From a virus, in the IMG/VR virus record IMGVR_UViG_3300042517_000993, positions 1-44,183 of that record: a stretch of DNA of 44,183 nucleotides; one strand, written 5' to 3'. Positions 1-44,183 of this stretch are shown here, piece by piece (position 1 is the stretch's first letter; each line of letters opens with the position of its first letter). The position numbers were made by a program, and so were the translations under genes. The notes below the pieces were generated by a model. The model was not told the origin of the DNA, made no database searches, and worked only from the letters and a program-made list of their open reading frames with translations.

Positions 1-2
1 CC

Positions 3-26
3 GACCAGCGGGCCGTTCGCGATCAC
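3..26 (+). repeat. 24-base repeat, copy 1
   Basis: This copy is identical to the one at 513-536 and differs by one base from the one at 841-864. The core is GCGGGCCGTTCGCGATCAC. Its left flank lies outside the window, so I cannot see whether it has the CGTGATC arm found beside the other two. In frame it reads DQRAVRDH and stays open to a stop at 72-74, so it could be the 3' end of a gene related to the one at 607. Confidence 0.85.
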
Positions 27-93
27 TCTTTTAAATCCCTGCTTCGTTGTGAGGCTACTCACGCTCACCATTAGCCCCGCTTATGCGAAAGGA

Positions 94-114
94 AAGCCCC
101 CATAACGGGGGCTT
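94..114. terminator. GC-rich hairpin, possible terminator
   Basis: An 8-base-pair perfect stem, AAGCCCCC / GGGGGCTT, closes a 5-base loop. No T-run follows on either strand, so terminator function is uncertain. Confidence 0.45.
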
Positions 115-260
115 ATGTTACGGAATGTTTAGCAATCGTGCCAATTGTAATACTGTTTCCAGTAATCTATTAAGCAATGTAACGACAGGTCGACGACCAT
201 ATGTGAACGTTCGTAACGGTACAGTTGTACTACATCACGGGTTGCTAAGTAACATGAACG

Positions 261-293
261 AATGTTAAAGAGTGCGTTACCGAACTTAACATT
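261..293. other. hairpin with 8-bp perfect arms
   Basis: AATGTTAA (261-268) and TTAACATT (286-293) are perfect inverted arms separated by 17 bases, inside the otherwise empty 115-550 stretch. Confidence 0.45.
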
Positions 294-325
294 AAGCTTT
301 GTGAACATGGGTCAGTCCCTCGGTG

Positions 326-361
326 GTACAGGCGTACTCGGTCTCCCAAGTACACCTGTAC
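326..361. other. strong hairpin in non-coding region
   Basis: GTACAGGCGTACT (326-338) and AGTACACCTGTAC (349-361) pair over 13 positions with one mismatch and a 10-base loop. It is the strongest local structure in the 115-550 gap. It could belong to a small RNA or be a regulator site. The rest of that gap shows no supportable gene. Confidence 0.6.
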
Positions 362-502
362 TCTAGCCTAAAGCAACCCGGAATGGGTATGGATTACACA
401 TCTCTTAACACTTGGGTGATGAGCGCTGCTTATCGTTCCGTCAGAGGTATTAGCGTCCCTTATGGTGAGCGTGATAACTGATTAACGAAGCAGGGGCGTG
501 CT

Positions 503-537
503 CGTGATCAAAGACCAGCGGGCCGTTCGCGATCACG
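503..537 (+). repeat. 24-base repeat copy 2, with hairpin arms
   Basis: The repeat at 513-536 is preceded by CGTGATC (503-509), which pairs with GATCACG (531-537) around a 21-base loop. In frame it reads VLVIKDQRAVRDHEM and then stop, close to the C-terminus of the 607 gene (VSVINDLRAVRDHGV). It may be the remnant of a duplicated gene end. Confidence 0.8.
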
Positions 538-552
538 AAATGTGAACCACGG

Positions 553-582
553 TTGACACGCAACACCTATCCCGTTTATCTT
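553..582 (+). promoter_or_regulatory. sigma70-type promoter for the 607 gene
   Basis: A perfect -35 hexamer TTGACA (553-558) is followed by an 18-base spacer and a -10-like TATCTT (577-582; 4 of 6 to consensus). The start codon lies 25 bases downstream with a purine-rich CAGAGGG between. This fits recognition by host RNA polymerase, unlike the leaders of the structural genes. Confidence 0.6.
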
Positions 583-606
583 TAAAAAGTACAGAGGGCT
601 AGACCC

Positions 607-888
607 ATGCTCAAGACTCTTCTCATTGCCGCACTGTGCCCTGTCATTGCAGGCACTGCCATCGGCATCAAGGCTCACGGCCTGATCACCGATGCCACCG
701 TCCGCCAGGCTGCCTACCTGTGCGACGCGGGCCACGAGGTTGCCTGCTACCGCATGGCCGAGCTGACCAAGGGCGAGTGTGCTGCCCCTGGTGGCATGGC
801 GTATGGATGCAAGCATGACAGCCGAGTGAGCGTGATCAATGACCTGCGGGCCGTTCGCGATCACGGTGTTGTATCGGTGTTGATATGA
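607..888 (+). CDS. small exported cysteine-containing protein, function unknown
   Basis: I do not recognise this 93-residue protein. It starts with a basic-hydrophobic segment (about residues 2-23), probably a signal peptide or membrane anchor. A short domain with cysteines at 39, 47, 58 and 68 follows, enough for two disulfides. The start is supported by CAGAGGG upstream and by the sigma70-like promoter. Codon use is GC-rich and resembles the capsid and tail-tube genes rather than its AT-rich neighbours, suggesting strong expression. The last 20 or so codons contain the third copy of the 24-base repeat. It stands alone between non-coding DNA and a divergent gene pair. An exported protein acting at the host envelope is conceivable but unproven. 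Confidence 0.7.
   Translation: MLKTLLIAALCPVIAGTAIGIKAHGLITDATVRQAAYLCDAGHEVACYRMAELTKGECAAPGGMAYGCKHDSRVSVINDLRAVRDHGVVSVLI
831..865 (+). repeat. 24-base repeat copy 3, with hairpin arms, inside the 607 gene
   Basis: The repeat (841-864, one base different from copies 1 and 2) is flanked by CGTGATC (831-837), which pairs with GATCACG (859-865) around a 21-base loop. This is the same geometry as copy 2. Here the repeat encodes DLRAVRDH near the C-terminus of the exported protein. Confidence 0.85.
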
Positions 889-1027
889 CACAGACCATAG
901 GACCGGAGCGGCCCACTTCATGTAAGCGCCAACAAGAGGCCGGCGATTGGCTGGACGCTAGGTACCCCCACCCCGATTTCTGAAGGTCGTATCCCAGATT
1001 ACCCCCTCTAGAAATCTCCCAAAATTT

Positions 1028-1231
1028 TCAGTACAGTTCCTTCATCCACTTCCTATCCGAATGCGACAGCAGGGGTAGTAGTTTCAGCATGAGTGATTTT
1101 GTGTAATTATCAGGGTACCAGGATTCGAAGTATCGTAAGGATTGTTTGAGGGCGATTGCATTACGGGATTTAGTTTCCAGGATAATTTCGATAGCGTGTG
1201 CGATATTTTTACGATCTGATTTAGTGGACAT
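1028..1231 (-). CDS. hypothetical small basic protein
   Basis: This leftward gene of 67 residues is rich in Lys and Arg and mostly predicted helical (KNIAHAIEIILETKSRNAIALKQSLRYF). I recognise no domain. It is divergent from the 1270 gene, and the two starts are about 40 bases apart with a GGNANNCTAR box between them on the other strand. The length, normal amino-acid balance and position make it a plausible gene, but nothing indicates its job. Confidence 0.5.
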   Translation of the reverse strand: MSTKSDRKNIAHAIEIILETKSRNAIALKQSLRYFESWYPDNYTKSLMLKLLPLLSHSDRKWMKELY

Positions 1232-1237
1232 TGATAT

Positions 1238-1266
1238 GGCAGACTAGGGGACTGAGTACCATCAGT
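1238..1266 (+). promoter_or_regulatory. GGNANNCTAR box and inverted repeat before the 1270 gene
   Basis: The box GGCAGACTAG (1238-1247) is followed by ACTG (1251-1254) pairing with CAGT (1263-1266), which ends three bases before the ATG. The 4-bp stem is weak on its own. Confidence 0.45.
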
Positions 1267-1269
1267 ATA

Positions 1270-1662
1270 ATGACCGTTTTAAATTTAGATTACGGATGGG
1301 AGGAGGATGATGATATCAAGGTATTAATTGCTGGTGGAATAACTGTGGGTGAGTATCAGATTGATACGGTGCGTGTTACAATGAATAATTTGGGTGCGAT
1401 ATCGGGCGGTATTGTTTCTAGTATCAAGGCATTACTGAGTGAATATCAGGATGCACAGGACCGAATGGTGGAGTTGAATACCAGTGCTGATGGGAAGGTA
1501 TTAATTAAGGCTGATGTATTGGAGTGGAGTGAAGCGAAGGGAGTGCAATACAGTCCGGAGAGGGAGGTAATGCGTATTCGGGGGTTAATTTATCAATATA
1601 TGGCTAGTTGCCCGCTATTTGGCGGTGGCGTGAGCAATTTAACGATGTTATATCGTTCGTAG
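1270..1662 (+). CDS. hypothetical protein
   Basis: This 130-residue acidic protein starts MTVLNLDYGWEEDDDIKVLI. I prefer ATG 1270 to the in-frame TTG at 1231 because the box-hairpin leader sits just before it and the extra residues look non-coding. I see no recognisable domain. The middle (IVSSIKALLSEYQDAQDRMVEL) is probably helical, and the C-terminal part contains a hydrophobic CPLFGGGVSNLTML stretch. It ends one base before the next start (1664), so the two are probably co-translated. The AT-rich codon use resembles the leftward operon. Confidence 0.6.
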   Translation: MTVLNLDYGWEEDDDIKVLIAGGITVGEYQIDTVRVTMNNLGAISGGIVSSIKALLSEYQDAQDRMVELNTSADGKVLIKADVLEWSEAKGVQYSPEREVMRIRGLIYQYMASCPLFGGGVSNLTMLYRS

Positions 1663-1663
1663 G

Positions 1664-1918
1664 ATGCCTGGGTGGCTTTGGCGAGGGATTATTGGTGTAA
1701 CGATTGCGACGGGCGTTATTGCGACGGGGCAATGGGCGGCTTGTCGATTTTATGTGTTACCGACTGTATGGCCGTGGTATGCGAAGTACAGCGGGACGGA
1801 AGTGAATGATAAGATCGATTTGGGACCAATGGGATGTAATGACATTGATTCCAGGACCATCAGTGTAATGATGGGGTTATTAACGACGTTAATATCGTTA
1901 TCACGGAAGGCAGATTGA
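1664..1918 (+). CDS. small membrane protein, possibly two-pass
   Basis: This 84-residue protein has two hydrophobic stretches, about residues 8-26 (GIIGVTIATGVIATGQWAA) and 65-80 (ISVMMGLLTTLISLSR), joined by an aromatic-rich loop. The short charged tail after the second segment resembles holin-like proteins, but a clearer lysis region lies near 42 kb, so I do not call it a holin. It starts one base after the stop of the preceding gene. Its 3' end overlaps by 18 bases with the convergent leftward gene ending at 1901. Confidence 0.55.
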   Translation: MPGWLWRGIIGVTIATGVIATGQWAACRFYVLPTVWPWYAKYSGTEVNDKIDLGPMGCNDIDSRTISVMMGLLTTLISLSRKAD

Positions 1919-2155
1919 TTCCAGGTAGCTGAGGCGTTTATTGATTTCCATCAAGGCATGATCCCAGGAGCAAGTGGATTCTGATGCTGACTGGTGGATA
2001 TCAAGCCAATGTTTGGCGTAAGGGTCGTGGCTGGGTAGTAATTCTAATGCTTGGCGGATAGTTTGTATATCTTGATAGAATTCACGAGTGTCATTGACAC
2101 CTGTTGCGATAGCGTGCAGTGCAACGAGTGCTTGTTGCTTCAGATTGGGGTCCAT
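1901..2155 (-). CDS. small protein with LKxxAL...IRxALExLP module
   Basis: This 84-residue protein is the most downstream gene of the leftward operon. Its first half (LKQQALVALHAIATG...IRQALELLP) is the module that ends the 2549 and 3600 genes, here without the PPPEL N-terminal part. The second half is unrelated to them. Such short proteins are typical of cyanophage early or middle regions and have no known function. It overlaps the 3' end of the convergent membrane-protein gene. Confidence 0.6.
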   Translation of the reverse strand: MDPNLKQQALVALHAIATGVNDTREFYQDIQTIRQALELLPSHDPYAKHWLDIHQSASESTCSWDHALMEINKRLSYLESICLP

Positions 2156-2161
2156 AATAGG

Positions 2162-2425
2162 TTAAATGATTTCAAGGTTACCTTGATGATCAAGGCTGAC
2201 GAAGATATGAGCAATATTTGAGCAGGTTACCAGTTGCATGGCTTGTTTATATTCGGTTGTTTCTAGCTCGGGGTATTTGGGCTTGTATTCCATTGATTCG
2301 GGTTCCAGGTAGTTGCAATCTTTATCACCAAGGTGAAAAGTATTTAATGCTTGGCGTGCTTCTTTGAGTTGAGAGTGATCAAGTGCGAATGAGATGGGAA
2401 CTTTGAAGGTTGCGATAATTGTCAT
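2162..2425 (-). CDS. hypothetical protein of the leftward operon
   Basis: This 87-residue protein (MTIIATFKVPISFALDHSQL...) carries the motif LKEARQALNTFHLGD, loosely like the helical module of its neighbours. It is otherwise unrecognised. It lies between the tRNA-like element upstream and the 1901 gene downstream, 6 bases away. Its start is preceded by the operon's conserved spacer ending CTAATCACCC rather than by a purine-rich ribosome-binding site. Confidence 0.6.
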   Translation of the reverse strand: MTIIATFKVPISFALDHSQLKEARQALNTFHLGDKDCNYLEPESMEYKPKYPELETTEYKQAMQLVTCSNIAHIFVSLDHQGNLEII

Positions 2426-2444
2426 GGGTGATTAGCGAAGGTGA
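2426..2444 (-). promoter_or_regulatory. conserved start-codon spacer of the leftward operon, site 1
   Basis: Read leftward, the 19 bases before the ATG end in CGCTAATCACCC. They align with the 19-base spacers at 2882-2900 and 3969-3987. No Shine-Dalgarno sequence is present. Confidence 0.55.
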
Positions 2445-2455
2445 CTACTGTGCCA

Positions 2456-2527
2456 AGGGTCGTGCCGGAATCGAACCGACTTTCTAGGTGCGTTGTCCGC
2501 CTGTCCTTACCAATGGACTACCGACCC
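2456..2527 (-). tRNA. tRNA-like sequence with defective anticodon arm
   Basis: On the minus strand, 72 bases fold like a tRNA. The acceptor GGGTCGG pairs with ACGACCC with one G-A mismatch. The D arm is GTCC-ATTGGTAA-GGAC, and the T arm GTCGG-TTCGATT-CCGGC is sound. The anticodon arm is poor: AGGCG/CACCT has a C-A mismatch, base 26 is missing, and the loop GACAACG lacks U33. By position the anticodon would be CAA, but a leucine tRNA should have a long variable arm. CCA is not encoded. It is probably a decayed tRNA or a tRNA mimic, and the isotype cannot be assigned. Confidence 0.55.
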
Positions 2528-2548
2528 ATGACAATTTAGTGGAAGCGA

Positions 2549-2881
2549 CTACTTGTTGTCGGGAAGTTGTTCAAGGGCGCGGCGGATGGTGTCTATGCCC
2601 TTGTCGCTAAGGAAAGGCTGGTTTGCTGGATCATGATTAATCAACGCCAACGCCTGCTCCTTCAAGCTCGGCGCCTTGGGGCGTCGTGCGGCGCAGAGTT
2701 GCCGAGATTCACCAGACCAACCTTCTAGATCTAGCCACTCACAGCACGCCTCCAGCTCAGCGTCTGCTCCTGCTCTGTAAATATCTTCAAACATTGCATA
2801 GAGTGATCTCCCTTCTTCAAACTGTTCTGACCACCTCTGGATTAGCTCCGGTGGTGGAGTGATGGGGTGTTGTTGTATCAT
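2549..2881 (-). CDS. paralogous PPPEL-family protein (two modules)
   Basis: This 110-residue protein has an N-terminal HPITPPPELIQRWSEQ module, a middle AGADAELEACCEWL segment and a C-terminal LKEQALALINHD...IRRALEQLP module. The same order recurs in the 3600 gene (HPVIPPSELVEQW, ADQELEACRMEI, LKEKALLALSHL...IRLALEQLP), so the two are duplicates. Such proteins are common and functionally unassigned in cyanophages. The start is preceded by the 19-base conserved spacer rather than a Shine-Dalgarno sequence. Confidence 0.7.
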   Translation of the reverse strand: MIQQHPITPPPELIQRWSEQFEEGRSLYAMFEDIYRAGADAELEACCEWLDLEGWSGESRQLCAARRPKAPSLKEQALALINHDPANQPFLSDKGIDTIRRALEQLPDNK

Positions 2882-2900
2882 GGGTGATTAGTGATAATGG
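2882..2900 (-). promoter_or_regulatory. conserved start-codon spacer, site 2
   Basis: Exactly 19 bases lie between the TAA of the upstream gene and the next ATG. Read leftward the spacer ends CACTAATCACCC and is near-identical in length and sequence to that at 3969-3987. Confidence 0.6.
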
Positions 2901-3173
2901 TTACTGGGTTTCAAGCTCATCGGCGATGGCAAGGAGTTCTTGTCTCACATCATTTGTTTTTGAAAACAGTGCCCAAGCATAACCAAAGTCAATGGTTGGA
3001 CCAATAGATTCTTCTGTAGGCTCTGGTTGCCACGGAACCACCTGATTCGCAACAGCTCGCAAAGCGGAAGCCAGGGCGTCTGTGTTGTGATAATTGTGCT
3101 TCCAGTCATGTAAAGAGTTGTCCTCAGTAAAAGCATCCAGCACTGCTTGTGCAGCGGGTGAAAGTTCAGACAT
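2901..3173 (-). CDS. small 'SPAAQAVLDAF' family protein
   Basis: This 90-residue acidic helical protein begins MSELSPAAQAVLDAFTED. This opening, followed by an ASALRAVANQV segment and a C-terminal RQELLAIADELE, is one I recall from many cyanophage proteins of unknown role. The final base of the preceding gene's stop overlaps this start at 3173, so translation is probably coupled. Function is unknown. Confidence 0.65.
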   Translation of the reverse strand: MSELSPAAQAVLDAFTEDNSLHDWKHNYHNTDALASALRAVANQVVPWQPEPTEESIGPTIDFGYAWALFSKTNDVRQELLAIADELETQ

Positions 3174-3406
3174 TAGCCGTCCAGCTCTTTTACGAGTGTC
3201 TTAAGGGCTTTGTATTGCCCCCATGTCAGACCAAAGCGTTGTTCGCCGTTACTATTAAGGATAACATCGAAACCTTCACCGTTATGCCACATTGACATTT
3301 CCATGAAGTCATCTCCGTTAATGGTTACGTCATAGTCCGCCAGGGAGACAAAGGCTGATTCGAGCTTGTAGCGCTCGATTTTCTTGGTTGATTTCTTGTC
3401 AGACAT
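3173..3406 (-). CDS. hypothetical protein of the leftward operon
   Basis: This 77-residue protein has a basic N-terminus (SDKKSTKKIERYKL) followed by a likely alpha/beta fold (ADYDVTINGDDFMEMSMWHNGEGFDVIL...). The C-terminal TWGQYKALKTLVKEL is helical. I recognise no family. Its stop shares a base with the start of the 2901 gene. A 14-base spacer ending CTAATCCC precedes its ATG, a shorter version of the operon's start spacer. Confidence 0.6.
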   Translation of the reverse strand: MSDKKSTKKIERYKLESAFVSLADYDVTINGDDFMEMSMWHNGEGFDVILNSNGEQRFGLTWGQYKALKTLVKELDG

Positions 3407-3420
3407 GGGATTAGAAGTGA

Positions 3421-3603
3421 TTACTGAGCATCGAGGCAGAACAGTTTGCGGATCCGAGCCGCTTCCTGCTCGTAAACGTTCATACCCTCAAACTCGTCGA
3501 TGCCTGTAAGACGGCACATTTTTGCAAGATCCCATCGAAGACTGTCATTAAATAGACGTTCGTAAAGAAACTCTCTGATTTCGGTTTTGTGTTCGCGTTT
3601 CAT
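3421..3603 (-). CDS. small hypothetical protein starting MKRE
   Basis: This 60-residue charged helical protein begins MKREHKTEIREFLYERLF. The 4208 gene also begins MKRE and is similarly short, so they may be distant duplicates. The ATG overlaps the stop of the upstream 3600 gene in an ATGA junction, implying translational coupling. Function is unknown. Confidence 0.6.
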   Translation of the reverse strand: MKREHKTEIREFLYERLFNDSLRWDLAKMCRLTGIDEFEGMNVYEQEAARIRKLFCLDAQ

Positions 3604-3968
3604 TCGGGCAGTTGTTCAAGGGCGAGGCGGATGTAATGGGCGGGTTCTGTTATATCCATTGAGTGAGCCGCACCATCGAGTAGGTGCGATAGCGCCAGTA
3701 GCGCCTTCTCCTTTAGGGTTGGCGGTTTGGGGCGGCGAGCAGTCCAGATGTCTTCGGCTAAGCGAACACGGTCGCTAGTTTCATCGATATAGAAAAGTCC
3801 CGCTCCGTCAATAATTTCCATGCGACACGCCTCCAACTCCTGGTCTGCGCCCCATTGAGCGGCGCTGGTGGCCAGTTGCTGCTTCCATGATGTGGATTTA
3901 TCGTCTATCGCGTCATACCACTGTTCCACCAGCTCGGACGGTGGGATAACAGGATGTTGCTTGATCAT
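3600..3968 (-). CDS. paralogous PPPEL-family protein (two modules)
   Basis: At 122 residues this is the longer copy of the family. It has IKQHPVIPPSELVEQWYDA at the N-terminus, AAQWGADQELEACRMEI in the middle, ARRPKPPTLKEKALLALSHL towards the end and IRLALEQLPE at the C-terminus. The 2549 gene has the same elements in the same order, and the 3988 gene has only the first. It is coupled to the 3421 gene by ATGA overlap. Role unknown. Confidence 0.7.
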   Translation of the reverse strand: MIKQHPVIPPSELVEQWYDAIDDKSTSWKQQLATSAAQWGADQELEACRMEIIDGAGLFYIDETSDRVRLAEDIWTARRPKPPTLKEKALLALSHLLDGAAHSMDITEPAHYIRLALEQLPE

Positions 3969-3987
3969 GTGTAATTAGCGACAAGGG
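3969..3987 (-). promoter_or_regulatory. conserved start-codon spacer, site 3
   Basis: A 19-base intercistronic spacer ends, read leftward, CGCTAATTACAC before the ATG. It differs from site 2 at five of 19 positions and has no Shine-Dalgarno motif. Confidence 0.55.
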
Positions 3988-4221
3988 TTAAGAAGCGTAA
4001 AAATCGCCCAATTTCAATGGGTAGCCATGTTCATCAACTTCGTCATCTGATTCCAGGTGGGGCGGCGGGACAATTTGCATTAACAGTTGATCCTCTTCGA
4101 TCAATCGCTGCTTGTAACCCCATTCTGCAGCCTTTAGGATGATTGTCAGGTGATCACCGCGAGCGGCCTTGCACCATTTTTGGATCAACTCAGGGGGTGG
4201 TACCAATTCAAGCATCGACAT
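3988..4221 (-). CDS. PPPEL-family protein, N-terminal module only
   Basis: This 77-residue protein begins MSMLELVPPPELIQKWCKAA and so carries the family's N-terminal module. The LKEQAL/ALEQLP module is missing, and it ends instead with an acidic tail (ESDDEVDEHGYPLKLGDF). A second Met at residue 3 (4215) is an alternative start. The first 14 bases overlap the end of the 4208 gene upstream, indicating coupling. Confidence 0.6.
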   Translation of the reverse strand: MSMLELVPPPELIQKWCKAARGDHLTIILKAAEWGYKQRLIEEDQLLMQIVPPPHLESDDEVDEHGYPLKLGDFYAS

Positions 4222-4375
4222 TCTCCGGGTTGAAACTTTTGATTAGCAGTTCCCAATTTTCGTCCAATTGTTTTTCGGCCCAGCCCCAGGCGCCATGTTC
4301 CATTCCGTCGATGTCTGCAGCATCGATTTCTTGGCGTATCAAGTGTCTCAATAACTCAATTTGCTCTCGTTTCAT
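4208..4375 (-). CDS. small hypothetical protein, first gene of the leftward operon
   Basis: This 55-residue protein begins MKREQIELLRHLIRQEIDAA, contains a tryptophan-rich GMEHGAWGWAEKQLDENW segment and ends at a TGA inside the next gene's start. It shares MKRE and a charged helical opening with the 3421 gene. It is short, but the overlap with the next gene, the consistent strand and the CCCATG start context support it. Function is unknown. Confidence 0.55.
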   Translation of the reverse strand: MKREQIELLRHLIRQEIDAADIDGMEHGAWGWAEKQLDENWELLIKSFNPENVDA

Positions 4376-4509
4376 GGGATTTAATGTGAGCGCATCCGGA
4401 CCTTAGCAAGAAATTAGACGATCGTCAACTATTTTGGTGATAATTGATACATTTCCTGGCCTTGAAACCTTAAGAAATTGTTTATTGCGCTACATATCTC
4501 GGGTGACGT

Positions 4510-4533
4510 GGGACCCTAGGGTTATATATATAA
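4510..4533 (+). promoter_or_regulatory. GGNANNCTAR box and AT palindrome before the 4550 gene
   Basis: The box GGGACCCTAG (4510-4519) is followed by the perfect 12-base palindrome TTATATATATAA (4522-4533). The ATG lies at 4550 with an AAGGTGGGG purine run between. The AT palindrome could also serve as a -10 region for either strand. Confidence 0.5.
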
Positions 4534-4549
4534 GGTGGGGTGTGTTGCA

Positions 4550-4750
4550 ATGGCTGGGCATCCTGAGAATTCACCAGAAATCAACGAAGTTATTGAATTC
4601 GTCGAGAAGCAGCGGACGTGTTTTGTGTGGTGTGAAGGATGCCAAATGGAACGAGTAATGAATAGTGTATATATCCCTTATATACCTGACGCGACAATTA
4701 AGGAGTGCCGTTTTTGTCGTGATGTAAAGGTCATTGATTTCGGCGGTTAA
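4550..4750 (+). CDS. small zinc-ribbon-like protein
   Basis: This 66-residue protein has two CxxC pairs, CEGC (about residues 32-35) and CRFC (about 57-60), spaced as in a zinc ribbon. The start at 4550 follows a purine-rich AAGGTGGGG. An in-frame TTG or GTG further up would put non-coding-looking sequence before it. It is the first rightward gene after the divergent operon and precedes the head-tail connector genes. Binding of nucleic acid or protein through the ribbon is the usual role, but no specific function can be given. Confidence 0.6.
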   Translation: MAGHPENSPEINEVIEFVEKQRTCFVWCEGCQMERVMNSVYIPYIPDATIKECRFCRDVKVIDFGG

Positions 4751-4752
4751 TC

Positions 4753-4762
4753 GGAAAACTAA
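4753..4762 (+). promoter_or_regulatory. GGNANNCTAR box before the 4784 gene
   Basis: GGAAAACTAA lies 31 bases before the ATG. Only a weak inverted repeat (CTA/TAG) follows, making this one of the poorer structural cases. Confidence 0.45.
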
Positions 4763-4783
4763 GAGGGGCCTAGACGTGAATGA

Positions 4784-5287
4784 ATGGCATCACCACTACT
4801 GCCATATATCAATTCGCGGTTGTTAATTGAATCGCAGGGTGGTATCACAAAGATTGACGGGCGTATCGAGTGTACGCAATGTCAGAAGTACCTCGTTAAG
4901 CTATTTTTAAAGCGGATGCAAGGCGTCACAACGGACAGTGGCGCCAAGATGATCCCAACACCTGCCAAAGAGGGCAAAGAGTTCCCTGGGGCCGCTGGAG
5001 AGGCGTATACGTACCGTGGTTTCAGTCTGTTATATGCGGAAGTACCTGATACGTACAATTTACGTACAGGAACAGACAGTGGTCTCAGGTTTCAAGAGAT
5101 CAAAACACAGCCATCTTGGATGTTGCCTGGTCGAACTGGGCATTTAAAATTTGGTTCCGACCCGATTTTATATGTTACTGTTGGACGCAGCAGTGGATTA
5201 TTTGGTGGAAATGGTATTGATGATACCATCTACAAAGAAATTGGTGGCGTTATGGTTGCGTTGATTGGCGGGGAACTGCAAAACTGA
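4784..5287 (+). CDS. probable head-tail connector or neck protein
   Basis: This 167-residue protein of the neck/tail-completion region has one CTQC pair near residue 32 and a C-terminal half rich in beta-forming, glycine-containing sequence (ILYVTVGRSSGLFGGNGIDD). I do not recognise the family. The role is inferred from position: its stop overlaps the start of a protein with tail-completion features, and tail assembly and tube genes follow. A head-closure or other neck component is possible, but it could be any small structural protein. Confidence 0.5.
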   Translation: MASPLLPYINSRLLIESQGGITKIDGRIECTQCQKYLVKLFLKRMQGVTTDSGAKMIPTPAKEGKEFPGAAGEAYTYRGFSLLYAEVPDTYNLRTGTDSGLRFQEIKTQPSWMLPGRTGHLKFGSDPILYVTVGRSSGLFGGNGIDDTIYKEIGGVMVALIGGELQN

Positions 5288-5781
5288 TGACAAAGCTAGA
5301 CTTAACAGGCAGAGATTTTGGACTTGATAAATTTGACGGGAAAAAACTTACCATTAGCGGAGCAATTGGTGGACCGGCATTCAAGGCAACGGTCGACAAA
5401 GTAGATACAAAAGCAGCAATTGATCAAATCCAAGATGTTCATCGAAGAACTCTGCAGCTCAGTGCCAGTCGCTTAGAGGTATTACTTGACAGTGCCATGG
5501 CTTCAGGTATATGGGGTGAACTTGGTGACATCATCGATTCAGGTGACCTCAGGGATTCTTTGTCTGTGATCATCGAGGGTGATGATATTGGGGTGTCATA
5601 CGACTCTCCGTATGCAAATTTAATTCATTATGGCGGATATATTGCGCCATATGGCAATAAAAACATCGATAAAGTGTACATTCCAGGCAGGCCATGGGTT
5701 GAATCGGTGTTCCTGGGTAATGGCCCCGTTGAATCGATTAATGTACCCGCAATATTTGAGGAAGCAATCAGATCTTCATGA
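5287..5781 (+). CDS. tail-completion / neck protein, HK97 gp10-like
   Basis: This 164-residue protein has a central helix (AIDQIQDVHRRTLQLSASRLEVLL) and a C-terminal motif YANLIHYGGYIAPYG...VYIPGRPWVESVF. The aNLIHyGG...ipgRPWv pattern is characteristic of HK97 gp10-like and Mu virion-morphogenesis proteins, which sit at the head-tail interface. The start overlaps the previous stop by one base (TGATG). A box-hairpin leader follows it, so the next gene may be expressed separately. Confidence 0.7.
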   Translation: MTKLDLTGRDFGLDKFDGKKLTISGAIGGPAFKATVDKVDTKAAIDQIQDVHRRTLQLSASRLEVLLDSAMASGIWGELGDIIDSGDLRDSLSVIIEGDDIGVSYDSPYANLIHYGGYIAPYGNKNIDKVYIPGRPWVESVFLGNGPVESINVPAIFEEAIRSS

Positions 5782-5783
5782 TT

Positions 5784-5814
5784 GGCATACTAGTCCGCTT
5801 AATGGACCAGTATG
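5784..5814 (+). promoter_or_regulatory. box and hairpin that encloses the start codon at 5812
   Basis: The box GGCATACTAG (5784-5793) is itself part of a stem. CATACTAGTCC (5786-5796) pairs with GGACCAGTATG (5804-5814), 11 positions with one mismatch and a 7-base loop. The right arm contains the ATG, so in RNA the box would mask the start codon. Confidence 0.65.
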
Positions 5815-6384
5815 GCTAAGCTGCCGTTTGTTGTACAGCCAAAATTAAAGCCAATCGTCGAAAGACTTGGTACCGAAGAATCGGGTATCATCGAGATTGA
5901 GCGGCGTGGATATCTGACAGGCGCAGAGAAGACGTTTGTACAGCAAATCCAGCAGCAGGATGGTGGTACGCTGCAGTTGGTGGCATTATCTCGTCGCATT
6001 TCACGCGAGAAGAAGATCCCCCTGGAGAAGGCATACGGGATTCTTGTTGGAATCTTGACGGGCGAAGCAAGCGGCAAGGTTGCAAGTGATATCGAATCAG
6101 ATTATGCAGAGGATATCCAGATTGCGATCAACAGCATCAGCGCTTCTCGTACCAAGGAGGAGTTGATCAATGCTGCTTGTCTGTTGATTCATCGGGTAGA
6201 TTCGAATATCGGCATGGATAGTGTCGTTGAACTGCATCCTGATCTGATTACTGCTTTGGCGAATTTATACAAGGATGAAGAAACCAAATCAGTTGAAAGA
6301 TTAATTGCAGCCCAGGAAGAGAGTGTCCCACAGGAAATTAATGTAGATGAAATCGAAAAAAAGCAAGAGACCCCAGCAGTCTGA
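5812..6384 (+). CDS. tail assembly chaperone, short form (G-like)
   Basis: This 190-residue helical, charged protein lacks membrane segments. Near its 3' end is A AAA AAG (6357-6363), a canonical -1 slippery heptamer in the right phase. The -1 frame then stays open to 6992, so two products are expected, 190 and 393 residues. This is the arrangement of lambda gpG/gpGT, the chaperones that coat the tape measure during tail assembly. The protein itself shows no obvious similarity, so the call rests on the frameshift architecture and the position upstream of tube and tape measure. Its start is in a strong hairpin. Confidence 0.7.
   Translation: MAKLPFVVQPKLKPIVERLGTEESGIIEIERRGYLTGAEKTFVQQIQQQDGGTLQLVALSRRISREKKIPLEKAYGILVGILTGEASGKVASDIESDYAEDIQIAINSISASRTKEELINAACLLIHRVDSNIGMDSVVELHPDLITALANLYKDEETKSVERLIAAQEESVPQEINVDEIEKKQETPAV
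6357..6363 (+). promoter_or_regulatory. programmed -1 ribosomal frameshift site A AAA AAG
   Basis: The heptamer lies in phase with the 5812 frame (GAA AAA AAG). Slipping one base back gives AAA AAA GCA and enters the frame that runs to 6992. A CCCAGCAG run lies a few bases downstream, but I see no convincing stimulatory hairpin. The downstream frame has no credible start of its own. Confidence 0.8.
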
Positions 6385-6992
6385 ATATCCCGTTTGAAGA
6401 GTACTATTGGGCGCTAAAGTACGAATTTCCCGGTGACCCGGATTTCTACCGGGAGAACTACTGGGATTTGCCGTATGATTATATTGTAACGGCAGTACGC
6501 AACTTGTTTAAGTTGCGACAGCGTAAGTTGCATGAATACGAAAGACCGATTGCTCTGTTGGCGTCACAGACAGCAGAGATCAATCGAAACCGCAAAAAGA
6601 GGAAGAAGCCTTACACGATTGATGAGTTTTACTTATATAAAGAAAAGGGCGACCAAGACTTACCCAGCTCCAGATATGGTGCCGCTGCAAAACGGCTCAT
6701 TGAGATGGGTGTATTCCCTGTTTGGGCGCTATTTATCTACAAGGACTTGATTTCGCAGGCAGATGATTCACTGCCGCCAGAGGATCTGGCGTTGGTGGCG
6801 GAAGACGCAATCATCCTGGCACCCACTTACGAGGGCTTTGAATGCCACGGCATGTTGATTGCCATGGAATCTGCGTCAGATCAAATCAGACGGTTCTCAA
6901 CGGTTCATGGGGACTTCATCGAACTACGGATGCCGACATTGAACGCCAAGGTCAGCGCAATTGAAGATGCTGTGATTAAGCTGCTGAAATAG
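6363..6992 (+). CDS. tail assembly chaperone, T-like extension made by -1 frameshift
   Basis: After the slip the frame reads ARDPSSLNIPFEEYYWALKY... and continues through an aromatic-rich segment (FYRENYWDLPYDYI) into a basic helix (LRQRKLHEYERP) and a mostly helical remainder. It adds 209 residues. The first ATG-like start in this frame is a TTG at 6468 with no ribosome-binding site, and coding-quality sequence extends upstream of it to the slippery site, both favouring frameshift expression. Its last 17 bases overlap the antisense HNH gene. Confidence 0.7.
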   Translation, partial: ARDPSSLNIPFEEYYWALKYEFPGDPDFYRENYWDLPYDYIVTAVRNLFKLRQRKLHEYERPIALLASQTAEINRNRKKRKKPYTIDEFYLYKEKGDQDLPSSRYGAAAKRLIEMGVFPVWALFIYKDLISQADDSLPPEDLALVAEDAIILAPTYEGFECHGMLIAMESASDQIRRFSTVHGDFIELRMPTLNAKVSAIEDAVIKLLK

Positions 6993-7440
6993 GACAGAAA
7001 GGTGCTGTCCCTAGTTCATTGGCCCACAAGGAGATGACGCGACTTTCGCATTCATGCTCTGAGCAGACGACATTGCAATCAGATGCTAGCCATTGCCTGA
7101 TGCGCCATTCTCTGTAGACACTATAGAACTCTTGCCTTCTGTACCAATCAATCCAGTCTTCTGACCCTTTTGAGTGGTTGCATTTCAGGCAAGCGGGCGT
7201 CACATTACTCGTTTTGTCCGAGCCGCCCTTTGATTTGGGCCTGACGTGATCAATTGTCAGGCTAGCGTCATCAATTGGCGGATTACCACAGTATGCACAT
7301 TTGTTGTCCCATGCCTCCTTAATAGATTGTCTCCAGATTTTGCGTGCTTCTTTTCGTGTTAGGGCCGACATGTTATACAGATAATCAGATGAACATTCGT
7401 ACAGGGGCAAAGAACCCTGCAATGAAGGCCGAAAAGGCAT
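6976..7440 (-). CDS. HNH homing endonuclease, antisense to the tail genes
   Basis: This 154-residue protein contains a complete HNH core. CxxC is at about 48-51, the D-H of LTIDHVRPKSKGG at 64-65, an Asn in SNVTPACLKCNHSKG at 79, CxxC at 84-87 and the last His at 89. These are the metal-binding and catalytic positions of free-standing HNH nucleases such as phage homing enzymes. It is the only leftward gene in the tail block and overlaps the chaperone gene by 17 bases, as expected of an insertion. An internal Met at residue 24 is an alternative start. The C-terminal tail has further cysteines (CNVVCSEHEC). Confidence 0.85.
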   Translation of the reverse strand: MPFRPSLQGSLPLYECSSDYLYNMSALTRKEARKIWRQSIKEAWDNKCAYCGNPPIDDASLTIDHVRPKSKGGSDKTSNVTPACLKCNHSKGSEDWIDWYRRQEFYSVYREWRIRQWLASDCNVVCSEHECESRVISLWANELGTAPFCPISAA

Positions 7441-7491
7441 GTTGATTACTGTATTGTTGACTTAATTACCGCACTAGATCTAGGATTCAGC

Positions 7492-7541
7492 GTCGTCATA
7501 AATCTATTGCAGCCGTCGATTTATAGTTCCTTGCTGACGAC
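7492..7541. other. compound hairpin between the HNH and 7580 genes
   Basis: The outer arms GTCGTC (7492-7497) and GACGAC (7536-7541) enclose inner arms ATAAATC (7498-7504) and GATTTAT (7518-7524). Both are perfect and nested. It lies in the divergent gap and may be a leader structure or a transcription stop protecting one side from the other. Confidence 0.55.
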
Positions 7542-7556
7542 TGGAATGTCAAGGTA

Positions 7557-7566
7557 GGAAATCTAT
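7557..7566 (+). promoter_or_regulatory. GGNANNCTAR-like box before the 7580 gene
   Basis: GGAAATCTAT lies 23 bases before the TTG start, the shortest distance in the set. The last base is T rather than a purine. Confidence 0.4.
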
Positions 7567-7579
7567 AATAGGGTTCTTA

Positions 7580-8017
7580 TTGGGCGTTGTGGTACAGGCA
7601 AAAGCTAGCTCGCCCCTTGTTATTTATAATACATTGATTGCCGATACGACATTTATGTCATATGTCGGCACATATACCTTTACGGATGGAACGACAGAGG
7701 ACGCAATATCCATCATTACTCCCGGCCAGGCGTTACCTCAACTGGACAGTGTAAGCGGCCTGGAGGTCGTTATTCATGATTTGGGCATCATTGGTCGCCA
7801 AGATTATATAGATGGGCTTTCTGACCCCGTAGCAACGTGGAAAATGTACTTGATTGCATGGGAAGGTGCCACTGGTTCTAGTATCAATACGGCAGGTCAG
7901 TATATTATCCGTCGATTTGGTGGTTCAAATATGATTGAAATCTCCAGTACGGGTACAAATATCGGTGCTTTAACTCAAAGCTTGATCTTGATTCCTAGTA
8001 ATGGTGGAATTTTTTAA
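7580..8017 (+). CDS. probable tail terminator / tail completion protein
   Basis: This 145-residue protein has an alternating alpha/beta pattern (SPLVIYNTLIADTTFMSYV...GLEVVIHDL...WKMYLIAWEG...). The size and pattern suit tail-terminator proteins that cap the tube at the head end, and it sits directly before the tail tube gene. No diagnostic motif identifies it, so the call is positional. The start is uncertain: TTG 7580 has an AGGG nine or so bases upstream, while GTG 7589 is an alternative. Confidence 0.5.
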   Translation: MGVVVQAKASSPLVIYNTLIADTTFMSYVGTYTFTDGTTEDAISIITPGQALPQLDSVSGLEVVIHDLGIIGRQDYIDGLSDPVATWKMYLIAWEGATGSSINTAGQYIIRRFGGSNMIEISSTGTNIGALTQSLILIPSNGGIF

Positions 8018-8117
8018 TTCAAGGTAATTCGTAGTATACCGTTTGGAACTCTAGGTTAACGGGGTTCGATTCGCCCCGGAATTGTCCCTTCGTCCCGGAT
8101 GATCTCCGGCTGGACCC
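8018..8117 (+). promoter_or_regulatory. structured leader of the tail tube gene
   Basis: Three hairpins follow one another: GGTA (8023-8026) with TACC (8037-8040); CGGGG with CCCCG around TTCGATTCG near 8060-8078; and CCGGA with TCCGG near 8096-8110. The first resembles the GGTA...TACC hairpin in the capsid gene leader. No clear Shine-Dalgarno motif lies before either candidate start. Confidence 0.5.
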
Positions 8118-8159
8118 ATAGCAAACTATAGTGCAGCCTTTGGTTACGATGTTTATATC

Positions 8160-8729
8160 GTGCCCCTTGGTGTTAATGACGTTGACACCTCTTTCACTGG
8201 TGTAACTACTGGCGTTGGTTCCAGTGGCGGTTTTATTAACCTGGGTACCGCAAATGCTAATGTGATTGCGGCCAATGCCACCGTGGCATACAGCAATGGC
8301 ATCTTCACCGTTGCAGGTTCGCCTTTTGCAATGGACGGCACTGATGATATCGCCCGTCTGTATGGTCTGACCAATGCTTCCCTGGAGACCGACACCAACT
8401 CCGAGGAAGTGGTGACCTATGACTCGGACACCAAGGGCTTCAACCTGAGCATCCCGACCTCCAAGACTTGGAGCGTGTCGCTGGCTGGCGTGGCTGACTT
8501 TAAAGATGCTGGTTACCAGATCCTGCGCTTAACCGAGCAGAACACCGTTGCTGACGCTCTGCGTGTGAAGTTCGTGCGCATTGGTCCCACCGGCACCGAT
8601 GAGACTGTGTATGGCTACGGTACGCTGACTGGATACACCGAATCGATTGAAGCTGGTTCAATTGTGTCCTGGGAAGCAACCCTTCAGGGTTATGGCCCGT
8701 ACCGCATTGACCTGGACGTTAACGCCTGA
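8160..8729 (+). CDS. major tail tube protein
   Basis: This protein of about 189 residues is probably the tube subunit. It is abundant-type (GC-rich, host-like codons), beta-rich, placed just before the tape measure and followed by a strong terminator. The segments YDSDTKGFNLSIPTSKTWSVSLAGVADF and a C-terminal ATLQGYGPYRID are typical of tube proteins. The start is doubtful. GTG 8160 has no ribosome-binding site, and the frame is open back to 8103. Upstream codons read ANYSAAFGYDVYIV after an ATA at 8118, which looks like a natural N-terminus with a non-standard start. An AGCAAACTAT box-like string at 8120 overlaps it. Confidence 0.75.
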   Translation: MPLGVNDVDTSFTGVTTGVGSSGGFINLGTANANVIAANATVAYSNGIFTVAGSPFAMDGTDDIARLYGLTNASLETDTNSEEVVTYDSDTKGFNLSIPTSKTWSVSLAGVADFKDAGYQILRLTEQNTVADALRVKFVRIGPTGTDETVYGYGTLTGYTESIEAGSIVSWEATLQGYGPYRIDLDVNA

Positions 8730-8746
8730 GCTTTGCCTGGTGATCC

Positions 8747-8770
8747 GGCCCCCAACTGGGGGCCTTTTTT
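8747..8770 (+). terminator. rho-independent terminator after the tail tube gene
   Basis: GGCCCCC (8747-8753) pairs with GGGGGCC (8758-8764) around AACT and is followed by six T. It should isolate the abundant tube transcript from the tape measure gene. Confidence 0.9.
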
Positions 8771-8792
8771 ATTGGAATAATGGACTTTACTC

Positions 8793-8802
8793 GGCACTCT
8801 AA
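8793..8802 (+). promoter_or_regulatory. GGNANNCTAR box before the tape measure gene
   Basis: GGCACTCTAA lies 37 bases before ATG 8830, just after the terminator. A short TCTA/TAGA inverted repeat begins within the box. Confidence 0.5.
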
Positions 8803-8829
8803 ACGTAGATTATTGCTTCCACAACCAGG

Positions 8830-11800
8830 ATGGCAAAAGGCGACCTCCAATTCGGTTTAACTATTGATGGTGGCGCTGCCGAACGGTATGTACAGCAGTG
8901 GGTTAGCGATGTAAAGAATCAAACCAAGCAGTTATCCGACGAGATCCAGAAAGCCCTTGGAGGGCCTCCGATCAAGAAAGAGCTGCAAATTATTACAACA
9001 ACCGACGAAAACGGAGTCAAAAAACAGGTAACTCAGCTTAAAGAAGTTGGCAGGATCACTGATACAATTAACCAGCAATGGGTTAATGCCAACAAGTTAC
9101 AGGACGGCAGTGTAACGAGACTGAGGCAACAAGTAAATGAAGCGAAACAGGCCAGAGATGCAATCTCAAAAATTGGCAAATCTGCCGATGATTTAAAAAC
9201 AAAAATCAACAGTATTAACCCTGCTTGGGACTTAGCTAATCAAAAAGTAAGAGCACTTAGTAGGGAACTTGAAATTGCCAGTGCCAGCAGTTTCTGGCAA
9301 CGAATAAAGGCAGAATTTAACCTTGGGCCGATTGTTGGTGCTGGCAAGGCTCTGAATGAAATCGTTAATACATTCCAGAGTTTATCCATCGTCGTTGGCC
9401 AGTTAACTGCGCCAATCATTGCATTATCAAATGCACTAAACGAGATCCAGCAGATTGACTTATTATTTAAAGGTATTGGTGGCGGCCCCGCTGAAATTTC
9501 TAAGATCTTCGCTGATTCTTCCAGGATTGCGCTGGAATATGGCGTTAACCTGAAGACGGTTCGCGAAAGCTTTACGCAATTAACTCCTGTTATTCTGGCA
9601 AGTGGTGGTTCACTTGAAAACGTAAGTCAGATCACCAGTGCATTATCTTCGCGTTTTGCGACGTTTGGTCTTAGCGCCGACAAATCAAGGCGTGTGATGA
9701 ATGGTGTCATCCAAGCTTTCGGTAAAGGAAAGCTGATGGCTGAAGAATTAACTCAGCAGATTTCTGAAGCTGATCCAGCCTTTAAGACTGACTTAGCGAA
9801 TGCGATTGGCGTTACTGTCGCTCAATTGGGAGAGATGGTCAAGGCGGGCGAGATTACGTCTCAAGTCTTGCTGGAAGTCCTGCCATTGCTGGCTAAAAAT
9901 TCAGTTTATTTTGGCAAGTTAGGAACCTCTGCCACCTCTGCAGTTGCTGCCCTAGGCCGTGGCCAGGCTACGATTGAACAGGTTAAAAACCAGCTAGCAA
10001 CTCTTAGTCAGCTTAACCTGGAATCACTGGCTGGCCTTTTTAAGCCCTTATTGGGTGCATTCCTGCAAGTTCAGGCTGCTGTTGTTGATTTTATTACAAA
10101 TCTTAGAAAGTTAGAAGTCGTCAAGAGTTTGATTAGTGTTGTTAATTCACTGGCTGTTCAGTTGGCCGGGATTTTCACGGCATTTACAAATGTAATCATC
10201 ATAGTTGGCAAATTCGTTGATCCAATTTTTGCTGCAATCAATGCAGTTGATGATTTCAGTCAGAAGCTGGTAGGCTTTAAAGTTTTATCTGCAGCAGTCG
10301 CAGCAATCATAACAGGACTCCTGATTAAATCCATTGTTGGGTTAGCTGCTACGGCTATACCCAAGGCGATTACTGGTATCCAGGGGCTTGCAACGTCTCT
10401 TGGCATCTTGAATGGCCAATCCTTGATGCAATTTGTAACAGGCATCGCGAATGGCGTAAAAAGCATGATTGCCTGGATTGCTAGCGCTGGTCAGACAATT
10501 GCTGCAAATATTGCACAAGCTGCGAGCTATAAGACTGTTACTGCCGCAGCGTTGGCTACCGCTGCTGCCAAAGAGGTTGAAGCAAACGCAGGTAATCTTG
10601 CATCTAAGGCGGCTGCTAATGCAATCAGGGCCAACAAAGGTGTTGAATCTTCCCTGAACGCTGTTGATGCTGCTTCTGGAGCCGCCGCAGGTGGCTTTAA
10701 GTTGACTGCCGGTGCTGCAGCCGCTGCTGCGGCTGTCCTTGGCGTCGTAGCGTATGCATTTAATACATACAAGACAATCACCGAGCAGGGAGATACTGCC
10801 GCAAAGAACTTTGACGAAGGATTAAAGCAGCTCAGGGCAGAAATGGCTGCGACTGGCACTGAAGCGCAGAATGCCGCTACCGACACAGAGATGTTTGCCA
10901 ATAAGTTAAAAGACTTAGCGGCTCAAACCAGAGACAGAAATGTATTTGATGTTGTAGTTGACGTTGTATTCATGACAGACATGAATACAGCAATAGCTGT
11001 ATTACATGCAAAAGCTGAATTAAACAAGAGATTCAAGGATCTTGAGAAGAATGTAGAGGGCACGAAGCAAAGGCTTCAGGAGTATAATGCTGCACAAGAC
11101 AAGAGCGGAGCTGGCGCCAGGGCGTTAAAGCAGGAGATCTTAAATCAAGTTAAGGCTTATGATCTCTTGATTCAGGAAGCAATCAAGGCCAGAAATGAAT
11201 TAGCACAAAAGGCTGCGACAAGTGGAGCGGGCTTAGATCCCAAGGAAATTATTGCTCTGAAGAAATTCCAAGAAGACATAGAGAAATTCAGAAAAGCCAG
11301 GGATGGCTTAATTGAAGAGACCCAAGCAAAAGGCATTCAATTAGATGTAAAGCTGTCGACTGAAGGTGAAGAACAGGTCATCACGACGATTGCCGGAATT
11401 GATGCAGAGCTAAAGAGCATCAAAGAGACCACTACGGTTGCCAGGATAGGGGAGGAAGGAGCAGAAGAGACAGAAAACAAGATCAAAGGTTTGGATGGCT
11501 TATTGAAATTCATCCAAGAAAACCCTGTTACTGTTAAAATCAAAGCCCAATTTGATATTGACAAGGCTGCAATAGCTAGTCAGATTGAATACGGTCAAGC
11601 AATGATCGAAAACACTCGCTCCAGAGGCGAGCTGGAAGGATCGATCTTTGGCATCTACAAGGCACGTAATTCTTTTGCGATTCAAACGGCCCAGGAAGAG
11701 TTGCAGTCCATGAAGGACCGCAAAGTTAGCGCCGAACAGATCAAACAGAAGGAGAACGAAATAGCTCAGCTCAAAGATAACGAGCGCAAGATTGAACAAG

Positions 11801-13971
11801 CTGCAATTTTAAAGAAATTGCAGAACATTGGAACAGAGCAGCAACTAGAAAGACAGGTTCTTGAGTTAAAGCAGCAGGGTCAAAGACTGGAAGCGCAAAT
11901 GGCAATTGATGCTGCAAACCAACTTGCGATTCAAGCCAGAATTGCGGAGCAAATTGCAATCCAAAATAAATTAAAGGCACAAGCAACTAAGGATCCAACT
12001 GATGACGCACCTGCCGCAAAACTAGTTGATTATGCAAAACAGTATGTCGAATACGCTGACAAGGGAGTAAATTCAGCAAAGCAGCGTTACAATACATTAA
12101 CTCAGACGCAAGCTCTGGAAAAAGACACCTTAAACAACCAACAAGCTGCTGCAAGAAATAACTTGAATGCACAAGCGGCTCAGGTTGGATTGAATTCAAC
12201 TATCGATAAAGGTGCTCAATCTTATGGGAACTTGAATAAAGAAAGTGCTGGATTCATCAGTGCTGGCGGAAAGACCGTTCAAGTATACAACGAATTAGGC
12301 AATGAAATTCGTCAAACCGGTCGCGATGCAGGCACTTTAGGGCAGCAGTTGAACAGCCTACCTAGAGACCAGTCCTTAAATATCGGTCTTGACGCAAATC
12401 TTGATCCTCAATCCGTCAACCAGGCAGTCTCTGAGGGTCAGGCTGCACTTGATCAGCCCGGCAGGCAATTAACGACACCATTGAAGCCTACCGTTGACAC
12501 GGTTGGTTTCTACAATGAAGTCCGCCAAGCTGTTCAAACAGTTCAATCTTCTGACGCCACAAAAGTTTCGGCTCAATTAAAAGTTGAAGGCCAAGAAATG
12601 GCGGCGGCTTCAATCCAAAGTCTTTCTAATTCTGTCGAGGATTACAAAACAAAAGTTGAGACTGCTAATCAAGCACAAGGTCAACTCAATACTGCAATTT
12701 CTAATTACAATGAAGCTCTAAAAAGCGGTGATCCTACCAGGATTCTAGAAACAGCAGGAGCTTTAAGCTATCAAAGACAAGTAGTGGAAGCCGCTAATAT
12801 TGACCTGCAAAACGCCAAGGCGAATCTGCAAGATGCTGATGCGACCGCCAAAGTTCTTGGCGTTAACATTGGTAATGTCGGAACTCAAGCCTCAAATGCA
12901 TCTCAGCAAATCACCGGGATCGGCTCGGCGATTTCCACATCAGCCAATGAAATCACAAACTACACATCACAGCTAGAAAATTTCAGCACAAGTGCATCTC
13001 AAGGTGTCCAAAATGTCGGGACTGGACTGAATAGCCTGAAAACAGAAGCACAGGAGTTTGTTAATACCTTATCAGGTGCTCCTCAAGCCTTTGGTGAAAT
13101 CGGTATTGCTGCTGGTGAATCGGCCAATGGTATAAACGGTATTTCAGAGAATTTGGCGGGCGTATCAGAGAATGCAGAGAATGCGGGCGACGCCTTTATG
13201 AGCATCTCCACTGGAGCTGGTGAAGCCGCAGATGCTGTTGATGATATCCCAAGTTCTCTTGAAGGTGTCGGCGATAGCGTCGACGGATTAGCCGGATCAT
13301 TCTCCGATGCTGCTGATTACGCGGGACAGGTAGTCGAGTCTGGTTTTGACGGTGCCGCAGAAAATGCTAGCATTGCTGGAGACGACTTCAGCAATAGCCT
13401 AAGCACTGCCTCGACTCAGGCTGATGAAATTTACAGCACATTATCCAATATTGATGGATTAAATCCAACGGTTACCGTTAATGTCGTTGGAACCCCTGGC
13501 CGATTTGCTGGCGGCCCAGTCGATTCTGGCCAGATGTACCGAGTCAATGAACTCGGCAAGGAAGCATTCTTATCAGCAAGCGGTCGTCTTTCGATGATTA
13601 ACAAGCCTAAGAATGCACTGTGGAGGGCACCATCTAGAGGTACTGTGATCCCCGCGCATTTAACCGCTGGTCTCTCTATCCCAAGCAGTGGTGTCAGCGT
13701 TGCAGCAGGGGCTTCTAGAAGGGTCTCCAGTGCAGTCTCTAACATGTCCAGCTCTGCTTCTATTGCACGGGCTGTAACACAGGCCCTGAGGGCTTCTGGA
13801 CTGCTTGAAACTAACAACAGCGCAGCCGCAAACCAGGCAGGGCAAGCGGTTCAGCTTGGAAAGCTAACGCATGCTGTTAACAAGCTGGTGGACAAGGATT
13901 GGAACGTTCAGGTAAACGTTAAAAATCCAAGTCCGTCCGCTTATGTTAATATGATTAACAGACTGTCATGA
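8830..13971 (+). CDS. tail tape measure protein
   Basis: At 1713 residues this is the longest gene here. A tape-measure N-terminal domain spans about 215-355 (AEISKIFADSSRIALEYG...KGKLMAEELTQQISEADPAF). Hydrophobic Ala/Gly-rich segments lie near 484-513 and 625-645, long helical coiled coils from about 700 to 1500, and a C-terminal FAGGPVDSGQMYRVNELGKEAF block near 1560, typical of these proteins. The tape measure sets tail length and is ejected with the DNA. At roughly 1.5 angstrom per residue it predicts a tail near 250 nm if uncleaved. It ends 4 bases inside the next gene. Confidence 0.95.
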   Translation: MAKGDLQFGLTIDGGAAERYVQQWVSDVKNQTKQLSDEIQKALGGPPIKKELQIITTTDENGVKKQVTQLKEVGRITDTINQQWVNANKLQDGSVTRLRQQVNEAKQARDAISKIGKSADDLKTKINSINPAWDLANQKVRALSRELEIASASSFWQRIKAEFNLGPIVGAGKALNEIVNTFQSLSIVVGQLTAPIIALSNALNEIQQIDLLFKGIGGGPAEISKIFADSSRIALEYGVNLKTVRESFTQLTPVILASGGSLENVSQITSALSSRFATFGLSADKSRRVMNGVIQAFGKGKLMAEELTQQISEADPAFKTDLANAIGVTVAQLGEMVKAGEITSQVLLEVLPLLAKNSVYFGKLGTSATSAVAALGRGQATIEQVKNQLATLSQLNLESLAGLFKPLLGAFLQVQAAVVDFITNLRKLEVVKSLISVVNSLAVQLAGIFTAFTNVIIIVGKFVDPIFAAINAVDDFSQKLVGFKVLSAAVAAIITGLLIKSIVGLAATAIPKAITGIQGLATSLGILNGQSLMQFVTGIANGVKSMIAWIASAGQTIAANIAQAASYKTVTAAALATAAAKEVEANAGNLASKAAANAIRANKGVESSLNAVDAASGAAAGGFKLTAGAAAAAAAVLGVVAYAFNTYKTITEQGDTAAKNFDEGLKQLRAEMAATGTEAQNAATDTEMFANKLKDLAAQTRDRNVFDVVVDVVFMTDMNTAIAVLHAKAELNKRFKDLEKNVEGTKQRLQEYNAAQDKSGAGARALKQEILNQVKAYDLLIQEAIKARNELAQKAATSGAGLDPKEIIALKKFQEDIEKFRKARDGLIEETQAKGIQLDVKLSTEGEEQVITTIAGIDAELKSIKETTTVARIGEEGAEETENKIKGLDGLLKFIQENPVTVKIKAQFDIDKAAIASQIEYGQAMIENTRSRGELEGSIFGIYKARNSFAIQTAQEELQSMKDRKVSAEQIKQKENEIAQLKDNERKIEQAAILKKLQNIGTEQQLERQVLELKQQGQRLEAQMAIDAANQLAIQARIAEQIAIQNKLKAQATKDPTDDAPAAKLVDYAKQYVEYADKGVNSAKQRYNTLTQTQALEKDTLNNQQAAARNNLNAQAAQVGLNSTIDKGAQSYGNLNKESAGFISAGGKTVQVYNELGNEIRQTGRDAGTLGQQLNSLPRDQSLNIGLDANLDPQSVNQAVSEGQAALDQPGRQLTTPLKPTVDTVGFYNEVRQAVQTVQSSDATKVSAQLKVEGQEMAAASIQSLSNSVEDYKTKVETANQAQGQLNTAISNYNEALKSGDPTRILETAGALSYQRQVVEAANIDLQNAKANLQDADATAKVLGVNIGNVGTQASNASQQITGIGSAISTSANEITNYTSQLENFSTSASQGVQNVGTGLNSLKTEAQEFVNTLSGAPQAFGEIGIAAGESANGINGISENLAGVSENAENAGDAFMSISTGAGEAADAVDDIPSSLEGVGDSVDGLAGSFSDAADYAGQVVESGFDGAAENASIAGDDFSNSLSTASTQADEIYSTLSNIDGLNPTVTVNVVGTPGRFAGGPVDSGQMYRVNELGKEAFLSASGRLSMINKPKNALWRAPSRGTVIPAHLTAGLSIPSSGVSVAAGASRRVSSAVSNMSSSASIARAVTQALRASGLLETNNSAAANQAGQAVQLGKLTHAVNKLVDKDWNVQVNVKNPSPSAYVNMINRLS

Positions 13972-15128
13972 GTATTTCAATTGGCGGCTTTACCTTTAAT
14001 CGGTTAATAGCGCAGCCATTTGGCTACGAAGAGACTGAGACTTCAAGAGGTTTTACAGCAAAAAGATGGGCAATATCTGGTCTTGCAACGCCCGCTGAGT
14101 GGGTCACGCTGCTTGGGGTATATGATACTTGGCGCGATGCCCGTATAACAGAAGACGATCCTGTAGTTTCTAATAGTACAGGTACAACCGTAACGTTTTC
14201 CGGTACCGGCGCAGGTGGCGTAACGTGGAATACACCTTGCTGGTTCTCCACGGCGCCTCAAGGTACCCAGGACGGTATCTACATCTCTATTTCGGTAGAG
14301 CTTGTAGACGCAGCGCAAGCCCTTGCAGTCCTAAAAGCAACTGCTACAAGCTCTAGCTCGACAACGACCTTAGCTGGTACTGTTACGATTGGAGGCGTTA
14401 GTTTCTCCAGAATGACCGCCCAGACTTCTGGGTACGATGAAACAGATACTCGAAGAGGCTTTACGGCAAAGAGATGGTCAGTTACTGGCCTACTGACCAG
14501 TGCTGAGTGGGCTTCTTTATTATCGGTTTATGATAGCTGGAGAGATCTGAAGATTGCAGAAGACGACCCTCTAGTAACCAATAGTGTCGGAGCCACGGTT
14601 GCTATTAGTGGTGCTGGCGTAAATGGTACAAATTGGTCTGCGACTTGCTGGTTCTCTGGTGCTCCCCAAGGTGATCCAGACCAGTCCGGTTCTTATATCT
14701 CAGCCTCGGTTGAACTTGTCGATGCTACGCAGGCTTTAGCGGTTCTGGTTGCAGCAAATGCAGAAGACGGCGGCGGCGGGGATATACCACCTGATCTTGG
14801 GACAGTCACGGTTGGCTCGGCTGTCTTGACACTTAAAAAGCCTCGTGAGACTTTTCAGTCTGTTCCTACGCTTGAGCTAACTGCGGCTGGTACATCTTAT
14901 ATTACTGGTCCAAGGAAAGCTGTCGAAGTAGAGGACATAGAAGGGGAGACTGACGAAGCAGGATGGAACGCTGTCAGGGATTGGTTTAAAACTACGATGG
15001 AATCAACTCCAGACGCGGGAGATTGGTATCCCATAAGTGTCCCAACCGCTTCTGTTGAACGCCGTATCGTATCTGGTAGCCCACAGAATATTTATACAGT
15101 TTCTTTGCAAAGAGCCAAAGCAAGATGA
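13968..15128 (+). CDS. tail tip protein with internal tandem duplication
   Basis: This 386-residue protein contains two copies of a domain of about 125 residues, starting at residues 5 and 141 (a 136-residue period). Both contain IGGxxFxR, GYxETxTxRGFTAKRW, AEWxxLLxVYDxWRD, EDDPxV and a CWFS...APQG block. A C-terminal third (from about 275) is different. The position right after the tape measure, overlapping its ATGA, suits a distal-tail role. I recognise no exact family. The duplication could produce a pseudo-symmetric ring component. Confidence 0.65.
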   Translation: MSISIGGFTFNRLIAQPFGYEETETSRGFTAKRWAISGLATPAEWVTLLGVYDTWRDARITEDDPVVSNSTGTTVTFSGTGAGGVTWNTPCWFSTAPQGTQDGIYISISVELVDAAQALAVLKATATSSSSTTTLAGTVTIGGVSFSRMTAQTSGYDETDTRRGFTAKRWSVTGLLTSAEWASLLSVYDSWRDLKIAEDDPLVTNSVGATVAISGAGVNGTNWSATCWFSGAPQGDPDQSGSYISASVELVDATQALAVLVAANAEDGGGGDIPPDLGTVTVGSAVLTLKKPRETFQSVPTLELTAAGTSYITGPRKAVEVEDIEGETDEAGWNAVRDWFKTTMESTPDAGDWYPISVPTASVERRIVSGSPQNIYTVSLQRAKAR

Positions 15129-17101
15129 CAATTGATATTCGGGCTAAAATAATTTCCAGCGCCGGAGAGGTTATTAGCGGAGAAGTAAGCGATAGCTATT
15201 TACCAGATGCTGGTCTTGTTTTTACTACAGGGTCGATTATTCTAAGCGGAGTCAGGAATCTAGCGATTGGTACAATCATCGAGATTTCTTATATAGACAT
15301 AGATAAGAGACGCGCGGCCCGGATACCTAGACAATTGCGTGTTTTGAGCAGTTTTGCTGATCCTTTGCGCAACCAAACCACATTAGAGTTAGGATGTACT
15401 TTAACTTATTTCCAGGACAGAAAGCCTTTACCTCTTGAGCAGCCACTTAAGGAGCCGGAGTACGATTGCGAAGAGTCATATCGAATCCCTCCACGGATTG
15501 GTGCTAGTACTGTTTTTAGTAATTGCTGCTTAGCATTAGGTCTTGCATATTCTGGTAATCCACTTACTAACTCATTTATCACGGATTCTTTTGATTACAG
15601 TGCTGGATATGTTGCCATCATAGGCGATCTATTGAAAAGTGAAGGCTATTTTGGCCATATTGACGCAAGAGGAGTTCTCCAAGTAGTCAGCTTTAATAGC
15701 AGTGGAGGAAAAGGTCCAGTGTTGGACGAAACCAATATTATTGATATATCTTCAACAAGCTCTAGCGATATCCCTGGAGATGCTGTTATTGTTTCTTATA
15801 ACTCAATTCAATTAAATCCCCCAGATCCCGAAAAAGAAAAAGAAGAAAATGGATCCGAATACATGTACAAAAGGAACTGGGAACTTGACGAATCGTATCC
15901 AGATCCGGTTATTGTGTATGACGAATGGACGGATTCTGAAGGAAATCAGGTGCGAGATGAATATAAACTTGTGGCGTGGACGACATCAAGAACCGTGTAC
16001 GATGTTTGGGATAGGGCAATGTACAGGTTTGAGGTTCAAAATGGACTAATTGCACAAACCTGGAAATCGACATGGTGGACTTATGAGCTTGAAGCTGGCA
16101 GCTCTTATGCTCCAGATCGGGAAAGTGGGAGCGGGTCTGCATGGTGGGATAAAAGCTTGTCTCCCGGAGAAGGTACACCGCGAGAATTTTATTCAGGACG
16201 AAATTTTGCAAAACTAATCGGCCAGAACGCAGGCCCGGATGATCTGTGCCTAGAGGATGAAGGAGACGACAAGCCTGAGAATTATGCTAATGTATTAGTT
16301 GAAGAACAATGGGAATCCGGTCCATTGGCTGATATCGTACAGGCATGTGGGTTTTCTGAAACTTGGTATCCGAATATAAAGTCATTGCCAATTGAGCGAA
16401 CCACAAAATTAAGGCAATTTACTTATTACGAAAAGGATGAAGATACCGGAATTACAAAGACTCGCACTGACAAATACATTCCTTATGTCCAAACTCCAGA
16501 GGGGGCTTACTCTATAGGAAAAAGAGCCGAAGTAGTAGGCCAGTTTGATAGTAGTGTCAATCCATTTGAAGATTCTGTCCTTAGGATTATCGATGACGCA
16601 AGTACCATAGTCAAATATGGTGGTGATACTAAAATTAGAACAGAAAGAGAATTTGGATTACAAAAAAGACCTTCCCGGCTTGAGCGCACGGTACAAACCT
16701 ATAGTAGGCAAGCCCCTATAGCTAGCCAGGGTGAAATCGTTTATGCATTTGGGAATAGTAGCACTTCACGTTCTGCGGTTGAGTTTCAAATGCCGTATGC
16801 ATCGGACGACAGTATTTCTGGCAGTCAGAGAACGGGCTACAGTTCAATTGCATCCAATGCAGGTCAAAAAGCGGTTAATTACGGCAGGCTACAAAATCGA
16901 CTCCTCATTGGTTCAAACAGGGGCGTAAGCCTTCAAATGATGGCATCCGATATGCCATCTTATCCCTTTGAACCAATTAATATCTCACTAAGGGGTTACG
17001 TTGGTCAATATAGAACAAATGCACAAAGCTGGACTTTTGATTCTCAGGGAATTATAGCTAGTTGTGATGCCCTGTTCTGGGGAGCGGTAGGGAAAGAATA
17101 A
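15125..17101 (+). CDS. tail hub / tail-associated protein
   Basis: This 658-residue protein follows the duplicated tail-tip gene with a 4-base overlap. Its N-terminal 100 or so residues are beta-rich (IIEISYIDIDKRRAARIPRQLRVLSSF), resembling hub domains that form the ring at the tail tip. The middle is rich in Trp, Tyr and acidic residues (YDEWTDSEGN...WKSTWWTYELEAGSS). In siphoviruses the gene after the distal tail protein usually encodes the hub that interacts with fibres and membrane. I see no peptidase motif. Identification is by order and size. Confidence 0.55.
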   Translation: MTIDIRAKIISSAGEVISGEVSDSYLPDAGLVFTTGSIILSGVRNLAIGTIIEISYIDIDKRRAARIPRQLRVLSSFADPLRNQTTLELGCTLTYFQDRKPLPLEQPLKEPEYDCEESYRIPPRIGASTVFSNCCLALGLAYSGNPLTNSFITDSFDYSAGYVAIIGDLLKSEGYFGHIDARGVLQVVSFNSSGGKGPVLDETNIIDISSTSSSDIPGDAVIVSYNSIQLNPPDPEKEKEENGSEYMYKRNWELDESYPDPVIVYDEWTDSEGNQVRDEYKLVAWTTSRTVYDVWDRAMYRFEVQNGLIAQTWKSTWWTYELEAGSSYAPDRESGSGSAWWDKSLSPGEGTPREFYSGRNFAKLIGQNAGPDDLCLEDEGDDKPENYANVLVEEQWESGPLADIVQACGFSETWYPNIKSLPIERTTKLRQFTYYEKDEDTGITKTRTDKYIPYVQTPEGAYSIGKRAEVVGQFDSSVNPFEDSVLRIIDDASTIVKYGGDTKIRTEREFGLQKRPSRLERTVQTYSRQAPIASQGEIVYAFGNSSTSRSAVEFQMPYASDDSISGSQRTGYSSIASNAGQKAVNYGRLQNRLLIGSNRGVSLQMMASDMPSYPFEPINISLRGYVGQYRTNAQSWTFDSQGIIASCDALFWGAVGKE

Positions 17102-18327
17102 TGAGTATCACTAACGCAAATATTATCACCAGAATCCGAGCATCAGTTTCTCGCTCAAATTCGAATGGATGTACTCCTCCGGTAGAAGAGGCATGGTTCC
17201 CTTTGCCTCCAAGTATTACAGCATTTCCCGTTTCTCCTGGAGTGATAGACCTGCCTCCTGTCCCCGCCGAGACGATAAACGTAGAACCGATTCCGGCCGA
17301 ATCTGCAATACTACCAATAGACTTTGATTTAGACAATCCAGATATCTGCGCTTTGTTTACATCTATACTTAGCGAAAGTAATGATCCTGTTTACGCGAGA
17401 GAGCTTGAGGTTCAAACGTTAATTCTCCCATTTAACGAAATCATCGTTCACACAGCATTGCTTAGAGCGTATTTGAATTTAAATAGATATTACTATAGCC
17501 TGAAACCAAGGCTACAGGATGCTCCGTTGGATTTGAGGGTTTTATATTATATCACTAGATTGTATAAGTTCAAGAAAACTAATATAAATTATGATATAGT
17601 TAGTCAAGATGCAGTAACAAGGAAAAGCTGGAAATTAGCCGCAGCAAGTGGAAGCTTGCTGATGGAATTCCCTAATTCCGCGATAAGACCAATTAAACTG
17701 TTTGGAGAGGCCGGTTCACTAGCTCTTAGTTTTGCAAACGCCTCAGTTGGAATACCTGGAACATTTTCGTATGGCTGGGAAAGTACCCTAGAAACAGGTG
17801 TTGGCAGTGCAAGTCCTGTCAATGTATCCTACAGGCGAAACATTCATTTGACGGTTTATCCAGCATCTATTCTGCTTGCAAATGGAGCCAGGGCCGGCGC
17901 AAGGTTCATCAACCTGCGTTGGTATGTCGTCAATTCAGTTCCCGCTGGTAACTCCATACTTGGCATGAATATTCGATTATACCATACAACCTCAACAACC
18001 GCAAACTCTGCTGTCAATGCAGTCAATGGTATTAAGACCACCGTTTATAGCGATTCTAGCACCACGCCATTCCTTAAAGCAGAAAGCCTTGGCGTTCTAC
18101 AAGTTGATTTCAGTACGCCATTTGTGTGGGACGGTGTTAATTCACTGGTTGTGGAAACCTGTACTTCGCAAAATGAAACCAACTACACTTCCAGAGGAAG
18201 CCTTCGTGCAATCGGAACCGCAACAGTAAGAAGATATAACTGGACAGACAGCGCTGGAAGCAGTTGTAGTACAACGCCAAGCGATACCGCTCAGGCTTAT
18301 ATATCAACTCAGATGGATTACGAGTAA
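17101..18327 (+). CDS. minor tail protein with a C-terminal beta-sandwich-like domain
   Basis: This 408-residue protein starts with a proline-rich segment (residues 20-80), then a helical stretch (VHTALLRAYLNLNRYYYSL). The C-terminal half (about 230-408) has INLRWYVVNSVPAGNSILGMNIRLYHTT...VLQVDFSTPFVWDGVNSLVVETC, a pattern I associate with extracellular carbohydrate-binding-like beta domains. It overlaps the hub gene by one base. A role in host contact is plausible but inferred. Confidence 0.55.
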   Translation: MSITNANIITRIRASVSRSNSNGCTPPVEEAWFPLPPSITAFPVSPGVIDLPPVPAETINVEPIPAESAILPIDFDLDNPDICALFTSILSESNDPVYARELEVQTLILPFNEIIVHTALLRAYLNLNRYYYSLKPRLQDAPLDLRVLYYITRLYKFKKTNINYDIVSQDAVTRKSWKLAAASGSLLMEFPNSAIRPIKLFGEAGSLALSFANASVGIPGTFSYGWESTLETGVGSASPVNVSYRRNIHLTVYPASILLANGARAGARFINLRWYVVNSVPAGNSILGMNIRLYHTTSTTANSAVNAVNGIKTTVYSDSSTTPFLKAESLGVLQVDFSTPFVWDGVNSLVVETCTSQNETNYTSRGSLRAIGTATVRRYNWTDSAGSSCSTTPSDTAQAYISTQMDYE

Positions 18328-18333
18328 AAACTT

Positions 18334-18363
18334 GGAACACTAGCGCATTGTTGACTTAAGTCA
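18334..18363 (+). promoter_or_regulatory. box and palindrome before the 18373 gene
   Basis: The box GGAACACTAG (18334-18343) is followed by the perfect 12-base palindrome TGACTTAAGTCA (18352-18363). The ATG is 9 bases further on. Confidence 0.55.
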
Positions 18364-18372
18364 GTTCATTCG

Positions 18373-18816
18373 ATGGCTGCCTTTAATAAGTTTCATTGTT
18401 TCTCGAAAGATCTTGCTCATAAAAAGCACAATCTTTCTAGCGATGTATTGAAGGTCTATTTGACCAATAGCGCTCCAGTAGCGGCAACGAATACTGCCTA
18501 TGATGGCACGACTGGAGTCACTGGTCCTGCTGAGATTGCTGCTGGTAATGGATATACGGCTACTGGATCTAGTGCTACTGTAAGTAGCAGTGATCAATCC
18601 AGCGGTACTTATCGATTAATTCTGCAAGATCCCCCAACCTGGACTGCAACAGGCGGCACAGTTGGCCCTCTGAGATATGCTGTTTTATACAATTCGTCAA
18701 GTACTGGTAAAGAATTAATTGGATGGTGGGACTATGGCGCCAGTGTCACACTTCAAGACACTGAAACGCTTGCAGTTGACCTCGATCAAGTTAACGGCGT
18801 TCTGACGATTGCCTGA
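18373..18816 (+). CDS. small structural protein of the tail-tip block
   Basis: This 147-residue protein begins MAAFNKFHCFSKDLAHKKHNLSSDVLKVYLTNSAP and continues with a Gly/Thr/Ser-rich beta sequence. I recall this opening from proteins of many tailed phages with no experimentally settled role, usually next to tail-tip genes. It ends 2 bases before the next gene, so the pair is probably coupled. Confidence 0.6.
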   Translation: MAAFNKFHCFSKDLAHKKHNLSSDVLKVYLTNSAPVAATNTAYDGTTGVTGPAEIAAGNGYTATGSSATVSSSDQSSGTYRLILQDPPTWTATGGTVGPLRYAVLYNSSSTGKELIGWWDYGASVTLQDTETLAVDLDQVNGVLTIA

Positions 18817-18818
18817 TT

Positions 18819-19493
18819 ATGGCTTTAACAATCTCTTTTAGTCCCAGAGAGCTTGAGCGAGTCGCTTTAGCGGCTTATGCTGGCAAACGTCTGAGAGTAT
18901 TCTTGGCAATCGTCAATACAGAGACATACAATAGCTCCACCGCTGTAGCGACGTGGGAAGCGTTGGAGGTTGTCGGTAATGGCTACAGCAGTTACAAAGA
19001 AATCATTGATCTAGGGTTGTATGATGGGACAGATACTCGGTACGAGCTTGGCGGGATTGACACGGCAGGAGGATATATTGATGCAGAATTTAATGCAACT
19101 CCTGGCGGTGTTGGGTTTACATATAACAGAGTTGTAGTGGTAGTGCAAGACGAGTCTTCCTCTAATTTAATTACATATACTGAGCTAACTTCTGACGTAG
19201 CAACTGTTACCACGGCCTCTAGTCATGGTCTAACCACTGGTGACGAAGTAGTAATTTCCGGAGCAACAGACAGCACATACAATGGTGTTTATGTTGTTAC
19301 TGGTACTCCTACAGCTACCAGTTTTACTTTTGATAAAATTCACGCTGACATCACTTCCGCAATAAGTGTTGGCACAGTGAAGACCTATGCTGACACTGCC
19401 TATCCTCATTCCGTCTTAACGGAAGGTCCTGACATAACTCTGGCTCCCGGTCAAGTCATTACATACAGGATTCAGATCATCGTTGATGATTAA
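18819..19493 (+). CDS. tail-tip-associated protein with an E1-FCCH-like insert
   Basis: This 224-residue protein is beta-rich throughout. Around residues 127-175 the sequence VATVTTASSHGLTTGDEVVISGA...YNGVYVVTGTPTATSFTF matches the beta module often labelled E1-FCCH-like in phage structural proteins. The flanks (ALTISFSPRELERVALAAYAGKR and LTEGPDITLAPGQVITYRIQI) probably form one domain interrupted by this module. Function is unknown; a structural role is inferred from the neighbours. Confidence 0.55.
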   Translation: MALTISFSPRELERVALAAYAGKRLRVFLAIVNTETYNSSTAVATWEALEVVGNGYSSYKEIIDLGLYDGTDTRYELGGIDTAGGYIDAEFNATPGGVGFTYNRVVVVVQDESSSNLITYTELTSDVATVTTASSHGLTTGDEVVISGATDSTYNGVYVVTGTPTATSFTFDKIHADITSAISVGTVKTYADTAYPHSVLTEGPDITLAPGQVITYRIQIIVDD

Positions 19494-19504
19494 GTTGTGT
19501 ATTT

Positions 19505-21721
19505 ATGACAACAGAAATAACCGTTGAAATAAAAGGTGGCGAAACCATACTGGACGCTGCTAAGACGGTACAAGCTAATGCAAGGGCAGATTACGAAGAA
19601 CAGAAAAAGGAAAAGAAAGCTAAAGATACTGCAGAAGCTGCAGAAACACAACGGCAAGCAGATGAAGACGATGAATACAAGGGTGGCATCCGCGAAGATG
19701 AAGAGGAAGATAAACCTGAGAACAGACCAAAATCAAGAAAATGTGGTTTTTGGATTTTTAAAGATTACTTAATAGGTCGGCCTGACTACGGAGAAACGGG
19801 AACTGATGTCCCTGAGGAAAGAGTCGATCTTGATTATGACACTTTCCAGTTAAGCGTAGGAACAGGTGATGGTAAAAAATGGGCTACTCATTATTTTCAG
19901 GGGCCTGCAGGCAAGCCAGCTACTGAAACCAATGTAACAGGAAGTGCCACATTCATTGGCTACTTAAGTTATATACAATTTTACACTCAGAGTTTCGGAA
20001 CCGTTTACACGCTACCAGAAGGCGCGACCGTCGTTCCGTATGACCCAGCGTATTATTTAAATCCTTTGAGTCCTCCACCGTCTGGCACTTGTCCGGATGG
20101 CTTTTGCTGGACGCTATTTTTCCCTGATGAGCTGAATTCGGGTCCTGGAAGATCCCGAAAAAATGTAACTGTGGTAAAGAAAGGAAAACCTGTTAATGCG
20201 TATGAGCCCACAGTTGCCAACCAGGCTATTTTCAATTTTCCGATCAATAACAAGAAAACTATCGTAGTAGCCGCAAATTGGCTTGGCTGGAGTATGGGTA
20301 CCGGCGGCGAGATATACGATGGCGTATTGCCGGATGAATACTTTTTACATCCCCAGAATATTACTCAGCCCAGTATTAGAAGTACTGTATATTATAAGTA
20401 TCCAGGAGGCGAGGAGACCGGATGGCAGCCAATCTATGGTTATTACTGGTTGATGGATCCGACAGACGAAACGAGTATCATGAACTTGAGCCGTTTAGGT
20501 CAGTTACTTCCCCTTGATAGCTCTATTATTCATAATTATCAAGGCCAAAGTGAGACAGAAGTAGTTGGCTTTGCTGTCGGCCCTAATAATGTCAAAAAGC
20601 TAGACAGCATTCCGGCTGAAGTCGAAGCAAAAGTAAGAGCAAGATGTCCGGCTCCTTTCTGGGATGAATCGAATATTTATTGGGGCAGATGGAATTTCCG
20701 CGATGTGGTTGATAACATACCTGGATACCCACAGCAAATTGATGACATCTACAATAATGCTAGCTGGGAAATGAATCCAGATGCACACTGCATGGGGATT
20801 GCCAGAAATATTTTTTACAGATGGGTTGAATTTAGCTCGCAGGACTTGCCCTATGACTACTGGAATCGAGCAGAATCATTTGATGCTGATTATCTAGATA
20901 GAAGTTCTGTTATGACGAAGCAAATTCTCGGAGCTTCTCCTGGTATATATGATTCTTATGATCTAGATTTGCAGGATCATGCTTTTTATAATCACTTTGG
21001 AAAAGGATCCTGGTATGATAGCTGGAGTTTTACGTATTCAGTCAGAGATTCTTGGCTGTCTGATTATGGAGATGTTAGAATTCATGCGGGAGACATCAGA
21101 GAAGGCGCATGGCAGTGGATGAGAAATATAGATGAAACCGATACTGACGACAATCCACCCTGGCATATAACCGTAAACGATCTTGCCTGGTTATATCTAA
21201 GACCGGATGACAGGCAAGCGTTTATCGATAATTATAAGCAATACAATGCTGTAAATACTTACGATTTCACCCCGGCTCAAATTAGTTATCTTAACAGTGC
21301 TCCCGAAGATCCTGTTTTTAGTTATATATATTATGCAAGAAATGTTGATGCAGAGAAGTTGATTGATGGAGTCAAATGGGCAACGGATGGATACGGCGGA
21401 GCCTGGACCGATGCGAATTCACCAGCGTTCGATTACAATGATGATCCATTCTATGATGTCCCTTACATGGATATTGAAGATCCACACTGGATGAAATATA
21501 GATTGAAGACAAAATTATCTAATCAAAGAGTTTGGCCGCCTAGCATCAGCAGTGGTTTCGATGATCCAGTCCCAGCGAATGTCCCGGCTTCCTCAAAAAG
21601 CAGTCATCCACTTGCAAGAGGTGGTCTTAATCTTAGCTATGTTATCAATACCGCTTGGGATAATGATTACTCTCAAGTTTTGTTGGCTATGGGATTCCAG
21701 GCTGGAGACTTGAATGTTTAA
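19505..21721 (+). CDS. large unrecognised structural protein
   Basis: I do not recognise this 738-residue protein. Residues 1-75 are a highly charged helix (QKKEKKAKDTAEAAETQRQADEDDEYKGG). The rest is a large globular part unusually rich in Trp, Tyr, Asp and Pro (WDESNIYWGRWNFRDVVDN; YDLDLQDHAFYNHFGKGSWY). It lacks the motifs I would look for in a portal, protease or glycosidase. It lies between tail-tip genes and the scaffold gene, so it could be a tail spike, baseplate-like or head protein. An N-terminal coiled coil followed by a globular region suggests an attached oligomer. Confidence 0.5.
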   Translation: MTTEITVEIKGGETILDAAKTVQANARADYEEQKKEKKAKDTAEAAETQRQADEDDEYKGGIREDEEEDKPENRPKSRKCGFWIFKDYLIGRPDYGETGTDVPEERVDLDYDTFQLSVGTGDGKKWATHYFQGPAGKPATETNVTGSATFIGYLSYIQFYTQSFGTVYTLPEGATVVPYDPAYYLNPLSPPPSGTCPDGFCWTLFFPDELNSGPGRSRKNVTVVKKGKPVNAYEPTVANQAIFNFPINNKKTIVVAANWLGWSMGTGGEIYDGVLPDEYFLHPQNITQPSIRSTVYYKYPGGEETGWQPIYGYYWLMDPTDETSIMNLSRLGQLLPLDSSIIHNYQGQSETEVVGFAVGPNNVKKLDSIPAEVEAKVRARCPAPFWDESNIYWGRWNFRDVVDNIPGYPQQIDDIYNNASWEMNPDAHCMGIARNIFYRWVEFSSQDLPYDYWNRAESFDADYLDRSSVMTKQILGASPGIYDSYDLDLQDHAFYNHFGKGSWYDSWSFTYSVRDSWLSDYGDVRIHAGDIREGAWQWMRNIDETDTDDNPPWHITVNDLAWLYLRPDDRQAFIDNYKQYNAVNTYDFTPAQISYLNSAPEDPVFSYIYYARNVDAEKLIDGVKWATDGYGGAWTDANSPAFDYNDDPFYDVPYMDIEDPHWMKYRLKTKLSNQRVWPPSISSGFDDPVPANVPASSKSSHPLARGGLNLSYVINTAWDNDYSQVLLAMGFQAGDLNV

Positions 21722-21724
21722 ATT

Positions 21725-21847
21725 ATGGATACCAATATCTACGAAAAGGCCAAGATCGTTCAGATGATAGCCAGGATTCAGGCCAAGAAGAAAGCCTCCC
21801 AATTGGCGATGCTTCGCAAGTTAAAGGATAAGCCAAAGAAGCGATAG
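21725..21847 (+). CDS. 40-residue basic helical peptide
   Basis: A very short frame, MDTNIYEKAKIVQMIARIQ... ending KLKDKPKKR, begins 3 bases after the preceding stop and ends exactly where the next GGNANNCTAR box begins. It is strongly basic (about a third Lys and Arg) and predicted fully helical. It may be a small head protein or scaffold partner. Support comes from tight packing and composition only. Confidence 0.5.
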   Translation: MDTNIYEKAKIVQMIARIQAKKKASQLAMLRKLKDKPKKR

Positions 21848-21878
21848 GCATACTAACGCGCAATTTAGGCGTGATGCC
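21847..21878 (+). promoter_or_regulatory. box and nested hairpin before the scaffold gene
   Basis: The box GGCATACTAA (21847-21856) starts on the last base of the preceding stop. GGCAT (21847-21851) pairs with ATGCC (21874-21878), and inside it ACGC (21856-21859) pairs with GCGT (21869-21872). As at 5784, the box itself forms the outer arm. Confidence 0.6.
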
Positions 21879-21886
21879 TGCTCCCA

Positions 21887-22624
21887 ATGTCCGACGACAA
21901 TCAGCAAGCACCTGAGACGGGTGCCATTCAAGGCAACGAAAATACTTTTAGCGGAAACGAAGACAACAAAAGCTATAGCGAAGAAGAGGTTCAAAACCTG
22001 CTGAAAGCGCTAAAAGCTGAGCGTGAATCGCGTAAGATTTACGAAAAAGAAGTCAAGGAAAAGGCGGCCCAGCTAGAAAAGTTCGCCCAGATCAACCCTG
22101 ACGAATATCGAAAGCTTCAAGAAGAAGCTGCTATTGCTGCACGAGAGAAGGCGGCAGCGGATGAACGCACCTCTTTACTTGAAGAGAAGTACGGCGCTCA
22201 GGCCGCTGAGGCAGTCAAGAAAGCTGATCTTGCACAGCAAGAATTGCTTGAATTCCGCAAGCGGTACGCTCTCGAAAAGGTGTTCTTTGCTGCTGGCGGT
22301 CGTACTGATTCCGCTGATGGGATTTCATTCTTTGATATGATCTTCAATCAGATCGGAACTCAGTTCAGGCTTGAAAGCAATGGTAACGTAACCGTTGTTG
22401 ACGCCAGTGGTGATCCTGTGTTGGATTCTGATTCCGGGAAAAGGATCAATCCTGAGGATTACTTGTCCGGCCTGAAGAATCATCCAATTTATGGAACCTT
22501 CTTCAAGGGCAACAAAGGCTCTGGCGCTGGCATTGGTTATGGCGGCACTGACGCCAATGGTGTTACTGGTGAAGATCTTGCCGGCCTAAGTCGAGACGAA
22601 ATTTTCCTTCGGGCGTTTGGTTGA
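21887..22624 (+). CDS. capsid scaffolding protein
   Basis: This 245-residue acidic protein has a disordered N-terminus (about 1-30) and a long charged coiled coil (about 33-130: EEEVQNLLKALKAERESRKIYEKEVKEKA...). The C-terminal part (FFAAGGRTDSADGISFFDMIFNQIG..., then LSGLKNHPIYGTFFKGNKGSG) is the layout of phage scaffolds that bind coat protein through the C-terminus and leave before maturation. It directly precedes the major capsid gene, from which a strong terminator separates it. That would let coat be made in excess over scaffold. Confidence 0.85.
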   Translation: MSDDNQQAPETGAIQGNENTFSGNEDNKSYSEEEVQNLLKALKAERESRKIYEKEVKEKAAQLEKFAQINPDEYRKLQEEAAIAAREKAAADERTSLLEEKYGAQAAEAVKKADLAQQELLEFRKRYALEKVFFAAGGRTDSADGISFFDMIFNQIGTQFRLESNGNVTVVDASGDPVLDSDSGKRINPEDYLSGLKNHPIYGTFFKGNKGSGAGIGYGGTDANGVTGEDLAGLSRDEIFLRAFG

Positions 22625-22631
22625 GCAGACG

Positions 22632-22656
22632 AAAACCGGCTTCGGCCGGTTTTTTT
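22632..22656 (+). terminator. rho-independent terminator with UUCG loop after scaffold
   Basis: AAAACCGGC (22632-22640) pairs with GCCGGTTTT (22645-22653) around TTCG, the extra-stable C(UUCG)G tetraloop, and a run of T follows. Confidence 0.95.
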
Positions 22657-22672
22657 GTGATCAATTATCTTT

Positions 22673-22713
22673 ATTGCGATTCTCAATAACTTAATATTAT
22701 TGAGAATCGCAAT
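22673..22713. repeat. perfect 17-bp inverted repeat upstream of the capsid gene
   Basis: ATTGCGATTCTCAATAA (22673-22689) is perfectly complementary to 22697-22713, with a 7-base AT-rich loop and no T-run after it. It sits between the scaffold terminator and the capsid leader. Possible roles are an RNase III processing site at the new 5' end, a dimeric regulator's operator, or an insulator. It is the longest perfect inverted repeat I found. Confidence 0.9.
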
Positions 22714-22716
22714 ATT

Positions 22717-22849
22717 GGTATTCTAAGGTGAAGTACCCAGCCCTGAACTGGTTGTGATGACCTATCGGGGAGGGTCTAGCGCAATCGGAACGTGATGTTC
22801 TAAAGGCGATTTACCTTTCCTCAAATAGTTATCATCAACTAGGAGAAAC
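22717..22849 (+). promoter_or_regulatory. long structured leader of the capsid gene
   Basis: The box GGTATTCTAA (22717-22726) begins a hairpin in which GGTATTC pairs with GAAGTACC with one bulge. Further short inverted repeats follow (GAAC/GTTC near 22787-22800). The leader is about 133 bases, against 23-49 for most other boxes, and ends with a real Shine-Dalgarno sequence, TAGGAGA, 5 bases before ATG. Confidence 0.6.
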
Positions 22850-23752
22850 ATGGCTCTTACTCTTGCAGAGGCTAAAAAGCACGCCTCTAACCCCCAAGAA
22901 CTGGCGATCGTAACCGAACTCGCCGCCGGTCCTCTGCTTCAGAATCTGCCTTTCCGCGAAGTGCAAGGCAACGGTCTGTTCTGGAAGCGTGAGGAGTCCC
23001 TCGGCGACGTGGGCTTCCGTGCCTTCAACGATGGCTATGCCGAAAGCTATGCCACCGTCAAGCAGCAAAGCGAAGCGCTGAAGTTGTTCGGTGGTGACAT
23101 CAAGGTTGACCGTGCCATCGTCGACCTGGAAGGCCCCGAAGCTCGCGCTTACCAGATCCAAGCCAAGACCCGCGCAATGCGTCTGGCTTTCGAGGCTCTG
23201 TTCATCAATGGCGACTCCAACAGCACTGGCGCTGAGTTCGACGGTCTGGCAACCCGCCTGCCCGCTGGCGACTACGCTACCAACTCCCAGGTGATCCGCA
23301 ACGCTTCCAGCGCTGCTGCTCTGGATCTGGGCAAACTGGACGAAGTGATTGACGCCGTGGACGCCCAGGGTGGCACCAAGTACATCGTGTGCTCGAAGTC
23401 CGCTCGCCGCGCTCTGACCAAGGCCGCTCGTAACAGCAGCCAGATCGACATCATGCGTGATGAATTCGGCTATCAGCAGACCGTGTATGGTGGCCTGCCC
23501 GTGCTGGAAATTGACCGCGACCACCAGAACGTGGCAATCCTGGACAGCAACCCTGCTGATCAGTCCCTGTATGTCGTGTCCTTCGGCAACGATCTGCTGA
23601 CCGGCCTGCAGAACGGTGGCCCTCAGGTGCGTGATCTGGGTGAAGCAACCGACGCCCCCGTCCTGGTGACCCGCGTTGAGTGGTATTGCGGCCTGGCTCT
23701 GATCAACGGCCGTGCTGCTGCTCGTCTGACCAACGTGAATGCAACCGCCTGA
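22850..23752 (+). CDS. major capsid protein (HK97 fold family)
   Basis: The 300-residue coat protein belongs to a family I recognise by LAEAKKHASNPQELAIVTEL...LLQNLPFREVQGNGLFWKRE near the N-terminus, FGGDIKVDRAIVDLE near 80-95, and KTRAMRLAFEALFINGD followed by FDGLATRLPAG. It is short for an HK97-type coat and shows no delta-domain protease site, in keeping with a separate scaffold gene. Codons are strongly GC-biased and host-like. A Shine-Dalgarno sequence, a private leader and terminators on both sides indicate very high, independent expression. Confidence 0.92.
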   Translation: MALTLAEAKKHASNPQELAIVTELAAGPLLQNLPFREVQGNGLFWKREESLGDVGFRAFNDGYAESYATVKQQSEALKLFGGDIKVDRAIVDLEGPEARAYQIQAKTRAMRLAFEALFINGDSNSTGAEFDGLATRLPAGDYATNSQVIRNASSAAALDLGKLDEVIDAVDAQGGTKYIVCSKSARRALTKAARNSSQIDIMRDEFGYQQTVYGGLPVLEIDRDHQNVAILDSNPADQSLYVVSFGNDLLTGLQNGGPQVRDLGEATDAPVLVTRVEWYCGLALINGRAAARLTNVNATA

Positions 23753-23773
23753 ACCTAGGCGCTAGCTAAGATT

Positions 23774-23800
23774 AAGGGGTCCTAAAAAGGGCCCCTTTTT
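23774..23800 (+). terminator. rho-independent terminator after the capsid gene
   Basis: AAGGGGTCC (23774-23782) pairs with GGGCCCCTT (23789-23797), nine pairs with one G-T, and is followed by T residues. Confidence 0.9.
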
Positions 23801-23805
23801 CGTAT

Positions 23806-23834
23806 GGAAAACTAGTCAGACTAAGGATTGTCTG
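23806..23834 (+). promoter_or_regulatory. box and hairpin ending at the start codon of the 23834 gene
   Basis: The box GGAAAACTAG (23806-23815) is followed by CAGAC (23817-23821) pairing with GTCTG (23830-23834). The 8-base loop holds the only Shine-Dalgarno-like AAGGA, and the last paired base is the first base of the GTG start. Confidence 0.65.
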
Positions 23835-25033
23835 TGATTTTTTCGTCGTCCGATATTGAACGCTTAATCGGCGACGATCCGATTATCAAGGCAATTTGCG
23901 ATATCGAAATAGTCGACGCAAAGCCTGCCCTGAAGGCCGGTAGTGGTGTTGTTATTTATATTAAACGATATCCTGAGCTGTCCGAATTTGAAGCAAGGTG
24001 GGATATCTGGATTATTGACTATGACAACGAACCAGTTGATGTTGTTATCCGTCAACTGAGAAAATTACTGCCTCGATTTACACTTATTGAAGAAGGCGTA
24101 ATCATAAAAGCCAGCACAACAGAACTTAGATCTGAGCGAACCGAAACTGAGATAAAGATCGAGCCAGTTGCAGTTACAGAAGATCCTTATGAAGAGAAGT
24201 TCCAGGATCTCCTTCAATCCATAGAAGACAGGATGCTGCTCGTTGGTCCTGGCAGATCAGGACGTGACGGCAGAGATGGTAAAGATGGCATTAATGGTAA
24301 AGATGGCATAGACGGCAAAGATTTAGAAGTTACTGAAGTTGAACTTGGCGATCTCAACGATGTCTTTATTTCTGACGCAAATCGTGGCCAGTTCCTCATG
24401 TTTGATGGAGCTGGTTGGATTCCACGCTTTGTTCCTCAGGTATTCTCAGGTGGCGGTGGAGGTTCCAGTGAAGGCGGTGGAGGAGACGGCACAATGCCGG
24501 AACCACCAGATGATGGCAGATTCTATCTTCGACAAGTCAACAATGGCGCAGGCCAGTGGGTTGATTTACTGACTGCACTGAATGCATTGTATCTTGATGG
24601 TGGTGATTTTGACGGAAGAAGAGTTAAGACTTCTACTGGTAATTACGTTGTTACTGGATATAGTTCATCTCGTTATATCATCAAGACGCTTCCTGCGGAT
24701 AGAGGAACGTTTATTGCATCGGGCGAAAATGGTTCGTTCTTGTTTGATCGGATACTTAAAGCCGATAGCGTTGACTTAATCGTTGCCGGTTCACCTGCAA
24801 CAATATCAGCTTCTCGTATTGTAACGGCTGATGCAGCCAGCTTTACTGTAACAGGTCAATCAGGAGATGATATTATTGGTTATCGTATTCTTGGAGCAGT
24901 TGGCAATATTGACCTGACTGGCTCAGATGGTCAGATTCGTTACAACGAACCCGATGTTCAGTTTTATGGAGATTGGGCTGCTCAAAACTATGGTTACCTA
25001 AGTGAAGTCTACCCTGACGGATGGGCTGGGTAG
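23834..25033 (+). CDS. tail fibre with collagen-like segment
   Basis: This fibre has about 399 residues. I chose GTG 23834, since the AAGGA at 23823 suits it better than the TTG at 23828. Residues about 1-135 form a mixed alpha/beta head. Residues about 138-163 are nine Gly-X-Y triplets rich in Asp, Arg and Lys (GRDGRDGKDGINGKDG), a collagen-like triple-helix segment. Then come an NDVFISDANRGQFLMFDGAGW fibre motif, a Gly-rich linker (GGGGGSSEGGGGDG) and a beta-rich C-terminus. The architecture is a trimeric fibre. It opens the fibre block right after the capsid gene. Confidence 0.75.
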   Translation: MIFSSSDIERLIGDDPIIKAICDIEIVDAKPALKAGSGVVIYIKRYPELSEFEARWDIWIIDYDNEPVDVVIRQLRKLLPRFTLIEEGVIIKASTTELRSERTETEIKIEPVAVTEDPYEEKFQDLLQSIEDRMLLVGPGRSGRDGRDGKDGINGKDGIDGKDLEVTEVELGDLNDVFISDANRGQFLMFDGAGWIPRFVPQVFSGGGGGSSEGGGGDGTMPEPPDDGRFYLRQVNNGAGQWVDLLTALNALYLDGGDFDGRRVKTSTGNYVVTGYSSSRYIIKTLPADRGTFIASGENGSFLFDRILKADSVDLIVAGSPATISASRIVTADAASFTVTGQSGDDIIGYRILGAVGNIDLTGSDGQIRYNEPDVQFYGDWAAQNYGYLSEVYPDGWAG

Positions 25034-25057
25034 GTAACCTAGTTGGAATAACTGAGG
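25033..25057 (+). promoter_or_regulatory. box and hairpin before the 25061 gene
   Basis: The box GGTAACCTAG (25033-25042) overlaps a stem in which CCTAGTT (25038-25044) pairs with AACT-g-AGG (25050-25057) with one bulged G. The same box sequence recurs at 40998. Confidence 0.6.
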
Positions 25058-25060
25058 CGC

Positions 25061-25414
25061 ATGACAGCTCCAAATTTGTTGTCGCCAACAACAGTAACTG
25101 GTAAGACAGCAATTGCTGAGCTGACCACTTCCTTGGTTGCGATCATCGATAATCCATCGGCTAGCGGCAAGGTTTTTAAGATTAATACAATTAGGGCAGC
25201 TAATATCACGGGCAGTGCTGTTACTATCAGCGTTTGCCACCATAGAGGTCAGCATAATTATCTGCTGAAGGATGGAGCCCTTGATGGGGCAAAAACAATA
25301 ATTGTGACCGACAAGAACGAATATGTTTATCTTGAGGAGGGCGATCAGTTAATGGCCTCTTCGTCTTCTGGTTCCAGTGTTCATTTAACCATCAACTACG
25401 AGGAGATTAACTGA
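25061..25414 (+). CDS. small fibre-region structural protein
   Basis: This 117-residue all-beta protein (KVFKINTIRAANITGSAVTISVCHHRG...LEEGDQLMASSSSGSSVHLTINYEEIN) is of a type I associate with cyanophage virion proteins located among tail fibres. The EGDQL...ss.g..v.l.i.YeEI ending is characteristic of that group. Its stop overlaps the next start (TGATG), so both are probably made from one message. Its precise place in the virion is unknown. Confidence 0.6.
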   Translation: MTAPNLLSPTTVTGKTAIAELTTSLVAIIDNPSASGKVFKINTIRAANITGSAVTISVCHHRGQHNYLLKDGALDGAKTIIVTDKNEYVYLEEGDQLMASSSSGSSVHLTINYEEIN

Positions 25415-26334
25415 TGACTTGGTCTATTTCCCACACGATTACTTACAACACCAATGCAGATAATCACACTGCACTAACTTATTTGTTTGACACTTATTTA
25501 CCAAGCAAGGGTTGGACGACTGCCGCTCATCCAACAAACCCAGCCAGCTTTAGAAGAAAAGCCAAGTTCACTTGTCTTAATGTATTAACAAATACCAACT
25601 ATTCCATGTATCATTGGGTGGACTGGTCGAGCACGTCCCCCACCAGCTTGTATTGGTACGAAGATGCAACGTATACAACAACTCCTGGCGATTTGTGCAA
25701 TGACAGCACTAACAGTCAATCGTCCCAATATCCAATGACACTTGCTGGCGAGAACTGGAAGTTCTGCACTAGCACAGAGAATGCAAATACGGCATTAGTG
25801 CTCAAGGGTGGAAAGGTTGCTTTTTACTGGCCTGGAATTACGGAAGGTTTATTTTGGCCCGACCCGGCATGGGCTGCAGGCTCCACCGACAATAAGGGCA
25901 CCTGGATTTGTCCAGTGATGGGCTGGTATTACAATAGTTTTGGTGTGGCCAACTCTCCCGTTACCACTAATACAGGAACTATATATTACATGGTGCCATC
26001 AGTGGGAATGCACCCCAGTGCCAGTGCGTCTGGCCATAGACTTGGTGGCAATTATATTGGGACCAATTTTTCTTGGATGTATAGCCAAAATAGCACCAGT
26101 AGTTTTTATCCTGATTCCAGTAGTCATATTGGTTTCACGAATGGTGGACATACTGATGTAGGCGTTTGGCAGCCCGCCTCAATTTACAACAGTAGCGATT
26201 GCCGCCAACCGTTTGCATATAGCACAAACGGGGTTACATTGCAGATCGGGTCTAATTACTGGTATAAATCATTTACTGATTTAGGCAGGCAAGATGTAAT
26301 CTTTAATTTTGGCACAGTTGATCCTCTGGCGTAA
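25414..26334 (+). CDS. putative tail tip or fibre protein
   Basis: This 306-residue protein is rich in Trp, Tyr, Ser, Thr and Asn (YSMYHWVDWSSTSPTSLYWYEDATY) with almost no charged helices, the composition of an extracellular beta-structured receptor-contact protein. The opening TWSISHTITYNTNADNHTALTYLFDTYLPSKGWT is one I recall from cyanophage hypothetical proteins. It overlaps its neighbours by one base on both sides. No catalytic motif is visible. Confidence 0.55.
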   Translation: MTWSISHTITYNTNADNHTALTYLFDTYLPSKGWTTAAHPTNPASFRRKAKFTCLNVLTNTNYSMYHWVDWSSTSPTSLYWYEDATYTTTPGDLCNDSTNSQSSQYPMTLAGENWKFCTSTENANTALVLKGGKVAFYWPGITEGLFWPDPAWAAGSTDNKGTWICPVMGWYYNSFGVANSPVTTNTGTIYYMVPSVGMHPSASASGHRLGGNYIGTNFSWMYSQNSTSSFYPDSSSHIGFTNGGHTDVGVWQPASIYNSSDCRQPFAYSTNGVTLQIGSNYWYKSFTDLGRQDVIFNFGTVDPLA

Positions 26335-26558
26335 TGGCTACCCCTGTTACGGTTGATGGGATCTTCGAGGATACAAGCATCGTTCCAGGAATGATGCTTG
26401 TAAGTGCTGTTAGCATAAGGCCACAGTATAATACATTCCAGTCTCCTGGCACTGTCGGCGATTTTGTTGATGTTGCAGCAATAAGACCGTTTCAGGCTCC
26501 ACCTGGGACAGGAACAGTTAACCCCGACTGGCGTAGACCTGATAGAGAGATCGGTTGA
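26334..26558 (+). CDS. short hypothetical structural protein
   Basis: This 74-residue protein of low complexity (VDGIFEDTSIVPGMMLVSAVSIRPQYNTF...FQAPPGTGTVNPDWRRPDREIG) has a proline-rich tail. Its start overlaps the preceding stop (TAATG), so it belongs to the same translational unit. I recognise no family; a small adaptor between fibres is possible. Confidence 0.5.
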   Translation: MATPVTVDGIFEDTSIVPGMMLVSAVSIRPQYNTFQSPGTVGDFVDVAAIRPFQAPPGTGTVNPDWRRPDREIG

Positions 26559-26566
26559 TTTACCTA

Positions 26567-26587
26567 GGAATTCTAGTTCAGTACTGA
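26567..26587 (+). promoter_or_regulatory. box and palindrome before the 26609 gene
   Basis: The box GGAATTCTAG (26567-26576) is followed by the perfect palindrome TCAGTACTGA (26578-26587). ATG is 42 bases from the box start. Confidence 0.5.
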
Positions 26588-26608
26588 CTCTGCCGGACTG
26601 GAGCCGAT

Positions 26609-29242
26609 ATGCCGATCCCTAGCCCTCGTGTAAGGTTTCAGGTCGCACGAGGCGTTTACGCTAACTTATTAGCAGGGCTCGGGGAGTTTGAGGATGGCGA
26701 GCTTTGCTATGCCAGGGACCAAGACAGCTTATATATCAAGGAAGAGAATGAGTTAATTAAATTAAGCTCGGGCCTTGATAGCGAACTGGCAAATTACATC
26801 AGGGAGATCACAGGAGTAAATTACACCAACGAGCCCATGGGGCACGTTGACAAAAATGAAAGTGTAATCTCTTTCGATGCCGATAATCGTATATTTTCTA
26901 TTGCTCCTGTTGCTGCCAGCTTTACTGTATGGTGCGCTGGTTTTAAGGTAGTTTTCGTAGGGACTGAATCAGTTACACTTCCCGACGAGACTGGTTTATA
27001 TTATATTTTCTTTGATGAGAATGGTGACCTTGGATACCAAGATGGTTACTTTAACTGGGAACTGCAGGCGCCTACCGCTTATGTTTATTGGAATGCAGAA
27101 ACAGCTCAGGCTGCATATTTTGGCGATGAGAGGCATGGTATCACTCTAGATTGGCAGACGCATGAATATCTTCACAGAACAAGAGGTGCCGTTTTTGCTG
27201 ATGGCTTTGATATTGGTGGCTATACACTTTCTGGCGACGGTAGTCTTGATGCTGACGCGCAGTTCAGTCTGGATAATGGAAGCTTTTTCGATGAAGACTT
27301 ACAGGTTGATATAAGTCACTCAGAAACTCCTGCTCTTAATACCTGGCAGCAGCATATTACGAGCCCCTGCAGAGCGCCTGTACTTTACCGTTCTGGCGCT
27401 GGATATATACTTGATTCTCCGACTGATTTTCCGGTAAAGGCAGGTGTTTCGTATCCGTTGTACAATTCTGCAACTGGAGGTGCCTGGTCTACGGTCGAGG
27501 CTAGTGCAAACAAATATATTGTAGCATTTGTAATTGCTACAAACAATCTAAACTATCCCGTCATTAGCGTGATGGGACAATCTGTTTACAATAATATTGC
27601 GGACGCCAAGGCTGTATCATTTGCTTCTTTAAATTTAGAGAATTTTCCATCTCTAGAGTTTAGGACTCTTTATCGGTTAATACTCCAGACTGGCAATTAT
27701 GGTAACTCTATCGGCGCCAGATTAAGAGAAGTTCAAGATTTGAAATATGCGACGATTGGCTCCATCAGCCCTGTTGAACTTAGTTCCGAACAAATTCAAG
27801 ACTATGCCTCTCAGTTGTTTATAAATGGAATACATTCGGGCTTAAGTTTTTCTTATGACGATGATAACGATAGAATTAACGCCACAGCAGATGTCAGGTC
27901 TGTCAATAACCAGATTGGCGATGTTTCCCTGGATATGCTGGACGCTTCTGATGCGGCTTTAAGTTTCAGTGATATATCGCAAGGCTCCTGGACCGCTACT
28001 GGGACCAGCGATCTTCCTGCTATTGCTCAATTCTCTCAATCTGGCAATACTTTAACTTTTCATTCAAATCCGATTGATATTGCTGGTCAGTTGACTCAGG
28101 GTGACATCATATTACTAAATGCCGTTATAGCAACAGTAGAGAGTACTTCGTCTGTTCCCGCAGAGGACTACTGGACTTTAACGGCAAGCGGAGTAACTCT
28201 GCCCATCTATTCGGCAGGTGAGACCTTGCAGTTATTTATAAGAACAGACAACCTAATTGCTGATAAAGATGTTTGGACCTACAACTTGTCTAGACAGAAA
28301 TGGGAGCCAAAATCCGCGCTTCAGGCAGAAGACGTACCAGCACTAGTCACTCCTTTGTTTGCTCATGGTTATCATACCGGAATTACATTTGAGTACGACG
28401 AAGCGAATGCGCATATTGACGCGACTGTTTTAGCGCAAAACATAGAAAGTATCGACGATATTGGAGACGTTGACACTTCGACCACTACACCTTCTGACGG
28501 ACAAGTGCTTACATGGAATGCGATTACCTTAAGGTGGGAGCCGACTACGGTCAATATTGGCGTTACTAGCGTCGACATAATTGGTGGCACTGGACTAACA
28601 GCTTCTGGAGGTCCTATTACGAGCAATGGCTCTATTGCGATTGACTTAGACAATACTACTGTTAGCCCTGGTTCATACACGAATGCAGATATTACTGTTG
28701 ATGCTCAGGGACGTATTACGGCTGCATCGAGTGGCACTCAAGCGAGTACTGCTCTTGATGATCTAACTGATGTAGATACATCTACTATTCCGCCTGTTAA
28801 TGGACAAGCTCTTATTTGGAACCAGACTTCCTCCCAATGGGAGCCAGGAAATGTAGAGACTTCTGGCTCGATTAGCAGAAGTTCCGCTTCAGCAATTCTC
28901 GCTATTGCCGCTGGCGCAACAACCATATCTTCAATTTCACTCTCGAAAAGTTGCATAATATACAAAATTACAGTAGATAAGGCTTGTTGGCTGCGGCTTT
29001 ACAATTCTTTGGCTTCAGCCAATAGTGATAGCACAAGATTGCGCACAGAAGACCCCGAAGCGTCAGGTGGTGTAATATGTGAGATCATAGCAACAGGAGC
29101 TGATTCTTACGTACTAACGCCAACGCCAACAGCAATGAACGCAGAGTCGCCCGTATCATCGTATTATCAACTTAGAGTTACAAATGATGATTCAGTTTCA
29201 GATGTTCAAGTTACGATCGAATACTTAACCCTGGAATCCTAA
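26609..29242 (+). CDS. long tail fibre protein
   Basis: The N-terminus of this 877-residue protein (RVRFQVARGVYANLLAGLGEFEDGELCYARDQDSLYIKE) is the fibre attachment module found at the start of many phage tail fibres. The middle is beta-rich. Two imperfect copies of a unit of about 30 residues, IDDIGDVDTSTTTPSDGQVL and LDDLTDVDTSTIPPVNGQAL followed by W...WEP, lie near 625 and 715. The C-terminal 110 residues form another beta domain ending VQVTIEYL. It is probably a trimeric receptor-binding fibre. AT-rich codons contrast with the GC-rich fibre at 32547. Confidence 0.75.
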   Translation: MPIPSPRVRFQVARGVYANLLAGLGEFEDGELCYARDQDSLYIKEENELIKLSSGLDSELANYIREITGVNYTNEPMGHVDKNESVISFDADNRIFSIAPVAASFTVWCAGFKVVFVGTESVTLPDETGLYYIFFDENGDLGYQDGYFNWELQAPTAYVYWNAETAQAAYFGDERHGITLDWQTHEYLHRTRGAVFADGFDIGGYTLSGDGSLDADAQFSLDNGSFFDEDLQVDISHSETPALNTWQQHITSPCRAPVLYRSGAGYILDSPTDFPVKAGVSYPLYNSATGGAWSTVEASANKYIVAFVIATNNLNYPVISVMGQSVYNNIADAKAVSFASLNLENFPSLEFRTLYRLILQTGNYGNSIGARLREVQDLKYATIGSISPVELSSEQIQDYASQLFINGIHSGLSFSYDDDNDRINATADVRSVNNQIGDVSLDMLDASDAALSFSDISQGSWTATGTSDLPAIAQFSQSGNTLTFHSNPIDIAGQLTQGDIILLNAVIATVESTSSVPAEDYWTLTASGVTLPIYSAGETLQLFIRTDNLIADKDVWTYNLSRQKWEPKSALQAEDVPALVTPLFAHGYHTGITFEYDEANAHIDATVLAQNIESIDDIGDVDTSTTTPSDGQVLTWNAITLRWEPTTVNIGVTSVDIIGGTGLTASGGPITSNGSIAIDLDNTTVSPGSYTNADITVDAQGRITAASSGTQASTALDDLTDVDTSTIPPVNGQALIWNQTSSQWEPGNVETSGSISRSSASAILAIAAGATTISSISLSKSCIIYKITVDKACWLRLYNSLASANSDSTRLRTEDPEASGGVICEIIATGADSYVLTPTPTAMNAESPVSSYYQLRVTNDDSVSDVQVTIEYLTLES

Positions 29243-29262
29243 TTGTAGACGGGCCTTTGCTC

Positions 29263-29287
29263 GGTATCCTTAATAGAGGTGTCTAAG
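29263..29287 (+). promoter_or_regulatory. degenerate box before the 29290 gene
   Basis: GGTATCCTTA (29263-29272) deviates at one core base. CTTA (29269-29272) can pair with TAAG (29284-29287), two bases before the GTG start. Confidence 0.3.
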
Positions 29288-29289
29288 CT

Positions 29290-29613
29290 GTGCAGCCTGC
29301 TGTATACGATATTACGATATATCAGCGAGCCACGTTTAGGCGTCAGGTGAATTTGCCATTGTCATTAATCGGTCATACGGTTACAGCGCAAGTTTGGGAT
29401 GAAAAGCGGAGAAGCAAGATATTTGATTTTGACATTGAATGGATCAACAGAGGAAATGGAACCTTCTATTTAGTTGCTGATTTCGATAAGACAACTAGAA
29501 TGAAGAAAGATGGAGAATGGGACCTGATGGTTTCCTATCCAAATGGAGATCGTTTTTACTGGGTAGAAGGAAAAGCTATTTTTGATCCCGGCTACACTGA
29601 CCCGGATGATTGA
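29290..29613 (+). CDS. small fibre-block structural protein
   Basis: This 107-residue beta-rich protein (YDITIYQRATFRRQVNLPLSL...VTAQVWDEKRRSKIFDF) resembles short phage virion proteins that accompany collagen-like fibres and may form a small immunoglobulin-like or BppU-like N-terminal domain. Start is GTG. It ends 2 bases before the collagen-like gene at 29616, so the two are probably made together. Confidence 0.55.
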   Translation: MQPAVYDITIYQRATFRRQVNLPLSLIGHTVTAQVWDEKRRSKIFDFDIEWINRGNGTFYLVADFDKTTRMKKDGEWDLMVSYPNGDRFYWVEGKAIFDPGYTDPDD

Positions 29614-29615
29614 AT

Positions 29616-29861
29616 ATGGCTGACGACCCGATTGTCATATCAGATCCTATAACAACTGTAATTACAGTTGAAGTTCCTGGTCCAGAAGGACCGCCCGGCC
29701 CACAAGGCGAGCCTGGGCCAAGTGAACTTAAATTGTTAACAGACGTAGACTCGACAAATATCACAAACAAATCAATGTTGATATATGATGCCGCTTTAGA
29801 AAAATGGATAGCAAGTCCAGATACTACTGTTGATGAAGTTTTAAATGGTGGAAACTTCTAG
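29616..29861 (+). CDS. short collagen-like fibre protein
   Basis: This 81-residue protein begins MADDPIVISDPITTVITVEV, then has five Gly-X-Y triplets, GPEGPPGPQGEPGPS (about 22-36), and ends with a fibre-type motif (KLLTDVDSTNITNKSMLIYDAALEKW). ATG 29616 is preferred to the TTG two codons earlier. The triplets hold proline at Y positions, the classical substrate position for prolyl hydroxylation. This is the second collagen-like gene of the block. Confidence 0.65.
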   Translation: MADDPIVISDPITTVITVEVPGPEGPPGPQGEPGPSELKLLTDVDSTNITNKSMLIYDAALEKWIASPDTTVDEVLNGGNF

Positions 29862-29868
29862 AATCCAA

Positions 29869-29878
29869 GGAAAACTAA
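29869..29878 (+). promoter_or_regulatory. GGNANNCTAR box before the 29904 gene
   Basis: GGAAAACTAA lies 35 bases before ATG. GGAA can pair with TTCC at 29885-29888 only weakly. Confidence 0.45.
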
Positions 29879-29903
29879 TTCGGGTTCCCTTTATTTTACT
29901 CTG

Positions 29904-31484
29904 ATGGCCAATACCATCCGCATTAAACGCCGCGCTAGCGGCAATGCCGGCGCTCCTGCGAGCCTGAAAAACGCAGAATTAGCATATAATGAAGTAGATG
30001 ATGTACTTTATTATGGTCGTGGTGCGGATGGTAGTGGCGATGCATTAACGATCCCCGCCATTGGCGGCTTTGGTGCGTTCGTTGGTCTCGCCGGTAATCA
30101 AACAATCACCGGCACTAAAACTTTTACGGGCAGTCTAGCTCTAACTGCCGCAACGATTGATGGTTTTAGTACCACTGGCAACATTACAGTTGGTGGTAAT
30201 TTAATCGTCCAAGGCACCACTACTACAGTTTCTTCGACGACAATTGAAGTCGCCGATAAGAATCTCGAACTCGGCAAAGTAGATACTCCGACCGATTCTA
30301 CTGCCGATGGTGGTGGTATCACACTGAAAGGTACTTCGGACAAGACCTTCCAGTGGTATGATACTACAGACGCCTGGACTAGTTCGGAGCATATTGATCT
30401 TGACTCTGGCAAGTCTTACTACATTGACGGCAATTTAGTTTTAAGCGCCACTGGTTTGGGTTCTGGTGTTACCGACTCCAGTCTCACTAGCGTTGGCACT
30501 TTAACCGGTGGCACCTGGCAAGCAAATACTATTGGTACCGGCTATGGCGGTACTGGTTACGCTGGTGGCTATGCCAATGGCGAACTTCTGATTGGTAACA
30601 GCAGTGGCGGTCTGACCAAGTCAACCTTGTCTGGTGGCACTGGCATCCAAATCACTAACACCAGTGGCGGAATCGAGATCTCGTCTACCGGTGTTCAGTT
30701 TAGCGCTGGTGACGGCCTTGATCTTACTGATGCAATTCTGACTGTTACTCCAAAAGCAAATAGCGGTATTGTTATTGATTCTGGCGAAGTTTCGCTCGAT
30801 CTTGGCGCTAGCGCTATCACTGGCACTCTCGCCATTGGCGACGGTGGTACTGGTGCTACGAGTGCAGCAGATGCACGCACAAATCTTGGTCTTGTAATTG
30901 GTTCTGACGTTCAAGCGTATGACGCAAACATCGTTAGCGATGCCAGCTACGTCCATACCGACAACAACTTTACTACCACTCTCAAGAACAAGCTTGATGG
31001 TATTGAGGCTGGCGCCGAAGTCAATGTCCAGGCTGACTGGACCGAGTCCGACTCGAATAATGACGCCTACATTCTGAATAAGCCTACGCTTGGCACTGCT
31101 GCGGCTACGGATGCTACTGACTACGCAACCGCTGCTCAGGGTAGCCTGGCCGACAGTGCTCTGCAACCTGGCGATATTGGCGTCAGCGTTCAGGCTTACG
31201 ATGCCGAACTGGCAACACTGTCTGGCATGACTTCGGCCGCAGCAACTTCACTTGCTGCCCTGACTTCTGCCGAGATTGCCATACTGGATGGTGCAACTGT
31301 CACGACGGCAGAGCTTAACATTCTTGATGGCAACGCTTCCGCGACTGCAACAACCCTTACCGCAGCAGATAAGTTTATCGTAAACGATGGCGGAACGATG
31401 GTTCAGGTCGCTCTTAGTGACCTTGTGACCTTCTTCGAGAATGGTAGTGTTTCTGGATTCGATCTCGACGGCGGCGAGTTCTAG
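29904..31484 (+). CDS. tail fibre protein
   Basis: This 526-residue fibre begins MANTIRIKRRASGNAGAPASLKNAELAYNEVDDVLYYGRG, the common fibre N-terminal attachment module. A beta-repeat shaft follows (NQTITGTKTFTGSLALTAAT; GGTGYAGGYANGELLIG). Near residues 340-435 it contains YVHTDNNFTTTLKNKLDGIE...ILNKPTLGTAAATDATDYATAAQGSLADSALQ, a module repeated three times in the 32547 fibre. The two fibres therefore share exchangeable parts. The next gene begins with nearly the same attachment module. Confidence 0.75.
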   Translation: MANTIRIKRRASGNAGAPASLKNAELAYNEVDDVLYYGRGADGSGDALTIPAIGGFGAFVGLAGNQTITGTKTFTGSLALTAATIDGFSTTGNITVGGNLIVQGTTTTVSSTTIEVADKNLELGKVDTPTDSTADGGGITLKGTSDKTFQWYDTTDAWTSSEHIDLDSGKSYYIDGNLVLSATGLGSGVTDSSLTSVGTLTGGTWQANTIGTGYGGTGYAGGYANGELLIGNSSGGLTKSTLSGGTGIQITNTSGGIEISSTGVQFSAGDGLDLTDAILTVTPKANSGIVIDSGEVSLDLGASAITGTLAIGDGGTGATSAADARTNLGLVIGSDVQAYDANIVSDASYVHTDNNFTTTLKNKLDGIEAGAEVNVQADWTESDSNNDAYILNKPTLGTAAATDATDYATAAQGSLADSALQPGDIGVSVQAYDAELATLSGMTSAAATSLAALTSAEIAILDGATVTTAELNILDGNASATATTLTAADKFIVNDGGTMVQVALSDLVTFFENGSVSGFDLDGGEF

Positions 31485-31489
31485 TCATC

Positions 31490-31526
31490 GGAAAACTAGT
31501 GGGCCCCGTACATACGGGGCCTTTCC
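31490..31526 (+). terminator. box plus strong hairpin after the 29904 fibre gene
   Basis: GGCCCCGT (31502-31509) pairs perfectly with ACGGGGCC (31514-31521). The box GGAAAACTAG (31490-31499) flanks it so that GGAAA (31490-31494) pairs with TTTCC (31522-31526). It may act as a terminator, although the T-run is interrupted, or as the leader of the 31553 gene. Confidence 0.65.
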
Positions 31527-31552
31527 TTGCTATATAGCAAACAAGGAGCCAA

Positions 31553-31984
31553 ATGGCGAACACAATTAAGATAAAACGGAGTGGGGTACCCGGAAAAATA
31601 CCATCCACATCCGACCTCCAGCTTGGCGAGTTAGGAGTTAACTTTTTTGACGGCAAATTGTTCTTAAAAAAGAACAATGGAGCCGAAAGTATTGTCCAAG
31701 TTGGAGCTAGCCAAGGCGATCTGGCAGCAGATTCCAGTGTCGCCGATGTCTTAAGTGTCGCCGGAGGCGTTCTTAGTAGCACTGATCCAGGTGTTACTAA
31801 GATTGTTTACTGGGATGATACATCAGGAAAGCTGTCGTATCTTTCTATCGGTTCTGGCCTTTCGATTGGCAGTGGTTCGCTAAGTTCTACAGGCGGAAGC
31901 GGTGGTACTGGCGCGTTTGCTGATTTTGGCCTCATTACCGAAAATATATTATCATCTGAATATGATCTAGGAGGTGTCGTGTAA
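31553..31984 (+). CDS. short fibre protein with attachment module
   Basis: This 143-residue protein begins MANTIKIKRSGVPGKIPSTSDLQLGELGVNFFDGKLFLKK, the same kind of attachment module as the 29904 gene but more diverged. The rest is a Ser/Gly-rich beta region ending in GTGAFADFGLITENILSSEYDLGG. It lacks a long shaft, so it could be the base on which the following proteins (31984, 32547) assemble. Its stop overlaps the next start (TAATG). Confidence 0.65.
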   Translation: MANTIKIKRSGVPGKIPSTSDLQLGELGVNFFDGKLFLKKNNGAESIVQVGASQGDLAADSSVADVLSVAGGVLSSTDPGVTKIVYWDDTSGKLSYLSIGSGLSIGSGSLSSTGGSGGTGAFADFGLITENILSSEYDLGGVV

Positions 31985-32547
31985 TGGCTAGCCAGGTTAA
32001 ATTCAGAGGGGGAACAACTTCCCAGCATTCTTCTTTCACTGGCGCCGAAAGAGAAGTTACGGTCGACACTACCCTGAAGACCCTCAGGGTACATGATGGG
32101 TTAACCGCAGGAGGTTTCAGGCTTGCTAAATATAGCGAGCTTTTTTCTGGATCTTATGACGATTTAGCCAATAAGCCCTCACTGTTTTCCGGGGCGTACA
32201 ACGATTTATCCGGTAAGCCCTCGCTGTTTTCCGGATCATATAATGATTTAACAAATAAACCATCCCTTTTCTCCGGGTCCTACTTAGACTTATCTAACAA
32301 GCCGTTTATCCCATCCGACCTTGGAGACTTAACTAATACACCAGGATATCTGACCGGTAGCGACCTGCCTGCTGCCGGAGTTGGCACTGGTGGCAACACC
32401 GATCAAATATTTCACTTGAGCGACGCCGTAGCAACTACGAATTATTCGATTCCGGTTGGGAAGAATGCTCTTGTAGCCGGTCCGCTGGAAATTCAAGCTG
32501 GCGTTGAAATCACTGTCCCTGCAAACTCCCACCTCCTGATCCTCTAA
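31984..32547 (+). CDS. fibre protein with FSGSYxDLxNKPSL repeats
   Basis: This 187-residue protein opens with a beta attachment segment (QVKFRGGTTSQHSSFTGAEREVTVDTTLKTLRVHDG). Near residues 50-105 it has four tandem units of about 14 residues of the form LFSGSYxDLxNKPS, a motif widespread in phage and cyanobacterial fibre shafts. The C-terminus is a short beta region. The repeats give an easy route to length change by slippage or recombination. It is coupled to the 32547 gene by TAATG overlap. Confidence 0.65.
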   Translation: MASQVKFRGGTTSQHSSFTGAEREVTVDTTLKTLRVHDGLTAGGFRLAKYSELFSGSYDDLANKPSLFSGAYNDLSGKPSLFSGSYNDLTNKPSLFSGSYLDLSNKPFIPSDLGDLTNTPGYLTGSDLPAAGVGTGGNTDQIFHLSDAVATTNYSIPVGKNALVAGPLEIQAGVEITVPANSHLLIL

Positions 32548-35500
32548 TGACTTACGGAACTCTTAAGGTTGACCATCTGCAGTCCAGCGACGGCACAGTC
32601 TTTGCTATCAATGAGATTGGCGGACCTAAAGCCGATCTGGTTAATGGCAAGATTCCGGCTGGTCAACTCCCTAGTATCGCGATTTCGGACTTCCTTGGCG
32701 AAGCCGCAGACGGCACAGAGCTGGTTGCGCTGGCTGGGGAGAAGGGTGACTGGGCCATCAGGACGGACACCGGCTCTACATGGGTGATCGTCGACAACGA
32801 CGGGTCGTCCTTGGCCGACTGGGTAGAAATTGCATCGCCTGCAAGCCCCGTTACCAGCGTCAATGGGCAGGTTGGGGCTGTCGTTCTGGCCGCGTCGGAC
32901 GTGAACGCTGCCACAGCGGCCCAGGGCGCTTTGGCCGATAGCGCAATTCAGCCCGGCGATAACATCAGTGCTCTGACGAACGACGCTGCTTTTATCACCT
33001 CAGCTCAGGCCCCTGTCCAGTCGGTGGCAGGTAAGTCGGGTGCAGTCACCTTGGTGAAGGCAGATATCACTGACTTTGCAGATGGTGACTACGCGACGGC
33101 GGCCCAAGGCGCTCTTGCGGACAGTGCATTGCAGGCCGGAGATATTGGCAGCTCAGTGCAGGGCTATGACGCCAACACCGTGGTGGATGGTACCTACGTC
33201 CACACCGACAACAACTACACCAGCGCAGAGAAGGCGAAGCTGGCGGCGATTGAAGAAGGCGCCGAAGTCAACGTCAGTGCTGACTGGAATGCCACTTCAG
33301 GCGATGCTGCAATTCTGAACAAGCCGACGCTTGGGACCGCCTCGGCCCAGGACGTGGCCTATTTCGCGACTGCGGCACAAGGTGCTCTTGCTGATACTGC
33401 GCTGCAGCCAGCGGCCATCGGCGTGAGCTTGCAGGCCTTTGATGCGAGTCTCGTTTCTGACGGCGCCTACGTCCACACCGATAACAACTACACCACGGCA
33501 GAGAAAGACAAGCTCGCTGGCATAGAGGCTGGTGCCGAGGTCAACGTCAACGCCGATTGGAGCGCTGCCAGCGGTGATGCTGCGATCCTGAACAAGCCCG
33601 CACTTGGAACTGCTGCGGCTGAGGATATTGAGGCGTTTGCCACCGCAGCCCAGGGGGGACTGGCTGATAGCGCCCTCCAGCCTGGCGACGCAGTGAGTGA
33701 CCTCACCAACGACGCTGCCTACATCACATCCGCTGAGGCCCCAGTCCAGTCTGTGGCTGGCAAGACCGGCGCTGTCACTCTGGTGAAGGCTGATGTTGGC
33801 CTGAACAACGTCAACAACACCGCTGACGCCAATAAGCCCATCAGCAACGCCACGCAAGCGGCTTTAGACGGCAAAGCGGATCTTGAAAACGGCAAGCTGA
33901 AGGCCGATCAGATCCCGGATCTGGCCATCAGCAGCTTCCTGGGTGAGGCCGCGAGCGAGGCAGCGATGCTGGCGCTCTCCGGTCAGCGCGGCGACTGGGC
34001 CGTGCGCACTGACACCAGCGAGAGCTACATCCTTGTTGCCGACGATGCATCGCAACTCGCGAGCTGGCGCAAGCTGTTGACCCCCGTGGACGCCGTCCTG
34101 AGCGTCAACGGTGAAACCGGTGCGGTCTCGCTCGATGCGGCTGATGTAGGCGCAGCCACCAGCGCCCAGGGTGCTCTGGCAGACACTGCCGTTCAGCCTG
34201 GTGACGACATCAGTGACCTCGTTAATGATGCCGGTTACATCACTTCTGTCGAGGCTCCGGTCCAGTCCGTAGCCGGCAAGACCGGCGCTGTCTCGCTGGT
34301 CAAAGCAGACATCTCTGATCTGGTTGAAGGCGACTACGCCACTGCTGGACAAGGCTCGCTGGCCGACTCGGCTCTGCAGCCTGGTGACATTGGGGTCAGC
34401 GTCCAGGCCTTCAGCGCTGACACCGTTGTGGACGCATCTTACGTCCACACCGACAACAACTACACCAGCGCAGAGAAGAGCAAGCTCGCTGGGATCGCCG
34501 ATGGGGCTGAAGTCAACGTCAATGCTGACTGGAGTGCCTCCAGTGGGGATGCTCAGATCCTGAACAAGCCTACCCTGGGTACCGCTGCTGCGCAGGACTC
34601 AACCGCGTTCGCGACTGCAGCGCAAGGAGGCCTTGCCGACAGCGCCATTCAGCCTGGCGACAACATCAGCGAGCTGACCAACAACGCCAACTTCATCACC
34701 GCAGCAGGTGCTCCGGTCCAGTCCGTAGCCGGCAAGACCGGAACCGTCACTCTGGCCAAAGGTGATGTGGGGCTCGGGAATGTCGACAACACCAGCGACG
34801 CCAACAAGCCTGTGAGCACCGCTGCCCAGGCAGCTCTCGATCTGAAGGCCCCGCTCGCGTCCCCAGCTCTGACTGGTACGCCCACGGCGCCTACAGCAGC
34901 CGCAGATACCAACTCCACGCAGGTGGCGACTACGGCCTATGTGGTGGGCCAGGGCTACCTGAAGTCGGCAGCCGCCGCCTCGACCTACGCGCCGATCGCA
35001 AGCCCGACTCTGACCGGAACGCCGGCAGCCCCGACTGCCGCTGCAGACACCAACTCCACGCAGATCGCCACAACCGCCTATGTGGTGGGCCAGGGCTACC
35101 TGAAGTCAGCAACAGCTAGCAGCACCTATGCCCCGCTCGCCTCTCCTGCACTGACGGGCGCTCCGACTGCTCCGACAGCAGCCGCAGGGACCAACACCAC
35201 CCAGATCGCAACCACGGCCTTCGTCCAGGCTGCGACCGACGCAGCCAAGCAAGGGCTCACGGTTAAGCAAAGCTGCCGGGTAGCCACAACAGCAAACATC
35301 ACGCTGAGTGGCACGCAGACGATCGACGGAATCTCCGTCGCGGCTGGTGAACGGGTCCTGGTGAAGAACCAGACGACTGGATCCGAGAACGGCATCTACG
35401 TCGTCGCGTCTGGCTCCTGGGCTCGGGCCACAGATTTCGATGCCTCTGCGGACGTTGCTGACGGCGCCTTCACCTTTGTGGAGGAGGGATCGAGCAACGC

Positions 35501-36872
35501 CGACTCCGGCTGGGTTCTGACCACAGACGGCGCGATCACCGTCGGCACCACTGCCTTGAGCTTCACTCAGTTCAGTGGCGCCGGTCAGATCACCGCCGGC
35601 AATGGCCTGACCAAGACCGGCAACCAGATCGATGTGGTCGGCACCTCCGGCCGGATCGTGGCCAATGCCGACTCGATTGATTTGGCCTCTGGTGTGGCGA
35701 CTGCCGGCACCTACAAGTCGGTCACCGTGGATACCTACGGACGGGTGACGGCAGGCACTAACCCCACCAGTCTTTCGGGGTATGGCATCACTGATGCCCA
35801 GCCACTGGATGCTGATCTCACCGCCATTGCCGCTCTGGCCGGCACCTCCGGCCTGCTGAAGAAAACAGCGGCTGACACCTGGAGCCTGGACACCAGCACC
35901 TACTTGACCGGCAACCAGAGCATCTCCGTGACTGGTGATGCAACTGGTTCAGGAACCACCTCAATCAGTCTCACACTGGCCAACAGTGGCGCCACGGCCG
36001 GCACCTACCGCTCGGTCACGGTTGACGCCAAAGGTCGGGTGACTGCAGGGACCAACCCGACCACTTTGAGTGGTTACGGCATCACTGATGCAGCTAGCAG
36101 CACCCACGCCCACGGCAACATCACCAACGCTGGCGCGATTGGCAGCACCGCCAACCTGCCGATCATCACGACCACCAGCGGGGTCCTGACCACTGGCAGC
36201 TTTGGCACTGCAGCCAACACCTTCTGCCAGGGCAACGACAGCCGGCTGAGCGACACCCGTAACACCAGCAATTCCGTCACCTTCAACAACGGAGGAACTG
36301 GTGCAGCATCGGGCGGCACCTTCAACGGCAGTTCTGCCGTCACAGTCAGCTACAACACGGTCGGCGCCCCGTCCACCACTGGCACAAACGCCAGCGGTAC
36401 CTGGGGAATCAGCGTCACCGGCAGTGCCGCATCCGCCACTTCTGCCACCACCGCAAGCACGGCCAACGCGCTCAATACGGCCAACAACTATCAGGTGAAC
36501 AGCCTGGGCGTTGGTACAGCAGCATCTGGAACGGCAGGTGAGATTCGCGCCACCAACAACGTCACCGCGTACTACTCAGACGAACGTTTGAAGACCCGGC
36601 TGGGCGAATTTGAAGACCCCCTAGGGATGGTGGAGAAGCTGTCTGGCTTCTACTACGAGGCAAACGAGACAGCTCAAGCTCTCGGCTACACCCCCGTTCG
36701 CGAGGTCGGCGTCTCGGCCCAGGAAGTTGAGGCGGTGCTGCCGGAAGCAGTGGCCCCTGCACCGATTGATGAGCAGTATCTGACGGTGCGCTACGAGCGG
36801 ATCGTTCCACTGCTGATCGAAGCGGTTAAGGAGCTATCCAAGCGGGTCCAGCAACTCGAAGGAGGCAACTGA
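32547..36872 (+). CDS. large modular tail fibre with S74 auto-chaperone domain
   Basis: This 1441-residue fibre has several modules. They include three YVHTDNNYT...EGAEVNVxADW...ILNKPxLGT units (about 217, 308 and 632), four APVQSVAGKTGAVTL units, and three units of about 37 residues of LASPALTGTPTAPTAAADTN (about 769-885). A lambda-type ATTANITLSGTQTIDG...GERVLVKNQT block lies near 910. The C-terminus from about 1335 contains YYSDERLK...GVSAQEVEAVLPEAV...VRYERIVPLLIEAVKEL, the peptidase S74 intramolecular chaperone, which trimerises the fibre and then cuts itself off before the Ser of SDERLK. The GC content is well above the neighbouring fibres. Confidence 0.9.
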   Translation: MTYGTLKVDHLQSSDGTVFAINEIGGPKADLVNGKIPAGQLPSIAISDFLGEAADGTELVALAGEKGDWAIRTDTGSTWVIVDNDGSSLADWVEIASPASPVTSVNGQVGAVVLAASDVNAATAAQGALADSAIQPGDNISALTNDAAFITSAQAPVQSVAGKSGAVTLVKADITDFADGDYATAAQGALADSALQAGDIGSSVQGYDANTVVDGTYVHTDNNYTSAEKAKLAAIEEGAEVNVSADWNATSGDAAILNKPTLGTASAQDVAYFATAAQGALADTALQPAAIGVSLQAFDASLVSDGAYVHTDNNYTTAEKDKLAGIEAGAEVNVNADWSAASGDAAILNKPALGTAAAEDIEAFATAAQGGLADSALQPGDAVSDLTNDAAYITSAEAPVQSVAGKTGAVTLVKADVGLNNVNNTADANKPISNATQAALDGKADLENGKLKADQIPDLAISSFLGEAASEAAMLALSGQRGDWAVRTDTSESYILVADDASQLASWRKLLTPVDAVLSVNGETGAVSLDAADVGAATSAQGALADTAVQPGDDISDLVNDAGYITSVEAPVQSVAGKTGAVSLVKADISDLVEGDYATAGQGSLADSALQPGDIGVSVQAFSADTVVDASYVHTDNNYTSAEKSKLAGIADGAEVNVNADWSASSGDAQILNKPTLGTAAAQDSTAFATAAQGGLADSAIQPGDNISELTNNANFITAAGAPVQSVAGKTGTVTLAKGDVGLGNVDNTSDANKPVSTAAQAALDLKAPLASPALTGTPTAPTAAADTNSTQVATTAYVVGQGYLKSAAAASTYAPIASPTLTGTPAAPTAAADTNSTQIATTAYVVGQGYLKSATASSTYAPLASPALTGAPTAPTAAAGTNTTQIATTAFVQAATDAAKQGLTVKQSCRVATTANITLSGTQTIDGISVAAGERVLVKNQTTGSENGIYVVASGSWARATDFDASADVADGAFTFVEEGSSNADSGWVLTTDGAITVGTTALSFTQFSGAGQITAGNGLTKTGNQIDVVGTSGRIVANADSIDLASGVATAGTYKSVTVDTYGRVTAGTNPTSLSGYGITDAQPLDADLTAIAALAGTSGLLKKTAADTWSLDTSTYLTGNQSISVTGDATGSGTTSISLTLANSGATAGTYRSVTVDAKGRVTAGTNPTTLSGYGITDAASSTHAHGNITNAGAIGSTANLPIITTTSGVLTTGSFGTAANTFCQGNDSRLSDTRNTSNSVTFNNGGTGAASGGTFNGSSAVTVSYNTVGAPSTTGTNASGTWGISVTGSAASATSATTASTANALNTANNYQVNSLGVGTAASGTAGEIRATNNVTAYYSDERLKTRLGEFEDPLGMVEKLSGFYYEANETAQALGYTPVREVGVSAQEVEAVLPEAVAPAPIDEQYLTVRYERIVPLLIEAVKELSKRVQQLEGGN

Positions 36873-36873
36873 G

Positions 36874-37845
36874 ATGCCACTTAATTCCACAGGCCCTATC
36901 AGCATTGGCGGATCAACATCCGGCCAATCCATCAACATCGAACTGGGTCGTAGCGCGACGGCCCAGTCGTCAATGAACGATGCAGGCCTAAGAGGTCTTG
37001 CGGGAGTCGCGAGTGGAGCAATCAGCTTGTCGAATTTCTACGGCAAGTCCAATGCTCAGCCACTGAGCCTGAACATCTTGCTGCTTGGAGGTGGTGGCGG
37101 GACTTCGTCAACTTATACCACCAACATCGCTGACGATGATTTTCTTATGCCCTATCATTTCCCTGGCGGCGGCGGTGGTGGTGGCGGTCTTAGCATCGCT
37201 AACTACACAATGAACCCTGGATCGACAATCTATTTGACTGTTGGTGCCGCCGGTTCAGGCGCATCCAATGGTGCGTCGACATCGGCTGGCACAACGAGTG
37301 CTGGCACGCAGATCGGCTCTGTTCTTGGGGGCGGTTCTGGTTCCAGATCTGCCACTGGCTCGCGCGCCTCAGGCGGCGGTGGACCAGCGTCGGCCGGGAC
37401 CTGGCCTGGCTATACAGGCACAGCGGGTCAAGGCAATACCGGCGGCAGTGGTAATTATCAAAGTTCAGGTGGCGGTGGCGGATACGGTTCTGTTGGAGGT
37501 AACGCTGGGTATTACGCAGGCGGCACCGGAGGCTCTGGTTACAACCAGAGCACTTTTGATGCTGGGGCGACTAACTGGCTAGCCGCAGGCGGCGGCGGGA
37601 CCGGCTCTAGTACACAGGGCTCAAATGGCAATAGCGTAACGGCCGGACTTGCTAATTCAGGCGTTGGTGCCAAAGCAGGTACATGGAATACAAACCACTC
37701 CAATGCTGGTGGTTCAGGTCTTGTTATTGTTCGCTATCCAGGAACAACTGTGAAAATGACTGGTGGCTCCACTTACACAGCCACGGTAGGCGGTACGGCT
37801 TATGTCTTCCATAGGTTTACCGGCACCGGTACACTTGTTTATTAA
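36874..37845 (+). CDS. glycine-rich fibre-tip adhesin
   Basis: This 323-residue protein has an N-terminal segment PISIGGSTSGQSINIELGRSATAQSSMNDAGLR...ISLSNFYGKS (1-60), a fibre-docking module I know from cyanophages. It is followed by many short glycine runs (GGGGGGGG, GSGNYQSSGGGGGYGSVGG) and the closing GGSGLVIVRYP. Alternating Gly-rich strands and the LVIVRYP ending resemble polyglycine-II adhesins such as T4-like gp38, in which loops between Gly strands set host specificity. It begins one base after the S74 fibre and probably caps it. Confidence 0.75.
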   Translation: MPLNSTGPISIGGSTSGQSINIELGRSATAQSSMNDAGLRGLAGVASGAISLSNFYGKSNAQPLSLNILLLGGGGGTSSTYTTNIADDDFLMPYHFPGGGGGGGGLSIANYTMNPGSTIYLTVGAAGSGASNGASTSAGTTSAGTQIGSVLGGGSGSRSATGSRASGGGGPASAGTWPGYTGTAGQGNTGGSGNYQSSGGGGGYGSVGGNAGYYAGGTGGSGYNQSTFDAGATNWLAAGGGGTGSSTQGSNGNSVTAGLANSGVGAKAGTWNTNHSNAGGSGLVIVRYPGTTVKMTGGSTYTATVGGTAYVFHRFTGTGTLVY

Positions 37846-37853
37846 GATTTTCC

Positions 37854-38141
37854 ATGGCACACTTTGCACTGCTCGACGCAAACGACACGGTCGTCAACGT
37901 TTTGGTCGTTGACAATATCGTACTAATGGAACCAGACGGCTCCGAAAATGAAGCCAAAGGCATTGCACATCTAGAGCATGTCTGCGGCCCTGAATTCAAG
38001 TATGTCCAGACCAGTATCAACGCAAACTTTCGCGGAGAATATGCCACGATTGGCGGTACCTATGACAGGGCCAATGATGTCTTTAGGTCAATCGCTGATA
38101 GCCAGCCCAGTCAACCGCAAGAGGGATTTGAGTGGAACTGA
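37854..38141 (+). CDS. small cyanophage fibre-associated protein
   Basis: This 95-residue protein (MAHFALLDANDTVVNVLVVDN...GIAHLEHVCGPEFKYVQTSINANFRGEYATIGGTYD) is of a conserved type I recall from many Synechococcus and Prochlorococcus phages, always near structural genes and without a known role. The N..FR..YA.IG.tYD stretch is its signature. It overlaps the next gene by 10 bases, so the two are likely translated together. Confidence 0.65.
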   Translation: MAHFALLDANDTVVNVLVVDNIVLMEPDGSENEAKGIAHLEHVCGPEFKYVQTSINANFRGEYATIGGTYDRANDVFRSIADSQPSQPQEGFEWN

Positions 38142-38746
38142 TCTTTTATGATGACCCCTTCCCTCATATTGCCGCGCAAGATTGTCTGAGCCCTTCTCAG
38201 CTTGAGCTGATATGGTATGAGATTCAGTTCTTATCCTCTCCAGCTAAGTTGCATCGCCCTGGCATCGACCACGGTGCATACGGGCTTAATGGGCTGACCA
38301 GTAGCCGTGCGGCAATCCTCGAAAGGATTTACGCGCGGCCTGAGGTATCCGACATCATTTGCACCATGACTGAACTCACGTTCATGCTAGGTCGCAAGGC
38401 AGCAGAGCACTGGCCTGAATTTGTGGGAGCCGGGAACATAGAGCGTCTCACAACGAAGCTGCGCTACTACCACGACGGGGATGAGTACGCGACCCATACT
38501 GACAGCTCGAAAGAATATCTGATGTTTTTTTATCTGCACAAAGAACCAAAAGCTTTTACCGGTGGAGAACTCTTCTTTGAGCCCCATAGCTATATATTCC
38601 CGGCTCATAGCAATACCGCCATCTTTATGGCGGCCAATACCCCTCATGGGGTCAATCGGGTCAGTATCCCTGAGAATGATTACTGGGCCGGTAATGGTAG
38701 ATATGCCCTTACCCAGTTTGTGAACGGGATACATCTCCCCTTGTGA
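38132..38746 (+). CDS. 2-oxoglutarate/Fe(II)-dependent oxygenase
   Basis: This 204-residue enzyme has the iron-binding triad of prolyl-4-hydroxylase-like oxygenases: H122 and D124 in YATHTDSS and the distal H172 in TPHGVNRV. R190 in GRYALTQFV is positioned to bind 2-oxoglutarate. GGELFFE before the distal His is the usual core strand. Such enzymes hydroxylate proteins, nucleic acids or small molecules, and the substrate is not visible here. GTG start, with AAGAGGGA upstream. The gene overlaps its predecessor and precedes a sulfotransferase-like gene. The collagen-like fibres upstream are a tempting substrate. Confidence 0.85.
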   Translation: MELIFYDDPFPHIAAQDCLSPSQLELIWYEIQFLSSPAKLHRPGIDHGAYGLNGLTSSRAAILERIYARPEVSDIICTMTELTFMLGRKAAEHWPEFVGAGNIERLTTKLRYYHDGDEYATHTDSSKEYLMFFYLHKEPKAFTGGELFFEPHSYIFPAHSNTAIFMAANTPHGVNRVSIPENDYWAGNGRYALTQFVNGIHLPL

Positions 38747-38765
38747 GTTTTAGCCCCATTCAACA

Positions 38766-39458
38766 ATGGTATCTGTGTACTCGATTCATCATTCTGCACG
38801 TTGCGGCTCAACACTTCTTGTTTCGCTGCTGTCGTCGATCGCTCCAGCGTATGCCGAGCCAGGTTGGTGTCGTCAGTACTGGGAAGACGGAGCCGACATC
38901 CCAGAAAGCCGAGATGGCGCAATCGTCAAGCTCCCGTCCTTCGCGCTATTTCATCATATTCTCCCAGGCCCTCAAATATTTCTCTACAGGCCACTTGCCC
39001 AGCATTTGCTGAAGTACAAGGGTCTGCCAGCAAATTGGCTGGCACCGAGACTCAACAGAATTGGCGATTGCATCGACGTTTCTGGATTGTCGGGCACTAC
39101 ACAAGTATTTGCTGCGTTCTGGGCCAAGCAAATAGCACTGGCCATCGACATTGATGCGCTGTTTATCAAGTCAAACTCACTTTTTTCCGAGCCAGAGACT
39201 GTTGCCAATTCTGCCCTGCGGCACTTTGGTCTGAATGGTCAACCTGACCTCAGATTCCTTGACTATGATGTTAAAGCCGCTCGATTGATTGGCCAAAATG
39301 ATCCGATCAGCTTTGGCAGCTTTCGCTCTGTCCCTTTGCGCAGCAAGTCCGACTATGGGGTCTGTACGACAGAGGACGCTTTGGCAGACCCGCTAATCAA
39401 GGCAACAGTGGAATGGGCTGAAATGGAGTTTCCTCAGTGCAGGCCATTCACGCGATAA
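38766..39458 (+). CDS. sulfotransferase-like P-loop protein
   Basis: The N-terminus of this 230-residue protein, YSIHHSARCGSTLLVSLLSSI...YAEP (about 5-32), matches the 5'-phosphosulfate-binding loop of PAPS-dependent sulfotransferases of the type RxGSTLL...EP. Further along, IVKLPSFALFHHILPGPQIFLYR and FIKSNSLFSEPETVANSALRHFGL follow the family pattern. Enzymes of this fold transfer sulfate from PAPS to hydroxyls on proteins, sugars or lipids. Catalytic details are not certain from the sequence alone. Its last 25 bases overlap the convergent metalloprotease gene. Confidence 0.65.
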   Translation: MVSVYSIHHSARCGSTLLVSLLSSIAPAYAEPGWCRQYWEDGADIPESRDGAIVKLPSFALFHHILPGPQIFLYRPLAQHLLKYKGLPANWLAPRLNRIGDCIDVSGLSGTTQVFAAFWAKQIALAIDIDALFIKSNSLFSEPETVANSALRHFGLNGQPDLRFLDYDVKAARLIGQNDPISFGSFRSVPLRSKSDYGVCTTEDALADPLIKATVEWAEMEFPQCRPFTR

Positions 39459-40003
39459 CACGGCGCGCCTCTTTCCTGCCTGTAAAGCCTCATAACCTGC
39501 CAATCAAGTTTGCGGCCTGTTCTGAGCGCCGCGAATGTTTCAGCCACGAATTCGATTGGGTCTCTTGATGCGTAACGACTGACTCTCTGCGCTATCCGCT
39601 GATCCTCATCATTGCTCCAGGTGACGAGCCCTAACGCGACGCGACGCCGATTGTATTGATCTCTCGTGTGCGCTATCTCGTGATACAGGAAGGCGACAGG
39701 ATCCCCAGACGACAGGTACCCCTTCAGTCGTGATTCACGAGATACAGTCCATGGATCGCCCCAGAAGCGGTGCGCAGCGTTCAAGTCCACGTACCGATAG
39801 CCAGGTGACGTGTTCGCACGTATACCTGAAGCGTAAGACTCAATGCGGACAGTGAGTCCGTAACCCTCTAGGAAGAATCTTGCGATTGCCAGGTTGTGAT
39901 CGACATCATCCTTGATCCAGTTCAGCATCGCTGCCCTGGGTACTGGCTTGCAGATCGTGTGCGGCGGCCTGAAGTTCCCTTTTATAAAAATTTTTGAATG
40001 CAT
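39434..40003 (-). CDS. zinc metalloprotease (HExxH), antisense
   Basis: This 189-residue protein has HEIAH at 108-112 (VAFLYHEIAHTRDQ) and, about 40 residues on, EFVAETFAAL with glutamates at 151 and 155. That is the gluzincin-type arrangement of two His and a downstream Glu around zinc. There is no clear signal peptide, although the first 20 residues are basic-hydrophobic. Small metalloproteases in phages can act in virion maturation, in ejection or as effectors. It is one of only three leftward genes to the right of 4.4 kb and overlaps the sulfotransferase-like gene by 25 bases tail to tail. Confidence 0.7.
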   Translation of the reverse strand: MHSKIFIKGNFRPPHTICKPVPRAAMLNWIKDDVDHNLAIARFFLEGYGLTVRIESYASGIRANTSPGYRYVDLNAAHRFWGDPWTVSRESRLKGYLSSGDPVAFLYHEIAHTRDQYNRRRVALGLVTWSNDEDQRIAQRVSRYASRDPIEFVAETFAALRTGRKLDWQVMRLYRQERGAPCYRVNGLH

Positions 40004-40011
40004 TTGCGGAA

Positions 40012-40110
40012 AAGATACTACATAGTGTCCCGCCAGTTTTGCAATAGGAATCTTATTATTGACTGGATCTAATCTCTACGAGATCAGTCTATTCAAAACA
40101 GGAGACTAAC
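40012..40110 (+). promoter_or_regulatory. leader of the decoration-protein gene
   Basis: The stretch contains a TTGACT (near 40055) usable as a -35, a short ACTACATAGT palindrome near 40020, a GATCT...AGATC inverted repeat near 40065-40085, and a strong Shine-Dalgarno sequence, CAGGAGA, before ATG 40111. No perfect GGNANNCTAR box is present. A GGAAAAGATACTA string at 40009-40021 is the nearest. Confidence 0.4.
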
Positions 40111-40461
40111 ATGGCTCAACGTTCTGCTGGAGTGTTCCCCCGCGAGAAGTTTGATCTCGATGCTGCTTTCGAGGTTACCGCTACTTCCGCCGCTGCTCCT
40201 ATCCCCCTGACCAGTATTGGCACCATCCGTGTGGTTGTGCTCGATGCAGGCGGCATCGACGATGCTGGTACTAATAAGATCACTGTTAACGTGGGTGGCA
40301 AGTCCGTGGTGTTTGCTGCTGCTGACCTGGACAAGAACGGCGTGGGTATTGCCCATATCCGTGGCTCCCTGTGTGACGCCAACAACAACATGGATTACGA
40401 CCTGGGTGGTACCGCCACCGTGGGTGCTGTGTACCTGGACGTTGTGGACAACGTGGGCTGA
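40111..40461 (+). CDS. probable capsid decoration protein
   Basis: This 116-residue beta-rich protein has no charged coiled coil (IGTIRVVVLDAGGIDDAGTNKITVNVGGKSVVFAAADL...). It has the GC-rich, host-like codons of the capsid and tube genes, its own strong ribosome-binding site and a terminator immediately after, all marks of an abundant virion protein expressed alone. Size and fold suggest a head decoration protein, but distance from the capsid gene leaves other abundant roles possible. I recognise no family motif. Confidence 0.6.
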   Translation: MAQRSAGVFPREKFDLDAAFEVTATSAAAPIPLTSIGTIRVVVLDAGGIDDAGTNKITVNVGGKSVVFAAADLDKNGVGIAHIRGSLCDANNNMDYDLGGTATVGAVYLDVVDNVG

Positions 40462-40479
40462 GCCTAAGCCAACCACATC

Positions 40480-40489
40480 GGCAAACTAT
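40480..40489 (+). promoter_or_regulatory. GGNANNCTAR-like box directly before a terminator
   Basis: GGCAAACTAT abuts the terminator hairpin, and ATG 40514 is 34 bases from the box start. The geometry matches the other box-hairpin leaders, but here the hairpin is a clear terminator. Confidence 0.5.
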
Positions 40490-40510
40490 GGGGCGGTAAC
40501 GCCCCTTTTT
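40490..40510 (+). terminator. rho-independent terminator after the decoration gene
   Basis: GGGGCG (40490-40495) pairs with CGCCCC (40500-40505) around GTAA, a GNRA-type tetraloop, followed by five T. Confidence 0.92.
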
Positions 40511-40513
40511 ATT

Positions 40514-40816
40514 ATGTACCTTCGTAATCGTCCAGCATATTACACAAACGGCGAGCAGACCATTGCCGTAAACTACAGTGCTCACGCAAGAGACCTTGAG
40601 CAGACTGGCTGGACGCTTGTTGAGAAGGTCGAAGTAAAAGTGGAACCCAAGATTGAGTCTGCTCCAGAGCCTGTGTCTGAAGCTGTTACCAGCGATACTG
40701 ATCTCCCTTCTTTGACCAAAAGTGAACTGCTTGCTTACGCAGAAGCCATGGGTCTAGAGGCGAAGTCTACTTTTACTAAATCTGAAATCATCAGCTTGAT
40801 CGAAGCAAATGATTGA
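40514..40816 (+). CDS. small protein with C-terminal SAP/HeH-like helix pair
   Basis: This 100-residue protein starts MYLRNRPAYYTNGEQTIAVNYSAHARDLEQTGWTLV, has an acidic linker (EVKVEPKIESAPEPVSEAV) and ends with LTKSELLAYAEAMGLEAKSTFTKSEIISLIEAND. That ending is a helix-extended-helix of the SAP/HeH/Rho-N type often used for DNA or protein contact in small phage proteins. Start at the ATG right after the terminator. Its 3' end overlaps the next gene by 8 bases. Position in the virion or cell is unknown. Confidence 0.65.
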   Translation: MYLRNRPAYYTNGEQTIAVNYSAHARDLEQTGWTLVEKVEVKVEPKIESAPEPVSEAVTSDTDLPSLTKSELLAYAEAMGLEAKSTFTKSEIISLIEAND

Positions 40817-40994
40817 ATTTGAGCACGTCAAGGGGCCACGGATCCTTGAAGATGGCACGAATATTGATGCCGATATCATTGCTTATGAGCCGGTAATTCA
40901 GCGTCGAAATATTACAGATCCCGTCTCTGATGGATCTCTGGGCACCCCTGGCTATCAACCAGGACAAAAGAACAGAGACGGCTCGCCGCTGTAA
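40809..40994 (+). CDS. short hypothetical protein
   Basis: This 61-residue protein (MIEFEHVKGPRILEDGTNIDADIIAYEPVIQRRN...LGTPGYQPGQKNRDGSPL) has a beta-like first half and a disordered, Gly/Pro-rich end. It overlaps the preceding gene by 8 bases and is followed by a box-hairpin leader. No family is recognised. The overlap and normal composition support expression. Confidence 0.5.
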   Translation: MIEFEHVKGPRILEDGTNIDADIIAYEPVIQRRNITDPVSDGSLGTPGYQPGQKNRDGSPL

Positions 40995-40997
40995 GCA

Positions 40998-41026
40998 GGT
41001 AACCTAGTTGGTAACGGGATTTACCA
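40998..41026 (+). promoter_or_regulatory. box and hairpin ending on the start codon at 41026
   Basis: The box GGTAACCTAG (40998-41007) is followed by TGGTAA (41009-41014) pairing with TTACCA (41021-41026), six perfect pairs with a 6-base loop. The last paired base is the A of ATG. Confidence 0.65.
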
Positions 41027-41112
41027 TGGCAATGCCATTAGCTATTGCAAAGCAATTTGGCAAGAAAGGTAAGCCTAAGAAAGGTAAGGGCAATGGCACC
41101 AAAAAAGCGTAG
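41026..41112 (+). CDS. 28-residue basic peptide overlapping the next gene
   Basis: The frame reads MAMPLAIAKQFGKKGKPKKG and ends KGNGTKKA, with about a third lysine. It starts right at the end of a box-hairpin leader, and its last 20 bases contain the ATG of the 41093 gene in another frame. It may be a real tiny DNA-binding peptide, or a leader that delivers ribosomes to the overlapped start. Confidence 0.45.
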   Translation: MAMPLAIAKQFGKKGKPKKGKGNGTKKA

Positions 41113-41386
41113 CACCGCAGATTTTTACGCCAAAAATCCTGAGGCGTATAAGAAGAAGCTTGCTTATGACAAGAAGCGCAATGCCCGACCCGACCGTAAG
41201 GATTATAGAGCTGAATTAGCACGGGAACGTCGTGCCAGGGGTATTATGGGCAAAGGTGGCCCTGATGTCAGCCATACCAGCGATGGCAAGTTTAAACTGG
41301 AAAACCCGAAAACTAACCGGGCTCGCAATGGTCATGGCAAGAACGCACGCTTAGCACCTGGCAAAGGTACAAAGAAATCAAAGTAG
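41093..41386 (+). CDS. very basic DNA-binding-like protein
   Basis: This 97-residue protein begins MAPKKRSTADFYAKNPEAYKKK, continues KRNARPDRKDYRAELARERRARG and ends KNRARNGHGKNARLAPGKG. Nearly a third of residues are Lys or Arg and only a handful are acidic. I recall very similar proteins in many cyanophages and some large DNA viruses, where a packaged nucleic-acid-binding role has been suggested but not, to my knowledge, proven. The ATG lies inside the preceding 28-codon frame, so translation is probably by reinitiation. Confidence 0.7.
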   Translation: MAPKKRSTADFYAKNPEAYKKKLAYDKKRNARPDRKDYRAELARERRARGIMGKGGPDVSHTSDGKFKLENPKTNRARNGHGKNARLAPGKGTKKSK

Positions 41387-41397
41387 TGAATTGTTTG

Positions 41398-41446
41398 AGT
41401 AAACTAGATAAGTATTAGGGCACTCTATAGCAGATGCTCAATAGAG
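41398..41446 (+). promoter_or_regulatory. box and nested hairpin ending just before ATG 41447
   Basis: The box AGTAAACTAG (41398-41407; first base A) is followed by CTCTAT (41423-41428) pairing with ATAGAG (41441-41446). Inside it AGC (41429-41431) pairs with GCT around AGAT. The stem ends on the base before the ATG. Confidence 0.6.
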
Positions 41447-41635
41447 ATGACTGGTATCGTAGCTTATCTGGTTGCCCACGGCCCTGAAATCCTTGCTGCA
41501 TTGATTGCAGTTCATGCTGCAGCAGTTGCTATTGTCAACCTAACTCCCACCCCTAAGGATGACGCTGCAGTTGCTAAACTTTATCGTGTAATCGAAATCC
41601 TGGCAGGCATTGTCACCAAACTGTCAAAGGGCTGA
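41447..41635 (+). CDS. small membrane protein, holin candidate
   Basis: This 62-residue protein has one or two hydrophobic helices (AYLVAHGPEILAALIAVHAAAVAIVNL, about 6-33), a proline hinge (TPTPKDD) and an amphipathic C-terminal helix (AKLYRVIEILAGIVTKLSKG). Size, membrane helix and position shortly before the endolysin fit a holin. Similar proteins of cyanophages are usually left unassigned. It competes with the 41934 gene for that role. Confidence 0.55.
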   Translation: MTGIVAYLVAHGPEILAALIAVHAAAVAIVNLTPTPKDDAAVAKLYRVIEILAGIVTKLSKG

Positions 41636-41647
41636 GTCGATCGGATA

Positions 41648-41686
41648 CCCGTTGGCTTCTTCGTTTCTCTACTAGAAGCCAGCGGG
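41648..41686 (+). other. 13-bp hairpin upstream of the 41701 start
   Basis: CCCGTTGGCTTCT (41648-41660) pairs with AGAAGCCAGCGGG (41674-41686), thirteen pairs with one G-T and a 13-base loop. It has no T-run. It is a leader structure without a recognisable GGNANNCTAR box. Confidence 0.65.
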
Positions 41687-41700
41687 AAGAAGTTGAACGG

Positions 41701-41913
41701 TTGATCTCAAAAGTTAGATTCTATCAAACATTAAATAGTAAGGTAACTCTTGAAATTAATCGCGTAAAAGAAGAAATGGCCGAGATGGAACAAGCCTCTC
41801 AGCCGACAACAGTTAATCATCCGATCGACGACAATTTACAGACTGGTGACTCTAGACTACTTGGCGGTGGGATGAGTATTCATGCCCCTTGGTCAAAGGA
41901 ATCGGAAGAATGA
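41701..41913 (+). CDS. small coiled-coil protein, start uncertain
   Basis: This 70-residue protein from TTG 41701 (ISKVRFYQTLNSKVTLEINRVKEEMAEMEQ, then a polar tail) has GGAAGAAG upstream. The frame is open further back, to a CTG at 41632 that overlaps the preceding stop, adding SRSDTRWLLRFSTRSQREEVER, which also reads like protein. The same bases form a 13-bp hairpin, so either the hairpin or the extension is the functional element, or both. The polar tail resembles small virion or lysis-associated proteins. Function unknown. Confidence 0.5.
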   Translation: MISKVRFYQTLNSKVTLEINRVKEEMAEMEQASQPTTVNHPIDDNLQTGDSRLLGGGMSIHAPWSKESEE

Positions 41914-41933
41914 CAATAGGGTTAATTTTTTAG

Positions 41934-42206
41934 ATGGCACCTCAGGAACCTACCCCATACGGGGGTGACATCTATCATATTTTAGGTAACCTTGAAGGAA
42001 AAATGGACGCCCTGATTGCGCGCACTGCAGAGTACCGCGCAGACTTGCAGACTGCATTTGAAAGAATATCTAAACTGGAGAATAAGCAAGCTTGGATCAT
42101 GGGTGCTGCCGTTGTTGTCAGTCTGGTGATGCCGACGATTGTCGGAATTGCATCTCGTAACTTTGATATCAAAATAGACCCGATCATAGAGAATCAAGCG
42201 AAATAA
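41934..42206 (+). CDS. membrane-anchored coiled-coil protein of the lysis region
   Basis: This 90-residue protein has an amphipathic coiled coil (about 15-52: YHILGNLEGKMDALIARTAEYRADLQTAFERISKLENK). A single transmembrane helix follows (about 53-73: AWIMGAAVVVSLVMPTIVGIA), then a short tail. A soluble coiled coil before one membrane segment, right upstream of the endolysin, suits a holin-like or haemolysin-XhlA-like partner that anchors or times the endolysin. Confidence 0.6.
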   Translation: MAPQEPTPYGGDIYHILGNLEGKMDALIARTAEYRADLQTAFERISKLENKQAWIMGAAVVVSLVMPTIVGIASRNFDIKIDPIIENQAK

Positions 42207-42211
42207 ATTCA

Positions 42212-42238
42212 GGTAGACTACATCGCATTAAATGCGAT
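42212..42238 (+). promoter_or_regulatory. box and perfect palindrome before the endolysin start
   Basis: The box GGTAGACTAC (42212-42221) is followed by ATCGCATT (42222-42229), one base, then AATGCGAT (42231-42238): 8 perfect pairs with a single central base. The ATG (42241) is two bases later. A one-base loop is sterically poor in RNA, so this copy could equally be a DNA operator. Confidence 0.65.
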
Positions 42239-42240
42239 TC

Positions 42241-43392
42241 ATGAGTTATGTAACCTGGGGGCAGGTTTCTCGGTGGGCGAGTGAAGCCGGCTCAAAGTTC
42301 CCCGAGCTAACTGCTGCTCAGTTTGCGCTAGAGAGCAATTGGGGCTCTCAAGTAAGCGGAAAAAATAATCTGTTTGGGCTTAAAGGTGCTGGCAGCACTG
42401 TTAAGACAACGGAGTTTATAAATGGCAAAGAAGTTATTGTCTATGATGACTTCATTGACTTTGATACACCGGAAGAGTCTGTTCAATATCTGGTTGATAG
42501 ATGGTACAAAGATTATGAATATGATGGTTTGACTTATCGCGGTGTAAACAATGCCGCAACAAGAGAGGATGCTGCAAAGATGCTGGTCTCGGAAAAATAT
42601 GCCACTGACCCTTTGTATAGTAGCAAACTAATTGACATAATGAATAAGAATAGCCCTCCAGTTGCCACTCCAGTTTCACAACCTAGGTCGATCAACTTAG
42701 AAGATGCAGCGAGATGGTATTCGGCTCAGCCACACCAAATCGAGGCCTGGCGCAATCTGCAGGAGACGTTAACACCAGAGCAGTTAAGCACCTTTGCGGC
42801 TGATTACCGGGCCTCCAGGAAGCCTCTAGGAGCCCCTACGATTGTATCTTTTCCTTTAAAGGTTCCATACTTCTATCAGCGGGACAGCAAGACAGGACAT
42901 GGCGAAAGATCCTGTCAGTCTTCTGCGATTGCCATGGTTGTGGAATTCTTGAATCCCGACCTGATTAAAGATGATGATGATTATCTAAATCTGGTACTCA
43001 GATTCGGCGATACCATTTCGCAAGCGGCTCAAGCCAAAGCTCTTAATGCTTTGGGTTTAAAGTATCAATTCAAACAAAACGGAACAGAAAGTGAGCTTAT
43101 CCGAATTCTTAATTTAGGGTATCCCGTACCGATTGGAATCTTGCACAAAGGAAATATTCAGAATCCTACTGGTGGAGGCCACTGGATTACTCTGATTGGT
43201 TATGATGAAAAATACTTCTATGTGCATGATCCGTTTGGTGAACTGGATCTCATCAATGGAGGATATCCGAAGACTGGACCGACTGATGGCAAGTCCAAGA
43301 AATACACCAGAGCAAATCTGCTTAAGCGTTGGCTAATCCACAGCAAGAGCGATGGCTGGCTTTGGGATCTTAGCGAGAATAAGCGGCAATGA
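42241..43392 (+). CDS. two-domain endolysin: glucosaminidase plus C39-like peptidase
   Basis: This endolysin has 383 residues from ATG 42241; an ATG three codons earlier (42232) lies inside the palindrome. Residues about 5-135 form a glucosaminidase (LTAAQFALESNWGSQVSGKNNLFGLKG, catalytic Glu at 31), cutting peptidoglycan glycans. Residues about 205-375 form a papain-like C39-type peptidase with Cys225 (RSCQSSAIAM), His314 (GGGHWITLIGYD) and Asp330 (YVHDPFGE), probably cutting cross-links. A linker (about 150-200) lies between. No signal peptide is present, so it needs a holin. The next gene overlaps by 4 bases. Confidence 0.88.
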   Translation: MSYVTWGQVSRWASEAGSKFPELTAAQFALESNWGSQVSGKNNLFGLKGAGSTVKTTEFINGKEVIVYDDFIDFDTPEESVQYLVDRWYKDYEYDGLTYRGVNNAATREDAAKMLVSEKYATDPLYSSKLIDIMNKNSPPVATPVSQPRSINLEDAARWYSAQPHQIEAWRNLQETLTPEQLSTFAADYRASRKPLGAPTIVSFPLKVPYFYQRDSKTGHGERSCQSSAIAMVVEFLNPDLIKDDDDYLNLVLRFGDTISQAAQAKALNALGLKYQFKQNGTESELIRILNLGYPVPIGILHKGNIQNPTGGGHWITLIGYDEKYFYVHDPFGELDLINGGYPKTGPTDGKSKKYTRANLLKRWLIHSKSDGWLWDLSENKRQ

Positions 43393-43610
43393 GACAACAA
43401 ATTTTATTGCCGTTCTTGCCAGGCTATATGTTCGATGGAAACAGGGTTGTGTCCACGGGCGTGGCCCTCCCTCCTACTCAGCACATCCACCCTGAAACGG
43501 GTGAGATCGTCTATTATCTGAAACCGATCTTCGATATCGGCGGCGCGTCAATCGGTTTATTCATTCGGCACAAGGGAATCACTGATTGGGTGGATGCACT
43601 GGGGGAGTAG
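43389..43610 (+). CDS. hypothetical protein coupled to the endolysin
   Basis: This 73-residue protein (MRQQILLPFLPGYMFDGNRVVSTGVALPPTQHIHPETGEIVYYLKPIFDIGGASIGLFIRHKG) starts within the endolysin stop (ATGA), indicating co-translation. It is hydrophobic in parts but has no clear membrane helix. A lysis accessory or regulator is possible from position. It ends inside a strong hairpin at the edge of the rightward block. Confidence 0.55.
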   Translation: MRQQILLPFLPGYMFDGNRVVSTGVALPPTQHIHPETGEIVYYLKPIFDIGGASIGLFIRHKGITDWVDALGE

Positions 43611-43619
43611 ACTCCCCCA
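43600..43619. terminator. hairpin between convergent genes
   Basis: TGGGGGAGT (43600-43608) pairs with ACTCCCCCA (43611-43619) around two bases. The stem includes the end of the 43389 gene. There is no T-run on either strand, but its place between convergent transcripts suggests a transcription stop or 3'-end stabiliser. Confidence 0.5.
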
Positions 43620-43647
43620 ATACAGGTTCCCCCGAACCAATTACAGT

Positions 43648-44109
43648 TTAACGGTCCTCTAGGGGAATTCCTTCGTCTTCGTCGTCAGCATCGTCACTGG
43701 TTGCGTAGGTTAGGCCTGGGATGCTTTCGACAACCATCCGCATGTAACGATGAATATCTTCCTCTTCCCAATCGCATTCGTTATACAGGCGGGAACCAAG
43801 TTCGTTGAGTGCCATTGAATGGTTCTCACGCCAGAAGCCGATATTTAAAGCGTCTTCTTTTACCTTGGATACCATCATCAATATTTCTAATTCTGTGCTC
43901 ATGTCTGACTGGAGGACGACCTGTTCTGTGTAATTGGTCCGCTTCCTGTCAATCAGCCAGAGGACAAATTTAAAAGAATGAGCAACGCCGCGTAACGCTA
44001 AATCTGATAAGGTAACGTGAACATTCACAAAGAATTCAAATATAATCCTCAGTCCTTCTATAAAGTTCTCGCCGAATGAGCCAACTAAGTTGTAGAGCTT
44101 GTTTCTCAT
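43648..44109 (-). CDS. hypothetical acidic protein, convergent with the lysis block
   Basis: This 153-residue protein has an aromatic-hydrophobic N-terminal half (NFIEGLRIIFEFFVNVHVTLSDLALRGVAHSFKFVLWLIDRK), a helical middle (TELEILMMVSKVKEDALNIGFWRENHSMALNELGSRL) and a very acidic tail (TSDDADDEDEGIPLEDR). I recognise no family. AT-rich codons and leftward direction resemble the 1.9-4.4 kb operon. It may begin another early-type leftward group beyond the window. Confidence 0.55.
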   Translation of the reverse strand: MRNKLYNLVGSFGENFIEGLRIIFEFFVNVHVTLSDLALRGVAHSFKFVLWLIDRKRTNYTEQVVLQSDMSTELEILMMVSKVKEDALNIGFWRENHSMALNELGSRLYNECDWEEEDIHRYMRMVVESIPGLTYATSDDADDEDEGIPLEDR

Positions 44110-44164
44110 CGTCTGATCCTGGAACTTTTGACAACATCAATGTTTTGCATCGTGTCATCATTTT

Positions 44165-44181
44165 TCAGACTTGAGGTCTGA
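44165..44181. other. small hairpin at the right edge
   Basis: TCAGAC (44165-44170) pairs with GTCTGA (44176-44181) around five bases. It lies upstream of the leftward 43648 gene. The window ends two bases later, so its context cannot be judged. Confidence 0.4.
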
Positions 44182-44183
44182 TA

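Follow-up and report, generated by a model that had tools for sequence, protein, structure and literature searches.

A GG-led box as the probable extended -10 element of late promoters in cyanobacterial siphoviruses, with candidate operator hairpins at the head genes

We wanted to know what is encoded in the short gaps of a 44,183-nt stretch of viral DNA (IMG/VR record IMGVR_UViG_3300042517_000993; this whole stretch is called the window), where a ten-base box, GGNANNCTAR, recurs in front of genes. A sequence-only reading had described box and following hairpin as one leader element, and had left four options side by side: a phage promoter, a start-codon-masking RNA switch, a processing site or a nut-like antitermination signal. 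That observation is partly confirmed here, and its interpretation partly supported. We consider it likely that a phage SigF-like sigma factor reads the box as an extended -10 element in late promoters, and we propose the hairpins at the head genes as a candidate operator.

Exact matches to GGNANNCTAR numbered 19 on both strands of the window against 8.7 (sd 3.0) in shuffled sequence, none of 100 shuffles equalling this count. They were split into 18 on the plus strand and 1 on the minus strand; the pattern read backwards, used as a control, occurred 6 times on each. The claimed concentration in gaps held when gaps were compared with coding DNA, as 15 of the 18 forward matches fell in gaps that total 2,997 bases (about 3.0 kb) in the hand-made gene model on which this split rests. 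The matches inside coding DNA start at 13858, 29233 and 30129. When one mismatch was allowed, the total was at the chance level (180 vs. 191), and therefore one-base variants need other support. Among the 18 positions initially listed, 14 were exact and four (7557, 40480, 41398 and 42212) were such variants. Position 41398 is probably wrong, scoring below 7.5 bits, with a better site just downstream at 41419; site 4510 falls under the same score despite its exact match. The list was also incomplete, since it left out 8045, in a gap, and 29233, whose last base coincides with the end of a gene. The sites retained are given in Table 1. The gene behind the box at 42212 encodes an endolysin according to a PHROGs match.

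Table 1. Boxes and predicted head-gene RNA structures in the window. Homologous leaders are those keeping the exact box.
Feature	Positions	Strand	Score (bits)	Context
Box (putative late promoter -10)	1238..1247	+	12.6	exact; 32 nt before ATG 1270
Weak box	4510..4519	+	<7.5	exact; ~40 nt before ATG 4550
Box	4753..4762	+	15.6	31 nt before ATG 4784
Box	5784..5793	+	16.5	28 nt before ATG 5812
Box variant, last base T	7557..7566	+	11.1	23 nt before TTG 7580
Box in gap, absent from earlier list	8045..8054	+	12.8	exact; downstream start codon uncertain
Box	8793..8802	+		37 nt before tape-measure ATG 8830; terminator 8746-8765 precedes
Box	18334..18343	+	15.3	39 nt before ATG 18373; homologous leaders 2/4
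Box, scaffold gene	21847..21856	+	17.3	ATG 21887; homologous leaders 30/50
Scaffold leader RNA hairpin 1	21866..21880	+		loop GUGAU
Scaffold RNA hairpin 2	21908..21924	+		loop GAGAC; within the gene's first codons
Box, major capsid gene	22717..22726	+	12.7	ATG 22850; homologous leaders 22/79
Structured capsid leader RNA	22724..22849	+		helix P1: 22735-22738 pairs with 22772-22775
Capsid leader hairpin P2	22750..22762	+		loop GUGAU
Capsid leader hairpin P3	22787..22801	+		loop GUGAU
Box	23806..23815	+	14.8	22 nt before TTG 23828; terminator 23775-23796 precedes; homologous leaders 18/21
Box	25033..25042	+	11.6	28 nt before ATG 25061
Box	26567..26576	+	13.2	42 nt before ATG 26609; homologous leaders 34/39
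Box overlapping upstream gene's end	29233..29242	+	8.4	57 nt before GTG 29290; homologous leaders 14/21
Box	29869..29878	+	12.9	35 nt before ATG 29904; homologous leaders only 2/16
Box, then two hairpins	31490..31499	+	15.8	63 nt before ATG 31553; homologous leaders 16/28
Box variant, last base T	40480..40489	+	13.2	34 nt before ATG 40514
Box	40998..41007	+	10.2	28 nt before ATG 41026
Box variant, favoured over 41398	41419..41428	+	9.9	28 nt before ATG 41447
Box variant, last base C	42212..42221	+	10.1	20 nt before ATG 42232, or 29 nt before in-frame ATG 42241

The box recurs throughout this group of siphoviruses of cyanobacteria, oriented like the genes it precedes and mostly 28-34 nt before start codons. 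A motif search given no pattern recovered it in S-CBS2, S-CRES3 and PSS2, with log-likelihoods of 103-115 against 33-47 for shuffled sequence. It preceded 42 of 90 late starts vs. 8 of 112 other starts, the classes being assigned by position, and is thus absent in its exact form from about half of the late starts. For both the search and this count, start lists were chosen by hand and most genes abutting the preceding gene were omitted. Conservation of the exact box is weak in the capsid leaders and in those of the gene starting at 29904 (Table 1); many of the capsid leaders lacking it carry GGNANNATA instead. Of 401 boxes, 50 have a terminator-like site ending just ahead of them, where 7.9 were expected, and 7 have one beginning within 60 nt downstream, which is no excess over the 8.6 expected. 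In the profile of 209 box sites, no -35 element is visible, and the box is followed by a start-like YYYR step, with a purine at +13 from the box start in 86% of the sites; when the set is relaxed to 231 sites, this purine drops to 78% and the preceding pyrimidines are nearly gone.

The hairpins behind the boxes behaved differently in the window and in its relatives. The five inverted repeats named in the sequence-only reading are present, and perfect stems of at least 5 bp lie near the box in 7 of 20 window leaders (1238, 8045, 23806, 31490, 40480, 40998 and 42212) against 2.0 in shuffles, none of 200 equalling this number; the mean folding z of the window leaders was -0.75. Among 115 leaders from all fetched loci, including the sibling contig, stems numbered 7 vs. 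8.8 expected and the mean z was +0.14. A generic box-plus-hairpin RNA element was therefore rejected for the relatives, and a start-codon-masking switch behind every box finds no support across them. A genuine association peculiar to this phage would account for the excess in the window, but we regard it as quite unlikely: the other leaders show none, the hairpin after box 40480 (40490-40505, with a T-run) is terminator-like, and the variant sites had been chosen partly for their hairpins. Pairing of the box with its own leader was also rejected: at the scaffold gene it would join GGCAT to ATGCC, but in leaders L002 and L021, where GGCAT is retained, the opposite strand has GACGCC. The remark that Shine-Dalgarno sequences are mostly missing was borne out, SD-like 4-mers being present in 6 of 19 window leaders and in 10 of 115 elsewhere.

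We then looked for a factor that could read the box. Two sigma genes (two region 2 matches each) were found in 16 of 20 large relatives, including the near-identical sibling contig, where an RpoD-like and a SigF-like gene lie just beyond the position of the window's right edge. S-CBS2, S-CRES3 and PSS2 carry two as well. In related phages with no sigma match, boxes show no strand bias; records G012 and G013 have both matches (the second below the Pfam cut-off), yet their boxes are split 9/8 and 5/8 between strands. In the SigF-like protein, regions 2 and 3 are conserved and the C-terminus, where region 4 belongs, is not. Its best NCBIfam model is SigF, at 84.7 bits where the curated cut-off is 261. 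The Pfam region 4 models matched neither the SigF-like nor the RpoD-like proteins, and because the latter are also unmatched, this says nothing about the former. When the structure model of the SigF-like sigma (the fold used 13 of 16 rows) was searched with Foldseek, all 50 matches listed were sigma factors, and some PDB chains align through to its very end, so that region 4 would be degenerate rather than absent. In a scan of genome contigs for cyanobacterial host relatives of the phage sigma, none of 138 pattern matches was confirmed. The single-subunit RNA polymerase family PF00940 matched none of 11 records, nor the control genomes.

The box resembles a known cyanobacterial promoter. SigF and SigJ are group 3 sigmas of cyanobacteria, and the J-box of SigJ in Nostoc punctiforme has the consensus GGGaAtacT, an extended -10 with weak or no -35 in which GG, then A and T, stand in the same register as in GGnAnnCT (PMC6495340). 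Compared with that printed consensus, the profiles of 209 and 231 sites both keep the register GG-n-A-nnn-T. The phage box differs in lacking the third G at its left end, in adding A-R after the T and in serving phage late genes. T4 late promoters are likewise served by a phage-encoded sigma relative, gp55, through a -10-type element only; this element is an 8-bp TATA box, which T4 uses with gp33 and the gp45 clamp (PMC2988020). Phages 7-11 and phiEco32 also encode their sigma, and their motif, identified from genome sequence, is about as long as an extended -10; sigma and motif are different and the scheme includes an anti-sigma factor (PMC4331800). A search of titles and abstract openings in the open-access literature found no paper on the box or the head-gene leaders.

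Among the four options, the phage promoter is the one favoured by the late-gene bias, the terminators before the box, the YYYR step, the missing -35 and the two phage sigma genes. The SigF-like sigma would guide the host's RNA polymerase to the box, region 3 contacting the GG and region 2 the A..(C/A)T. RNA would start some 13 nt downstream of the first box base, making for short leaders, mostly without Shine-Dalgarno sites. The SigF-like sigma is preferred to the RpoD-like one on motif likeness. That the promoter instead serves the RpoD-like sigma or a host group 3 sigma seems unlikely to us: no record was found to have one of the two phage genes without the other, so that co-occurrence cannot tell them apart, and host SigF and SigJ recognise similar GG-led sites (PMC6495340), but a GG-led -10 is of the SigF/SigJ style whereas RpoD-type sigmas read TATAAT (PMC2758279), and an absent -35 fits a sigma with an unconserved C-terminus. 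A box acting in the transcript, as a nut-like antitermination, processing or ribosome-binding signal, would suit the rather constant spacing between box and start codon and the few Shine-Dalgarno sites. This is very improbable: leaders are in general unstructured, the box shares the J-box register, and terminator-like sites precede the boxes rather than follow them, when nut-type sites should lie before terminators.

Hairpins were conserved at one set of genes. The leaders or start regions of portal, scaffold and capsid genes carry hairpins with G-N-G-A-Y loops, usually paired, which occur at 37 of 41 scaffold or capsid boxes vs. 4 of 255 other boxes. Covariation was shown for scaffold and capsid. 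The capsid alignment (A3) held 49 of 63 distinct leaders, 51 having been chosen and the near copies L005 and L020 omitted; the scaffold alignment (A4) held 41 of 53, omitting near copies and L026, L045 and L033 (odd spacing). The capsid covariance model matches 22724-22851 in the window, whose sibling's leader was in the training set. Portal hairpins, counted with stems of at least 2, in some cases abut the start codon; when close pairs with stems of at least 4 were sought in the three named phages, only S-CRES3 had one. Rfam 15 gave no match at the gathering score in the window, and only far-sub-threshold, chance-like matches for the scaffold-capsid stretch and the capsid leader of one of two relatives.

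Phage translational operators and the autoregulation of capsid and scaffold genes also involve hairpins close to the start codons of genes for capsid assembly, and the hairpins seen here are similarly placed. They differ in that a single loop type, mostly occurring in pairs, is common to three head genes, with a binding protein that is only hypothetical. Judged from sequence, they are probably an operator, which the late leader RNAs would fold and through which one RNA-binding protein would balance the head proteins. We give about an even chance to a fuller picture, in which portal, scaffold and major capsid genes form a post-transcriptional regulon with their own late promoters, hairpins read by one RNA-binding protein that fixes the head-protein ratio, and a two-state capsid switch. 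Candidates for that protein are the scaffold protein, the capsid protein and a small phage protein. In the switch, the GGGU strand of capsid P1 could alternatively pair with a downstream ACC(C); the central GGG has possible partners on both sides in most of the 49 leaders, and these strands hardly vary, so that covariation cannot test the alternative pairing. It is possible, if somewhat doubtful, that the hairpins are instead boxB-like antitermination sites, RNase sites or mRNA-stability sites. Five-base loops on short stems do resemble boxB, and S-CRES3 carries a gene annotated as RNase III. However, near confinement to scaffold and capsid, plus portal, is too selective for a general antiterminator, and one scaffold hairpin lies within codons while some portal hairpins adjoin the start codon.

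Altogether, the box offers a candidate regulon together with its recognition site, testable in vitro, and with the head-gene hairpins there is a concrete RNA target for asking how portal, scaffold and coat protein are kept in proportion in a tailed phage.

Exact matches to the 10-base box GGNANNCTAR numbered 19 in the window against 8.7 in shuffles, with 18 on the + strand, which carries the tail, head and lysis genes of this 44,183-base virus record, and 1 on the - strand; the pattern read backward gave 6 and 6. By our own gene model, 15 of the 18 forward matches lie within 2,997 gap bases. The box that the sequence-only reading had placed in the gaps before most rightward genes is therefore real and enriched in gaps over coding DNA. 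The window's capsid protein shares 70-71% identity with its counterparts in Synechococcus phages S-CBS2 and S-CRES3, and 51% with the one in Prochlorococcus phage PSS2. A 79,110-base sibling contig (locus L001, record G001) was treated as the window's own phage because it shows 99.995% identity across 20.9 kb (window position = G001 position + 1776). The window is a fragment, and the genes beyond its right edge can be read from G001. In 80 loci with a related capsid gene, a partly redundant set including the sibling contig, boxes were found 343 times forward and 31 times reverse (backward control, 136 and 92). Whole records of S-CBS2, S-CRES3 and PSS2 held 23, 25 and 18 forward and 1, 2 and 3 reverse boxes, respectively, and among the 19 whole records counted, G012 (9/8) and G013 (5/8) showed little strand bias.

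The box was also recovered without the initial pattern. An EM motif search over the 80 nt preceding 66, 57 and 66 starts of our own choosing in S-CBS2, S-CRES3 and PSS2 returned AtnGGcATCCTA, GGnAtACTAg and aGGAAgnCTaa, respectively, with log-likelihoods of 103-115 vs 33-47 in shuffles (five each) and a distance to the start codon peaking at about 28-34 nt. Among homologous leaders, the exact box was present before gene 26609 in 34/39 (genes are named by the window position of their start codon), gene 23828 in 18/21, the scaffold gene in 30/50, gene 31553 in 16/28, gene 29290 in 14/21, the capsid gene in 22/79 and gene 29904 in 2/16. Since many capsid leaders carry GGNANNATA in its place, the box core was taken as GG-N-A-N-N-(C/A)-T.

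Several independent sequence tests support reading the box as a putative extended -10 of late promoters. We profiled the flanks of 209 gap sites out of 337 distinct boxes. No -35 element was visible, since the 60 nt upstream of the box were almost without information. Counted from the box start, positions 10-12 were pyrimidine in 66-71% and position 13 was A or G in 86%, values that dropped to 51-60% and 78% when 231 sites were taken by looser criteria; such a pyrimidine-then-purine step about 13 nt after the box start would be as expected near a transcription start. In the three annotated phages, an exact box lay 10-80 nt upstream of 42/90 late starts vs 8/112 other starts, the classes being set by position (Fisher p 7e-11); among the eight boxed other starts are those of two RNR genes, two portal genes, terS and a head-morphogenesis gene. 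Of 401 boxes, 50 had a terminator-like site ending no more than 60 nt upstream (7.9 expected), and 7 had one beginning within the same distance downstream (8.6 expected); such a terminator stood 110-260 nt before the capsid gene in 36 of 63 distinct capsid upstreams. Upstream of the capsid gene of marine relatives, the main box and the terminator are separated by a second GG-led site, GGGAAGAAT; this site, and the one similarly placed at window position 8774, is perhaps a tandem promoter.

Features of the window and their positions
Feature	Position	Strand	Remarks
24-base repeat GACCAGCGGGCCGTTCGCGATCAC	3-26, 513-536, 841-864		near left end; third copy with 1 change
tRNA-Leu gene, anticodon CAA	2456-2527	-	amid small reverse-strand genes
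Second GG-led site, GGAATAAT	8774		between terminator and main box
Perfect 16-bp inverted repeat, 7-nt loop	22674-22712		ends 4 nt before capsid box; present in sibling contig, absent from related locus L002
Conserved (A)UUCACCUUUCCU	~22811-22835		3' part of capsid leaders
Tail-gene leader	31490-31553		some homologs (e.g. L036, L055) hold two same-place hairpins with altered stems (by eye)

Sigma region 2 matches were found in 16 of 20 large records, two apiece, the second one of both G012 and G013 falling below the Pfam cut-off; the remaining four, which gave no match, are 35-46 kb fragments. S-CBS2, S-CRES3, PSS2 and the sibling contig each encode an RpoD-like and a SigF-like protein. Thirteen second sigma proteins aligned with the three named SigF-like proteins, with regions 2 and 3 conserved, including CSGPPLEL, which we take to be the region 3.2 finger, and the last ~45 residues not conserved. 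On the phage SigF-like protein, the NCBIfam SigF model covers residues 16-169 of 209 and the FliA match extends to residue 185. An AlphaFold model from 13 sequences (mean pLDDT 76, pTM 0.42) shows three C-terminal helices and a domain 2 fold, the latter with Z scores of 12.3-13.5 across 75-77 residues. Related-capsid phages without a sigma match had no forward box bias (Mwe-JY26 6/6, Cp1R7A-A1 1/3, Unity 1/1), S-CRES1, with two matches, had 21 forward and 3 reverse boxes, and Cr-LKS4, with a diverged sigma, had 13 and 13, a comparison of five records only. We infer that the SigF-like sigma is the factor reading the box. The P-SS2 authors described two sigmas, one of group 2 and one of group 3, with a particular regulon guessed for the latter (PMC2784084). 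The Nostoc SigJ J-box, GGGaAtacT, is an extended -10 accompanied by a weak -35 and has similarities to the SigF -10 region according to its authors (PMC6495340). The GG, A and T of the phage box are spaced as in this J-box.

The sequence-only reading had attached a hairpin to most boxes. Its five named inverted repeats are all present, and short stems near the box occur in 7/20 window leaders vs 2.0 expected. This excess was absent from 115 leaders of the fetched loci (7 vs 8.8 expected), whose mean folding z was +0.14 vs -0.57 in coding controls; structure is therefore not a general component of the box. The tail-gene leader at 31490 may differ, as a second structured leader type.

Head genes are the exception to these unstructured leaders. 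The capsid leader (49 aligned) forms helix P1 and two hairpins, with 94.3% of cells paired vs 34-50% when partners were slid, and 95 cells changed on both sides vs 29 in shuffles; the covariation gain is due to the two hairpins, P1 being almost invariant. A covariance model derived from this alignment recovered the held-out S-CRES1 leader (66.5 bits, E 7e-16), whereas the stretches searched in Mwe-JY26, Cp1R7A-A1, Unity and Cr-LKS4 gave no match. The conserved (A)UUCACCUUUCCU resembles the 16S rRNA 3' end, and could pair with the capsid gene's own AGGA in several relatives. In the scaffold region (41 aligned), one hairpin precedes the start codon and one lies inside the first codons, both recovered unaided by RNAalifold, with 91.8% of cells paired vs 33-47% slid and 106 double changes vs 37; with stems of at least 3, they occur in 52/53 and 37/53 distinct leaders, respectively. 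Loops of the head-gene hairpins are mostly G-N-G-A-Y. When stems as short as 2 were accepted, portal leaders had at least two such loops in 11/15 (L129 and L130 being identical); the window's sibling had a single one, and PSS2, L136 and L137 had none. The portal reading frame of L137 (record G012) holds a single TGA. A G-N-G-A-Y hairpin with a stem of at least 4 followed the box by at most 120 nt in 37/41 scaffold and capsid cases vs 4/255 other boxes, and Rfam 15 gave no credible match for the head-gene leader hairpins.

The most likely working mode is as follows. After the early genes, the phage SigF-like sigma would direct the core polymerase of the host to the GG-led boxes, and late units would initiate afresh, often right behind the preceding terminator, with RNA starting about 13 nt past the box start to give short leaders. 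The beginnings of the portal, scaffold and capsid mRNAs would fold into G-N-G-A-Y hairpins, which may serve as operators bound by one protein tuning head-protein output.
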